From contig NZ_JAFEUN010000015.1 in NCBI RefSeq assembly GCF_016900895.1, positions 1 through 53,077 of the forward strand: DNA of 53,077 bases. Reading direction: 5' to 3'. A program made the position numbers and the translations under genes. Positions 1-53,077 of the stretch are shown piece by piece (position 1 is the stretch's first letter; each line of letters opens with the position of its first letter). Under the pieces are notes generated by a model that worked only from the letters and a program-made list of their open reading frames with translations, did not search any database and was not told the DNA's origin. The stretch is from Parashewanella hymeniacidonis (lineage in GTDB: Bacteria; Pseudomonadota; Gammaproteobacteria; Enterobacterales; Shewanellaceae).

Positions 1-65
1 ATTACGTAGGCTTGCGGCTGCTTTGAAGAAAAGCAATACGCTGGAGACATTGATACTGTAGCCGA

Positions 66-473
66 TTATATTAGATAATTGACATAAAGCGACAGTGAAA
101 CTAAATTGACCGAGATTTGCTGTAGCCAGAAAGTAACACTGTTTTCAGGAAACATCGGCATGATGAACACAAAGCCTAATGCTCTAAGCAAAAATACACT
201 ACTGATCACAACTAAACCAAGCTTCAACAAAGGCAATCTAGGTAACAACCCTGCTCCCGATGCCGCATAGGCTGCGAACAAACACAAAACACCAGTTATG
301 ATGAGCGTAATAAAGGTTGGGTACCAATGACCTTGCTCCGCCATTTGTGCCAGTTGTTCTCCAGCACCTAGAAAACGATAAGCATCACCGCCAACAGCAA
401 TACAAGCAATGTGTGCTAAAGCAGCAATAACCGTCAAGATCGTCGCAGCAAATAATGGTTTATTATGTTCCAT
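66..473 (-). CDS. Small four-helix membrane protein, unknown function
   Basis: The product is about 135 residues and almost entirely hydrophobic, with roughly four membrane segments: residues about 7-27, 47-68, 79-100 and 110-132. I start it at the Met of MEHNKPLF. A longer reading adds 27 Cys-rich residues that overlap the upstream GFA-family gene and do not look like a membrane protein. The gene lies 11 bp downstream of the GFA-family gene on the same strand, so the two are probably co-transcribed. The C-terminus ends abruptly inside the last hydrophobic segment near the window edge, so a frameshift close to position 70 cannot be excluded. It resembles small inner-membrane proteins of marine gammaproteobacteria, but I cannot assign a function. 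Confidence 0.6.
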   Translation of the reverse strand: MEHNKPLFAATILTVIAALAHIACIAVGGDAYRFLGAGEQLAQMAEQGHWYPTFITLIITGVLCLFAAYAASGAGLLPRLPLLKLGLVVISSVFLLRALGFVFIMPMFPENSVTFWLQQISVNLVSLSLYVNYLI

Positions 474-484
474 CACCTTATACC

Positions 485-907
485 TCAGTCCTGCGGTGCA
501 AATTGTGCAAAAACTTCTGCACCCGTCATATTGTGAGTTTGGTTTGAGAAGCAATAATACTCTGGCTGTTCATCGATAAAGATTTGATGATCAAAATTGA
601 ATAGCTTGGAATCTTCGAATAAGCCAACGGGCATAATATGTTGTTGATTGTGTTTCAAACGGTAAAACAAGTGGCTGCCACATTGACTGCAAAAACCACG
701 CTCAGCCCATGATGAGGAGTCATAAATACTGATGCTTTTTTGATTGCTGAACTGAACAGCATTACCACAATCAACCGCCAGTAAAGGCCCACCACCCCAT
801 TGGCGGCAACTAGAACAATGGCAAGCACCGATATTAGTGCTTATTTTAGTTGCGGTAATTTGAATTGAGCCACATAAACACTGGCCTTTAGCATTGAGTT
901 GTTCCAT
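485..907 (-). CDS. GFA/CENP-V-type zinc-binding protein
   Basis: This is a 140-residue cytoplasmic protein of the glutathione-dependent formaldehyde-activating (GFA) superfamily. The family's zinc ligands are visible in order: CLCGS near residue 10, ACHCSSC near residue 28, and FCSQCGSHLFYR around residues 73-84. The length matches the family (130-150 residues). Members bind zinc, but most, including this one, have no proven substrate, and the formaldehyde/glutathione role should not be assumed. It starts at ATG after a purine-rich stretch and is followed at once by the small membrane protein gene. Confidence 0.85.
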   Translation of the reverse strand: MEQLNAKGQCLCGSIQITATKISTNIGACHCSSCRQWGGGPLLAVDCGNAVQFSNQKSISIYDSSSWAERGFCSQCGSHLFYRLKHNQQHIMPVGLFEDSKLFNFDHQIFIDEQPEYYCFSNQTHNMTGAEVFAQFAPQD

Positions 908-974
908 TGCTTCCCCCCCTATCTTAGCATGATGATTTAACAGCTAAAATAAGCTCGGCAGTTCAATAAATCAA

Positions 975-1520
975 CTACATTTCTGTAACAAGATTTCGAT
1001 ATGAACGATATTCTACATCATCGTCTGTCAATCCAAACTGACTGGCTAATTGCTTTAATGCCACACGATAACCTTCAAGCTTGCCTTCATCATTAGTCAT
1101 AATTGCGAATTCAGCAAAATCACCATGACCCTCAAGATGATCGACGGTAATATGGAACTCACCCACAAAATATACACTGCGGGTTTTACTCATGGTTAAA
1201 CACACTTCATAACCCATAGTGTTAAGCATACTCTTGGCATGATCAGATTTGGTAATATCCGTCGCTTCGCAACGATCGGCTTCAGGCCCTTTAACGATCC
1301 AAAGTTTAATTCCTGAAGGCTGCATTTCTCGAATCGACACACTTTTATTCTGCTGTTTGAGTTGTCTATCTGGTGTATCAAAAAACCAATCTTTCTCAAC
1401 ATTATCGACCAGCATTACCTCATGAGGAATTGTGTTTAGCACTTTAAGAAATTGAAATTTAGAACTTATACGATATTTAAATTCGACTTCGTATTTACCG
1501 ACGAAATGTTGGTGAGACAA
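975..1520 (-). CDS. CYTH-domain protein (class IV adenylate cyclase / triphosphatase-like)
   Basis: The 181-residue protein begins with the CYTH hallmark ExExK (YEVEFKYR, residues about 10-17). Later charged strands fit the triphosphate tunnel metalloenzyme fold: SVSIREM, KLWIVKGPE, and HITVDHLEGHGDFAEFA, where EGHGDFAE corresponds to the conserved acidic strand of CyaB-like proteins. The length (about 180) fits class IV adenylate cyclases and thiamine or inorganic triphosphatases. Sequence alone does not separate cyclase from triphosphatase activity. It lies downstream of the large carboxylase gene but is separated from it by a strong terminator, so it probably has its own promoter. Confidence 0.8.
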   Translation of the reverse strand: MSHQHFVGKYEVEFKYRISSKFQFLKVLNTIPHEVMLVDNVEKDWFFDTPDRQLKQQNKSVSIREMQPSGIKLWIVKGPEADRCEATDITKSDHAKSMLNTMGYEVCLTMSKTRSVYFVGEFHITVDHLEGHGDFAEFAIMTNDEGKLEGYRVALKQLASQFGLTDDDVEYRSYRNLVTEM

Positions 1521-1531
1521 GGCGCTTCCTT

Positions 1532-1562
1532 AAAAACAAAAATCCCCAGCACTAGCTGGGGA
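1532..1562 (-). terminator. Intrinsic terminator after the fused carboxylase gene
   Basis: A perfect 8-bp stem, TCCCCAGC (1543-1550) with GCTGGGGA (1555-1562), encloses a 4-nt loop. On the minus strand it is followed by TTTTTGTTTTT. A T-run also follows on the plus strand (1564-1569), so it could act in both directions. It separates the carboxylase gene from the CYTH gene. Confidence 0.85.
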
Positions 1563-1592
1563 CTTTTTTACTCATTGAATGAGTGCTAGAGC

Positions 1593-4500
1593 TTACTCTT
1601 CAACTGGAGAAACTACAAACAGAAGATCACCCTGTGATACTTGCTGACCGTTCGAGTTCAAAATACGCTCGATGCGGTATTTCTTATCTTCAGGATACAA
1701 CTCTGTACCTTTACGGTTGAAGCTCGCCAGAGTCACTTGAGAGAACATCTTCATTGCTTCTGTCAGCGCAAGCGTCTGATCAGTAGTAACAATGTCACCT
1801 TCTGCAACAAAATCAGGCTCACCCGGTGCTGGAGAGCTATAGAAGATACCCGCACCTTGTGCTAGAACTTTAAGCTCATTTGACTCACCAACGCGCAATG
1901 ATTCAGTATCGACACCTTGAGTATCTGCCGCCGCTTCCATTTCTTCAATCAGTGCTGGGATATCAATCTCTGCCATTAAGCGCGGTAAGTAATTGGTATC
2001 GTAAACACCTTCTTGGAAGGTCTTGTCTTTCAGAATCAGCTTCAACAATGGAATGTTAGTCGCAATACCTTTGATAGAAACTTGATCTAGGTACTCAATA
2101 AACTGGTCAATCACTTGCTGACGATTTTCACCGCGCATGATCACTTGAGCAATCAAGCTGTCATAGTATGGTGATACTTCTTTGTCTGTTGCGGCGATAG
2201 AGATGATCTCTACATCATCACGCACAGGGAAGTTACACTCAGTAATATGACCTGGATTTGGCATTAACTGTAAAATGCCGTTGCTGTCCAGTGCCGCTTT
2301 CTCAGCTGTGATACGAAGTTCCATCGCATAGCCAACATCTTTTGGCTCTAACTCTTCAATTGAACGACCCGCTGCAATGTCAAACTGTGCGCTTACGATA
2401 TCAATGCAAGATGTCGCTTCAGTCACAGGGTGCTCTACCTGCAGACGTGTGTTCATTTCCATAAAGTACACTTCGTTGGCATCTAAGTTGTAGATAAACT
2501 CAACCGTACCAGCACCCATATAATCTGTTGCTACACCTAATGAACGAGTGTACTCAAGCACTTGTTGCTTCAGCTCTTCTGGCAACATCGTCGACATTGA
2601 CTCTTCGATGACTTTTTGGTTATTACGCTGCACTGAACAATCACGCAGACCCAATACTTTAGTATTACCAAATTTATCACGCAGAAGCTGAACTTCAATA
2701 TGACGCAGCGAAGTAACGTACTTCTCTAAATAAAGATCGCCATTACCAAATGCTGCAGCAGCTTCGGTTGCTGTTTGTTGGAACAAGCTGATCATGTCGT
2801 CTGGGCGTTCAACAATTTGAATACCTTTACCACCACCACCTTGAACCGCTTTAAGCAGTACTGGATAGCCGATCTCACTTGCAACGTTCACTGCTTGCTC
2901 AGCGTTATTCAGAATGCCGTGAGAACCAGGAACTACAGGTACATTTTGCGCTTGTGAGGTTTTAATCGCATTCGACTTGTTACCCATGGTTGTCATTGAG
3001 TAAACCGACGGACCTACGAAGTTAACGCCATTGTTTACACAAAGTGCTGCAAACTGCGGGCTTTCTGATAAGAAACCAATACCAGGGTGCAATGCGTCAA
3101 CGCTTTCATATTCAGCGACTTTAAGTACTGAGTAAGCATTAAGATAACTTTCGTCAGACGTATTACCACCAATACAAACCAGCTTGTCGTTCTCTTTAAG
3201 CATGTCAGCTGGAACAGACGTCATATCAGGGTCTGATGCTACTAATACTACGTTGATGTTGTTGTCGTGTGCTTTACGGATAAGCTTAACCGCTGTACAA
3301 CCACGTGCGTGAACCAATACTTTGTCGATTGGTTTCATTAATTGACGTGGATCGTCTTGCACAATCTCTTGTTCTTCAGCTTCCACTTCAGGTACCAGAG
3401 TAGAAAGCGCATTAGCTATCACATCGTTAATTTGCAGCGATGCTTGCGGCATTAATGGATCAATGCTTGAAAGCTGTGCTTCTAACGTATCGCTAAATGG
3501 GTTAGCAACAAGACCATTCATCGCACCTGGCGTTTTCGATAAATAGTTCGAAAGTGTCGAGGTTGATGGTAAATAAGCTGGAACCACCATTTGACCAGCG
3601 AATGGCATATTTGTGCCTGAAAGGTAGTAAGTTTGCACTAATGGGTGAGTCACGAAACTCGCCTGTGCACCACCCGTACAGTCACCATAACCAAACATTA
3701 ATACTGGTAGCTCGTTATCACGAATGAAACGAGTAATACGGTCGTTCACTACTGCCATTGAGAACAGTGCAGAGGCACCTTCTTTGGTCTGCATACCACC
3801 AGAACTGATGAAACAGATAACTGGCAGCTTACGCTTAGCACACTCAATCAGTAGTGAGCTGAATTTCTCAGCACTGGCCATATCAAATGCACCCGCTTGG
3901 AATGCGGTGTTCGATACAGCAACACCGGCACGGATCTTCTGACCTTCGTGCTCGAACTCACCAAGACCTGTGATTAAACCACAAGGGCGAATGCCTTTAT
4001 CCAGCGCATCTTCAATTGATAGACGGAAGCCAGGGAAGTTCAGCATGTTAGCTGACATCTTATCACCGTCGATTTCTTCGAATTGCGTGAAGAATTTCGA
4101 GATGATGTTTTCCCAACCCATCTTGCCTGAGCGTTTTTCGTCGCGCAGTACTTTCTGGATAAGTAGATCTTGGTAACCCATAGTGAGTCGGTTCCAGAAG
4201 TCTTTACGACGACCGATACGAACTGGGTTAATGGCACCAGTGTACTTACTGGTGTCTTCTTCACTGTCAAAATATTCAGGAAGTAGACGCTCAAAGAAGT
4301 ACGTAAGTACTACGAATAAACTGTCGTTTAACTGTGGGAAACCAACACTCTTCCAAGACTCAACACGAGTTAGAAGTTCAGCACGGTTTGACTGACCCAT
4401 AAAGTACTTCAGCCACTTGTAGAATTTATTCTTATCGTTAGCTATATCTTGTACTGAAATCGCTTTATCGATAGACGTATGCAGTAAGCCATCTACTGAA

Positions 4501-6146
4501 GCACGAGACAAGCTCTTCGCCATCATGGCTTCTTTTGCGATAGACGCTAAGTTCACTACAACATTGTCATACAATGCGTTGAAGATAAGGATGTTATGAC
4601 ATTGCCAGATGAAATCTTCACGTAGCTCGTCATTTACCACAACATCGAGTACCGTCAGCTGATTCAGCTCAGGCCAATCTTTCTGCGTCACTTCAGCAGG
4701 TAAGTTCTCAAGATGCTGGATCAAGCCTTTAAAGTTGTTCGCCGCATTCGACTTCCAACGGTGGTAAAGCGACCAACCGATGTTGAACAACAATGCTTTA
4801 CGGGCTTTTTTGTAGTTTTCTTTTGGCTCACCTAAGATGAAACGCGTCAGCATGTTACGTTCAGTCGACACGTCATCACGCTTAGCGGTAAAGTTACCCC
4901 AAAGCTTATTTAACTCATCGTCATAGACCAATTTGTCTGGGCTAGATAACCACGTATGGAATACCTTATCTTGCTCTTGTTGAATACGAGCAAGCAAGTC
5001 ACCTTGTGGTACACCTACGTCTGAAAGACGACCATACTCTGCTTGCGGAATCGAGTGAATACGACTGCGAAGCGTTAGGTAACGTAGGTAACGGTATGCA
5101 CTACCAAACAGGTTAAGGTGCATCGTTGGGTTGCTCGCAACCTCTAGCTCAGCATTGCTTTCAAGCGAAGCAAGGTTAGAAGAAGGATTCAAGAAACGGT
5201 TTAAACTGCGGTCGTAATGCTCACGTAAATCAGCAGAATCACGAACGAAATCAACGGCTGCACGCTCTACCGCTTCAATACCACTGATGATGGCACGGCG
5301 TAAATTGTGTTGACGTTCGTCTTTGTCAGACGGAGTAAAGTCGACAATACCGTCGATACAACCATTGGTATACAACTCTTCTGGTGATACACCAACTGAC
5401 TTTGCACATTCTTGCCATGACAGGTTGTATTTACGCGCAATGCTTTGAAGACCTTGTGGCTGAATGGTATTGAAAATACCGTCACGTAGCGAAAGCAGTA
5501 TGTTTGCTGCCGCTAATGGAATCGCACCACCTGAATAGCCTGCACCGATAACAATACCTACAGTAGGTACGTCAACATTTGCCGACTCAGCAATAGCTTT
5601 AGAAATTGAGTGCGCTTGGTTTTGGCTGTTTGCAACCTCACCTGCGTCAGCCCCTGGAGTGTCAATTAAATACACAATTGGCATAGACAATTCAGCAAAG
5701 TGACGAATCGCTTTACAAGCTGCTAAATGATGCTCAGGCATCCAAGCGCCATTTGAAGTTGAACGTTCTTGAGCGATAAAACCGATACGGCGAGTGCGTG
5801 CGCCAAAGTTAAGCTCAACTTCAGCACTATAAAAAGAGCCAATAAGAGTATCGGTTACAATTTTGCCTTTTAAGTCGGCAATGATGCGTTTTGCACCTGG
5901 GCGATTTTTATCTTGAGTTGGCTGGATAACTTTCGTTACGTAACCATCTACATCCAATTGCGCTAAATTTTTCAAGTTAGCTTGAATGGTGTCCTCGTCG
6001 ATTAATCCTTTCACTTGCTGCGACAAGCTTTGTTTACTGTGCTTAGGGAACAACGAAAAATCTTTCGCTAAATGTTCCGCTTTCATAAATAGCACGTCAG
6101 TGCCTTGCACTTGAGTCGTTTCAGTGGGCTGATTGTTGCTGGTCAT
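1593..6146 (-). CDS. Single-chain acetyl-CoA carboxylase-like enzyme (CT-alpha, CT-beta, biotin carboxylase, BCCP)
   Basis: This 1517-residue protein joins the functions normally held by AccA, AccD, AccC and AccB. An AccA-like carboxyltransferase module lies near residues 80-300 (LIDTPGADAGEVANSQ, GIVIGAGYSGGAI). A linker of several hundred residues with no match I recognise follows. An AccD-like module covers about 700-900 (FISSGGMQTKEGA, GDCTGGAQASF). A biotin carboxylase ATP-grasp module runs from about 935 to 1390 (KAVQGGGGKGI, MEMNTRLQVEHPVTE). A C-terminal biotinyl domain carries EAMKM, so biotin should sit on Lys1466. The predicted reaction is ATP-dependent carboxylation of biotin and transfer to an acyl-CoA. 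The alpha/beta CT pattern favours acetyl-CoA, but another acyl-CoA is possible. A divergent LysR gene is the probable regulator. Such fusions are known in several marine gammaproteobacteria and usually coexist with separate acc genes, so its special role is unclear. Confidence 0.88.
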   Translation of the reverse strand: MTSNNQPTETTQVQGTDVLFMKAEHLAKDFSLFPKHSKQSLSQQVKGLIDEDTIQANLKNLAQLDVDGYVTKVIQPTQDKNRPGAKRIIADLKGKIVTDTLIGSFYSAEVELNFGARTRRIGFIAQERSTSNGAWMPEHHLAACKAIRHFAELSMPIVYLIDTPGADAGEVANSQNQAHSISKAIAESANVDVPTVGIVIGAGYSGGAIPLAAANILLSLRDGIFNTIQPQGLQSIARKYNLSWQECAKSVGVSPEELYTNGCIDGIVDFTPSDKDERQHNLRRAIISGIEAVERAAVDFVRDSADLREHYDRSLNRFLNPSSNLASLESNAELEVASNPTMHLNLFGSAYRYLRYLTLRSRIHSIPQAEYGRLSDVGVPQGDLLARIQQEQDKVFHTWLSSPDKLVYDDELNKLWGNFTAKRDDVSTERNMLTRFILGEPKENYKKARKALLFNIGWSLYHRWKSNAANNFKGLIQHLENLPAEVTQKDWPELNQLTVLDVVVNDELREDFIWQCHNILIFNALYDNVVVNLASIAKEAMMAKSLSRASVDGLLHTSIDKAISVQDIANDKNKFYKWLKYFMGQSNRAELLTRVESWKSVGFPQLNDSLFVVLTYFFERLLPEYFDSEEDTSKYTGAINPVRIGRRKDFWNRLTMGYQDLLIQKVLRDEKRSGKMGWENIISKFFTQFEEIDGDKMSANMLNFPGFRLSIEDALDKGIRPCGLITGLGEFEHEGQKIRAGVAVSNTAFQAGAFDMASAEKFSSLLIECAKRKLPVICFISSGGMQTKEGASALFSMAVVNDRITRFIRDNELPVLMFGYGDCTGGAQASFVTHPLVQTYYLSGTNMPFAGQMVVPAYLPSTSTLSNYLSKTPGAMNGLVANPFSDTLEAQLSSIDPLMPQASLQINDVIANALSTLVPEVEAEEQEIVQDDPRQLMKPIDKVLVHARGCTAVKLIRKAHDNNINVVLVASDPDMTSVPADMLKENDKLVCIGGNTSDESYLNAYSVLKVAEYESVDALHPGIGFLSESPQFAALCVNNGVNFVGPSVYSMTTMGNKSNAIKTSQAQNVPVVPGSHGILNNAEQAVNVASEIGYPVLLKAVQGGGGKGIQIVERPDDMISLFQQTATEAAAAFGNGDLYLEKYVTSLRHIEVQLLRDKFGNTKVLGLRDCSVQRNNQKVIEESMSTMLPEELKQQVLEYTRSLGVATDYMGAGTVEFIYNLDANEVYFMEMNTRLQVEHPVTEATSCIDIVSAQFDIAAGRSIEELEPKDVGYAMELRITAEKAALDSNGILQLMPNPGHITECNFPVRDDVEIISIAATDKEVSPYYDSLIAQVIMRGENRQQVIDQFIEYLDQVSIKGIATNIPLLKLILKDKTFQEGVYDTNYLPRLMAEIDIPALIEEMEAAADTQGVDTESLRVGESNELKVLAQGAGIFYSSPAPGEPDFVAEGDIVTTDQTLALTEAMKMFSQVTLASFNRKGTELYPEDKKYRIERILNSNGQQVSQGDLLFVVSPVEE

Positions 6147-6345
6147 CCTAAAAGATCCTCTGCTTTAGTACCTACCGATGAATAGGTACTTCTCCTAGCC
6201 TCTATATTTCGCCGTTATCTGTAACAAATGAGTAACAACGAAATAGAATTATTTTTATAAGGGTTAAATATAACTTTTATCTGTCGCAAATTGCCATTAA
6301 ACTGGGTTAGACGCTTTGTTCCATATTTGAGACAGTAAAAAAAAC
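6147..6345. promoter_or_regulatory. Divergent promoter region between the carboxylase and LysR genes
   Basis: About 200 AT-rich bases separate two divergent genes. In LysR-type systems such a region usually holds both promoters and the regulator's binding sites. I see T/A-rich stretches suitable for promoters but cannot fix a specific LysR box by eye. Confidence 0.5.
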
Positions 6346-7257
6346 ATGCCTGATTTGAATGGGATGATGCTCTTTGCAGCCGTTGTTCGAGCAAAGGGTT
6401 TCTCACAAGCTGCCCGTGAAACGGGGCTGCCGAAATCTACCATTAGCCGAAAAGTTGCCCAGCTTGAAGAACAGTTGGGGGTCAGGCTGCTGCAGCGTGA
6501 TACTCGTAATTTAAGCCTGACACAAGTCGGCGCATTGTTTTATCAACACTGCGACACTATAGGTAATGAAATCGAAGCCGCTAAAGCGACGATTGAAAAT
6601 ACTCATAGTGATGTGTCGGGATCATTGCGTATCGCTATCCCTGTATCCTTCAGTCAGGAGCTGATTGCCAATCTGGCAAGCGGATTCATGCGACTGTATC
6701 CTAATATCACCCTAGATATCCAGTTTACCGACGCTGATGTTGGACTGGTCGGAGAAGGTTACGATATCGCCATTAAATACGGACCACTGCAATCGTCTGA
6801 CCTAGTGGCACGCTTACTGTTTGAAAGACAACCTATTTTAGTAGCCAGCCCTGGTTATTTAAAGATCAAAGGCACCCCGGCGACACCAAAAGATCTGATG
6901 GAGCATGATGGCGTTTTAATGGGCACATCTCGCTCAGCCCCCATTTGGCCATTGGGTAAAGGCGCACGTAAAACCATGGTGAACTTTAATCGTAAGATAC
7001 GAGCCAACAGTGCAGTGATGGTGAAACGCATGGTGATGGACGATTTTGGTATTGGGATGTTGTCTAATTCTAATTGTAAGGCAGAGATCGCCAGTGGTTC
7101 TTTAGTGCCCATTTTACAAGAGTGGCCCATTGAGCCGTTTAAGATTTATGGCGTGTATTCCAGTCGTCGCCAACTGGCGACGAACATCAGTGCATTTTTG
7201 GATTTCTTTGCTAAGAGGTTTTCGAGTCAAGAGGCATTGCAGTCGTTGATGGGGTGA
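6346..7257 (+). CDS. LysR-family transcriptional regulator
   Basis: The 303-residue protein has the usual LysR layout. An N-terminal winged helix-turn-helix spans residues about 1-60 (FAAVVRAKGFSQAARETG, then STISRKVAQLEEQLGVRLLQR), and an effector-binding domain covers about 87-295 (LRIAIPVSFSQELIANLA). The subtype is that of regulators resembling the Shewanella/Vibrio 'CrgA-like' group. Divergent placement from the fused carboxylase suggests it controls that gene and itself, perhaps in response to an acyl-CoA or related metabolite; this is inference from gene order. Confidence 0.9.
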   Translation: MPDLNGMMLFAAVVRAKGFSQAARETGLPKSTISRKVAQLEEQLGVRLLQRDTRNLSLTQVGALFYQHCDTIGNEIEAAKATIENTHSDVSGSLRIAIPVSFSQELIANLASGFMRLYPNITLDIQFTDADVGLVGEGYDIAIKYGPLQSSDLVARLLFERQPILVASPGYLKIKGTPATPKDLMEHDGVLMGTSRSAPIWPLGKGARKTMVNFNRKIRANSAVMVKRMVMDDFGIGMLSNSNCKAEIASGSLVPILQEWPIEPFKIYGVYSSRRQLATNISAFLDFFAKRFSSQEALQSLMG

Positions 7258-7289
7258 TTGCATTTAATCAAACTGAAACATGATTATTT

Positions 7290-8078
7290 TTACTCAAATT
7301 TCACTTTCCAATGTTTCATTACTTCTGAAAACTTGGGAGAGCTTGTCAAAACTTCATTGATTTTTTCTATTTTCTGTTCAGATGTTAAATCATTATCTTT
7401 TTCAATTGTATCAATTAATATCTGATCAATCTTTTTTTTGTGCAACTTACGGCGAATATTGGCTCTTTTCATTAAAAAATAAATAAGGAAAGAATAGGCT
7501 AGTAAAACCCACCAAATTCTTTTTAAAGATCCTAAAATAATTTCAAAAACTGTTTTCTCTTTATACTCATATTTTTTTAACACTACTCCCTTAGTTCCTG
7601 TCTTTATATGAACTTTTGGAGTTGTTGCATCTGCGAAATAAAACACGAAATCCAAACTATCCCATCTTTTCTTAGTTCGATTTAAATACTCTACTTCAAA
7701 AATATAAACACCTTCGTTTTTTGATATGAGAGTAACAGCCTCTTTAGGATAAGAGTCAGGTGAAGTTAAACTATGAAATAAAGGCAATTCATCAGCATTA
7801 TTGACTTCAAAGTAGACTTTAAACTTATCTATGTTTTTAGAAGAGTTATTCAAAATACTGAAACGAACATTACCTAATGCTTCGATCTCTTTTTCGCCGT
7901 GAAATATTTTAATAGCTTTTGTTTCACCGAAAACTTTTTTTAAATTTTTATTTTTAAACTCTTGATATTCTAATACTATATCTTCTTCTGGCTGGTTAGC
8001 GTAATAATATCCTGCATATGCACTAGCGAAAGCACCTAATAATATAAACAGAATTTGCCATAGATAATCAAACTTCAT
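7290..8078 (-). CDS. Unknown protein with two membrane segments
   Basis: I do not recognise this 262-residue protein. It has an N-terminal membrane helix (residues about 5-27, WQILFILLGAFASAYAGYYY), a mostly beta-strand charged region (about 30-175), a second helix (about 185-205, IWWVLLAYSFLIYFLM) and a basic, Lys-rich C-terminal cytoplasmic tail. The middle region should face the periplasm. Base composition is clearly more AT-rich than the flanking LysR and carboxylase genes, which suggests recent acquisition. It stands alone, with its 3' end facing the LysR gene and repeat-rich DNA upstream. Confidence 0.65.
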   Translation of the reverse strand: MKFDYLWQILFILLGAFASAYAGYYYANQPEEDIVLEYQEFKNKNLKKVFGETKAIKIFHGEKEIEALGNVRFSILNNSSKNIDKFKVYFEVNNADELPLFHSLTSPDSYPKEAVTLISKNEGVYIFEVEYLNRTKKRWDSLDFVFYFADATTPKVHIKTGTKGVVLKKYEYKEKTVFEIILGSLKRIWWVLLAYSFLIYFLMKRANIRRKLHKKKIDQILIDTIEKDNDLTSEQKIEKINEVLTSSPKFSEVMKHWKVKFE

Positions 8079-8225
8079 CCTATTCTCCGAATCAACTTTA
8101 ACGGCAATAAATATACCATCCTATAAAGTGATTTTCTTTAAGTAAGTCAGTATTTTGAGTTTTAACCATTTATTGTACCAATTAATATATTTCAAACACT
8201 TAAAACCTTGAGCTTTCAGCCCAAA

Positions 8226-8455
8226 CCCGAGCAAGAAGGGACTCTTCAGCAAGCCCCCTCTTTCATCACCCCATGCCGCCCCACAAAGTAAAACGCAACT
8301 CCTCTTATGAAAACCTCTTTATTTCAGAAGAAGGCCTAACACTTCCAATGGTGCGTCCATGCACCTCGGAATTTAGCGCAGCGTCCATGCTGCGCTTACG
8401 CCATTTTTCACCAACGAAGAATTACAACTTTGTCATGGGGAACTGTTGTAGCCTG
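8226..8455 (+). repeat. Interspersed repeat, module A (left copy)
   Basis: This stretch matches the reverse complement of 46143-46389. Shared blocks include CCCATGCCGCCCCACAAAGT, ATGGTGC(G/A)TCCAT(G/A)CACCTCG, and a well-conserved run from TTTTTCACCAACGAAG to CATGGGGAAC followed by TGTAGCCTG. The copies differ by substitutions and small indels, so they are diverged copies and not a recent duplication. Confidence 0.85.
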
Positions 8456-8637
8456 ATAGGTTTTCCGTTGTTTCTAAATGGAGCATTAACGTCATGTTCG
8501 AATGTTTTAGTCAAGCATCCAGCGCCTTTCTTCGAACCTTTAAAAACAACAAAAAGGCAATAGATTCCAGCTAAAAACATACTGGAATGACGATATAGGA
8601 AGTTTCAAACACAGCTTAAGGGCTGAACATCCCTTTT

Positions 8638-8760
8638 GAAGCTGTTGGAGAGATAATTGAATATCAGAATGACGTGAGCTCGACAGGGAAGTCGAGCTAG
8701 ACTCAGTGGGACAGGACGTCCCATCTGAGACGTCAGGCATTTATTCAATTATCTCTGAAA
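8638..8760 (+). repeat. Interspersed repeat, module B (left copy)
   Basis: This stretch matches the reverse complement of 45897-46068. Shared blocks include GAAGCTGTTG, GACAGG near GTCGAGCT, GGACGTC, GACGTCAGGCATTTATTCAA or close variants, and TATCTCTGAAA. It is rich in palindromes and lies just after module A, in the same order as in the right-hand copy. Confidence 0.75.
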
Positions 8761-9250
8761 CGCTCAGCTTCGTTGGGGCGGCATTGGGGTTTCCAAAGGG
8801 GAGTTTGCTGGAGAACTCCCCTTTGGGCGGTGTGGTGTGTAGCACCACGACCTTCGAAACTTCGAAGAAGTTTTAGTCATGGAGAACTGTTGTAGTCTGC
8901 TGGATTCTCGATAGATTAAAAAAAAGCATTTACGTCATACTCGCGAAAACGGGAAATGAAATAACGACAGCTTTGTATGTTGATCACCCAGTTAAATAAA
9001 CCTAAACAGATTAAAGACACTGGACACCTGCCTTCGCAGGTGTGACGGCCTATAAACATTCAAATGCTATGTAAAGGCTGACTATCCCCTTTGAAGCTCT
9101 GAAACGCTCAGCTTCGGTGGGGCGGCACTGGGGTTTCCAAAGGGGAGTTTGCTGGAGAATTACCGACATACAAAACTGTAGTTACTTCGTTTCCCCTTTA
9201 GGCGGTGTGGTGTGCAACACCACGACTTTCGAAACTTCGCAGAAGTTTAA
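8755..9250 (+). repeat. Interspersed repeat, module C (two copies)
   Basis: Two direct copies, about 8755-8890 and 9100-9250, share CTCTGAAACGCTCAGCTTCG, GGGGCGGCA(T/C)TGGGGTTTCC, AAAGGGGAGTTTGCTGGAGAA, GGCGGTGTGGTGTG and CACGAC(C/T)TTCGAAACTTCG. The second copy carries an extra module of about 37 bp (ATTACCGACATACAAAACTG onward). That module also occurs inverted near 8960-8985 and again near 46340-46372. A fragment of C lies at 9362-9400. Confidence 0.8.
9024..9043. repeat. Small REP-like palindrome
   Basis: ACACCTGC and GCAGGTGT form a perfect 8-bp stem around CTTC. The form CCTGCCTTCGCAGG is typical of REP-like intergenic palindromes in proteobacteria. No T-run follows, so it does not look like a terminator. 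Confidence 0.5.
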
Positions 9251-9527
9251 TTATCAATCACTAGATGTAATCTTAATAACCCTGCGGCATTGAAGTTTTG
9301 CGTTCAAGGAATAATCAGAACACGTAAACTAAGGCGTTAGGCATTTATCCAAAAGGAATGAGGAGTTTTCAGCTTCGTCGGGTCGGCGTTGGGGTTTTAC
9401 TTCAATAAATTTGATCCTGTCGACAAAAATTGAAATTAAATTCCTCACAAGTAAAATTTTCGTGAACCATCATTTGAAACCTATTATCATTTGCATTTGT
9501 GTTTACCTTTAATAACGCAGCTGCACT

Positions 9528-9818
9528 ATGTCATTTTCGTTTCCTGTATTTATTCGCACGTTAATGGCCATTTTTGGCGGTTATGCGGTTGGCATCAGTG
9601 CCAGCTTCGGCATGATCCCCATCTCACTATGGTTGTTCACCGATAACGTTCACGATGCCATTTTTATTGGCTTAATGTGCAGCTACGTGTTTGCTTTTAT
9701 CGCATTCATTTGGTGTTTTAGCTGTAAAAAGACCATCCACTCTGTTCGTGTTCTTGTCTTAGCAGGCATTGCTTTCATGGCCATTTATTACTTGTTCCCT
9801 GTGGAGAAAATGTCATGA
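9528..9818 (+). CDS. DUF3649-type membrane protein of an iron-uptake cluster
   Basis: The 96-residue protein has three predicted membrane helices (residues about 8-33, 40-63, 70-91) and matches the DUF3649 'iron uptake protein' type, including the N-terminal RTLMAIFGGYAVG. In related bacteria it precedes a PepSY-domain membrane protein and a DUF3325 protein, usually beside a TonB-dependent siderophore receptor. That order is kept here, but there is no receptor. It overlaps the next start by 4 bp (ATGA). Confidence 0.8.
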   Translation: MSFSFPVFIRTLMAIFGGYAVGISASFGMIPISLWLFTDNVHDAIFIGLMCSYVFAFIAFIWCFSCKKTIHSVRVLVLAGIAFMAIYYLFPVEKMS

Positions 9819-10132
9819 AAGGTAACTTTAGACATTCAATGATTTGGCTGCACACCTACAGCGGATTGCTACTCAGCTGGTTGCTGTTTGCGGTATTTGT
9901 GACAGGCACCCTCAGTTACTATGCTGATGAGCTTGATTTGTGGATGCAACCAGAAAAACTCTCACAGCAACCTAAATCCGATGTAATCCCAGCAGCGTTA
10001 GCAGCTTTACATTCAAAACCGGAAGGTGCCTCTCGCTGGAACATCAATTTAGGCAACGAACGAAATCCTAAAGCCGAGATCCGCTGGCAATACCCAGGGC
10101 CACCAGCAAAGATTCCAGTCCTGTTGGAGTAA
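9815..10132 (+). pseudogene. Truncated PepSY-associated membrane protein
   Basis: The reading frame gives 105 residues. Residues 1-100 match the N-terminus of PepSY-associated transmembrane proteins (RHSMIWLHTYSGLLLSWLLF, the first membrane helix, then FVTGTLSYYADELDLWMQPE). Intact members are about 400-550 residues with further helices and PepSY domains. Here the frame stops shortly after ASRWNINLG...IRWQYPGPP, and the DUF3325 gene begins 14 bp later. In a second frame, the bases before the DUF3325 start read as a short VGVKGAA tail, as expected if most of the gene was lost by an internal deletion that also shifted the frame. The full-length protein is thought to help move or reduce ferri-siderophores at the inner membrane, and this copy is probably non-functional. 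Confidence 0.75.
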
Positions 10133-10145
10133 AAGGAGCGGCTTC

Positions 10146-10412
10146 ATGTTAATGATTAACCTGCTTTCATTCGTTGCAATACTGTGTTTTGTGTTTAGCC
10201 AAACTAAACACTTTAACACTGTGTTTCATAAACGCTTATCTGACAAACAAAGCCTGATGTTCAAATGGTTAGGTTTCGCTTTACTATTTGCGACACAACC
10301 TCTTATCATCCAGCAATCTAATGTGGGCATGGCTTATGTTGTTTGGCTATGCTGGATTTCAGTTTGGATATTGATATCAGGCACTGCACTGAGCTATCTG
10401 GCCAAAAGATAA
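10146..10412 (+). CDS. DUF3325-type small membrane protein
   Basis: The 88-residue protein has three hydrophobic helices (residues about 2-19, 36-53, 60-82) and fits the DUF3325 proteins that end DUF3649-PepSY-DUF3325 clusters. The KHF...F sequence after helix 1 and the WLCWISVW helix are typical. With the PepSY partner truncated and no receptor nearby, it is likely a relic even though its own frame is intact. Confidence 0.7.
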   Translation: MLMINLLSFVAILCFVFSQTKHFNTVFHKRLSDKQSLMFKWLGFALLFATQPLIIQQSNVGMAYVVWLCWISVWILISGTALSYLAKR

Positions 10413-10425
10413 AACATACATAAAA

Positions 10426-10448
10426 AAGGAAGTCTCGATGACTTCTTT
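10426..10448 (+). terminator. Probable terminator after the DUF3325 gene
   Basis: GAAGTC (10429-10434) pairs with GACTTC (10440-10445) around a 5-nt loop. A/T pairs extend the stem and TTTGTT follows. It is short, so activity is uncertain. Confidence 0.5.
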
Positions 10449-10512
10449 GTTAACTGTGTTTACTTTTATATCACTATCGTGTCATCTTTAACCCTAAGAT
10501 TTCACCTAAGTA

Positions 10513-11685
10513 ATGCATAATAAAAACATGATTAAACAACTTTTAGCGCTTTCTGTTCTTGCCAGTGCTACAGCAATTGCTGTGCCGCTCGATGTCGAGG
10601 AACAACGCATCCCCACAGCACTACAAGAGTTACCGACTGTTGCGCTTAGGTACAATGCGTTAAATGATCAACTCATTCATAAAGTGAAAGCTAGCAAAGA
10701 AGAAAAGCAGCTCACCAAGTTGGTGGCTATTCAAGGCCAACGCCTATGGCAACAAGCGGTACGAGATGTGCAATCGGGCTCAAATGACGACAGACCACTT
10801 TATTGGTCTCGCCTTGCAATGCGCGAAACACTCAAGACAAAACCCGCAGGTTTTAAGCTAGCAGATTGGCAGCGTAACATTTTAGTCAAAGCGACAGAGC
10901 AATCTTCACGTGGCATAAATGATGTTGCCTTTGATGACAAAGCTGATATCAAAATTTTGCTAACTGGATTCGATCCCTTTTTCTTAGACAAGGATATCGG
11001 ACAGTCTAATCCTTCTGGGCTCACGGCATTAGCACTTGATGGTTATCGTTTTCAAGTGAATGGCAAGCAAGCTCAAATTGAAACCGTAATGATCCCTGTT
11101 CGCTTTGCTGATTTTGATAAGGGTATGATTGAATCGATCTTAACGCCGCTATATCGAAACAATACTATCGATATGTTGTTTACCGTGAGCATGGGACGCA
11201 AGGATTTCGATTTAGAACGTTTCCCCGGTCGTAATCGCAGTGCTAAAGCACCTGACAATTTAAATGTATATACAGGAGCAACGGCTGATAACCCTGTAAC
11301 CCCGATGCTAAGAGGCAATATTTTGAACGGCAATGAATTTGTCGAATTCACTTTACCTGTTAAAGCAATGCAAAGTGTTAAAGGTGATTGGGCGGCTATT
11401 GATAACGCTAAAATCACCACCCTAAAACGTGGTGATATTGAGGCTAAATCACTTGCAGAGCTTAATGGAGAAACTTCAGTTCAGGGCTCGGGTGGTGGCT
11501 ATCTTTCGAATGAAATCTCATATCGTGCGATTCGTTTAATGAATCAAATGAACGTAAACATTCCGAATGGGCACATTCATACACCAAGAATTAAAAACCA
11601 CGATGGAGAAACTGAAATGAACATCGTTAATCAAATTCGTCAAATGGTTGAAGCTGCGGTGACTACTCTTCCTCAGGTTCAATAG
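10513..11685 (+). CDS. Exported pyroglutamyl-peptidase I-like protein with Ser in place of the catalytic Cys
   Basis: The 390-residue protein starts with a signal peptide (LLALSVLASATAIA, ending near residue 24), has an unfamiliar region to about residue 148, then a C15 peptidase-like domain (about 150-390). The domain opens with ILLTGFDPF, the family signature, and contains FDLERFPGR, where the Glu aligns with the catalytic Glu. The usual Cys motif (G-x-[YF]-x-C-N) is GGYLSNEISY, so residue 332 is Ser. The His motif is NGHIHTP. Catalysis through Cys is therefore lost, or carried out by Ser, or the protein is a pseudoenzyme. A signal peptide is unusual because classic members are cytoplasmic. 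Its last 23 bases overlap the end of the convergent sctQ gene. Confidence 0.75.
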   Translation: MHNKNMIKQLLALSVLASATAIAVPLDVEEQRIPTALQELPTVALRYNALNDQLIHKVKASKEEKQLTKLVAIQGQRLWQQAVRDVQSGSNDDRPLYWSRLAMRETLKTKPAGFKLADWQRNILVKATEQSSRGINDVAFDDKADIKILLTGFDPFFLDKDIGQSNPSGLTALALDGYRFQVNGKQAQIETVMIPVRFADFDKGMIESILTPLYRNNTIDMLFTVSMGRKDFDLERFPGRNRSAKAPDNLNVYTGATADNPVTPMLRGNILNGNEFVEFTLPVKAMQSVKGDWAAIDNAKITTLKRGDIEAKSLAELNGETSVQGSGGGYLSNEISYRAIRLMNQMNVNIPNGHIHTPRIKNHDGETEMNIVNQIRQMVEAAVTTLPQVQ

Positions 11686-12547
11686 ATTCGACTTTTGCAA
11701 TTAACCCCGATGGGCTTCTTAGCAAAGATACTGTTGCTAAAGTTTGGCTATGAAGCTCATCGATTTGTCTTACAATTCTGGCTTCTCCCTGTTGCAAAAC
11801 TTTAATCGGTAACTCATCTCCTATCATCATGGTTCCGATATCCGCTAAATTCATTTCAACCTTAGCTAATTCAGTCAACAGTGGCGGGTAATGAAAATCG
11901 ACTTCGGGCAAGACATCATCCACCATCATACTTCCAACACCACCAGCTAACTCACTGCTTAGGCGAATTTTAGCTACAGGCCCTTGCCACCACAATAGAG
12001 CTTGCCCTTCTTCAACCTCACACTCATTGTCAATCCAAAAACCTTCGCCTACTTTTGGTATTCTGGGTTTATTACTTTTTTGAGGACTATACCCAGCAAC
12101 TAAGCTTAAATTGATCGTTGGAGACTCTCCAACAAACGGAGCCCAATGTGACACCATTGGTTGCCATATTTGAGTCGGCCAATTCACCAACGCACAACGT
12201 ACACCGCCGAGTGTTAACACTGGGGCAATCGTCTCTTCCAGCGTAAATGTTTCTGGCTTTTCAGCTACCGCTTCTACTATCCAACTTCCAACAACTTCAA
12301 ATATCACCGCACTGATACAAGGTGCAAAATCTTCGGGCATTTTTTCTAAAACCGATACCCCTGTCTGCTCCAAAACAGCTTTCTTCCAATCGGATAAAGG
12401 GATCCACACTCCTACACCATCGGGGTAATCTTGATGTTTCCAAAACATCCCATCACCAGAAATGGGCTTTAACTCTAACCGACAGTTTTGCGCTTCCAAG
12501 CCTTTGCCAATCACTTGGCTTATTTTAATGAGTAAGCTGCTTTGCAT
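11663..12547 (-). CDS. sctQ: T3SS sorting-platform C-ring protein SctQ
   Basis: The 294-residue protein is the last gene of the secretion operon, 3 bp after sctP. The C-terminal part (residues about 220-290, KVEMNLADIGTMMIGDELPI through SGLIAKVESI) fits a SPOA domain as in SsaQ, YscQ and FliN. A degenerate SPOA-like stretch lies near 175-210. SctQ forms the cytoplasmic pods with SctK and SctL and receives export cargo. In SPI-2 the next genes are ssaRSTU. Here the next gene is instead a convergent pyroglutamyl-peptidase-like gene whose end overlaps sctQ by 23 bp. The terminal EPEEE tail is intact, so sctQ itself does not look cut. Confidence 0.82.
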   Translation of the reverse strand: MQSSLLIKISQVIGKGLEAQNCRLELKPISGDGMFWKHQDYPDGVGVWIPLSDWKKAVLEQTGVSVLEKMPEDFAPCISAVIFEVVGSWIVEAVAEKPETFTLEETIAPVLTLGGVRCALVNWPTQIWQPMVSHWAPFVGESPTINLSLVAGYSPQKSNKPRIPKVGEGFWIDNECEVEEGQALLWWQGPVAKIRLSSELAGGVGSMMVDDVLPEVDFHYPPLLTELAKVEMNLADIGTMMIGDELPIKVLQQGEARIVRQIDELHSQTLATVSLLRSPSGLIAKVESIEPEEE

Positions 12548-12550
12548 AAA

Positions 12551-13039
12551 CTACCCCATGAAAATTTGAGTGTTAGACTTATGAGTGTTCTTGGGAGGGA
12601 CACACTCGAGCCTTATTCGATATGCACGGCCTTGTAATTTATCTTCTAATGGCCTCATGACATTTTTGATTGCGTGTTCTTGCTTACTATTGTGAGGAAA
12701 GAGTCGAATTCTCAACCCCTTTTTATCGTAATTTGCTTGAATAATCAGCCCTGCCATTGGACCATTAACAAGGCGATAACAGAGCATATCTTTTTGACGG
12801 GATATTTCAGCACTTCCCATTTTGCAAGTCCCCCCATCTTTAGCCAACACACGTTTTGTTGCTTTAGAGACTTTTTTTGTTGAGTTATCGTCTTTCGGCT
12901 CTTCAAACTTCCGCCCTTTAAGCAGATTAGCAAAGAGTTCTTTGTGTTGAGACTGAGGTTCAACTTCTTTTTTCTTATGATCATGTTCAACAGGTTTCGT
13001 ATGTTGTGTTTCAGTTGATTTAATTGAACTACTCATCAA
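12551..13039 (-). CDS. sctP: T3SS needle-length / substrate-switch protein SctP (SsaP-like)
   Basis: The 162-residue protein has a hydrophilic, Lys/Gln/Thr-rich N-terminal half typical of molecular rulers. Its compact C-terminal half (about residues 80-155, CYRLVNGPMAGLIIQANYD, then RIRLFPHN) fits the position of the T3S4 switch domain. SctP proteins vary in sequence, so the call rests mainly on order: it lies between sctO and sctQ, as ssaP does. The start codon overlaps the end of sctO by 11 bp. It would normally act with SctU, which is not encoded here. Confidence 0.7.
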   Translation of the reverse strand: MMSSSIKSTETQHTKPVEHDHKKKEVEPQSQHKELFANLLKGRKFEEPKDDNSTKKVSKATKRVLAKDGGTCKMGSAEISRQKDMLCYRLVNGPMAGLIIQANYDKKGLRIRLFPHNSKQEHAIKNVMRPLEDKLQGRAYRIRLECVPPKNTHKSNTQIFMG

Positions 13040-13430
13040 ACACCGCCTGTAACTTCTCTTGATCTTTCACCAATTGAAAAATTTCTTTGTTAATTTGCTT
13101 AATCGTTTGTCCAATTGCTTCTATTTGCTCTTGAACTCTGACTATCTCTTCTGCTAATTCTCGTTCATTTTGGTAACGTTTGGCTAAGTCGACTTTAAAT
13201 TCATTCATACCACTGAAATCCAAGGACTTATCTGGCAAAGTTAAGTGTCGAATCGCATCAATTAACTGATGCCTTTCAATCACTTTTTGCCTTCTGTTCG
13301 CTACCATTTGCTGAGCTTGTTTTTTTGTATCGCTCAAACGTTTTCTCAGCTTATCTTCTTTGCGAGAACGAATATCCAATATCCGCCTCAATGTTTCTTT
13401 ATCATTGTCATCAATATTAGAGCTCGCCAT
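13029..13430 (-). CDS. sctO: T3SS ATPase stalk protein SctO
   Basis: The 133-residue, highly charged protein is predicted to be nearly all alpha-helical and coiled-coil (residues about 10-60 and 75-130). It matches SsaO/YscO/FliJ-type stalks, which sit in the SctN hexamer and touch SctV. It lies 8 bp downstream of sctN, the universal position for sctO. Sequence conservation in this family is low, so position and helix pattern are the main evidence. Confidence 0.8.
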   Translation of the reverse strand: MASSNIDDNDKETLRRILDIRSRKEDKLRKRLSDTKKQAQQMVANRRQKVIERHQLIDAIRHLTLPDKSLDFSGMNEFKVDLAKRYQNERELAEEIVRVQEQIEAIGQTIKQINKEIFQLVKDQEKLQAVFDE

Positions 13431-13438
13431 TACAGCCC

Positions 13439-14788
13439 CTAATAACCATTATAGGCTACAGCTTGACTCATCAAACCCAACGCTTCATCGTAGGGCGTAA
13501 ACTCATCCGTGCCTTGTTGTAAAAACTCAAGTATGGCCTGATGAAGTTCTATTGCCTCATCAGTCTCTGCGTCTTGACCTGATTCATATTCACCAACACG
13601 GATCAGTAATTGCACTTCTTCGTATTTCGCAAGCATTTTGCGTAATTTAGATGCCGCTTTACGTTGTTCCTCTGTCACAATAATATCCATGACACGGCTG
13701 ACACTGGCATTGATATCAATGGCAGGATAGTGCCCTGCACCAGCAAGTTTTCTCGACAACACAATATGACCATCCAGCAGTGAGCGAACTTCATCGGCAA
13801 TGGGTTCATTCATATCATCGCCTTCCACTAATACCGTATAAATAGCGGTGATACTTCCAACTTTTGCAGGTCCTGCACGCTCGACTAAAGAAGACAGTTT
13901 TACAAACACACTTGGAGGGAATCCATTTGATACAGCAGGCTCACCTGCGGCTAAACCAATTTCTCTGGCAGCACGAGCAAAACGAGTCAGAGAATCCACC
14001 ATCAAAAGCACATTTTTACCTTGATCTCGGAAATACTCTGCTACCGTAGTAGCCGTCATCGTAGCCTTCATTCGCTCAAGCGGCGGTCTATCAGATGTGG
14101 ACACAACCATCACTGTTCGTGCACGGGCTTTTTCAGTGAGGTTATACTCCATGAACTCACGTACTTCTCTTCCCCGTTCACCAACCAATGCCAATACAAT
14201 TACTTCAGCATCGCAATTAGACGCTATCATGCCAAGCAGTGTACTTTTACCACCACCTGCCGCAGCAAAAATACCAACCCGTTGGCCAACCCCACAGGTG
14301 AGCGTACTATCAATCGCTCTCACTCCCATAGGTAAAATGTTTTTAATTAAAGAACGGCTGAGAGGATTTGGCGCTTGGCCTTTATTGTCTCTGATCGCAG
14401 TAGCAGTGAGTTCACCTTTGTCATCAATAGGACGCCCGAGCCCATCGACGACTCGCCCGAGTAAACCTTCTCCCAAATGGATTTGATGACCATGGCCGAG
14501 TAATTCAACCGGTTCACCGGCTTGCAACCCTGTAGTGGCATCGAATGGAGATAGAATGGTTTCATCTCCCTTCACGGCAATTACTTCTGCCTGTAGTTTG
14601 TCAGCAATGATGCATAAGTCACCTTGGTGAGCACCAGCCAAACTCGAGTGCACCAATGTTGCTCCGACTTCATTGATGTGCCCAAAATAGCGAACACTTG
14701 GTATGCTGTTTTCTACATTGAAAGGATTAAAATAAATTTTCTCTTCAATGGCTTTGGCGAGTTCAGTCTTGTTAGGTAGCTTGATCAT
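13439..14788 (-). CDS. sctN: T3SS ATPase SctN
   Basis: The 449-residue protein is the hexameric ATPase that strips chaperones from substrates at the export gate. It has the beta-barrel N-domain, a Walker A loop (GIFAAAGGGKSTLL, near residue 180), LVGERGREVREF, and Walker B with the following switch (VLLMVDSLTRFARAAREIGL). The LDGHIVLSRKLA segment and a helical C-domain complete it. Length agrees with SsaN and YscN (about 430-440). It is 10 bp downstream of sctV and upstream of sctO. The loop between the Walker A residues is Gly-rich (AGGG, where relatives have SGVG or PGVG), which should still bind nucleotide. Confidence 0.97.
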   Translation of the reverse strand: MIKLPNKTELAKAIEEKIYFNPFNVENSIPSVRYFGHINEVGATLVHSSLAGAHQGDLCIIADKLQAEVIAVKGDETILSPFDATTGLQAGEPVELLGHGHQIHLGEGLLGRVVDGLGRPIDDKGELTATAIRDNKGQAPNPLSRSLIKNILPMGVRAIDSTLTCGVGQRVGIFAAAGGGKSTLLGMIASNCDAEVIVLALVGERGREVREFMEYNLTEKARARTVMVVSTSDRPPLERMKATMTATTVAEYFRDQGKNVLLMVDSLTRFARAAREIGLAAGEPAVSNGFPPSVFVKLSSLVERAGPAKVGSITAIYTVLVEGDDMNEPIADEVRSLLDGHIVLSRKLAGAGHYPAIDINASVSRVMDIIVTEEQRKAASKLRKMLAKYEEVQLLIRVGEYESGQDAETDEAIELHQAILEFLQQGTDEFTPYDEALGLMSQAVAYNGY

Positions 14789-14798
14789 GTTTAGTCCC

Positions 14799-16862
14799 CT
14801 AACCTGCGTTCATCGCTTCATCAAGCGACTCACCCACTAAATCACAATGCTCAAGCACTTTAATTTCAACATCATCACCTAATTCTTGATACGAAAGCAC
14901 TGGGGTTGCAAACAGTTCTCTTTCAACAATTTTGCGTAGATAACGACGTACATCCAAAGAGGTCAACAACACACAAGGTTTATCTGTTGGCAACAACGTT
15001 TTGATTTCCGTGAGGATCATATGGGTTTGTGTCGTATTCAATACTGAGTATGAACCAGCAGTCGATTGCCTGATAGATTCACGAATCAAGTTTTCGATGC
15101 CTTCACCGATCATTAATGCAGAGATCCAGCCTTGGCGAGTTGCGAATTTACGACGAATATGTCGGCGTAATGCGATACGCACATATTCAGTGAGCATAAT
15201 GACGTCTTTTTCTTTAGGGACCCATTCAACCAAGGTTTCAAAGATGGTTCTTAAATCACGAATCGAAATGCCTTCTTCAACCAAGCGTTGAAGAATTTCA
15301 GCGACTTTACCTACGGATAAAAGCCGTTGTAGCTCTCGGATCAATTCGCCATATTTATTTTCCATGGCGTCCATCAAGTACCGTGTTTCTTGCACACCAA
15401 TAAACTCACCAATAAATCGATCGATTACTTTATTGATCAAACAAGCTGGAATCGCCTCCCCTTCGACAACAATGAGCCCCTCTTCTTTCGCTTTCTCAAT
15501 CTGTGAATCTCGTATCCAATGCAAGGTTTCTCCGTTGTAAGAGGTTACAAAACTGCGCGTGTCCATATCGACAAAACGCTCATTAAGTAACGACTCTTCT
15601 ACATCCAGTTCTAGCTGTAAAACGGGTTCTTGATACAACAAAATGTCGCACTGGCAATTTTTCTTTGTATTGACGACCTGCAGTTGAATTTCGGGCAATG
15701 GAACTCCAAGCTTCTCGAATAAAGACCATCGGAGCCGGTGTAAGGTTTCTTTCATACTTTGATGCGGATAGTCTGAGCCTAATACCAACATGAGAGGCAC
15801 GGCCCCCGGTTGCATATTGGCATCATCATCATCAGCTTCTTCTCCATCTTTCGGGAAGGCTTTATCCTCCCCTCCAGCTTCCGCTTGTTGTTGATTTTTT
15901 TTTGATAAACGCCATGTGAGAAAAAATGTCAATCCACCTAACGAACCGAAAACCCAAAGTGGAAACCCCGGTATCAGAGCAAACGTAATCATCACTAATC
16001 CAGCCATCTGTAGTGATGATGGCTGTTTCGTTATTTGCATTACCACTTCTTTACCCAAGTTCTGTCGAGTCTCACCCGGCACACGTGTAACAATTAAACC
16101 TGCGGTAATCGAAATAAGGAGTGAAGGAATCTGTGCAATCAAGCCATCACCCACTGAAAGTACAGCGTAAGTGTTCAAGGCTTCTGATGCCGACATGCCT
16201 TTTTGCATAACACCAATCGCAATACCACCAATGATGTTGGTAAAAATAACGATGATACTGGCAATCGCATCACCTTTTACAAACTTCATGGCACCATCCA
16301 TCGCACCATATAACTGACTTTCTTTCTGTACTTTGGTTCTTAATCGCTTGGCTTCTTTGGCATCAATAGTACCGGCCCTCATATCACCATCAATACTCAT
16401 TTGTTTACCCGGCATACCATCCAGAGAGAAACGTGCACTTACTTCAGCCACACGCTCTGAACCTTTGGTAATTACAATAAACTGAACAATAGTGATAATG
16501 GCGAAAATGGTAATACCGACAGCGAGATTTCCTCCAACAACAAAGTTACCGAACGTAAATACAATTTGACCAGCATCATGCTGTAGAAGGATTAATCGGC
16601 TGGTACTGATAGTCAGTGCAAGTCGATAGAGTGTGGTCACCAACAGTACCGATGGAAATACGGAAAATTCCAAGGGATCACGAATATAAATCGCAATCAT
16701 CATTAGGATAATAGAAAGTGCGAGGTTAACAGCGATTAACACGTCGATCAGAGGGGTCGGTAACGGTATGATCATCATGAAAACCGCAACTACCAGCATG
16801 ACAGCTAAAATAATATCATGACGGCCTGCGGCTTTTGCCAGCAGCTGTTGAATTTTATTCAA
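14799..16862 (-). CDS. sctV: T3SS export gate protein SctV
   Basis: The 687-residue protein belongs to the FHIPEP family, which forms the nonameric export gate. The N-terminal half has about eight membrane helices (residues about 18-325) and the conserved cytoplasmic loop with GSERVAEVSARFSLDGMPGK. An acidic linker (GEEADDDDAN, near 345) leads to the cytoplasmic ring domain (about 360-687). Length is close to SsaV (681). Its start overlaps the upstream SsaM-like gene by 4 bp, as in a tightly coupled operon. SctV normally sits over the SctRST core, whose genes are not in this window. Confidence 0.97.
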   Translation of the reverse strand: MNKIQQLLAKAAGRHDIILAVMLVVAVFMMIIPLPTPLIDVLIAVNLALSIILMMIAIYIRDPLEFSVFPSVLLVTTLYRLALTISTSRLILLQHDAGQIVFTFGNFVVGGNLAVGITIFAIITIVQFIVITKGSERVAEVSARFSLDGMPGKQMSIDGDMRAGTIDAKEAKRLRTKVQKESQLYGAMDGAMKFVKGDAIASIIVIFTNIIGGIAIGVMQKGMSASEALNTYAVLSVGDGLIAQIPSLLISITAGLIVTRVPGETRQNLGKEVVMQITKQPSSLQMAGLVMITFALIPGFPLWVFGSLGGLTFFLTWRLSKKNQQQAEAGGEDKAFPKDGEEADDDDANMQPGAVPLMLVLGSDYPHQSMKETLHRLRWSLFEKLGVPLPEIQLQVVNTKKNCQCDILLYQEPVLQLELDVEESLLNERFVDMDTRSFVTSYNGETLHWIRDSQIEKAKEEGLIVVEGEAIPACLINKVIDRFIGEFIGVQETRYLMDAMENKYGELIRELQRLLSVGKVAEILQRLVEEGISIRDLRTIFETLVEWVPKEKDVIMLTEYVRIALRRHIRRKFATRQGWISALMIGEGIENLIRESIRQSTAGSYSVLNTTQTHMILTEIKTLLPTDKPCVLLTSLDVRRYLRKIVERELFATPVLSYQELGDDVEIKVLEHCDLVGESLDEAMNAG

Positions 16863-17221
16863 AATTGGCTCCCACGACTGACCTTACTCAAAAACTGCTG
16901 TTGTAGCTGAATCATTTTGTACCAATCTCGCCCTTCGCTCGTTTTTGGACACAGGCAACTGATCATTAACTTGTGTTTGATGATAAATAACCGCTGTGGA
17001 ACGCCCATAAATGCTCTGGGGTGCCAATGCTCAACCCAGTGCTTTAAATCATTAACTTGAGTCTCCAGTAACCATGATGTCATTAACAACCTTTCGTCTT
17101 TTACTTCAAGCATGAGACCATATGGTGCCCAGTGATATTCCATTTGGTCGTCTAATTTAACTGGCCAGCGGTTTTGCAGCTGAAAGAAAGTCTCTAAATG
17201 TCGGGTAATACGTAAATCCAC
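16859..17221 (-). CDS. ssaM: SsaM/CesL-like gatekeeper cofactor
   Basis: The 120-residue protein aligns along its length with Salmonella SsaM (about 122 residues). The best block is GVPQRLFIIKHKLMISC (residues about 73-89), close to GIPQRLFLLRDGLAMSC as I remember SsaM. The gene has the same position as ssaM, between ssaL (sctW) and ssaV (sctV). SsaM, with SpiC and SsaL, holds back effectors until translocators have been exported; in EPEC the equivalents are CesL, SepD and SepL. Its presence ties this locus to the SPI-2/LEE class. Confidence 0.82.
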   Translation of the reverse strand: MDLRITRHLETFFQLQNRWPVKLDDQMEYHWAPYGLMLEVKDERLLMTSWLLETQVNDLKHWVEHWHPRAFMGVPQRLFIIKHKLMISCLCPKTSEGRDWYKMIQLQQQFLSKVSRGSQF

Positions 17222-17306
17222 TGCTTAAGCCTTTCTCAGTCTTAGTTAAATCAAGGTTTAATCTCAATAAGCTTAGGACGAGATATACATCTACGCCTAT
17301 TTTTTC

Positions 17307-18341
17307 CTATTCGTCTTCGCACCACTGATCTAATAGGTCCATCATGGCATCAGTAATATGTTCTTTTTGCTCAGGATCTCGATAGCATTTTGTTGGTAAT
17401 TGTTGCATCAAATCTCGCCAGCGCCTCAAGAAGCCTATTTGCTTACTATCTGGCACTTTCATCTTGGTAATTTTTTCTTCTAGCCACTCCCCGTAAACCC
17501 AAGATTGTTCAACCAAGTCAAGTGTTGCATCAAGCACTGATGCGTCGTCAATCTGACATGCTCTTGATAGCGCTTTACAGTAATCTTCAACACTCATGAA
17601 CAGCAATAAGCGTCTCAGGTCATCAACAACAGTGACCAACTTAACCATGTTGCTGCCTGTATTCTCTTCATTCAGTGAATTTGACAACGCTCTGAGCAAT
17701 ACCCGAATTCTTTTTCTTCTATCTGGCATATCGCGAAGCAAACTAAACCACTTAGCTAGACCACCATCGCCTCTTGCTGCACGTTGATATAACCCTTGAA
17801 GAGACTGAAGCCCTGCTTGGTCCAGCGGTAACCCTTCCATTGCGGCAATAAGTGCGAGTTCTGCACCTTCCTCTGCCAACATTTCTTGTAATTTTTTGCG
17901 TAGTTTCTTACGAACTTCTTCGCTTAGGCCACTTTGAGCAATCACGTTCGCCATGAGCAACATGACATTACCGCTATCAAGGTTCATTTGCTCAATATTG
18001 ACCATGATAGAGTCAGCATCGCCTAATGCTGCCAACTGGATTGCATTCGCAAGAATGCCATCGGCTTGCTCGCCTTCCATTTGAGCAACCAACTCTTCCA
18101 ATGCATTGAACCTGACTTCGTCCTTTCGCTCTTTACTATTTAATCGTTTTAAGTAGTTACTAAACCCTAAACTTAAATCCTCGAGCGCTTCCTCCATGGA
18201 TTCATTTGCGATCATAGCGATCTCAGCAAACTCTGTTGCGGCTAAAGAAGATGTGGTATTTGCAGGATGCACTTGCCCATTAACAGGTTTTGAATCTGCC
18301 TGAGTATCAAAGTTAACTGAAGTAGTGCCATCTACTCTCAT
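17307..18341 (-). CDS. sctW: T3SS gatekeeper SctW (SsaL/SepL-like)
   Basis: The 344-residue protein is a mostly helical gatekeeper of the YopN-TyeA/SepL family. Length matches SsaL (338) and SepL (351), so the TyeA-like part is fused. The N-terminal about 40 residues are Ser/Thr/Asn-rich and probably disordered. The HrpJ-type domain begins near residue 40 (EFAEIAMIANESMEEALEDL), and the TyeA-like end is CYRDPEQKEHITDAMMDLLDQW. It controls the order of translocator and effector export by binding SctV. An 84-bp gap separates it from ssaM. Confidence 0.85.
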   Translation of the reverse strand: MRVDGTTSVNFDTQADSKPVNGQVHPANTTSSLAATEFAEIAMIANESMEEALEDLSLGFSNYLKRLNSKERKDEVRFNALEELVAQMEGEQADGILANAIQLAALGDADSIMVNIEQMNLDSGNVMLLMANVIAQSGLSEEVRKKLRKKLQEMLAEEGAELALIAAMEGLPLDQAGLQSLQGLYQRAARGDGGLAKWFSLLRDMPDRRKRIRVLLRALSNSLNEENTGSNMVKLVTVVDDLRRLLLFMSVEDYCKALSRACQIDDASVLDATLDLVEQSWVYGEWLEEKITKMKVPDSKQIGFLRRWRDLMQQLPTKCYRDPEQKEHITDAMMDLLDQWCEDE

Positions 18342-18365
18342 ATCATCTTCCTAGTCGCAACGATG

Positions 18366-19232
18366 CTAATATGCTTCGTTGTAATCAGAGTCATCCGTTT
18401 CGAAATTTTGCGCTGAGTTATCCTCAAATAAGTTATTTTCTAATTCTTCTGAGTCATCAACAAAACTGGTACCATCATCTGTGCTTGTTAATTCTTCATC
18501 AACTGATGACGTTATTGTTTCCTCATCAGCATTAAACTGAGTCACTTGCTCTGTAATCGCATTGTCTGGGTAATTCTCTGCATTTGTCTCTTTGCTCACT
18601 TCAAATACAAACGCTTTTAACAACAATTCCAAATGTCGATTTAAATCAATACGAGCACTGAGTGCAGCTGACTGTATTTCTGCTGTACCTGCGACTAATG
18701 CAGTATCAGTTTTCACTTTGAACTCATTACCCAGTTTACGGTTTAAAGACTCAAAATCTTCTTCAGCGACCAATAAGGTCAAGGAGCCTTCTCCTAGCTT
18801 TTCAATGACATCTTCAGTAAGTTGAGCTGCAATTAAATCCGCTTTTTCGAGATTAGAAGCCCAATGGGTAATGACGGTATAAATTTGTGAGGCGATGCCT
18901 GCACTTAATTCTTCAAGTAATTGTTGTCTAAAACTTACCTCATCTTGCACCCAAGCCACTGCACCAGCCACGGCCTGCTGTTTGGCTTGTTGCTCCCACT
19001 CAACCATCAATTTTTCAGCTTCACTTTGTGCGTCAATAATATATTGCTCTGCTTGCTGACGAGATTGCTCTCGTTGCATATGAGCATCTTTAAGTGAAGC
19101 TTGGATGCGATGCCTCACTTGCTTCTCCATCGATTGAAGCTCGATTGACTGTTTAAACTCACCTGAAGAGATGAATTCGGATTCGCCTCTGGCTATTTCG
19201 CACTGTTGAATGTCAATAAGAAATGGATTCAT
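18366..19232 (-). CDS. sctL: T3SS stator SctL with an acidic C-terminal extension
   Basis: The chosen product is 288 residues, starting at MNPFLIDIQQ. This ATG overlaps the sctK-like stop codon (ATGA) and has GGAG 8 nt upstream; a longer start 27 bp earlier lacks a good ribosome site. Residues about 25-95 form a long coiled coil and about 95-205 the FliH/SctL-type domain that ties SctN to SctK and SctQ. SsaK and YscL are about 210-225 residues. Here an extra tail of about 70 residues (from about 220) is rich in Asp, Glu, Ser and Thr (NLFEDNSAQNFETDDSDY) and probably disordered, which is unusual. Confidence 0.83.
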   Translation of the reverse strand: MNPFLIDIQQCEIARGESEFISSGEFKQSIELQSMEKQVRHRIQASLKDAHMQREQSRQQAEQYIIDAQSEAEKLMVEWEQQAKQQAVAGAVAWVQDEVSFRQQLLEELSAGIASQIYTVITHWASNLEKADLIAAQLTEDVIEKLGEGSLTLLVAEEDFESLNRKLGNEFKVKTDTALVAGTAEIQSAALSARIDLNRHLELLLKAFVFEVSKETNAENYPDNAITEQVTQFNADEETITSSVDEELTSTDDGTSFVDDSEELENNLFEDNSAQNFETDDSDYNEAY

Positions 19233-19888
19233 AGCATGCGCTCCAGTCGGGTTAACCATCGAATCAAATTAAGATCAGTTTCCTTTAACAAGGTAACCTG
19301 AGCCTTAAAGTCGTCTGGTTCCATCTCGACCTCTACCACAGGCAGAGTCACTGCAATACAGTGCCATAGTGAACTTTCTTTTAGCTCTTCGTCTAATAAC
19401 GCAATTGAAATCTTTTGAGCTTGCTCGAGCAAACACTCAGATTTTATATTATCAACAAGCTCTTTAAATTTTGACGTTGGTCGTTGTGGCCATAGAGCCC
19501 ACGCTTGCTGTACTTGCTCTTCAGAAAGTACACTTTCCAGGGCAAGCCGATGTTCTTTTAGTGATAAGTAGTCAGGGCAATTCAGACAATAGAGCCCTAA
19601 TACTGACAAAATAACGGGTAACCTATTTTTACTCTTCAACAGAAACTGCTCGTCAAGAGTAAAAGCTGAAGGTAACGGCTTATCAATGATACCTAAGCGC
19701 TGCACCACTAATTGTTCTATTCGTTGAGATAAAACATTATTTTGGCCCGCACCTTTTTTCCACATTTGCAGACCTAGCTTACTCCACCAGCTGTCATGCA
19801 TAGCAACGGTAGGACGCCAAAGCAATTGATAAAATTGCTTTATTTCAATGCCTTCTTCTTCGTTAGGTGAGAAAAAACCTGAAATCAT
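19229..19888 (-). CDS. sctK: T3SS sorting-platform adaptor SctK-like protein
   Basis: The 219-residue protein lies between sctJ and sctL, the SctK position in Yersinia-type and SPI-2/LEE-type loci. SctK proteins are poorly conserved, about 200-225 residues, helical and Trp/Leu-rich. Features consistent with this are FYQLLWRPTVAMHDSWWSKLG, LNCPDYLSLKEHR and the C-terminal LNLIRWLTRLERML. It would link SctD to the SctQ/SctL pods. I base the call mainly on position, length and composition. Confidence 0.7.
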   Translation of the reverse strand: MISGFFSPNEEEGIEIKQFYQLLWRPTVAMHDSWWSKLGLQMWKKGAGQNNVLSQRIEQLVVQRLGIIDKPLPSAFTLDEQFLLKSKNRLPVILSVLGLYCLNCPDYLSLKEHRLALESVLSEEQVQQAWALWPQRPTSKFKELVDNIKSECLLEQAQKISIALLDEELKESSLWHCIAVTLPVVEVEMEPDDFKAQVTLLKETDLNLIRWLTRLERML

Positions 19889-19908
19889 AGCACCCCCAAA
19901 AGCCTATT

Positions 19909-20631
19909 CTATTTACGTCTCAAGAATAAAAAGCCGAATACACTTAATAAAACGAGTAAGACCAGACCAATAATTACGGGCAATTTATTGTCTTCAATTT
20001 TCTTAATAAACCGAGTGAAGTCATCTTGTTGCTGTTGAGCTGGTGCTGATTGAAAACCGTAATTGGCGGCTTGAAGAAAGACACTGATTCGGTCGAAAGA
20101 AAGACCAGGTATCGCATTCTGAATCAACCCTTTGATTTGATTCTCTTGGGTTGTTAAGTTTGCTTGAGGAGAATACTTGATATAAACCGATGCTGATTTT
20201 TCAGGTTGAGCTTGAAACTCATCATCCTGTGTTGGCTCAGCAATTGAAACTCTTGCACTTATCACGCCTTCAATATTACTCAAGGTTCGTTCAAGCTGTT
20301 GCTCTTTCAAGAAAGCAATTTTAGCGTGTTCTTGTGCTGGTGAGGTTACCAATTGCCCTGATGGAAACATATCTTCGATATTGGCGTATTTAGGTCTTGG
20401 AAAACCATTCTGCCTCAATAATGCAACGGCGTTGATGAATTTGTCTTCATCGATCATTAATGTCGCCATACCCGTTTTTTGATCGATTTCGTTTTCAGCT
20501 TCAATATTATTAAGGCGCAATAAAGCCACCATTTGGTTCGCTTCGTCTTGCGGTAAATTGCGATAGAGTTCAGTTTTACAACCGACCAATAGTAACACAA
20601 GAGCCATAACCAAATAGCACTTAATTCTCAT
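19909..20631 (-). CDS. sctJ: T3SS inner-membrane ring lipoprotein SctJ
   Basis: The 240-residue protein is the YscJ/PrgK/SsaJ ring component. It starts with a lipoprotein signal peptide ending LLVGC, so Cys18 should be lipidated. Ring-building domain 1 begins with LYRNLPQDEANQMVALLRLN, and domain 2 covers about 80-175 (LERTLSNIEGVISARVSIA). A C-terminal membrane helix (about 217-236) ends FLFLRRK. Length and layout match SsaJ (249). The start overlaps the sctI stop by 4 bp. Confidence 0.95.
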   Translation of the reverse strand: MRIKCYLVMALVLLLVGCKTELYRNLPQDEANQMVALLRLNNIEAENEIDQKTGMATLMIDEDKFINAVALLRQNGFPRPKYANIEDMFPSGQLVTSPAQEHAKIAFLKEQQLERTLSNIEGVISARVSIAEPTQDDEFQAQPEKSASVYIKYSPQANLTTQENQIKGLIQNAIPGLSFDRISVFLQAANYGFQSAPAQQQQDDFTRFIKKIEDNKLPVIIGLVLLVLLSVFGFLFLRRK

Positions 20632-20987
20632 TGCATACTCGCTAGCTTATTGATTGATTGAGATAACGAACCTGCAATTTTTGCAAATAAATCAACCTCA
20701 ACCATGCCTTTCATTATCAGTCTTTGCCCTTCAAGATAAGATAATGGCGATAGCTGTTGGCCAGCTTTATCAAGCTCACTTTTATCTTTAGGGGCCATTT
20801 TCTTAATTAAGTCTTCATCAGAGCCTACTGAACCGACTCGAGCAGCTTGATCAATCTGAGCGGTACCCAAGTTCATCATGCTTTCGAACTTGTTAACCAT
20901 ATCTACCGAAGGCTCAGGCACTTCTTTTTTGACCATTTTGTTCTGCGCTATTTGCTGAACTTGGTTTACGGCTTCTGTCATTGACAT
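20628..20987 (-). CDS. sctI: T3SS inner rod protein SctI
   Basis: The 119-residue protein lies directly before sctJ, as sctI does in nearly all systems. The C-terminal about 40 residues (YLEGQRLIMKGMVEVDLFAK, then SLSQSINKLASMQ) have the amphipathic helix pattern of YscI/SsaI/EscI rods. SsaI is shorter (about 82 residues), and the extra length is in the variable N-terminal region. It would form the short rod between the export gate and the needle. Confidence 0.83.
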   Translation of the reverse strand: MSMTEAVNQVQQIAQNKMVKKEVPEPSVDMVNKFESMMNLGTAQIDQAARVGSVGSDEDLIKKMAPKDKSELDKAGQQLSPLSYLEGQRLIMKGMVEVDLFAKIAGSLSQSINKLASMQ

Positions 20988-20999
20988 AACTACCTCCCG

Positions 21000-21320
21000 C
21001 TAATTTCTCACTGAAATGAGCTTCTTCGCTAATATATCTTGCTGTGTTTTACTGGATATCGGACCAGAAAACAGCATGGCTAAAGCTTGTGCAGTGTCAC
21101 TGTTGCATGACTCAAGCTCTCTAACAGCTTTAGAAGCTTCTTTAAGAGCAAAATAAATCACACTTGTGCATATTTTCCTGTCTTCTTCATCAAGGATCAG
21201 TTCAGGAAATATTTTAATGATGGCGTATGCTTGCTCTTTTAAACCGTGATTTCCTGCTGCAACTGCACACTCAACAAGCAGCTGTTTATCTTCACTAAGC
21301 AATACATCTTTCTTTTTCAT
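21000..21320 (-). CDS. sctG: Needle co-chaperone SctG-like protein (SsaH/EscG position)
   Basis: The 106-residue protein is predicted all-helical with a TPR-like pattern (LVECAVAAGNHGLKEQAYAI, then FALKEASKAVRELESC). It sits between the needle gene and sctI, exactly where ssaH sits in SPI-2. YscG, EscG and SsaH are small helical proteins that pair with SctE to keep needle subunits soluble before export. Sequence similarity is too weak to prove by eye; length and order support the call. Confidence 0.65.
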   Translation of the reverse strand: MKKKDVLLSEDKQLLVECAVAAGNHGLKEQAYAIIKIFPELILDEEDRKICTSVIYFALKEASKAVRELESCNSDTAQALAMLFSGPISSKTQQDILAKKLISVRN

Positions 21321-21347
21321 CTCATGCCACCAAATTCAATTTTGTTA

Positions 21348-21563
21348 CTAGATTTTAGAAATAATGCCTTGAATCATGTCTTTAATCGTTTTAATCATTG
21401 CACTTTCATAACCTACAAAATTCGAGTATTGCTGAATCGCAAATTGTGCTTTCACCATTTTCTCTGGATTATTGATATCACCAGATTGCATGTTTCCTTG
21501 CACATCTTTTGCAGACTTTGCAGACATTTGTGAAAGTTGATACACCACTGAACTTAAATCCAT
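21348..21563 (-). CDS. sctF: T3SS needle subunit SctF (SsaG-like)
   Basis: The 71-residue protein has the same length as SsaG and very similar sequence. Both have an NPE-M-KAQFA-QQYS motif, a following F-YES-IK-IKDM block, and a GII-KI ending. Subunits are two-helix hairpins that polymerise into the needle. The gene begins 10 bp after the AraC-type regulator, so both should be made from one transcript. This is the clearest single marker that the system is SPI-2-like. Confidence 0.95.
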   Translation of the reverse strand: MDLSSVVYQLSQMSAKSAKDVQGNMQSGDINNPEKMVKAQFAIQQYSNFVGYESAMIKTIKDMIQGIISKI

Positions 21564-21573
21564 CGTGTCCTCC

Positions 21574-22272
21574 TTAGGCTATAGTTGACCGCAATTCTGT
21601 TGGACTACAAGAATAGCGCTTTTTAAATGCATCCGTAAAATGAGCGTGATTACTAAACCCACTATCTAATGCAATATCAGCGACTTTTCTTGTTGTTAAC
21701 AATAATTGCTGCCGAGCAAAACTTAACCGCCTTTCTAAGATCCACTGTTTTGCCGAAACTCCATAGTTTTTGTAAAAAAAGAAGTTAAGCTTTCTCACTT
21801 CCATTTCTAACTCTTCGGCAAATTGGGATACTGACCAAGGCTTCATAAAATTGCTCTCTAAAAAGCTCAATACCTTGTCGTTATGAGCCAGAAAATATCT
21901 CAGCACCCCAGAAAAATAAGCATTATCGACACTCAAACAATAGATGAAGACAAACTTCATCATCATGGTTTTATTATCTTTTAATTGTTCTATTACTGTA
22001 ATGAGTTGGTCATAAACAGGGATAATTTTCGCTTCACCAAGTTTGAAGTTCATGTCTTTAACTTCTGGTCCTATTAGGTCCATCACTTCGTGATACAACT
22101 CATGCATTTCACCCGGATAACAAAACACGTTTATCCAACAGTCGCGGCTAATAGCTGAAGCTGAGGCATCATCTGTTGTAATAACAAGCTGATTTGCAGA
22201 AACATCAATAACTTCACCTTGGCAGCGAAGCTTCCCGTCATGTTTGAACAAAATTACTTGTATTGCACTCAT
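21574..22272 (-). CDS. AraC-family regulator inside the T3SS locus
   Basis: The 232-residue protein has a C-terminal AraC DNA-binding domain (residues about 130-228). Both helix-turn-helix units are visible (WSVSQFAEELEMEVRKLNFF and RKVADIALDSGFSNHAHFTD), and it closes with FKKRYSCSPTELR. The N-terminal about 120 residues resemble those of ToxT/PerA/GadX-size virulence regulators rather than sugar-binding AraC. It is the first gene of the operon that continues through sctF to sctQ, so it should raise its own expression together with the apparatus. A conserved 24-bp sequence 89-112 bp upstream is a candidate binding site. SPI-2 itself has no AraC gene at this position. Confidence 0.92.
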   Translation of the reverse strand: MSAIQVILFKHDGKLRCQGEVIDVSANQLVITTDDASASAISRDCWINVFCYPGEMHELYHEVMDLIGPEVKDMNFKLGEAKIIPVYDQLITVIEQLKDNKTMMMKFVFIYCLSVDNAYFSGVLRYFLAHNDKVLSFLESNFMKPWSVSQFAEELEMEVRKLNFFFYKNYGVSAKQWILERRLSFARQQLLLTTRKVADIALDSGFSNHAHFTDAFKKRYSCSPTELRSTIA

Positions 22273-22360
22273 TTAAACAGCAACCTTAGTCACGTCTTGC
22301 CTTTCGTATCCAAGTCTTTTCATAAACCTGTACTACCAGTCTAGTCGTTAACTCAATAAT

Positions 22361-22384
22361 TGTTATCGGGTATTAACCTTAATT
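22361..22384 (-). promoter_or_regulatory. Candidate T3SS operator upstream of the AraC-sctF operon
   Basis: The plus strand reads TG(T) followed by TATCGGGTATTAACCTTAA and TT. The same 24 bases, with two mismatches, occur at 26834-26857 upstream of the spiC-sctC operon. A second shared block (TTTTTACC here, TTGGTTACC there) lies 36-37 bp from the start of TATCGGG in both. Likely ligands are the AraC-type regulator or the SsrB-like regulator. Confidence 0.6.
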
Positions 22385-22422
22385 TTGTGCGCAATTGCTT
22401 GGTTTTTACCAAGTAATAATAG

Positions 22423-23028
22423 TTATCTGATATTCGATGCGATGTTTTTATTCATTTCTGACAGTAACGTTTGCATCGCATTGATGAGCGAAACCGTTAC
22501 GTTATAGGTCTGCAGCATCTTTTGAATTTTTAACTGCTGCTGAGCAGCATAATCAGTATCTTCACTATTTTTTGCATCTAAAGACGCTTGAATATCGCCA
22601 AGTTGACCGCTTTTGAACTTCTTTTTGTATTTTTTTAGGTATTCATCGATTGGCATACCTGCAACAGTCATATTAGCTTGTTGCATATATTTGACGATAT
22701 CAGGTGGAAGTTTTACTGATTTTTCATTGTTTGGGAGTTGCTTCATAATGTCGCCTATTCTAGCGGACATTTCATGTGTAGTTCTCGCATCCTCTTGCCG
22801 AGCAGACATCTCTTTAAACTGATCATTAGCTTGATCTTGAAGTACGTCCATATTGTTGTATAAGACAGATAGCCCTTCTGTAAACAATGAGTTGGCGATG
22901 CCATTGATTCCAGCGACTAAGCCATTAGGTGCATTAGAGTTAATTCCTTCCGATCCACTGAGCTCACCAGTTGAATTAACTTGCGAATGAGCACTTGCAT
23001 GCTGTGCACTTACATTACTGACTGACAT
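22423..23028 (-). CDS. sseB: SseB/EspA-like filament translocator
   Basis: The 201-residue protein aligns with Salmonella SseB (about 196 residues), the EspA-type filament protein. Shared features are VKLPPDIVKYMQQANMTVAG with PIDEYLKKY (compare EDVIKYM...GMTIDDYMAKY), then LGDIQASLDAK, NSEDTDYAAQQQLKIQKM and a C-terminal coiled coil. EspA/SseB subunits form a sheath extending the needle towards the host membrane. The N-terminal 40 residues are Ser/Asn/His-rich, as expected for a secretion signal. In SPI-2 the pore formers sseC and sseD follow; here the gene ends the operon. Confidence 0.87.
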   Translation of the reverse strand: MSVSNVSAQHASAHSQVNSTGELSGSEGINSNAPNGLVAGINGIANSLFTEGLSVLYNNMDVLQDQANDQFKEMSARQEDARTTHEMSARIGDIMKQLPNNEKSVKLPPDIVKYMQQANMTVAGMPIDEYLKKYKKKFKSGQLGDIQASLDAKNSEDTDYAAQQQLKIQKMLQTYNVTVSLINAMQTLLSEMNKNIASNIR

Positions 23029-23080
23029 ACCACCACCTTACTCTGCATACTTCTTAGTAAGATAAACTCTTAAAAAGTTG

Positions 23081-23503
23081 CTAAAGATAACTTCTAACCT
23101 TTTTCTTCTTAACAACAGGCTTGGGCTCTTCTTTGGGTTCATTTTTCGCCGCTTCAGCAGCCGCTTTCTGTTGCTTTTCCATTTCCTCAGCTTGCTCTTT
23201 AAGCTCTTCTGGCGTTTTTGGCTTACTGCCTAAATTGGTAAACTCTTGTTCGAGCTTTTTAAAGTTCTTACCAAGCTCGCTCACTTTATTTAACACTCTT
23301 TCTTGCTGTTGCTCAAACCCCTGAGGAAATGCCTGCTGGAGTCGAAGCAACTTTTCTCTTGCTTCAGGATCCGTCTTTGCTCTTTGAACTAACGTTCGGA
23401 TTTCTGCCTGTAAACCTTGAAACTCTTTTAACTGTTCATTAATCGCATTTTTACGTTGCTTGATGTCATTCATTACCGCTTTTAAATCTTGAAAAACGTC
23501 CAT
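23081..23503 (-). CDS. sseA: SseA-like chaperone of the filament protein
   Basis: The 140-residue protein has a long N-terminal coiled coil (residues about 1-100) and contains LLRLQQAFPQGFEQQQERVL. This resembles the LFPQGV region of SseA (108 residues), the SseB/SseD chaperone. It lies immediately before the sseB-like gene, as sseA does. A C-terminal extension of about 40 residues, rich in Ala, Lys and Glu and ending KPVVKKKKVRSYL, is not in SseA and is low complexity. The call rests on order plus the short motif. Confidence 0.65.
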   Translation of the reverse strand: MDVFQDLKAVMNDIKQRKNAINEQLKEFQGLQAEIRTLVQRAKTDPEAREKLLRLQQAFPQGFEQQQERVLNKVSELGKNFKKLEQEFTNLGSKPKTPEELKEQAEEMEKQQKAAAEAAKNEPKEEPKPVVKKKKVRSYL

Positions 23504-23521
23504 AGTTAGGCCTTTTTAATG

Positions 23522-23713
23522 TCATTTTTTAAGTCTTTTAAACAATAGTTCTATTACTTTCTCAGCGGCATCTACTGCTTCTTCTGTATCAATTTTGTTT
23601 CTATGATGCGACTGCTTCATTCGCTTACGCACCTCTGCAAAATGCAGCTTATATTCATCTTCTGAAGAGACTTTAGATTTAATGTCATCTTCTAATTTAG
23701 TGATCCTAGGCAT
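23522..23713 (-). CDS. sctE: Small SctE-like needle chaperone (SsaE/EscE position)
   Basis: The 63-residue, highly charged helical protein lies 9 bp after sctD and before the sseA-like gene, as ssaE does in SPI-2. SsaE, EscE and YscE (about 65-80 residues) pair with SctG proteins to hold the needle subunit. Two helices separated near residue 37 fit the fold, but direct sequence similarity is not demonstrable by eye. Confidence 0.6.
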   Translation of the reverse strand: MPRITKLEDDIKSKVSSEDEYKLHFAEVRKRMKQSHHRNKIDTEEAVDAAEKVIELLFKRLKK

Positions 23714-23722
23714 TTTCCATTC

Positions 23723-24928
23723 CTAAAATAACAATGGCACATGAGTTATCTGACCATTTTTCATTAAATCAATACCATCAATATCGATATACTCAACCAT
23801 GTAACCGTTATCCAGTTGAGTTCCCTTTGATAGTCTAAGTCCATTCTCCAATTCAACAAATGGGGCTTCAGTACTACCACCGTAACTGATAACTGAAGAA
23901 GTCAGAATACGGTTCACCTCCGAACGAACAGGGATGTTTTGAAATACTATTTTAGTACCTGTTTGCTGAATCGTTTTTGTACCTCTTGCTAGCCCAATGA
24001 TCTGCTGTTGCTTTTCTTGACTGACTTCCCCAGTTATGACAATCGAGTCGTCTAATTGTGAAAGCATAAGGTTTTGAATTAATTTATCTTTTCTTAATGT
24101 CTCAATCAGTGGCTTGATTTGTGCCCCTGATTCATTCAAAACTTGCCAGCTCACTAAACCATTTATTCCTTTTAGCATGCTTACGGTTTTATCCCACCTA
24201 TCTCCAGCTTGAATTGCACCAGAAATCGTTACACTACCGGGTGTTAAGTTTTGTTGAACTGTTACACCTTTAAAACCGTTTTGCGTAAGAATCTGTTTTA
24301 CATCAGTTACTAACTGATCGGTACACTCTGCATGCTCGATGAACAATATTCCATGAGACTTAACGCCATCAATAAATTGCTGTAGCTTTCTTGAGTCTTC
24401 ACAAAAACCATTAAATGTCACTACTCCGTTTGTAGCCCAAATGGCCTTTATTCCATCGAGTTCATTTAACGTTAACTGTTCTGACACCCACTCTTTTGGT
24501 GTCATTTCATGCTGTGGTGCTTGCACCGGATCAATTAATAGCATTAAGATCAATATAGTTGAAATCAACGAGATCCCAAGTAAAGCGATATATGAAACGT
24601 TCTTTTTCTTGCCTTTCTTCTTAGGTAATTCAGGTTCTTCAATGTCTTGGGCTGCGCTCCCTAAAACAAATAGGATACCGTCAACTTCAATAACTTCAGA
24701 AAGCGGCAAAGCCTCTTTTCCTTCACGTTTTTCGCCACCAATCAGTACTTCTACGTCAGTTTCTAAAGTAACGCTTTCATCTTCAACACTAAATTCAAGT
24801 AAATCCGTAGATTCAAGCTCAGCTAACACATCACCGTCAGGCCCAACAGTAAATTTGCCTTGAGGTAGTACTAGTTGGCGCCCTTTTAACGGACCGTTTA
24901 ACCATAAGATTTTAAAGTTTGATGGCAT
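23723..24928 (-). CDS. sctD: T3SS outer inner-membrane ring protein SctD
   Basis: The 401-residue protein matches SsaD (403) in length and layout. An FHA-like cytoplasmic domain covers about 1-100 (FKILWLNGPLKGRQLVLPQG, then TVGPDGDV). A single membrane helix lies at about 118-138 (ALLGISLISTILILMLLI), followed by a periplasmic region of BON/ring-building repeats (about 150-400). It links the inner ring to the secretin SctC and, in the cytoplasm, to SctK. It is co-transcribed with sctC, 7 bp apart. Confidence 0.92.
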   Translation of the reverse strand: MPSNFKILWLNGPLKGRQLVLPQGKFTVGPDGDVLAELESTDLLEFSVEDESVTLETDVEVLIGGEKREGKEALPLSEVIEVDGILFVLGSAAQDIEEPELPKKKGKKKNVSYIALLGISLISTILILMLLIDPVQAPQHEMTPKEWVSEQLTLNELDGIKAIWATNGVVTFNGFCEDSRKLQQFIDGVKSHGILFIEHAECTDQLVTDVKQILTQNGFKGVTVQQNLTPGSVTISGAIQAGDRWDKTVSMLKGINGLVSWQVLNESGAQIKPLIETLRKDKLIQNLMLSQLDDSIVITGEVSQEKQQQIIGLARGTKTIQQTGTKIVFQNIPVRSEVNRILTSSVISYGGSTEAPFVELENGLRLSKGTQLDNGYMVEYIDIDGIDLMKNGQITHVPLLF

Positions 24929-24935
24929 AGTTCAC

Positions 24936-26387
24936 TCATTGGTTAACGGGTGTTGCTTTAATCAAAAATAACCTCATTACGCTCTCTACTTCATGATTTG
25001 TTGAGCTAAATAGTTTCCCTAGTATTGGTATATCTCCCAATAGAGGAATTTTATTTTTAGTCGAACGATCAACGTCTTGAACAAAACCACCAATCAACAA
25101 ACTCTCACCTGAAGTTAATGTAGCTTGTGTCGAAATTTCAGAGTTTTGTACTTGTGGTAATGGTTCTTGGCCTCCAATGGCTGCCGCTTGTTGACCATCT
25201 TGAATATTCAAAACTAAGTTCACCGCCTTGTGACCACCCGATTCATTAATAAGCCTTGGTGTCACTCTTAGTAACGATCCAGTTGTCACGGAATCAAGCT
25301 TCGCCACTTTTTCACCGGTGACTTTAGTGTAAAACGTCACATTCTTATCCAATACGGCTTGGACATTATTTAAGGTCACCACTGAAGGTCTTGAAAGCAC
25401 TTTAGCTTTTGAAACCTTCTCTAAAGCATCAAGTTTGACCAAGAAGTTGCCCGTATTACCTATCACAGTCGAAAAGCCTTGATCACTGTCTCCAGAGTTG
25501 AAACTTACAGTGCCTCCCCCCAAGCTCGCAGCTGCGGACCAGTTCACCCCTAAATTTTTGAAGTTGGAGGCATCAACATCAAATATGGATACTGATATTT
25601 CGATCATTTGTGGCTTCACATCTAACTGCTTGATGATGCCTGCATACGTTTTTTGATCATCAGCGCTGCCACGAAGAATTATTGCATTTTGTCTTGGATC
25701 TGCTGCAAAAACTGGCCCTGATTCATCAGCTGACTTTTTCAATTCTGAGCTCATTTCTCTAAGAACACTTACAAGTCCAGGCACTTTAACTGGCGAGTTT
25801 CGATAGCTATAATCAGCATCACCCGCTGAAGCATAATTGAGATGGTAGACCTTAACTTCTTCATGATTGACGGCCGCTTGTTTTGCGTTAGAGTCCAATT
25901 TTTCAATCAGCTTACTGACGGTATTAACGCAAACAGGTACACCAACTAATTGAACACTGACGATGGTTTCTTGTGGTTTTACCGTGCAAGCATGGTCCGC
26001 AAGTACGCCTGTACCATTGAGATAATCCAATACATCTTTTGAAGCGATATTACTGAGTGGTATCACTTCACTCATTAGCTCAGTGGTTTTGTAAACATAT
26101 AGAACATCAGTGTTGTAATACCAAATAAGACTGTAGCGCCGTGACAAATCATGAATCACATCTAACGGCAATTTATTTTGGATACGACCACTGAACTCAT
26201 CATTAACCTTACTGCTCACAACAATGGGAATCCCATAGTTGCCGCCAAATTCATGTAATACAGCCGCCAGAGGTGTTCCACGGCTGATCATAACAAACGG
26301 CTCTCCTTGCCACTTAATTTGGTCCAAAGTTGTACTGTGGACCAAAGTCGTAAACAAGAACAGCATTAAACCTATGAGTGATTTCAT
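24936..26387 (-). CDS. sctC: T3SS outer-membrane secretin SctC
   Basis: The 483-residue protein has a Sec signal peptide (MKSLIGLMLFLFTTLVHS), N0/N1 domains (about 20-240) and a C-terminal secretin core with VTLNNVQAVLDKNVTFYTKV, TPRLINESG and SGESLLIGGFVQDVDRSTKNKIPLLGD. It is close to SsaC (497) in length. A pilotin-binding extension is not obvious and no pilotin gene is seen. Its ATG overlaps the stop codon of the SpiC-like gene (ATGA). Confidence 0.96.
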   Translation of the reverse strand: MKSLIGLMLFLFTTLVHSTTLDQIKWQGEPFVMISRGTPLAAVLHEFGGNYGIPIVVSSKVNDEFSGRIQNKLPLDVIHDLSRRYSLIWYYNTDVLYVYKTTELMSEVIPLSNIASKDVLDYLNGTGVLADHACTVKPQETIVSVQLVGVPVCVNTVSKLIEKLDSNAKQAAVNHEEVKVYHLNYASAGDADYSYRNSPVKVPGLVSVLREMSSELKKSADESGPVFAADPRQNAIILRGSADDQKTYAGIIKQLDVKPQMIEISVSIFDVDASNFKNLGVNWSAAASLGGGTVSFNSGDSDQGFSTVIGNTGNFLVKLDALEKVSKAKVLSRPSVVTLNNVQAVLDKNVTFYTKVTGEKVAKLDSVTTGSLLRVTPRLINESGGHKAVNLVLNIQDGQQAAAIGGQEPLPQVQNSEISTQATLTSGESLLIGGFVQDVDRSTKNKIPLLGDIPILGKLFSSTNHEVESVMRLFLIKATPVNQ

Positions 26388-26782
26388 GTTCTCATTCTCA
26401 TTACAAAGTTGCGCTTAGCTTCTACTTTTTTCTTGAAGCCTTTCTCAAGGTATTGTGCAATTGCTAGGTGTGAAACAACACTTTGGGGCAATTCCGTTTC
26501 ACCTATTTCTTCGTCGTAGTAGCGCCATAACAGCCAAACATCACTTTCAAGCTGTAAGCTACAATCTTGAGCTCCATCATATGCAGCCATGACTAAGGTA
26601 GCTTTCCTTAACCAAAGTAAAGTTTCATTCAGTTCAATTTTTGGTTTAATTTGTATTGCGATCGAAAAAATACCTTCTCGATCCAAAATTCGAGCTTTTC
26701 GCTCGGCAAGTTTCCACTGATCGTGCTTAGGGTTGGCAGCTTGAGCTTTTAGAAAACCTGTTTCTAATAGTCTCTTTAACAT
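26384..26782 (-). CDS. ssaB: SpiC/SsaB/SepD-like gatekeeper component
   Basis: The 132-residue protein is the first gene of the sctC operon, the position of ssaB (spiC) in SPI-2, and has nearly the same size. Residues about 55-85 (LWLRKATLVMAAYDGAQDCS, then LQLESDVWLLWRYYDE) share a pattern with the AYVTLLLAAH...QLTADGGWLNGYY region of SpiC as I recall it. SpiC/SepD proteins have a class I chaperone-like fold and act with SsaL and SsaM. The C-terminal KKKVEAKRNFVMRMRT is unusually basic. It is a moderate call based on order and weak motif similarity. Confidence 0.6.
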   Translation of the reverse strand: MLKRLLETGFLKAQAANPKHDQWKLAERKARILDREGIFSIAIQIKPKIELNETLLWLRKATLVMAAYDGAQDCSLQLESDVWLLWRYYDEEIGETELPQSVVSHLAIAQYLEKGFKKKVEAKRNFVMRMRT

Positions 26783-26814
26783 AGTTCGCGTTTCACCCTC
26801 TTTATTTGCACTTT

Positions 26815-26820
26815 AGTATA
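26815..26820 (-). promoter_or_regulatory. Candidate -10 box of the ssaB-sctC operon
   Basis: The minus strand reads TATACT 33 bases upstream of the start codon. A -35 at normal spacing would fall inside the shared 24-bp element and is not a consensus match, which fits an activator-dependent promoter. Confidence 0.45.
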
Positions 26821-26833
26821 TGAATCATTGCTC

Positions 26834-26857
26834 TGCTATCGGGTATTCACCTTAATT
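26834..26857 (-). promoter_or_regulatory. Candidate T3SS operator upstream of the ssaB-sctC operon
   Basis: The plus strand reads TGC followed by TATCGGGTATTCACCTTAA and TT, identical to 22361-22384 except at two positions. It overlaps the expected -35 position of the TATACT promoter. Two independent placements in front of the two secretion operons argue for a shared activator site. Confidence 0.6.
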
Positions 26858-27222
26858 CAATATTTTCGTTACTTTTGGTTACCACATAAATGTTTCTCGC
26901 CAGTAAAGACTATGCTTATTACAGCTTAGAGTACATAAATTAGCATTTCATTTCGCAATAAGAATATTGAAGCATTATCTTTTACTATTTATTTAGTATA
27001 TGTGAAATATAAAATCTTGAAGGACTAATGTTTTTCTTAGCTAATTTATTGATAAGTTATAACTTTTATTCGCTATTTTTCGTGTCTTTTACCAATTAAA
27101 TTAGTCTAATCAATCATCATAGCTTCATCCAGAATAATCTTTTCGATATGAATATCCTCCTTAAAGGTACTACAGTAAACAATAACTACTGAATCTGATT
27201 TGAACCGGGAGCAGATTAAAGT

Positions 27223-29961
27223 ATGGAACACCTTTCCTTAGCCAGCAAAATGACCATTACTGTGGCATTTCTTTTTTTTAGTTGGTGGTTAATTAACGAA
27301 TATCAAACTTATCGATTTGCAATTCAATTAGAAACTAAGGAGTTTATTTCAGATCATTACCTATCGAACCAACTTGGTGTAGACACTGTTAATGATTTCG
27401 TAATAACGGCGCAGGAAGATTTATATGCGATGGATAAAGTGTTAAGACACTTTCCTGAAGCGTCTCGTCAACTTAACCCTAAACAAGACATAAAAAGTTA
27501 TTTTCTCAACTCTGAAAATAAATTTGTTTTGCAACCTGAACATGAAAAACAAATTAGCTTTTCAGAATCATTAGCAAGACTGCTTAAATATGAATACCAA
27601 GGGCTCATTGTTAAACAGAATCAAACACAAGTATTGAGTAAACAACCACTCACAGATGAAGCCTTATCGTTCATTTCTAAGTTTATAAACAACCAGAAAC
27701 TTCCAGCACTGTCATGGACAACATTTATTGAGGCTAACAATCGCTATGCTTTGGTTTGGAAGCGAGAAAAGCAAGTATCTCTTGGCTTTTTAATCAAATT
27801 AGACCCCTTACTTAATAAATTACATAATGAAAAAAAAGAGCTGTATCAATTACTGACAACCAGTAACAATCAATTTCTCAGTCAAATTCCAAGCTCACTT
27901 TCTGCTGAAAATAAAGCTGAACTTAAACAATTAGTTTCTTCAAAATTTAAAAACCAAAACATTGTTGAGGGTCAAAGGCTTATTCTCGTAAAGTCACCGA
28001 TTTACAATATGGATTGGTCTTTAATCACTCTCGTGACCAAACAATCTATTAAACAGCATTCGTTGATGCTCTTACTGAAAAAACTACCTCAATCCCTGCT
28101 TCAAATGGTGCTGATTTGTGCACTTATGCTAATTGCTTTTAACCGATTAATGCGACAGCCTATCAAGCAGATTGTTGAAATAATTTCGGATCCATTAAAA
28201 CCGAACTTGAGTAAAAAGTTACCAGAAAATCGAAATGACGAACTGGGACAGATTGCTTTAGCGTACAACAAGCTGTTGAACCAACTTCAAAAAAGTCATT
28301 CGGAATTAGAACAACAGGTCGCCAATCGTACCAAATATTTGTTAGAGGCTTCCCAAGCCGCTCAAGCGGCAAATGAGCGAAAAACAGAACATTTAACCAG
28401 TATTAGTCATGAAATTCGTACCCCGCTTAATGGAATTTTAGGCGCTCTTGAATTGATCCAAACCACCAGCATTACCCAAAAACAAAAAGGCTTAATTGAT
28501 ACCGCCTCAGATTGCTGCCATTCTCTTTTGTCGCTCGTCAATAATTTGCTGGACTTCTCTCGAATGGAGGCCGGTGAAATTGTCTTAAAGTCAATGAGCT
28601 ATCAACCTCTCGCCGTCATTGATGAAGCCATGTCTAGCATAGAATCCATTGCGATTAACAAAGGGATCAAACTGAGTACTTTTATCAATTCTGGTGTGCC
28701 TGAAGAGATGCAATTAGATCCACTACGAGTTAGGCAAGTATTAGTCAATCTGTTAGGCAATGCGGTAAAATTTACCGATAGAGGAGAAATAAAGGTGATT
28801 CTCACTTGTGCGAATCAAATGCTCGAGTACCAAATCTACGATTCAGGCTCAGGTATGACAGAAAAAGAAACCATAACGGTATTTCAACCTTACGTTCAGG
28901 GACAGCATCAAAAGTTTGGTTCTGGTCTTGGATTACCCATTTCTAAAAAACTCGCCAGTATGATGGATGGAAATTTATCGGTGATCAGTACCAAAGGGAA
29001 AGGAAGCTGTTTTACATTGTCCATCCCAATTATTGATGCTGGCGAAACGATATCACTGCCAAATTCCGACGTTTTTGCACCTTCCTATCTTCATCATCAG
29101 CTCCAAATTTGGGGGGCTCAGCCCAAATCGAGTGACAATAAAACGCTACTCAATGAATCCGAACTCATGTACATGCCCTACAAACTCTTACGCAGGGCTC
29201 AAGAAACCATCGATAACATCCCGCACTTTCCACAAAGTATTATGCCAGTGTTATTGCCATGGAAACTAAAAGTGCTGGTCGTTGATGATGTCGCAATTAA
29301 CCGAGATATTATCTCTAAAATGTTGAATGAATTAGGGCAGCTTGTTTACACAGCACCCAGTGCATATACCGCCCTTGAGTTAGGGCAAAAGAATATTTTC
29401 GATTTAGTACTCATGGACATAAGAATGCCTGAAGTCAATGGTTATCAAGCCACAAAAATCTGGCGAAACAGCGAGGATATGTTAGATAACCGTTGCCCTA
29501 TCATCGCGCTTACTGCCAACGCAGAACCTCAAGAGCAAGCTGCGTTTGAAAAAGCAGGGATGGATTACTATGTAACGAAGCCAGTTACGCTCAGAGAACT
29601 CAATCATGCTTTAGAGGTTGCTGTCGACATTCAACTTGAGCGAGATATTTCGTTAACGATAAATAATGACAATGACATGCCATTACTCGATATTATGGGA
29701 ACAGATTTAACCAAAAAATTGTATAGCCAACTGCTCGAAATGCTTTTAAGTCTAAAAGGTGCATTAGAAGTCTATAACTGGGAAGCGGCAAAAAATATTC
29801 TGCATACGATAAAAGGAACGGGTGGGTTAGCTGGGCTGACATCAATTGCTGATTCAGCCACAAAACTCGAGCGACGATTAGAAGAAAATAACTTTTTAAA
29901 ACTTGGAGACTTAGCCGAATTAAATGAACAAATTAAAGCGATGGAGTTTGATTCTATCTAA
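27223..29961 (+). CDS. ssrA: Hybrid sensor kinase, SsrA-like
   Basis: The 912-residue protein has nearly the same length and layout as Salmonella SsrA (about 920). A first membrane helix (about 8-24) is followed by a periplasmic sensor region (about 25-288), a second helix (about 289-308) and a HAMP segment (about 310-375). The histidine kinase domain has His396 in SISHEIRTPLNG, with ATP-binding DSGSGMT and GSGLGLPISKKLA. A receiver domain carries Asp732 in LVLMDIRMPEVNG, and a C-terminal Hpt domain has His861 in LHTIKGTGGLAG. It should sense an external signal and pass phosphate through His-Asp-His to the SsrB-like regulator. It is divergent from the secretion operon. SsrA responds to acid and osmolarity; the signal here is unknown. 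Confidence 0.88.
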   Translation: MEHLSLASKMTITVAFLFFSWWLINEYQTYRFAIQLETKEFISDHYLSNQLGVDTVNDFVITAQEDLYAMDKVLRHFPEASRQLNPKQDIKSYFLNSENKFVLQPEHEKQISFSESLARLLKYEYQGLIVKQNQTQVLSKQPLTDEALSFISKFINNQKLPALSWTTFIEANNRYALVWKREKQVSLGFLIKLDPLLNKLHNEKKELYQLLTTSNNQFLSQIPSSLSAENKAELKQLVSSKFKNQNIVEGQRLILVKSPIYNMDWSLITLVTKQSIKQHSLMLLLKKLPQSLLQMVLICALMLIAFNRLMRQPIKQIVEIISDPLKPNLSKKLPENRNDELGQIALAYNKLLNQLQKSHSELEQQVANRTKYLLEASQAAQAANERKTEHLTSISHEIRTPLNGILGALELIQTTSITQKQKGLIDTASDCCHSLLSLVNNLLDFSRMEAGEIVLKSMSYQPLAVIDEAMSSIESIAINKGIKLSTFINSGVPEEMQLDPLRVRQVLVNLLGNAVKFTDRGEIKVILTCANQMLEYQIYDSGSGMTEKETITVFQPYVQGQHQKFGSGLGLPISKKLASMMDGNLSVISTKGKGSCFTLSIPIIDAGETISLPNSDVFAPSYLHHQLQIWGAQPKSSDNKTLLNESELMYMPYKLLRRAQETIDNIPHFPQSIMPVLLPWKLKVLVVDDVAINRDIISKMLNELGQLVYTAPSAYTALELGQKNIFDLVLMDIRMPEVNGYQATKIWRNSEDMLDNRCPIIALTANAEPQEQAAFEKAGMDYYVTKPVTLRELNHALEVAVDIQLERDISLTINNDNDMPLLDIMGTDLTKKLYSQLLEMLLSLKGALEVYNWEAAKNILHTIKGTGGLAGLTSIADSATKLERRLEENNFLKLGDLAELNEQIKAMEFDSI

Positions 29962-30601
29962 GACCTAGTCTTTGTGCCCAAATCATCAATTCAGCCACAT
30001 TATGAGCATCCAGTTTACGCATAAGGTTAGTTCTATGCGTTTCAACCGTCTTAAGGCCTATCACTAAATCTTCTGCAATATCTCGATTTCTCCGGCCTTC
30101 ACAAATTAATGTCAGCACTTGTTTTTCTCGATTTGTTAATACAGGAGCGTCATCGTCTTCTTCCATCTGCAATGCCCTAATTTGCTCCTCATTGAGACTA
30201 GGGTCAATGAACACTTTACCTTTTGATACCGTCTTGATTGCTGCATATAATGTACTTTTAGGGCTATTCTTTAATAAATAGCCATTCGCACCAATATCCA
30301 GAGCCTGCCGAGCCGTTTTCTCTTCTTCTACAGCAGTAAGCATGATGATAAGAATCTCTGGCCAGCGTTGCTTCAACTGTTTAATGACCTCAATACCATT
30401 CATCTTAGGTAATTTAAGATCCATGAAAACGAGATCAGGTTCTAAGCGGATACACTCAGAATATACAGACAAGCCATCTTCAACAAAACCAACCAGTTTT
30501 AGCTCAGGGAAAGGAGCTAGACAACTTTGCAGTCCATCAAAGATTAAAGAATGATCGTCAACCACAAGAATCTTCATACTTTTAAGGCGATCAAAAGACA
30601 T
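29954..30601 (-). CDS. ssrB: NarL/LuxR-type response regulator, SsrB-like
   Basis: The 215-residue protein has a receiver domain (about 9-125, KILVVDDHSLI, phosphoacceptor Asp61 in LVFMDLKLPKMNG) and a LuxR-type helix-turn-helix (about 150-212, LTNREKQVLTLICEG and LKTVETHRTNLMRKL). AGGAG lies 7 nt before the start codon. Size and domain order match SsrB (212). Unlike Salmonella, where ssrA and ssrB run in the same direction, this gene is convergent with the kinase and overlaps its end by 8 bp, so the two are not co-transcribed. It is the expected activator of the secretion operons. Confidence 0.85.
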   Translation of the reverse strand: MSFDRLKSMKILVVDDHSLIFDGLQSCLAPFPELKLVGFVEDGLSVYSECIRLEPDLVFMDLKLPKMNGIEVIKQLKQRWPEILIIMLTAVEEEKTARQALDIGANGYLLKNSPKSTLYAAIKTVSKGKVFIDPSLNEEQIRALQMEEDDDAPVLTNREKQVLTLICEGRRNRDIAEDLVIGLKTVETHRTNLMRKLDAHNVAELMIWAQRLGLR

Positions 30602-30631
30602 TAAGTCGCTCCTATTTTTCTGTTCTAAAGT

Positions 30632-30660
30632 AAAAGGGCTACAACAAATTGTAGCCCTTT
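30632..30660 (-). terminator. Terminator after the MaoC-like gene
   Basis: A 12-bp perfect stem, AAAGGGCTACAA (30633-30644) with TTGTAGCCCTTT (30649-30660), has a 4-nt loop. On the minus strand the stem ends in CCCTTTTACTTT. It separates the MaoC-like gene from ssrB, so ssrB needs a promoter in or next to this short gap. Confidence 0.75.
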
Positions 30661-30687
30661 ATTAAATATCATCAAAATTTCTTTAAA

Positions 30688-31557
30688 TTATAAATATTCA
30701 ACCTTGCCAATAAGATGAGGACGTTTGCCTTTTTTGTCTCGCAATTCAAATTGAATTTCTGATTCATCATTTACAGCATTGAATCTAACGTCTGAAGGCA
30801 TAAATAATGGTAATTTAAATTCAACATTGACTGAAAATGCATCTCGTTGGATATTATTTTCAAGTAACGCTAAGCATCGAGCTTTTGACCACATTCCATG
30901 AGCCAGTACTTTATCAAAGCCAAAACGCTTAGCTAAAAATGGGTGCAAGTGGATCAAATTGTAATCACCTGATGCTCTTGCGTATTTTAAGCCACAATCA
31001 GCATCAATAGATAACAGTTGGGCTTCTGTAAAGTCCATTTTGCTACCACGAGGAGGGCGAACTCGTTTCCCACCCTCAATACGGTATAAGTACGTTGAAA
31101 AAGATTCCCAAACCAGCTCTCCATTGACCAATGCTTGAGATCTTAAAAGAAATTCTAATCCCGAGTCCGTGACTTCACTTTCAACAAGCTGGCAGTCACA
31201 ATCAAAAATGTCACTTGTTTGGAGTTTTCGATATTGCTTAATCGTATTTTTAAGATGGATCATGCCCAAAAGTGGAAAGGTAACCATGTCTTGAGTAAAA
31301 ATTTCTGCGTGCAAGCGAAACATAATGACATGTAAGTAAGTCGCAGGAAGTGTAACGCCATCGTAATTAAAACCACAGATCTGTGCATATTTACTGACCT
31401 GCTTTTCGTCTATCGACACGTTTGGCAAAGACACTTGGATCTGCGGAAGTGATTGCTGATCCCAACCCGGTTTACGGCCGAAGAAAATTTTGCGGTACAA
31501 ATTAAATAATGATGGTAGACGATGCAGTTCGACTCTATGTGGCACACTAATTTCCAT
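30688..31557 (-). CDS. MaoC-like hotdog-fold dehydratase/hydratase
   Basis: The 289-residue protein has two hotdog regions. The C-terminal one contains the hydratase signature YARASGDYNLIHLHPFLAKR followed by VLAHGMWSK, the catalytic Asp/His arrangement of (R)-specific enoyl-CoA hydratases and MaoC proteins. The N-terminal half (about 1-140) is the degenerate partner domain. The substrate is probably a 3-hydroxyacyl or enoyl thioester, but chain length and pathway are unknown. It lies next to the secretion locus without an obvious link and is bounded by its own terminator. Confidence 0.8.
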   Translation of the reverse strand: MEISVPHRVELHRLPSLFNLYRKIFFGRKPGWDQQSLPQIQVSLPNVSIDEKQVSKYAQICGFNYDGVTLPATYLHVIMFRLHAEIFTQDMVTFPLLGMIHLKNTIKQYRKLQTSDIFDCDCQLVESEVTDSGLEFLLRSQALVNGELVWESFSTYLYRIEGGKRVRPPRGSKMDFTEAQLLSIDADCGLKYARASGDYNLIHLHPFLAKRFGFDKVLAHGMWSKARCLALLENNIQRDAFSVNVEFKLPLFMPSDVRFNAVNDESEIQFELRDKKGKRPHLIGKVEYL

Positions 31558-31764
31558 ACTTTTACTCTTTGATTCCTGAATATTCCATTACTCATACGAC
31601 AAGTTGCTACCTCATAACGTTATAAAGGTAGTACTCAAGATAAATATGACAAGAGGATAATTATATACCCATAATGATGGCAGGGAAATCAAATAGCTTC
31701 GAATGAAAACAGTTAAGTAGCTTCTATTAAATAGTTGCTACTCAACTTATTACAAAATGTGTCA

Positions 31765-33372
31765 TTAAACTTTAAATTGTTTAACCATTTGTGACACATT
31801 ATCAACAGAGTTTAATAATTCAACATTACTTTTTTGCAATGATTCCGTTCCTTGGGACGTCTGCTCAGCAATTACAACGATATTACTTAAATTTTCAGAC
31901 ACACCGTCAGAGACTGAAACTTGCTGTTCACTCTGTTGGCTGATGGTCTCGCTGGTTTGTTGAATGTTGTTGACTCGTTTCAATACATCCGCCAATGAAT
32001 TTGAAAGCTCATCGTTGTTGGCTACGCAGTTTCTGGTTCCTTGGCGACCTACTTCCATCATTTGTTTCGCTTCTTCAGCCTGCTCTTGAATCAACTTAAT
32101 CGTATGATGAATATCGGTTGTCGACTCTTGTGTTTTTGATGCAAGAGAGCGCACTTCATCCGCAACAACAGAAAAGCCTCTACCCGCTTCACCAGCACGA
32201 GCAGCCTCAATTGCGGCATTAAGTGCAAGTAAGTTAGTTTGATCAGCAATGGATTCTATCACCTCAAGCACTTTACCTATGGCTTCGCTTGATTCGCTAA
32301 GAGAGAAAATCACTTCTGATGTTTTATCCACATTGTCCGTTAATACATTCAGCTCGGCCGTCGCTTGTTCCACGAGTTTAGAGCTACCTTGTGTACCCGT
32401 TAAAATATTGCACGCTTGATCTTTAGCAACTACAACACTTTCACTAACGGTTACCACCGACGCTGTTACTGAATCCATCGCTTGGCTAATCTGGTTAATT
32501 TGCTGCTTTTGAGACAGTGAGCCTTGTTTCGTTTGCTCGGTGATTGAGGCAAACTCGCCAAACTGCTGATTCATGGTCTCAACTGAACTGGCAATCTCTG
32601 ACACGGATTGATGTACTTTACTAATAAATAAATTGAACTCATGAGACAAACAACCCATTTCATCAGTTGCATTCTCATCCAATCGACGAGTTAAATCACC
32701 ATCGCCACGAGTCAACTCAACAACAGCTGCCGTTAACTTCTGAATAGGTGTCACGATGCTGTTTGTGATAATCAAAGCCACAACAATCGCCAGCAATGCA
32801 ATCACGCTCAGTACAATATATACCGTGGACATTTGATCATTAATGTCACTCTCTACTTTTTGTGCGAGGTGCTGAGATTCTCTTAATGTTTGAGTCACTA
32901 ACGCTTTCAATTTAAGCTGAATTTCTAGCTTTTCATCCGCTAAGATTCTGCGATCAAGCAGTTGTGTTTTATTGGTGCCAGCCAGATGCTCACTGATCTG
33001 CTTTATCCATGCGTTAGTCGATTTTTTTACTTCTAATGCTTGAACTTTTGCACGCTCTTCAATACTGGCATCAGCTGCATTTTGAATTTGTTGGTTGAAT
33101 TGTTTACTGTATGTTTGAATCTCTTGCTGAACTTCATTGATATTGGCTGGCTCAGTCATGGCCAACACTTCATCTGCATACATTTCAAAAGCCAAAAAGG
33201 TTTCCCATGCGCCATGACTATTATCAACAGCTTGTAATGGTTGGTTAAAAGCAAATACGGTTTGCTGACCTTGCTCTTGAAGCTGTTTAATCAAATATAA
33301 ACTCAGCAAGGAAAATATTAAGATTAAGCTAGCAAAGCTAACGATAACTTTATGTTTTATTTTCATTTTCAA
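31765..33372 (-). CDS. Methyl-accepting chemotaxis protein
   Basis: The 535-residue receptor has a first membrane helix (about 7-27), a periplasmic four-helix-type sensor domain (about 28-186), a second helix (about 188-210), HAMP (about 211-265) and a signalling domain with the hairpin signature [20 protein letters not shown] near residue 390. No CheR-binding pentapeptide is seen at the end (MVKQFKV). It lies 5 bp downstream of the cytochrome c peroxidase gene, so both should share a transcript. That pairing hints at redox or peroxide-related taxis, which is inference. Confidence 0.93.
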
Positions 33373-33377
33373 CCTGC

Positions 33378-34355
33378 TTAATACGGAAGTAAGGGAAGCG
33401 TAATCGCTTTATCTTCGCCAGTTAGTGTCATTAAAAACGCCTCTAGATCCGTGATTTCCTGCTCAGTTAATTTAAGCGGCTGGATCTTATTCGACAGTGA
33501 CGGTCTACGATTGAAACCAGCTACATAATGCACAATGACCTCACGCAGTGTTTCCATAGAGCCATCATGCATAAAAGGAGCTCTCTGAGTAATGTTTCTG
33601 AGACTTGGCGTTTTGAATGCTTTTTCATCTTGAGGATTGCCAGTGATCAACATTCTTCCGTCATCGTCGCTATTAATTCCGATATCATGATACTTATGGT
33701 CAGTAAAATTCCATCCAGTGTGACAGCTTACGCATTGCGCTTTGCCATTAAACAGTTCAAAGCCTCTTTTGGCATTGCTACTGATAGCAGATTCATCCCC
33801 TTCAACCCAGCGATCAAAAGGCGCTTCACCCGATACGATTGTGCGTTCAAATGTTGCAATTGATTTACGAATATTTTGTTCATTGATACCAGAAACACCA
33901 AATACTCGAGAGAATAGATTACGGTACCCTTCAACAGCACTTAACCGCTCCACGACTTCTTCCAAAGAAATGTTCATTTCTACCGCTGCTTCGATAGGCC
34001 CTTGAGCTTGCTCTTCGAGCGTTTTTGCCCGGCCGTCCCAGAAAAACTCTTTTCCCCATGCAGCATTGATAATAGTCGGAGAATGCCTGCCTAATTGAGT
34101 ATTTTGGCTGCCGACTGCTGCAACAGTTGCATCTTCCCAACCAAAACTCGGGTTATGACAACTTGCACAGGTTAAATTGCGATTTTTGCTGAGTCTTGGA
34201 TCAAAAAACAGCATCTTACCCAGTGCAGCTTTAGACGCACTGTATGGGTTAGTAGCTGGGAAAGGGATATGATCTGGCCTAACAAATTGGCTTTTATCTG
34301 CAGCGAAAACAATTGATGAGAATGTCATCAAAGAAAAAAGAAATATTTTTTTCAT
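33378..34355 (-). CDS. Di-haem cytochrome c peroxidase (CcpA/MauG family)
   Basis: The 325-residue protein has a signal peptide ([19 protein letters not shown]) and two c-type haem motifs: CASCHN near residue 64 and CVSCHTG near residue 208. It also has [20 protein letters not shown], the conserved loop of bacterial di-haem peroxidases, and [12 protein letters not shown] near the C-terminus. It should reduce hydrogen peroxide in the periplasm with electrons from a cytochrome c. Length fits the family (310-350). It forms a pair with the chemoreceptor gene that follows. Confidence 0.92.
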
Positions 34356-34579
34356 CTAAAACCTAATTTCACCGTCTATGCGGCTTTTATTCTTGTTGTA
34401 TTTATTTAATTTTTATGAATAAACAATACCATTGATTCAAGTGATGGCCTGTACAAAAACATACCATTCGACCCTTATCAAAATAAAAAATGCGTTTATT
34501 TTAAGCTGAGTCAATTTCATGCTAAAAAAGACCTGAATTTCAGCTACAATCATTCAAAATTCTAAGTAAAAAATGCCTT

Positions 34580-35584
34580 ATGACATTGCCATCTTCAAAT
34601 CAACACATCCAATACGATTCTACGGGTACGATTGAATCGATGACTTTGACCAGCTCTCCGATGCCAACCCCTAATGACCAACAAGTATTAATTAAAGTCA
34701 AAGCAGCAGGAGTCAATGGTCCTGATATTGCTCAGCGTCAAGGTGTATACCCAGCTCCTAAAGGCGCTTCACCTATTTTAGGCCTTGAAGTTTCAGGCGA
34801 AATTGTTGCCAAAGGCAATGATGTCACTTCATTGTCTATTGGCGATAAGGTTTGTGCGCTCGTTCCTGGAGGCGGTTATGGCCACTATGCCATCGCACAT
34901 CAAGATCATTGCTTACCTATGCCAAATTCAATTGATTACTTTATAGCGGCCGCGTTACCCGAAACTTTATTTACAGTTTGGGGAAATTTATTTATCAGAG
35001 GCGGGCTTAAAAGTGGAGAAACTGTTCTCATCCATGGCGCTTCTGGAGGGCTAGGTAATACCGCAATTAAACTTGCGAAAGCATTTGGTGCACACGTCAT
35101 TGTAACGGCTGGCTCTGCAGAAAAATGCCATCATTGCAAACAACTTGGTGCTGATGACGCTTTTGATTATCACAATACAGAACTTGAATCACGACTTAAA
35201 GAGTCTGCACCTCAAGGGATCGACGTTGTATTCGATATGGCCGCAGGTGACTTTGTAAATCTGAACTTGAAGCTTTTAAAAATGGATGGTCGAATGGTTA
35301 CCGTTGCATTAAAAAGAGGTGCGAAAGCTCACGTTGATGTATTCCGACTGATGGCGAAAAGAATCGTATGGACGGGTTCCACTTTACGACCTCAATCTGA
35401 CGAAGCAAAAGCAGAGATAGCGATTCAATTAAAATCACAGGTGATACCGCTTATTGAAGCGGGAGAATTAACACCTTTTATCCATAAAATTTTTCTTTTA
35501 GAAGATGCGCCAAAAGCCCATGAATTAATAGAAAAAGGTCACCATGTCGGTAAGGTTGTTCTCGATTTAACTCATTGTCATTGA
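34580..35584 (+). CDS. NAD(P)H quinone oxidoreductase (zinc-free MDR family)
   Basis: The 334-residue protein is a medium-chain dehydrogenase/reductase of the quinone oxidoreductase (PIG3-like) group. It has the N-terminal catalytic fold with GVNGPDIAQRQGVYP (about 50-64) and the Rossmann motif VLIHGASGGLGNTAIKLAK (about 151-169). It lacks zinc ligands. It ends with VGKVVLDL, typical of the family. It is a single gene with no functional link to its neighbours. Confidence 0.9.
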   Translation: MTLPSSNQHIQYDSTGTIESMTLTSSPMPTPNDQQVLIKVKAAGVNGPDIAQRQGVYPAPKGASPILGLEVSGEIVAKGNDVTSLSIGDKVCALVPGGGYGHYAIAHQDHCLPMPNSIDYFIAAALPETLFTVWGNLFIRGGLKSGETVLIHGASGGLGNTAIKLAKAFGAHVIVTAGSAEKCHHCKQLGADDAFDYHNTELESRLKESAPQGIDVVFDMAAGDFVNLNLKLLKMDGRMVTVALKRGAKAHVDVFRLMAKRIVWTGSTLRPQSDEAKAEIAIQLKSQVIPLIEAGELTPFIHKIFLLEDAPKAHELIEKGHHVGKVVLDLTHCH

Positions 35585-35881
35585 AACGTAATCTTCCCCT
35601 TATAGATTACTCAAACTGCTGGTTTATTAAGCGAAACGTTAAAATTAAATTAACATTAAACTTAATAAAAAAAACTTGAAGCACAAAAAAAATCGGCTAA
35701 AGTCGTAAATATGATTTAGAGCGAAGTACTGATGTTATAGGCTTTGGCTCAATTATAAATCAGAATTTAATATTGAACTTTACTGGAAATTAACTGACCC
35801 AATGAAACGGGTAAGTTCTGAATTGTATATGTGATATTTCCGCTTTTGAGCTGGAAATTGAAATGAAGGGCATTGGCATAT
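35585..35881. other. Gap between the oxidoreductase and the acidic protein gene
   Basis: About 300 AT-rich bases hold no gene that I can see. A purine-rich AAGGG (35866-35870) about 12 nt before the downstream ATG is its likely ribosome site. Confidence 0.5.
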
Positions 35882-36307
35882 ATGAACAGCATGACGAAAC
35901 TAAAAGTTTGGTATGGTGAATTACGCACCTCCAGAGGAAACAGCATTGTAATTCACGATCAAGCATTACCGGAAGCGACTCCCGGAAGAATCTATTTATA
36001 CAACTCCAACCGACACGCCATTATTGAGTATGTCAAAGATATCGTTGAATCTAACCTCTATGATCTTGATGATACCAGTCTCAAACAGGCACAGAAAAAC
36101 TATGCTGCCGCATGGAAAGACGCACGTATAGAATTTCTTAATGTTCAAAAAGATCATCTAGAGCTAACTGAAGAAGTTGCTTCCATGCCAGAGAAGGCAG
36201 TGGCAAGCCCAAAGAAAACCATAGAAGAAGACTTTGTGGAAGATGAAGAGTCTGACGAAGTAGATTACGAACAAGACGAATGGAATAATGACGGATATGA
36301 AGAATAA
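35882..36307 (+). CDS. Conserved-looking small protein with an acidic tail
   Basis: I do not recognise this 141-residue protein. I start it at ATG (MNSMTKLKVWYGEL); an upstream TTG in frame lies too close to the AAGGG to be used. Residues 1-90 look folded, with mixed strands and helices (KVWYGELRTSRGNSIVIHD and RHAIIEYVKDIVESNLYDL). Residues about 105-141 are low complexity and very acidic (EDFVEDEESDEVDYEQDEW). It is cytoplasmic and soluble, with its own terminator after it. Confidence 0.7.
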   Translation: MNSMTKLKVWYGELRTSRGNSIVIHDQALPEATPGRIYLYNSNRHAIIEYVKDIVESNLYDLDDTSLKQAQKNYAAAWKDARIEFLNVQKDHLELTEEVASMPEKAVASPKKTIEEDFVEDEESDEVDYEQDEWNNDGYEE

Positions 36308-36333
36308 TTGTCATTAATCAAAAAGCGACCCAT

Positions 36334-36363
36334 AAAGTGGCACGGTATGTTGCGCCACTTTTT
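36334..36363 (+). terminator. Terminator between the acidic protein gene and galM
   Basis: AAAGTGGC (36334-36341) pairs with GCCACTTT (36354-36361), and TT follows. It lies between two convergent genes and may serve both. Confidence 0.7.
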
Positions 36364-36383
36364 ATTAAAAAAGGTAAATCACT

Positions 36384-37424
36384 TCATTCTGAACGTTGAG
36401 CATCAAATTGGTAACGACTGATATGATGATAAATCTCATCTGGCTCAGTCCACCCTTTGCCTAATAATTCTGATTGATTAGGAGAGTCAGGCAACAATTG
36501 TGGTTCTAGACACACAGCTTGATGCTGTTTTAACGATTGATTTTTCTTGCCTATCGTTCCTGCCAAAAAGTTTGATGTATACACCTGAACCCCAGGTTGA
36601 TTGGTATACAAGGTCATCGAAAGCCCAGCTTTTTGACTGACAATCTGACCGAACCGTTGTAATTCACGACCTTCATTTGGAGTCATTAAATAGCAATGGT
36701 CGACGCCTTGAGTTTGTCTCAATGCGTTATCTAACACCACATCAGACAAAACTTTAGGTTGGCGAAAATCTAATACGGTATTACAAACGCTCGCTTTCGA
36801 CGTAGGAATACTGTTTTCGTCTGTCGCTAAATACTGCTCGCAATCCGTTTGTAATTCATGCTCTAAAACAGATTTAGAGCCATCAAGGTTGAAATAACTG
36901 TGCTGGGTTAAATTAATCGGACACGCTTTATCAGTATCAGCTTGCACCTCAACAAAGAGGTTATTGCCCACAAGTCGGTAATCTAATTGTACGTGACAAT
37001 TACCTGGAAACCCCATATCACCATCAGGACTGTGCAACGTCAAACGAACCCCATCAGGTAAGCTGCCCATTTGCCAGTTTTTACGGTTAAATCCTTCACT
37101 ACCACCATGAAGACAAAGATCAGTATGATTAATATCGAGCTGATAACGCTCACCGTCTTTTGAAATAACACCGTTTGCGATTCGATTGGCAAAACGACCA
37201 GCAATAGCACCTAGATGCGCATTTTGCTCTAAGTAGCCTTGTGCAGAGTCACATCCTAAAACGATATTTTGGCGATCCCCACTTTTACCTGCTACCCATA
37301 AGCTTTTGATGATACCGCCTAGGCTCAGCACTTCCATGGCAATAATGCCATTATCAATTCTCACCCTATCGATTTCACCACCACGAGGGTCGCTCCAAGG
37401 CTCTAATACTTTAATGGTGACCAT
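36384..37424 (-). CDS. galM: Aldose 1-epimerase GalM
   Basis: The 346-residue enzyme interconverts alpha and beta anomers of galactose and related aldoses, feeding galactokinase. Family motifs are GAIAGRFANRIANG (about 74-87), LCLHGGSEGFNRKNW, NLTQHSYFNLDG with the catalytic His (about 172-183), and a late acidic CLEPQLLPDSPNQ that holds the catalytic Glu. Length is normal (about 340-350). It lies 11 bp downstream of galK. Confidence 0.95.
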   Translation of the reverse strand: MVTIKVLEPWSDPRGGEIDRVRIDNGIIAMEVLSLGGIIKSLWVAGKSGDRQNIVLGCDSAQGYLEQNAHLGAIAGRFANRIANGVISKDGERYQLDINHTDLCLHGGSEGFNRKNWQMGSLPDGVRLTLHSPDGDMGFPGNCHVQLDYRLVGNNLFVEVQADTDKACPINLTQHSYFNLDGSKSVLEHELQTDCEQYLATDENSIPTSKASVCNTVLDFRQPKVLSDVVLDNALRQTQGVDHCYLMTPNEGRELQRFGQIVSQKAGLSMTLYTNQPGVQVYTSNFLAGTIGKKNQSLKQHQAVCLEPQLLPDSPNQSELLGKGWTEPDEIYHHISRYQFDAQRSE

Positions 37425-37435
37425 AGATCTATTCC

Positions 37436-38605
37436 CTAATCATCAATGCGACAAGCACCTCTGGTCGCACTGCATAAATATACTTGTGCTTCTATGCCTG
37501 TCTTTTTGTAATATTCTTGTTCAACGGCTAATACAACATCATCGGTCAACTCATGCTCAACCAATGCCACCACACTGCCACCAAAACCGCTTCCCGTTAA
37601 ACGAACACCACCTCGGTCACCAATTTCGTTATTAATAATATCGACCAACAAATCAATCTCAGGCAGGCTGATCTCAAAATCATCTTTAAGTGAGCGATGA
37701 GAATCTGCCATTAGTTGACTTAATCTTCGAGTATTGTTCATCTCTAATGCTCGAGCAGCTTGTTGTGTTCTACGATTTTCTGAAATAACGTGTCGCGCAC
37801 GTTTATAGAGTGACTCATCTAGATTGCTTTTTTCACGCTCCAATTGGAATAACTCAACATGACGTAAGCTATCCAACCCAAAATGCTCCGCGACTTCTAG
37901 ACACTCAGACTTTCTCGTTTGATATTTATGTTGAATATCCTCAGCATATTTACCAGAGTGGACAATGATTAAACTTAATTCTTTAGGTAATGAAATAGAA
38001 TCATAATCTAAATCTAAGCAGTCAATTAATACCGCTTGTTCTTCCTCAGCTAAGGCACTGATCATATGGTCTTTAATGCCACAAGTCAGTTTCATATGGT
38101 GAAATTCCCCTCGCTGTGCCAGTTGAGCAACGGCGAGTGGTGACAAATGTAATTGGTGTAAGTCGTTAATGGCTGTACCAAAAGCAATTTCCAAAGCTGA
38201 AGACGACGAAAACCCCTGCTCAACTGGAACATCACTCACTATGGCGACGTCCATACCCGAAATTGATAACCCTGACTGAGCTAATGTTGCGGTAAACCCT
38301 TTGAGATACTGACTCCAATGACTAAGGGTGTCTGAGTCATCATTTACTTCATTTTCAAGACCAAATTGCCATTCAATAAATTCATCAGGAAAGATATCTG
38401 TTACCGCTCTAAATAAACCATCGTCACGTTTCTTGGCTGCTATAACGACATGAAAGTTTATGGCTGCAGGTAAAACAAAGCCTTCGTTATAATCAGTATG
38501 TTCCCCCATTAAATTAATACGGCCAGGTGCTTGATAACAATCGTCAGCATTAGTTCCAAAGGTTCTTATAAATAGTTTTTTTGCTCGTTGGGCCGGGCTC
38601 GACAT
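37436..38605 (-). CDS. galK: Galactokinase GalK
   Basis: The chosen product is 389 residues. I start at the ATG of MSSPAQRAKKLF, because GGAAG lies 11 nt upstream and the alignment with E. coli GalK begins here; a GTG 18 bp earlier lacks a ribosome site. Motifs are the galactokinase signature APGRINLMGEHTDYNEGF, the ATP-binding VEQGFSSSSALEIAFG, and LTGSGFGGSVVALV near the C-terminus. It phosphorylates galactose at C1. galT and galE, needed to complete the Leloir pathway, are not in this cluster. Confidence 0.95.
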   Translation of the reverse strand: MSSPAQRAKKLFIRTFGTNADDCYQAPGRINLMGEHTDYNEGFVLPAAINFHVVIAAKKRDDGLFRAVTDIFPDEFIEWQFGLENEVNDDSDTLSHWSQYLKGFTATLAQSGLSISGMDVAIVSDVPVEQGFSSSSALEIAFGTAINDLHQLHLSPLAVAQLAQRGEFHHMKLTCGIKDHMISALAEEEQAVLIDCLDLDYDSISLPKELSLIIVHSGKYAEDIQHKYQTRKSECLEVAEHFGLDSLRHVELFQLEREKSNLDESLYKRARHVISENRRTQQAARALEMNNTRRLSQLMADSHRSLKDDFEISLPEIDLLVDIINNEIGDRGGVRLTGSGFGGSVVALVEHELTDDVVLAVEQEYYKKTGIEAQVYLCSATRGACRIDD

Positions 38606-38705
38606 ATTTGATACAACTTCCACACACTTTTTTGAAGGTATCTGTGAGTTATATCACGTCTGAAATAAATTTGTAACTGAATGTTGTTTGGAAGTTTTAA
38701 CGGAA

Positions 38706-38739
38706 TAAAAAACGCTCCATACAAGGAGATAGAGCGTTT
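38706..38739 (-). terminator. Terminator or attenuator between the symporter gene and galK
   Basis: AAACGCTC (38710-38717) pairs with GAGCGTTT (38732-38739). The minus-strand product ends GCGTTTTTTATT. It would split the cluster into two transcripts, or lower galKM expression relative to the symporter. Confidence 0.75.
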
Positions 38740-38750
38740 AATGGAATTGT

Positions 38751-40211
38751 TTAAGCGTTTGTAACAGACACCTTAGTGTAAGCAGTCGACGGTGACTCAT
38801 CATCGACTTTTAAGACGGTCTTTTGCCCACCTAAAAAGCGGCTTAACATGAGCGTAAACAGGACGGTAACTAATAATGTAATCGCCATTAGGTGAATGTA
38901 ATGCAATGGACTCCAAACGAATGTGAATATCGCATAAACAGTCACACCAAAAATCAAGCCCACTTTAATTGCAGTTGCGTGAACGTTTTTAAAGGCTAAT
39001 GCACAAATAAATGCTGCCAGAACAGGCATAGAATATAAGCCATTTAATTGTTGAAGCAATGCAATGATACTGTCAGAGTTAGCAAAAACAGGGACAAGAG
39101 AAAGGGAAACGACAGTGAAAAAAAGTGCCACACGGGTTGCTATCTTTTTCACATCGGCATTAGGATTAATGTAGTTTTTGTGAATATCGCAAGTGTACAG
39201 TGCAGCCGCTGAATTTAAGCATGAATTAAACGAACTCAACACGGCACCAGCAATCACAGCAGCAAATGCCCCAGACATCCAATGAGGTAATAAATCACCA
39301 ACAAGCCTACCATAGGCAACATCACCAACATCCCCATACAGTTTTAGCGCAACAATTCCGGGTAAAACGACGATTAATGGAGTGAGTAGCTTCGCAAATA
39401 CAGCGGCATATAACCCTTTTTGTGCTTCTTCAACTGAATCTGCAGCTAACGCACGCTGAGTAATCACCATATTGGTTCCCCAATAGAAGATTTGAATGAA
39501 GATCATACCAGTAAATAGTGTATGCCAAGGAATATCAGATTTATTATCTCCAATTAGGGTCAAGTGATCGGCTGGAATACCGGAAAAATCCCAATTAATC
39601 GCATTCATAGCAAGATAAGAAACGATGGCTCCCATGATCAGCAGCCCGAACCCATTATAAGTGTCGGAAATCGCAATAGCCCTTAAACCACCAAAAATAG
39701 CATACACTGCGCCAACAACAGCAAATAAGGCTGCAATCATAATCACAGGCAACTGAACATCAAACATCGACTTCATAAACAGTGAGCCGGTATAGAGCAC
39801 AACGGGTAGCAAAATAAATGCATATCCGAGCATAAAAAATACAGAAACCATGGCACGAATGCCTTTGTCATTGTACTTTCGCTCAAGTAACTCTGTGGTC
39901 GTGGTACAGTTGTACTTGTAATAAATTGGGATGAGCCATTTGGCCAATATAATGATGCCTATAGCTGCACCGATCTCCCACCATGCAACAAGCAAGGTTT
40001 GAGCGCCATTCATTCCCACTATCTGTTCGGCACTGATATTGGTCATCACTAATGAGCCAGCAATAAACACCCAGCTTAGACCTCCACCTGCAAGAAAATA
40101 CTCTTTGCTATCACTCTTACTTCTGGGAGCATGCTTACATTTAACGTAAGTAACAATGGCAACTAAAGCTGTTAATAAAATGAAAATTGATAATTGAATC
40201 ACTGTATCCAT
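38751..40211 (-). CDS. Sodium/sugar symporter (SSS family, SglT-like)
   Basis: The 486-residue protein has about 13-14 hydrophobic helices and belongs to the sodium:solute symporter family. YFLAGGGLSWVFIAGSLVM with NISAEQIVGMNG matches the first helix pair of the glucose/galactose symporters such as vSGLT, and FGGLRAIAISDTYNG with FYWGTNMVITQRAL carries the GG-R and W-TN-Q signatures. The cluster makes galactose or lactose the probable substrate. It lies 3 bp downstream of the beta-galactosidase gene. Confidence 0.92.
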   Translation of the reverse strand: MDTVIQLSIFILLTALVAIVTYVKCKHAPRSKSDSKEYFLAGGGLSWVFIAGSLVMTNISAEQIVGMNGAQTLLVAWWEIGAAIGIIILAKWLIPIYYKYNCTTTTELLERKYNDKGIRAMVSVFFMLGYAFILLPVVLYTGSLFMKSMFDVQLPVIMIAALFAVVGAVYAIFGGLRAIAISDTYNGFGLLIMGAIVSYLAMNAINWDFSGIPADHLTLIGDNKSDIPWHTLFTGMIFIQIFYWGTNMVITQRALAADSVEEAQKGLYAAVFAKLLTPLIVVLPGIVALKLYGDVGDVAYGRLVGDLLPHWMSGAFAAVIAGAVLSSFNSCLNSAAALYTCDIHKNYINPNADVKKIATRVALFFTVVSLSLVPVFANSDSIIALLQQLNGLYSMPVLAAFICALAFKNVHATAIKVGLIFGVTVYAIFTFVWSPLHYIHLMAITLLVTVLFTLMLSRFLGGQKTVLKVDDESPSTAYTKVSVTNA

Positions 40212-40214
40212 GAT

Positions 40215-43400
<3,186 letters not shown>

Positions 43401-43414
43401 TTATGTTGTTGAAA

Positions 43415-44326
43415 TTAGTTTCGGCTCCATATAATCGTCATGAAACGATTATCTGGACTGATAGCAATTCGGTTGGCCGTTTGATGCTGCGGAGTTGGAG
43501 GAATTAAATCAGCTACTGGTGTCCAAGAAGTCTTTGAAAAGTCATTACCATTTTGCTCATATGGCCAAGCACGTAACTTGCCGTTTTCTACATTAAAAAT
43601 CCATGATAAACCACTGGCTTTCAAACCGCCCCAAGCATAGTCTTCGCTGCCTGTACCCAAACTGACCAAAGCTTGGTGTTGTTTAGAGGCTGGATTAAAA
43701 CTTTTGACAATCCGGTTACCATCCATCAACTTATGCAAATAGCTAAATGTTAGTGTATTAGGGATCACATGCAGGCTTCTTCCTACATTAGAAGCAACAA
43801 AATGGCCTTCGTTGGCACTTTCGCCTTTTGGTTCAAAATACAAACTGTAAGCGTAACGAGCCCACATTAAAGTACCCAATTCAGGGTTGGTGGCATAGTA
43901 ACCCGTTGGGATCATGCTATTGATGGCACGAGTTCGAGGTTTATTACCTTGCTGATACCACACACTTTGATGCGGAACGCCTTGCTCAACGACATATTCA
44001 AGCCCATTTTCAGTATCTGTTGGTGAAAATTCGCTTTCGTTCGGGGTATCGGTTAATTGTGTGATTTTTCCTGTGTTAATGTCGTAGCGGTAAATATCAT
44101 TGAACTGACCTTTACGATCTGAAACAAAAACAACGCTTTTACTATTACGAGTAAAGCTAGCTTGGTTATCATAACCATCACGTTCTGTAATGGATTTCCC
44201 TTTACCGATCGACCATTTTTGTTTTGCTTCGTCGAAATGTAAAGGGTAAAGTTGAATATCATAACCGCCAGCAATCGCACAATTTGAAAGCAAGCTAATT
44301 GAAAGTAAAGTCAGTAATCGTTTCAT
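43415..44326 (-). CDS. Secreted TolB-like beta-propeller (PD40) protein
   Basis: The chosen product is about 303 residues, starting at MKRLLTLLSISLLSNCAIAG, a clear signal peptide; a longer start adds 12 polar residues. Residues about 20-300 contain PD40/WD40-like blades (SVVFVSDRKGQFNDIYRYD, then ITQLTDTPNESEFSPT; IAISPDNRFMTIIWSRN at the end). Such exported propellers often sit with glycan-use genes, but no catalytic residues are evident. It is the first gene of the beta-galactosidase transcript, 26 bp upstream of lacZ, and may help bind an extracellular or periplasmic substrate. Confidence 0.75.
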   Translation of the reverse strand: MKRLLTLLSISLLSNCAIAGGYDIQLYPLHFDEAKQKWSIGKGKSITERDGYDNQASFTRNSKSVVFVSDRKGQFNDIYRYDINTGKITQLTDTPNESEFSPTDTENGLEYVVEQGVPHQSVWYQQGNKPRTRAINSMIPTGYYATNPELGTLMWARYAYSLYFEPKGESANEGHFVASNVGRSLHVIPNTLTFSYLHKLMDGNRIVKSFNPASKQHQALVSLGTGSEDYAWGGLKASGLSWIFNVENGKLRAWPYEQNGNDFSKTSWTPVADLIPPTPQHQTANRIAISPDNRFMTIIWSRN

Positions 44327-44418
44327 CTTGTTATTCTTTTTGTTAACAATTTTATTACACATTACCGAATAACTAGAAGATTGTATACAATCTTAATTAA
44401 ATTAAACTTCATCTAAAA

Positions 44419-45783
44419 TTAATGCAATAACACCAAGGTTGCTAAACCTAAGAACGCAAATAAACCAACAACATCTGTTACTGTCGTGAGTAACATTCCT
44501 CCTGCTAAAGCTGGGTCAATGTTCATCTTTTTAAGAACAATTGGGATGGCGGCTCCAGCTAAACCGGCAATGGTCAGGTTAATCAGCATGGCGCAAGCAA
44601 TTAAACTGCTTAACACAACATCGTGCTTCCAAATCCACACAGCGATGAACACCATGGTCGCCCAGAGCAGTCCATTTAAAAAACCAATGGCCAACTCTTT
44701 GGTGATTAACCAACGAGTGTTAAATTGCCCAATATGCCCCAAGGCAATACCACGAATCACCAATGCTAGGGTTTGATTACCTGCAACGCCGCCCATACTC
44801 GGTACAATAGTCATTAAAATTGCGAGCGTTGCAATATGCTCAATCGTTCCCTCAAATAAATTACTCACAGAAGCGGCTAAAAATGCAGACAACAGATTGA
44901 TAATAAGCCACAGTGAGCGTCGCACTGAACTTTTGAGTACGGGTCCGAAAGTATCTGCATCGTCTTCTAGACCCGCCATTCCCATCATCGAGTGTTCAGC
45001 ACCTTCACGGATCACATCAACCACATCATCAATGGTGATACGGCCAAGTAATTTACCGTCATCAGCAATAACAGGCGCAGAAACAAGATCATGACGTTCA
45101 AACAGTTGCGCTACGTCGGCATCATCCATCAGTACAGGAATACCTTCAATGTCGGTGTTCATCACTTCTTTCACTGATGAATTCGGGCTTGAAGTAAGTA
45201 AGCGGGATAACGAAATTGAACCTAGAAATTTATCCCGTCGATCAACAACAAATAATTGGTCTGTTGCATCAGGTAAACTACCACGACCTCTTAGATAGCG
45301 CAGGATCACATCGATATTCACATCTGGACGAATAGTGACGCTATCGGTATTCATGATACTGCCAGCCGTATCTTCGGGATAAGACAAGGCTTGTTCGATG
45401 CGCAACCTATCTTGACTGGTCATGGATTGTAAAATTTGCTGATACAGACTGTCAGGCAAGCTTCTTAGTACATATGCGAGATCGTCGGTATCCATACCTT
45501 TAGCGATAACTGCTAATCGCTCAGGAGACATCTCCATAATAAAGCTGTCTTTGAGTTCTTCACCCAGTTCATCCAGCACTTCACCTGTATGTTGCGGATC
45601 AATCAGCTGCCACAGCACTTCACGAGTTTGAGGCGGTGAAGACTCAAGCACAAGAGCAATATCTGATGGCGACATATCACACATCATTTGGCGCACATGC
45701 ACGAACATCCCGCTATTCAACGCATGGTTTAATTGAATTAAACGTTGTTCAGCTTGCTCATTATCCAACATTTCTAATGGCAT
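44419..45783 (-). CDS. mgtE: Magnesium transporter MgtE
   Basis: The 454-residue protein has the MgtE layout. An N-terminal helical domain covers about 1-130, and paired CBS domains about 135-260 (EDTAGSIMNTDSVTIRPDVN, DKLLGRITIDDVVDVIREGA-type motif). A plug helix and five membrane helices follow (about 285-453), with GGVAGNQTLALVIRG and the pore-lining PIVLKKMNIDPALAGGMLLTT. It is a Mg2+-gated channel of the inner membrane. It has a short gap to the propeller gene and no shared function with the sugar cluster. I see no M-box leader. Confidence 0.94.
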   Translation of the reverse strand: MPLEMLDNEQAEQRLIQLNHALNSGMFVHVRQMMCDMSPSDIALVLESSPPQTREVLWQLIDPQHTGEVLDELGEELKDSFIMEMSPERLAVIAKGMDTDDLAYVLRSLPDSLYQQILQSMTSQDRLRIEQALSYPEDTAGSIMNTDSVTIRPDVNIDVILRYLRGRGSLPDATDQLFVVDRRDKFLGSISLSRLLTSSPNSSVKEVMNTDIEGIPVLMDDADVAQLFERHDLVSAPVIADDGKLLGRITIDDVVDVIREGAEHSMMGMAGLEDDADTFGPVLKSSVRRSLWLIINLLSAFLAASVSNLFEGTIEHIATLAILMTIVPSMGGVAGNQTLALVIRGIALGHIGQFNTRWLITKELAIGFLNGLLWATMVFIAVWIWKHDVVLSSLIACAMLINLTIAGLAGAAIPIVLKKMNIDPALAGGMLLTTVTDVVGLFAFLGLATLVLLH

Positions 45784-45870
45784 AGCGGCTCCAACTCAAG
45801 ATGATGTATTGCAATAAGGGTAGCGGATTTAGGGATTTTTTTCAGAGGTAAGGGATCCAGATCCGAGGTA

Positions 45871-45901
45871 TATACCCATACCTGAAGATGCTCGATTTCA
45901 G
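45871..45901 (+). repeat. Unpaired terminal repeat of the TATACCCATGATACCTGAAG family
   Basis: The sequence reads TATACCCATACCTGAAGATG followed by CTCGATTTCAG. It is the same end as in the element at 48019-48285 and the palindrome at 52361-52421, but with TGA missing after TACCCA. No matching opposite end is seen downstream; repeat module B follows directly. Confidence 0.75.
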
Positions 45902-46068
45902 ATATGATTGAATAAATGACTAACAGCTCTGATGGTACATCTGATAGGCAGGACGCCTGAATGTCGTGAAGCACATGGATGTGCGAGAACGACCTGTACC
46001 CCAGAGCTTAGCTCGACGTCCTGTCTCGCCCACGCCATTTTGCATTCAATAATATCTTCAACAGCTTC
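45897..46068 (-). repeat. Interspersed repeat, module B (right copy, inverted)
   Basis: This is the inverted counterpart of 8638-8760. It is longer by about 50 bases because of an extra stretch containing TTCTCGCACATCCATGTGCT, itself a short hairpin. Confidence 0.75.
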
Positions 46069-46142
46069 GATGGGAGCATCAGCCATTAAACAGTATATCA
46101 ATCTAATAAAGTAAGAGCTTTTAGAAAAAAACTGAAACCTTG

Positions 46143-46389
46143 CAGGCTACAATGTTCCCCATGACAAAGTTGTAATTCTTCGTTGGTGAAAAATAGAGTA
46201 AGTGCAGCATGGATGCTGCACTAGGTTACGAGGTGTATGGATGCACCATCGGAAACGTTAGGTATTTTTTATCATAAGAGGAATAACGTTTAACTTTGTG
46301 GGGCGGCATGGGGGAGGATGCAAGAAGGGATTTGCTGGAGAATTACCGACATACAAAACTGTCGTTACTGCGTTTCCTCTTTGCTCGGG
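46143..46389 (-). repeat. Interspersed repeat, module A (right copy, inverted)
   Basis: This is the inverted counterpart of 8226-8455, ending in TTGCTCGGG where the left copy begins CCCGAGCAA. It carries the extra 37-bp ACCGACATACAAAACTG module that is absent from the left A copy. Confidence 0.85.
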
Positions 46390-46614
46390 TGTGGGTGGAA
46401 AGCCCGCGACGTTTTAAAGTGCGAAGCACTTTCTTAACCAACTTTTGCCCCAAAATGGTTTTGAGCCATTGCTTTCATAACTATCTTCGATAAAACAATA
46501 GATAAGATGGGAGGTGTTTTTTAAGTAATTAAGAAACATACAGTGATTAATACACAGTGGTTAACTTGCATTTACAATAATATCTGTATGACAACTGAAC
46601 ATAATTAAACTGTA

Positions 46615-46641
46615 ATGTGCCAGTTGGTTTGACTGGCACAT
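46615..46641 (-). terminator. Hairpin downstream of the cupin gene
   Basis: ATGTGCCAGT (46615-46624) pairs perfectly with ACTGGCACAT (46632-46641). The minus-strand tail is only moderately T-rich, so termination is likely but not certain. Confidence 0.5.
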
Positions 46642-46677
46642 GATAAGATAAATAACTCTATTTGGATGCTTTAGAGC

Positions 46678-47115
46678 CTAGTTTTTCGTGAAAAAAAGAT
46701 CAACGGCAATTTGATTCTTTCTTCCCTCTTTTAAATCACTGTGAGCAAGAGGTGCAATATTCGCAATCACAATAGGTTCATTTTTAGTTTCTATGCTATG
46801 TAAAAAATATGGCTTTACAGAGTATATATCTCCTTGTTTTAACTGAAGAGACTCATTAGAGCCTGAAACAATTTGATCATCTTTGACTTCTGCTAAATGT
46901 AAAATACCAGAACCTTCTACCACCATGAATATATCAATATCACCATAGGTATGGAAGTGTGGCTTTTGTTTGCGGTTTTCATCAAGTTTAAAAACTACAA
47001 AACCATACTCACCGGCTTCAGACATAACAGACTGAATTACATCTGTAGTTGTATCAGCAGCATTTGTTTGTAGCTCTACATTATAATTTTTTATGTCCAG
47101 AATTTTTGATTGCAT
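46678..47115 (-). CDS. Cupin-domain protein
   Basis: The chosen product is 145 residues from MQSKILDIKNYN, because AAGGAT lies 8 nt upstream; an upstream in-frame Met adds 31 residues that look non-coding. The two cupin motifs are visible: KPHFHTYGDIDIFMVVEGSG (metal-binding His and, atypically, Asp in place of Glu) and LKQGDIYSVKPYFLHSIE. Residues before and after are variable. Cupins of this size include dioxygenases, isomerases and sugar-binding regulators, and I cannot choose. The gene stands alone in accessory DNA. Confidence 0.8.
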   Translation of the reverse strand: MQSKILDIKNYNVELQTNAADTTTDVIQSVMSEAGEYGFVVFKLDENRKQKPHFHTYGDIDIFMVVEGSGILHLAEVKDDQIVSGSNESLQLKQGDIYSVKPYFLHSIETKNEPIVIANIAPLAHSDLKEGRKNQIAVDLFFTKN

Positions 47116-48415
47116 CTTACTATCCTTATAGGGGTACTTAAGCGAATTGCTCTTGCGTTCCATATAAAAATAGTATAGGGCACATAAATAAGTATTAATT
47201 TTAAACAAATTGCAGCAAGCATTTGTCCATAAGAGTGTTTCGTTCGGTATGACCTTTATTACTTAATTTTCTTAAAAAAATGCCTTTAAGAGTGAATCAG
47301 TATTAAACTTTAGGCTTTCGATACCTAAAGTTTCAACGTACTAATCAGGTCTACAGAGTCATAGAGGATGAACCTTTATTACCCGACTACAGAAACCAAT
47401 ATCTAACCCGATAAATTTATCTGTTTTTTGCAAAGCTGGGCAATCATCGGCACCTCTGCCTGTACTGCCCAACTAATATAGCCCTAAACAGGCCACTACT
47501 GCAAGCGTTAGATTTACTACAAGCCTTATGCACCAAGGGTTACAGTCAATTACATTACATTATGAGCTGTTGATGTTGGCCTGATGTTTGCTGCTTTGCT
47601 GGTGTAAGTACCTGCCTTGCCAAGCATAGTGCGGCTGCGGCGAGCAAAGAGGCTCTTGATTGTGCCTTTCACTTTTGCTGTTATGGTTTTTACTTGGATC
47701 TAAATGCTGATTTTAAGCGGTAATATTTGATGCCTCATTTGAGCATTTCATTTAAATGTGAGGACATTTCTGAGCGGGCCTTTAATGGCCTGATAATCTC
47801 GGGGATTGGTGTTTTCCTGAGGTACTTATCTTATGTAGTGGGATTATCGTTCATAGATACCTCACTTCACTATCAATACATATCGTCGGAGACGTACACA
47901 GATAATCCCATAATCTATACAGCTGTCATTGGGCGATTAGAGATGAAATATAATTTGTTTTTATTTTAGGGTGTAAAAGAATATTTTATAACCTTGGGTA
48001 TTTTTTTATTAGAGGTTGTATACCCATGATACCTGAAGATGCATGTTTCAGGACTTTCTCAACGCAAATTATTTGAGGCGCATTGGTGAAGGAATATCGG
48101 GATTCTTTGGAGCCAATGTAACAAAAAGTAATTTGTGCTGAGAGAACCATGCAGTGCGAGTTACACAGCTTGTTACTCTGTGTTGCCAGTGCTAACAATT
48201 GACTGCTATTACCGCACACTGTCGCCTTGATTAACAACCTGTGCATTCTCGCTGAAATCGAGCATATTCAGGTATCATGGGTATATATGTCAATGTCATC
48301 TTGCTCTGAGATTTAAGAAAAAGGGTGGGTTTTGAATGTCTGAATTATTGAACAAATATCAACAGCCTCTAATTAATTAATTAAATGTTTTACAGTAATA
48401 AAGGTTGGAGATTCT
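47116..48415. other. Accessory intergenic segment with a MITE-like element
   Basis: About 1.3 kb lies between the cupin and ankyrin genes. It contains a perfect 10-bp hairpin (47305-47314 with 47324-47333) and a stretch at about 47789-47830 similar to the leader of the gene at 51243. It also holds the element at 48019-48285. The 47.4-47.7 kb part has long semi-open frames on the plus strand that might be a degraded gene, but I recognise no product. Confidence 0.55.
48019..48285. mobile_element. MITE-like element, about 267 bp
   Basis: The left end reads TATACCCATGATACCTGAAG and the right end reads CAGGTATCATGGGTATA. Together they are terminal inverted repeats of about 35 bp that continue into GATGC...TTTCAG with a few mismatches. 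TA lies at both outer edges, consistent with a TA target. There is no transposase, so movement would need an enzyme supplied elsewhere. The same ends recur at 45871 and 52361-52421. Confidence 0.75.
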
Positions 48416-48448
48416 ATGTCTACGTCTATGTCTACGTCTATGTCTACA
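48416..48448 (+). repeat. 12-bp tandem repeat at the start codon
   Basis: ATGTCTACGTCT is present 2.75 times, giving Met-Ser-Thr-Ser repeats and three in-frame ATGs. Copy changes would keep the frame but move the start codon relative to the ribosome site. Confidence 0.9.
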
Positions 48449-50428
48449 TTTAAAGGTGAAAGCTGTGAGATTTCATTGGTGCAACCTCCATTATGCGATA
48501 GCGGTGATGCATTAGAATGTAAGAAAGTTACTGCAATTGGAAAAGAGTATTCTGTTAAGGAGGTAATTGTAGAAGGAGGTGATGTCATGTATTTAGACAC
48601 TGACTCACCATCATCTATCGTTACAACCATAGCTATGGCCGCACATAAATCGCAAGCAATCAGGCTTGTACTCAAAGATGAAAATTCCCCCGCACGAATA
48701 GAAAAGGTGTTTAATGTGTTAATTAAGGATGATCAGTATAAGTTTCAACCTGCAGAGAAACTAAAAAAAGGTGAAAAAAAAGGTGAAATTACAAGAAAAG
48801 CTGCTGAATATGAAACATGCCTAAATAGAAGTAGTGCTGATTTATTTTCCGCTTGCCGAGGAGGGAATAAAGATGCGGTAATTGGTCTTTTAAAAAATGG
48901 GGTTAATTTATATAAAAAGGATGAGAACGGATGGACAGCCCTTGAATGTGCCTCACTAAACGGGCAAACCGAGATTGTCGAACTACTTTTGAACGCTGGG
49001 GCTAAGGTGGATATTCAAGATGAAGATGGATGGACAGCCCTTAAATCTGCCTCACGACACGGGCATACCCAGATTGTCAAACTACTTTTGAGAGCTAAGG
49101 CTCAGACGGATATTCAAGATAAAGAGGAATGGACAGCCCTTCAATGTGCCTCACTAAACGGGCATACCGAGATTGTCGAACTACTTTTGAGCGCTAAGGC
49201 TCAGACGGATATTCAAAATAATGAGGAATGGACAGCCCTTGAATGTGCCTCACTAAACGGGCATACCAAGATTGTCGAACTACTTCTTGGCGCTGGGGCT
49301 AAGGTGGATATTCAAGACAAAGCGGGATGGACAGCCATTGAACGTGCCTCACGACAAGGGCATACCAAGATTGTCGAACAACTTTTGAGCGCTGGGGCTA
49401 AGGTGGATATTCAAGATAAAGCGGGATGGACAGCCCTTAAAGCTGCCTCACGATACGGGCATGCCGAGGTTGTCAAACTACTTTTGAACGCTGGGGCTCA
49501 GGTGGATATTCAAGATGAAGAGGAATGGACAGCCCTTGAATGTGCCTCACGACACGGGCATACCAAGATTGTCGAACTACTTTTGAGCGCTAAGGCTCAG
49601 ACGGATATTCAAGATGAAGAGGAATGGACAGCCCTTGAATGTGCCTCATTAAACGGGCATACCAAGATTGTCGAACTACTTTTGAGCGCTAAGGCTCAGA
49701 CGGATATTCAAGATAAAGAGGGGTGGACAGCCCTTGAACGTGCCTCAAACAAAGGGGATACCGAGATTGTCAAACTACTTTTGAATGCTAAGGCTCAGAC
49801 GGATATTCAAGACAAAGCGGGATGGACAGCCCTTGAACGTGCCTCACTAAACGGGCATACCGAGATTGTCGAACTACTTTTGAATGCTAAGGCTCAGACG
49901 GATACTCAAGATGAAGAGGGATGGACAGCCCTTAAAGCTGCCTCACGATACGGGCATGCCGAGGTTGTCAAACTACTTTTGGACGCTGGAGCACAGGTGG
50001 ATACTCAAGATAAAGAGGGATGGACAGCCCTTGAACGTGCCTCACACAACGGGCATACCGAGATTGTCAAACTACTTTTGGACGCTGGAGCTAAGGTGGA
50101 TATTCAAGACAACGCGGGATGGACAGCCCTTAAATCTGCCTCACAATTCGGGCATACCGAGATTGTCAACCTACTTTTGGGCGCTAAGGCTCAGACGGAT
50201 ATTCAAGATGAAGAGGGATGGACAGCCATTGAATGTGCCTCAGCAAGCGGGTATACCGAGATTGTCAGACTACTTTTGAGCGCTGGAGCTAAGGCGGATA
50301 TTCAAGACAAAGCGGGACGGACAGCCTTTGAATATGCCTCACGATTGGAGCATGAAGACGTAAAAAAATTATTAATTGGTAACATTGGAAATTTTAACCC
50401 AGAGGAATGGGAAATAATTGAGTCTTGA
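48416..50428 (+). CDS. Ankyrin-repeat protein, candidate secreted effector
   Basis: The 670-residue protein begins with a Ser/Thr-rich segment (MSTSMSTSMSTFKGESCEIS) and a unique N-terminal domain (about 12-140) that I do not recognise. One diverged ankyrin unit (about 141-170) and 15 consecutive 33-residue units (about 171-665, consensus GWTALECASLNGHTEIVELL) follow. GGAG lies 5 nt before the first ATG. There is no signal peptide or membrane helix. Ankyrin arrays bind proteins, and in bacteria with type III systems many are host-directed effectors; a Ser/Thr-rich start fits that. A role as effector of the system in this window is inference. The array is strongly homogenised at DNA level, indicating recent repeat expansion. 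Confidence 0.85.
   Translation: MSTSMSTSMSTFKGESCEISLVQPPLCDSGDALECKKVTAIGKEYSVKEVIVEGGDVMYLDTDSPSSIVTTIAMAAHKSQAIRLVLKDENSPARIEKVFNVLIKDDQYKFQPAEKLKKGEKKGEITRKAAEYETCLNRSSADLFSACRGGNKDAVIGLLKNGVNLYKKDENGWTALECASLNGQTEIVELLLNAGAKVDIQDEDGWTALKSASRHGHTQIVKLLLRAKAQTDIQDKEEWTALQCASLNGHTEIVELLLSAKAQTDIQNNEEWTALECASLNGHTKIVELLLGAGAKVDIQDKAGWTAIERASRQGHTKIVEQLLSAGAKVDIQDKAGWTALKAASRYGHAEVVKLLLNAGAQVDIQDEEEWTALECASRHGHTKIVELLLSAKAQTDIQDEEEWTALECASLNGHTKIVELLLSAKAQTDIQDKEGWTALERASNKGDTEIVKLLLNAKAQTDIQDKAGWTALERASLNGHTEIVELLLNAKAQTDTQDEEGWTALKAASRYGHAEVVKLLLDAGAQVDTQDKEGWTALERASHNGHTEIVKLLLDAGAKVDIQDNAGWTALKSASQFGHTEIVNLLLGAKAQTDIQDEEGWTAIECASASGYTEIVRLLLSAGAKADIQDKAGRTAFEYASRLEHEDVKKLLIGNIGNFNPEEWEIIES
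48922..50406 (+). repeat. Tandem array of about 15 copies of a 99-bp ankyrin unit
   Basis: Units share GGATGGACAGCCCTT and long stretches such as ACCGAGATTGTC and GATATTCAAGA with few differences. Two main versions alternate irregularly: one ending GCTGGGGCTAAGGTGGATAT, the other GCTAAGGCTCAGACGGATAT. The pattern suggests unequal crossing-over and gene conversion. Confidence 0.92.
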
Positions 50429-51242
50429 TGTGTTCTTGTTCTAACTTAATACCTTAGAATGATTAGCTCTAATAATCGTTGCAAAGGTTACTATAATGCG
50501 TATCGAAGATTTTATTATTTACCTTAACCGAGTGATGACAAGCACTGCAATAAGACTGAGGCTTGCACTCAATTACAATGTCATCATCCGACAGTTCAGC
50601 TAAAGGTCTTCTGTGCCCCGTGTGGCCTGGCTGAGCGCCCACCTTATTTCTGCTACGAGGCGTTTGAGCTTTTTTCTATCGGCCTTAGCTTCAGGTGTAT
50701 CTGATGACGGAGATTTTGATGAATTCTGAGAAGACGGCTTTAACCTAAAAAACTCAGTTGAACGCTAAATAACTTTTTAAGCTTATGAAAGTAAAAAAAT
50801 AATCTGATTAAATTTTACCACCTATTGGGTGAATCGCTCTACGCTTACAAGCTGGCTAAAATTGCCGTTATCTACGTTAGAACATTTGCAAGTAGATTAA
50901 CTACTTGCTGCACGTTCTGCCTTGCTACCGATAATTTTTTCTGCGCTTGAAAACGTACCCAACTGAGTTTTCTAGGTTTAACCTATCTTCGTATTCCCGA
51001 AGTTTTTGCCATAACTCTTGAATCAGCAAATTAGCATCTTTCAAATTGGCAGGTTGTGGAGCATCTTTCTCGAAGCATTTTTTGTTTTTCATGTGTACAT
51101 AAAACACCATAAAAAGATCGTTCAAGTAACAATGCTAGGTCAAGTGACTTGTTTCACAAAAAAACAAGAGGAGCTTGGTGAAAGGTTACGTTTTATGGTC
51201 TGATAATATCGGGGATTGGCATTTATCTGAAGTGAGGAACTG
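50429..51242. other. Gap between the ankyrin and beta-solenoid genes
   Basis: This gap holds the IS66 fragment on the minus strand and, at about 51190-51236, a leader sequence resembling 47789-47830. No other gene is seen. Confidence 0.6.
50500..51125 (-). pseudogene. IS66-family transposase remnant (N-terminal part)
   Basis: Read on the minus strand, a first block (about 50925-51125) gives LKDANLLIQELWQKLREYED, the leading coiled coil of IS66 TnpC. After interruptions comes KPSSQNSSKSPSSD (about 50690-50745), the family signature. A frame change leads to GAQPGHTGHRRPLAELSDDD and YCSACHH (about 50530-50640), the zinc-finger part. At least two frame breaks are needed to join these, and the catalytic DDE domain is absent. 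It is a dead fragment. Confidence 0.75.
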
Positions 51243-52199
51243 ATGACATTTAAGAGAATCCTACAAACCACTATTAGTGGTCTGTTATTGATGAGCCAGT
51301 GCGGTTTTGTGCAAGCTGGAAATACAAACGAAAAAACAGATTCTAATGTTGAATCCGTTAAAACGTTAACAAAATCGACCAATCAAGGAAATGCTGGGGC
51401 TCAATATAATTTAGGGGTTGCTGATGGCTTTGGCTACGGTGATTCATCTGGATGTCCTGTGGACAGAGTAATAGAAAATCAAGATTTATCGGGTCATGAG
51501 GGTTTTTGTGCGGATATAAGGCTATTTAGTGGCACTAATTTGGTATATGATTCAGCGGCAAAAGATTCTCAGATGACCCTGTCTGGTGGCACGAATTATA
51601 TATATGGTTCAGCGGCAAAAGAGGCTCAGATAACCGTGTCTCGTGGCTGGAATTATATACATGATTCAGCGGCAAAAGATGCTCAGATAACCCTGTCTGG
51701 TGGCGTTGATGGTGGCGTTAATTTGTTATATGGTTCAGCGGCAAAAGGTGCTCATATTATGACCCTGCCTGGTAGCATTACTTTGCTAGCTGGTTCAGCG
51801 GCAAATGAGGCTCAGATGACCCTGTCTGGTGGCTGGGTTAAGGTATTTGAATCAGCGGCAAAAGATGCTCAGATAACCCTGTCTGGTGGCGTTAATTTGT
51901 TATATGGTTCAGCGGCCGAAAATGCAGATATAGCCGTTAATAATGGGAGAGATAACAACTTCATCGGTGCGCACGTAGCTAATAATGCCGTAATTACTGT
52001 ATGTGGTAACAGTACGATAAATTATGGCACTGATTTAACCGATGGTGGGGAGGTCATAAATCCTACTGAACTAACAGAAACAAACGCAAAAAGTTTAATG
52101 CCACAAATAAAAGCGTTCAACGACCTTAGAAACAGTGTTAAGCCATTAAATAAGCGCTGCTTACCCTTAGCTACCCCAAATAATTTTAGCGAACATTAA
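51243..52199 (+). CDS. Exported beta-solenoid repeat protein with AIDA-like repeats
   Basis: The 318-residue protein has a signal peptide (ILQTTISGLLLMSQCGFVQA). Next comes a single Sel1-like fragment (NQGNAGAQYNLGVADGFGYG, about 48-67). About seven imperfect 20-23-residue repeats follow (about 95-245) of the form AQITLSGGxNxxYGSAAKxA. These resemble the passenger repeats of AIDA-type adhesins, which fold as right-handed beta-helices. The C-terminus (about 265-318) is helical and polar, with no autotransporter barrel or cell-wall anchor, so secretion across the outer membrane is unexplained. GAGGAAC lies just before the ATG. I suspect a surface or secreted factor; function unknown. Confidence 0.72.
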   Translation: MTFKRILQTTISGLLLMSQCGFVQAGNTNEKTDSNVESVKTLTKSTNQGNAGAQYNLGVADGFGYGDSSGCPVDRVIENQDLSGHEGFCADIRLFSGTNLVYDSAAKDSQMTLSGGTNYIYGSAAKEAQITVSRGWNYIHDSAAKDAQITLSGGVDGGVNLLYGSAAKGAHIMTLPGSITLLAGSAANEAQMTLSGGWVKVFESAAKDAQITLSGGVNLLYGSAAENADIAVNNGRDNNFIGAHVANNAVITVCGNSTINYGTDLTDGGEVINPTELTETNAKSLMPQIKAFNDLRNSVKPLNKRCLPLATPNNFSEH

Positions 52200-52360
52200 C
52201 ACGTTAGAGTTATCACTGAGCATGGAAGGTCAAGCAGAGGCGCAGACCTTGACAAAACAGATGTCACAGCATTAAAAGCTTAGATTACTCTGATTGAGAA
52301 CGCTAAAACCGTCATGATTTGTGTTGACGTTTTTTTGTCATACATAAAGTGAGTTAGACG

Positions 52361-52421
52361 TATATACCCATGATACCTGAAGATGCTCGATTTCAGCATC
52401 TTCAGGTATCATGGGTATATA
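52361..52421. mobile_element. Perfect 27-bp TIR palindrome (collapsed MITE)
   Basis: The arms at 52361-52387 and 52395-52421 are exact inverted complements with a 7-nt loop (CGATTTC). They match the ends of the 267-bp element at 48019-48285, as though the interior was lost and only the two ends remain. It could also form a strong hairpin in RNA. Confidence 0.85.
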
Positions 52422-52489
52422 TTCTTTTCTTTAATGACTCTTTATTTTTTATTAATAACTCAAGTTTCGGAGTTCATTTTCACCTGAAA

Positions 52490-52852
52490 TTATGGATACT
52501 TTCCAGCTAAAATAGCCTCTTGTCGTAAAGTGAAAGTATCCATTTGCATGACTTGATTAAAAAACGAAGTGACTTCTTCGTTGATTTTATTCAATATCAG
52601 ATCACCTTCACTAGTCGATAATGAAGTGATACTTGAGATGGCATCGCTGATCAATGCCTTAAATAATCCCCATAATTTACAAGCAAAATCCAAATTGCGC
52701 AGACTGTCACTAAGCAGGTTTCTTGCGTCACTCACTTTACCGGTTTCATCGTTCTTCTTCGCATGAAGGAGTAGACAATACCTTAACCCTGTCAGGTGAA
52801 TTGAGGCAATATAAGCACTTATGTGGACTCCCCACGTGTCAACAACAAACTG
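52490..52852 (-). pseudogene. Unknown protein fragment lacking a normal start
   Basis: A 363-bp frame stays open on the minus strand between a stop at 52853-52855 and a stop at 52490. The only plausible start is a GTG at 52733-52735, giving 81 residues (VSDARNLLSDSLRNLDF...). Upstream codons continue in coding-like fashion (HLTGLRYCLLLHAKKNDETG), so the gene probably lost its 5' end. The product would be helical and soluble. I do not recognise the family. It ends about 70 bp from the TIR palindrome. Confidence 0.4.
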
Positions 52853-53077
52853 TTATTAATCGATGAATAAATGCGTACTTATGTACGAGCTCAATGTTGA
52901 GTAGCGAACTCAGGCTCTCTGATATTTACGCGAACCAGTAAACAAACCTGTACGACGAGCTCAAAGCTCTTAGTGCTTAACTGTTTTTACTGGCTGATTT
53001 TCATCTTCGATTGAGCATTTTGTTGTTTAAACTCATTACTTGGCTGGGATTAATTCAGCCTTATATTCAGTTCCCTG

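Follow-up and report, generated by a model that had tools for sequence, protein, structure and literature searches.

A SPI-2/Ssa-Esc-class injectisome of Parashewanella hymeniacidonis with modules predicted at four chromosomal sites

Core genes, borders and regulators

Judged from its genes, the window (the whole stretch of DNA analysed, 53,077 bases, contig C57) contains a SPI-2/Ssa-Esc-class injectisome core that runs from sctQ to an SsrA/SsrB-like pair and is without sctRSTU. The features, including two operator-like palindromes, are as follows.

11663..12547, minus strand: sctQ, C-ring/sorting platform (NCBIfam YscQ/HrcQ matched weakly: E 7.6e-5, 22 bits, cut-off 230)
12551..13039, minus strand: sctP, needle-length regulator by position (after sctO; similar in related loci)
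13029..13430, minus strand: sctO, stalk by position (weak HrpB7/SpaM-like Pfam match, under cut-off)
13439..14788, minus strand: sctN, export ATPase (NF005295, 717 bits, above the cut-off of 690)
14799..16862, minus strand: sctV, export gate major subunit (NF009363, 1095.6 bits, above the cut-off of 993)
16859..17221, minus strand: gatekeeper protein, presumably SsaM by position (immediately ahead of sctV in Shewanella and Vibrio loci)
17307..18341, minus strand: sctW, SepL/SsaL-type gatekeeper with HrpJ and TyeA domains (PF07201 and PF09059 above cut-off, NF011872 below)
18366..19259, minus strand: sctL, stator (TIGR02499, E 8e-9, under its own cut-off)
19229..19888, minus strand: sctK, SPI-2/LEE-class (PF13327, E 1.9e-39)
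19909..20631, minus strand: sctJ, inner ring lipoprotein (PF01514)
20628..20987, minus strand: sctI, inner rod (PF17001)
21000..21320, minus strand: needle co-chaperone, DUF1039 (PF06287), which we take to be SsaH/EscG by position
21348..21563, minus strand: sctF, needle (PF09392)
21574..22272, minus strand: AraC-family regulator (PF12833, PF00165)
22366..22381: SsrB-type palindrome upstream of the AraC/needle operon (2 mismatches)
22423..23028, minus strand: sseB/espA-type filament protein (PF03433, NF052422 above cut-off)
23081..23503, minus strand: CesA/SseA-like chaperone (PF11439, E 7.7e-5, under cut-off)
23522..23713, minus strand: SsaE-position needle chaperone (weak PF08988, under cut-off)
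23723..24928, minus strand: sctD, inner ring (PF21937)
24936..26387, minus strand: sctC, secretin (NF011873, 683 bits, above the cut-off of 524)
26384..26782, minus strand: small protein, presumably SsaB/SpiC by position (similar protein in congeners and relatives)
26839..26854: SsrB-type palindrome upstream of the sctC operon (2 mismatches)
27223..29961, plus strand: SsrA-like hybrid sensor kinase (NF011874, which we take as the SsrA model, 844.5 bits, just under the cut-off of 852)
29954..30601, minus strand: SsrB-like NarL-family response regulator (NF011896, taken as the SsrB model, 318 bits, above the cut-off of 242)

The gene set from needle to regulators that the initial annotation had described is present at the coordinates given there, with open frames. 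The identity of sctQ comes also from its position and its similarity to SctQ in the congener, Shewanella and Vibrio loci. The profile search returned no family above cut-off for sctP, no Pfam family for the SsaM-position protein and no family match for the SsaB/SpiC-position protein. The C-terminal domain of the response regulator resembles the EsrB and SsrB structures, and its best full-length structure match is VraR.

Both borders lie within the contig, with unrelated genes on each side. A pyroglutamyl-peptidase-like gene flanks the core on one side in 5/5 congeners; MaoC and MCP genes stand on the other, and this MaoC-side flank is visible in only four of the five because the contig of G394 ends there. 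By their coordinates, sctQ and the convergent gene next to it (10513-11685, plus strand) overlap by 23 bp, as described earlier. The reported absence of sctRSTU and of SseC/SseD-type pore formers with their chaperones likewise held: SctR/S/T/U, SscA, SctE, SctB, an SseE-like protein and SscB, used as tblastn queries against the window, gave a best E-value of only 0.95, and all FliP/SctR, SseC and LcrH/SycD matches in the genome fall on other contigs.

Detached modules and the shared operator

The initial annotation had favoured a split system, and the genome-wide search bears this out. The sctRSTU genes form a single open, isolated operon on contig C297 (25040-28003), which passes the NCBIfam cut-offs for SctR, SctS, SctT and SctU; the SPI-2 models NF011877 (SctS) and NF011876 (SctT) fall just or clearly under theirs. 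In SctU, NPNH replaces NPTH in four of the five congeners, a change that might bear on autocleavage. The translocators (sctE/sctB) and the CesD-type chaperones, also sought at the annotation's suggestion, were located on two further contigs, with sscA-sseC-sseD-sseE together on C68 and a lone sscB on C2. Translocon profiles NF052422, NF052420 and PF04888 score above cut-off, and LcrH_SycD just under it for both class II chaperones.

This four-part layout, at matching neighbour genes, occurs in all five genus genomes examined, the synteny of sscB among congeners included. In the single-contig genome G396 (5,468,749 bases) the core lies at 4.84 Mb, the gate at 34 kb, the translocon at 725 kb and sscB at 487 kb; in G397 (4,222,191 bases, also one contig) they lie at 3.52 Mb, 29 kb, 537 kb and 300 kb, respectively. 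With both taken as circles, the detached pieces are about 0.65-1.35 Mb from the core.

In the part of PMC2837388 available to us, the SsrB box of Salmonella is an 18-bp, 7-4-7 tail-to-tail palindrome with ACmTTA-like half sites, the ChIP motif is ACmTTA, and a functional site lies before ssaR. The palindrome TCAGGT-N4-ACCTGA corresponds to this 7-4-7 form, which we found at the sctR, sctC and needle promoters. It stands 70-75 nt upstream of sctR, with zero or one mismatch, in 17/17 copies from the genus, Shewanella and Vibrio, among them the copies that have been relocated. In all five congeners it also lies ahead of the sctC and needle operons, with one or two mismatches. Over eight genomes there were 92 matches versus 17 with the reversed pattern; the four matches in the window alone (up to two mismatches, 1.73 expected) are not significant, with 8 of 100 shuffles reaching four. 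In the genus, the SsaM-position/sctV operon lacks the palindrome, which Shewanella and Vibrio do carry at this operon; the sscA and sscB promoters lack it as well, their four to five mismatches being at chance level. About 245 nt upstream of sscA, another element, TTTTTCGATAT, is matched exactly in four of the five congeners; the 37 scanned stretches contain exact matches at two further sites.

From its similarity to known regulators, the response regulator may bind at these palindromes and activate transcription there. The gate seems to have moved together with its own switch, and because the detached gate carries the control switch of the core, the two look like parts of one jointly regulated machine.

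Shared history, selection and alternative explanations

In both the gate and the core tree, the copies of the genus, of Shewanella and of Vibrio are united at a support of 99-100, and the branching inside the genus, compared by eye, is identical in both; seven rows, long-branch or from Pandoraea, were present in the first trees and dropped from the second. By sequence, the gate shares the history of the core. Between the studied assembly (G000) and its congener G395, dN/dS is 0.033, 0.054, 0.051 and 0.050 for sctR, sctS, sctT and sctU, and by these ratios the gate genes are under purifying selection. The values for sctV and sctN, for which the initial annotation had proposed this check, are low as well (0.026 and 0.043). 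Higher values were obtained for SctK (0.47, at a dS of only 0.040) and the 63-residue chaperone (0.75, at a dS of only 0.027).

We regard it as very probable that the genome encodes one complete SPI-2/Ssa-Esc-class injectisome whose functional modules lie at four chromosomal sites: the core with its regulators (window), the sctRSTU gate, the sscA-sseC-sseD-sseE translocon and the chaperone sscB. The products of the separate loci would join in a single export machine, with the SsrA/SsrB-like pair of the window turning on core and gate jointly and the translocon module under different control. The split would be derived, the sctRSTU operon having departed from a once continuous island and carried its own promoter along.

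The best-surviving alternative, still an improbable one, is that the system is under dismantling and that scattering is a step in its decay. The locus does lack expected genes, the congener G397 has its sensor-kinase gene broken over two frames, and sctV appears interrupted in Shewanella G483. Against this, all module genes are open in G000, in the other four congeners each listed gene is open and of similar length except for the G397 kinase, dN/dS is low, and the layout persists across congeners that share only about 80% identity in SctV and SctN. Open frames and low dN/dS give no support to the option of lost export raised in the initial annotation, the G397 kinase frame being the exception; the inactivating mutations that the annotation would have expected in decaying sister strains amount to that one interruption within otherwise mostly conserved loci. 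It is less probable still, to the point of being very doubtful, that the sctRSTU operon belongs to a different machine and has nothing to do with the core in the window. A long distance does separate the two loci, but no other non-flagellar SctV was found in the genome, both further FliP-type proteins score under the SctR cut-off, the gate and core trees agree, and the operator is common to both.

We give hardly any credence to an assembly artefact in which sctRSTU truly lies behind sctQ, as a rearrangement just outside the window might have produced: G000 is in 307 contigs, but gate, translocon and core each lie within a contig with unrelated genes around them, and the same junctions recur in the single-contig genomes, so the split is not a contig-edge effect. 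Borrowing of the homologous flagellar FliPQR/FlhB parts by the core, the remaining earlier option, is just as implausible and is not needed, because the genome has its own SctV and SctR beside two FlhA (above the FlhA cut-off, the three being all the FHIPEP proteins found) and two FliP-type proteins, and a dedicated non-flagellar sctRSTU is present above its cut-offs.

We see about an even chance that sctRSTU and the operator ahead of it make up a portable cassette that regulates itself, and that the dispersed injectisome is a stable architecture, rather than a product of relaxed regulation or decay. The operon brings an SsrB-type promoter with it, and the subcomplex formed by its products is probably self-assembling, so that the gate could exit the island with function kept. 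At least two independent departures (in this genus and in Shewanella G501) would have occurred; in Vibrio the gate stands at the opposite island end.

A literature search found no paper pairing Parashewanella with type III secretion and, among the matches listed on split or dispersed systems, no title that describes such an arrangement (the scope being papers outside subscription). Injectisomes are usually handled as single-locus units, and a one-cluster scan would label such a locus incomplete. The regulated split, being genus-wide, suggests that the gate, translocon and core modules can be passed on separately over long periods. The motif also enables a regulon search, possible effectors included, in genomes of the genus, Shewanella and Vibrio.

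Comparison with known systems

Assignment to the Ssa-Esc class follows from nine core components (SctC, J, N, Q, R, S, T, U and V) in one genome, SctQ by weak profile and position; from tree placement with Ssa-Esc systems; from NF009363, NF011873 and NF009364, which we take to stand for the class, scoring above cut-off; and from an SseB/SseC/SseD translocon with class II chaperones. The usual, though not universal, single island with sctRSTU behind sctQ was not found here. SPI-2 of Salmonella is such an island, with ssaRSTU behind ssaQ, and the order of the remaining core genes is as in SPI-2 and Sodalis SSR-3. The present system has in common with these the SsrA/SsrB-like regulators, the SseB/C/D/E-type proteins and the SsrB-type palindromes, one of them before ssaR (PMC2837388, available part).

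Vibrio T3SS3, placed in the Ssa-Esc family in the available text of PMC9967039, is of the same class, and the Vibrio copies group with core and gate here. The Vibrio loci that we compared would be T3SS3; the strains in that text, as far as it was available, are others. Vibrio hepatarius and Vibrio sp. RE88 have one island, in which sctRSTU adjoin the response regulator instead of following sctQ. In two Vibrio loci the same operator precedes the operons of sctR, sctC, the needle and sctV. Unlike these islands, the genus has the gate, the translocon and one chaperone elsewhere.

Shewanella core and gate sequences (Ssa-Esc systems of G398/L033, G482, G483, G523, G473, G516, G520 and G521) are the closest or among the closest, with the same operator before sctR. 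Of nine Shewanella genomes examined, eight have sctR directly behind sctQ; in the remaining one, G501, the gate is isolated as well (20 kb around it were read), a separate detachment. This second detachment and the shared operator go beyond the initial annotation.

Scattered non-flagellar systems are already known; the novelty here is a split that is both modular and regulated, in a genome of 4-5 Mb. The part of PMC3459982 available to us counts 21 of 216 NF-T3SS as scattered (Chlamydiales, Hamiltonella defensa, plasmid pYPTS01) and suggests that scattering comes more easily where specific regulation is lacking. The present case offers a natural test of that idea, as also of what holds genes clustered elsewhere. 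As in those systems, core-gene clusters lie at several places and together make up a complete set, and flagellum-specific genes were not found among the ORFs read around the loci. Unlike the scattered systems described in that part of PMC3459982, the genus has a large genome and keeps its regulation: an SsrA/SsrB-like pair (kinase frame interrupted in G397), an AraC regulator and operators shared between the separated loci.

The injectisome core and its missing parts

The window is contig C57 in its entirety (53,077 b), part of a Parashewanella hymeniacidonis genome of 4.81 Mb in 307 contigs (G000). We identified the gene content of its injectisome core by profile matches combined with gene order:

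11,663-30,601: injectisome core
first part: SctQ, P, O, N, V, SsaM-position protein, SctW, L, K, J, I
middle: DUF1039 protein, SctF needle, AraC regulator, SseB/EspA filament protein, CesA-like chaperone, SsaE-position chaperone
last part: SctD, SctC, SsaB-position protein, SsrA/SsrB-like pair

SctP, SctO and the "position" labels (SsaM, SsaE, SsaB) were assigned by gene order. SctV, SctN and SctC each score above the threshold of the best-fitting NCBIfam model, and profile matches are weak for SctQ and SctL. SctQ does overlap a convergent gene by 23 bp, and this partner is peptidase-like. As the initial annotation had claimed, sctRSTU, the pore formers and their chaperones are absent from the window: tblastn found no likeness there to SctR/S/T/U, SctE, SctB or LcrH-type chaperones (best E 0.95). 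The window also encodes a 670-residue ankyrin-repeat protein (48416-50428) and, at 1593-7257, a multidomain acetyl-CoA carboxylase with a divergent LysR gene, resembling the accS/accR pair that excerpts of PMC11602165 describe in Shewanella and name for Parashewanella.

The initial annotation preferred a split system with its missing parts elsewhere in the genome, and genome-wide searches support this reading, since all of these parts were found on other contigs. A FliP-family search gave three matches, one of which (C297:25103-25696) passed the SctR cut-off while the other two fell below it. On this contig sctR-sctS-sctT-sctU (the gate) stand alone among unrelated genes, identified with Pfam:

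one side of the gate, C297: trkH-hemG and an M14 peptidase
other side: rhodanese-tdh-kbl (hemG, tdh and kbl being presumptive names)

All four products exceed the NCBIfam cut-offs for SctR/S/T/U, with SctU also exceeding NF009364, and SctS and SctT are below the cut-offs of the SPI-2 models. SseC-family and LcrH-family searches revealed a small operon of sscA-, sseC-, sseD- and sseE-like genes (the translocon) on contig C68 and a lone sscB-like gene on C2. The three matches of a FHIPEP search were the window's SctV and two proteins over the FlhA cut-off. A 921-residue protein containing a ubiquitin C-terminal hydrolase domain (L004:11190-13955), possibly a secreted effector, is encoded ~11 kb away from the gate.

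Layout, history and selection across the genus

The split layout is a trait common to the genus. Core, gate, translocon and sscB occupy separate places in all five genomes examined from the genus, and in each the gate is flanked by trkH-hemG and rhodanese-tdh-kbl, the translocon by lysS and dgc-rep genes, and the core by the same peptidase-like gene, with sscB flanked throughout by the same yihY-type and 303-residue-protein genes (the gap on one side being larger in the relatives). In the two single-contig genomes (G396 and G397, taken as circles), the distances from the core are ~0.65 and ~0.72 Mb for the gate, ~1.34 and ~1.23 Mb for the translocon, and ~1.1 and ~1.0 Mb for sscB. Because G395 is nearly identical to G000 (96-100% in most components, about 90% in SctE and SctB), the sample comprises no more than four well-separated lineages.

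We built trees of SctV+SctN and of SctR+S+T+U from 33 rows each, then rebuilt them after adding Shewanella rows and removing seven rows (33 and 35 rows). In both core and gate trees the genus groups with the copies from Shewanella and Vibrio, and the within-genus branching is the same; the order among these three groups is unsettled or differs between the two protein sets. Judged from these sequences, gate and core appear to share one history under selection, tree agreement being assessed by inspection. In the near pair G000/G395, the gate genes have dN/dS (NG86) ratios of 0.03-0.05; those of SctV, N, C, J and W are 0.02-0.06, and SctE and SctB reach about 0.1. The ratios of SctK (0.47) and the 63-residue chaperone (0.75) reflect very few silent changes. 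The low dN/dS of G394/G397 is a rough guide only, because dS is mostly above 1. The intact frames noted initially hold for the listed genes, which are open and similar in length across the five congeners, but not for the SsrA-like sensor kinase of G397 (L288:437-3141), which is spread over two reading frames through either mutation or sequencing error and is one open frame in the other four. SctU (L005:6801-8003) terminates in a long acidic tail; the protein has 382-400 residues in all five congeners, compared with 349-353 for Shewanella G398 and two Vibrio copies. SctU undergoes autocleavage at an NPTH motif, which reads NPNH in 4/5 congeners.

A palindrome shared by gate and core promoters

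Promoter alignment revealed the same palindrome upstream of sctR and of the sctC operon. A scan for TCAGGT-N4-ACCTGA found it in the five congeners (0-2 mismatches) in front of sctR and of the sctC and AraC/needle operons; among 3,000 random 320-nt sequences, 30 reach two or fewer mismatches and 1 reaches one. The sscA, sscB, SseB, response-regulator and SsaM-position promoters scanned at chance level (4-5 mismatches), and the palindrome count in the window alone is not significant. A degenerate form of the motif matched 92 times in eight genomes and the reversed pattern 17 times, exact palindromes being counted on both strands. Of 20 further sites read, 8 lie within ORFs of 100 codons or more and could be chance occurrences. 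The translocon promoter, which has no SsrB-type box, carries TTTTTCGATAT ~245 nt upstream of sscA (L020:9136), matched exactly in 4/5 congeners.

Whether the gate is detached or not, the palindrome lies 70-75 nt upstream of sctR in 17/17 copies from the genus (5), Shewanella (9) and Vibrio (3). Among 19 other loci, it precedes sctR with at most two mismatches in nine and is absent there in ten (LEE-type, two insect-symbiont-type, two Endozoicomonas-type and others). As a control, 4,000 stretches of 250 nt were drawn at random from these same loci without excluding real sites, and 49 of them reach at most one mismatch. The detached gate seems to have moved together with its own promoter. Excerpts of PMC2837388 describe the SsrB box as an 18-bp 7-4-7 palindrome, give its ChIP motif as ACmTTA and place a functional site upstream of ssaR. 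Taken with the adjacent bases, the palindrome of the genus has the same form as this published Salmonella box. We infer that the window's SsrB-like regulator binds the palindrome, its putative target.

The palindrome also lies 83-98 nt before the gene for a 140-141-residue protein in G000, G396 and G397 (L244:3062-3582; L249:3367-3888; L254:3788-4308), a possible further regulon member. These proteins have similar N-terminal ends, that of G000 has no Pfam match, the site recurs in G395, and the palindromes overlap opposite-strand ORFs. At a distance of 51-65 nt, palindromes also precede a gene whose G000 product has a GbpA_2 domain (L241:3183-4079); by their placement, ORFs at L253:3631 (G397) and L257:3941 (G394) are candidate counterparts. 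Effector-like proteins follow palindromes by 79-296 nt in three genomes:

L246:3660-5457, G395: 572 residues, without Pfam match
L251:451-3311, G396: ankyrin-repeat protein
L259:3472-4673, Shewanella G398: dual-specificity-phosphatase-like protein

Gate position in other bacteria

PF13327, a mark of the Ssa-Esc (SPI-2) class, occurs in 6/394 genomes of the order, G000 included. Across 80 loci with SctV, from several injectisome classes, SctR lies within 8 kb downstream of SctV in 57 and elsewhere in the stretch in 4; it was not found in 13 despite at least 7 kb of sequence examined, and 6 stretches were too short. In Vibrio hepatarius and RE88, the gate sits at the distant end of the island that holds the core, adjoining the response regulator. 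Close SctT relatives (E < 1e-86) occur in 14 of 152 family genomes, namely the five congeners and nine of the Shewanella group (G517 and G398/L033 are probably one record), and sctR directly follows sctQ in eight of these nine. The ninth, Shewanella G501, has sctRSTU alone within the 20 kb read; a DUF481 gene adjoins the operon, and an exact palindrome is found 73 nt upstream of sctR. In the gate tree, G501 falls among Shewanella whose loci are contiguous, with support of 100/98 for a five-row group, 98/98 for a four-row group and 86/65 at the nearest fork. With no core in those 20 kb, this gate may be a remnant; if it is not, gate detachment occurred at least twice.

In Shewanella G483 (L277), sctV aligns in pieces and is apparently interrupted within an otherwise contiguous locus. 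In three Endozoicomonas-type drafts (L066, L070, L071, L271-L273), one contig encodes SctV and SctC and a second encodes SctN and SctRSTU, which may be another kind of split in which the ATPase accompanies the gate; in two more drafts (L067, L072) SctR is on another contig. In the small-genome relative G022 (L274-L276, 1.66 Mb single contig), SctJ-K-L-W-V-N are encoded near 860 kb, SctRSTU at about 931 kb and the needle SctF at about 961 kb, and no SsrB-type box was found before its sctR.

Overall, the Parashewanella system is a machine of a known type whose genes are laid out unusually in the genome. Scattered injectisomes are already known, going by excerpts of PMC3459982. In contrast to these, the Parashewanella system has kept its regulators and shared operators, and its gate was apparently relocated with its own promoter.
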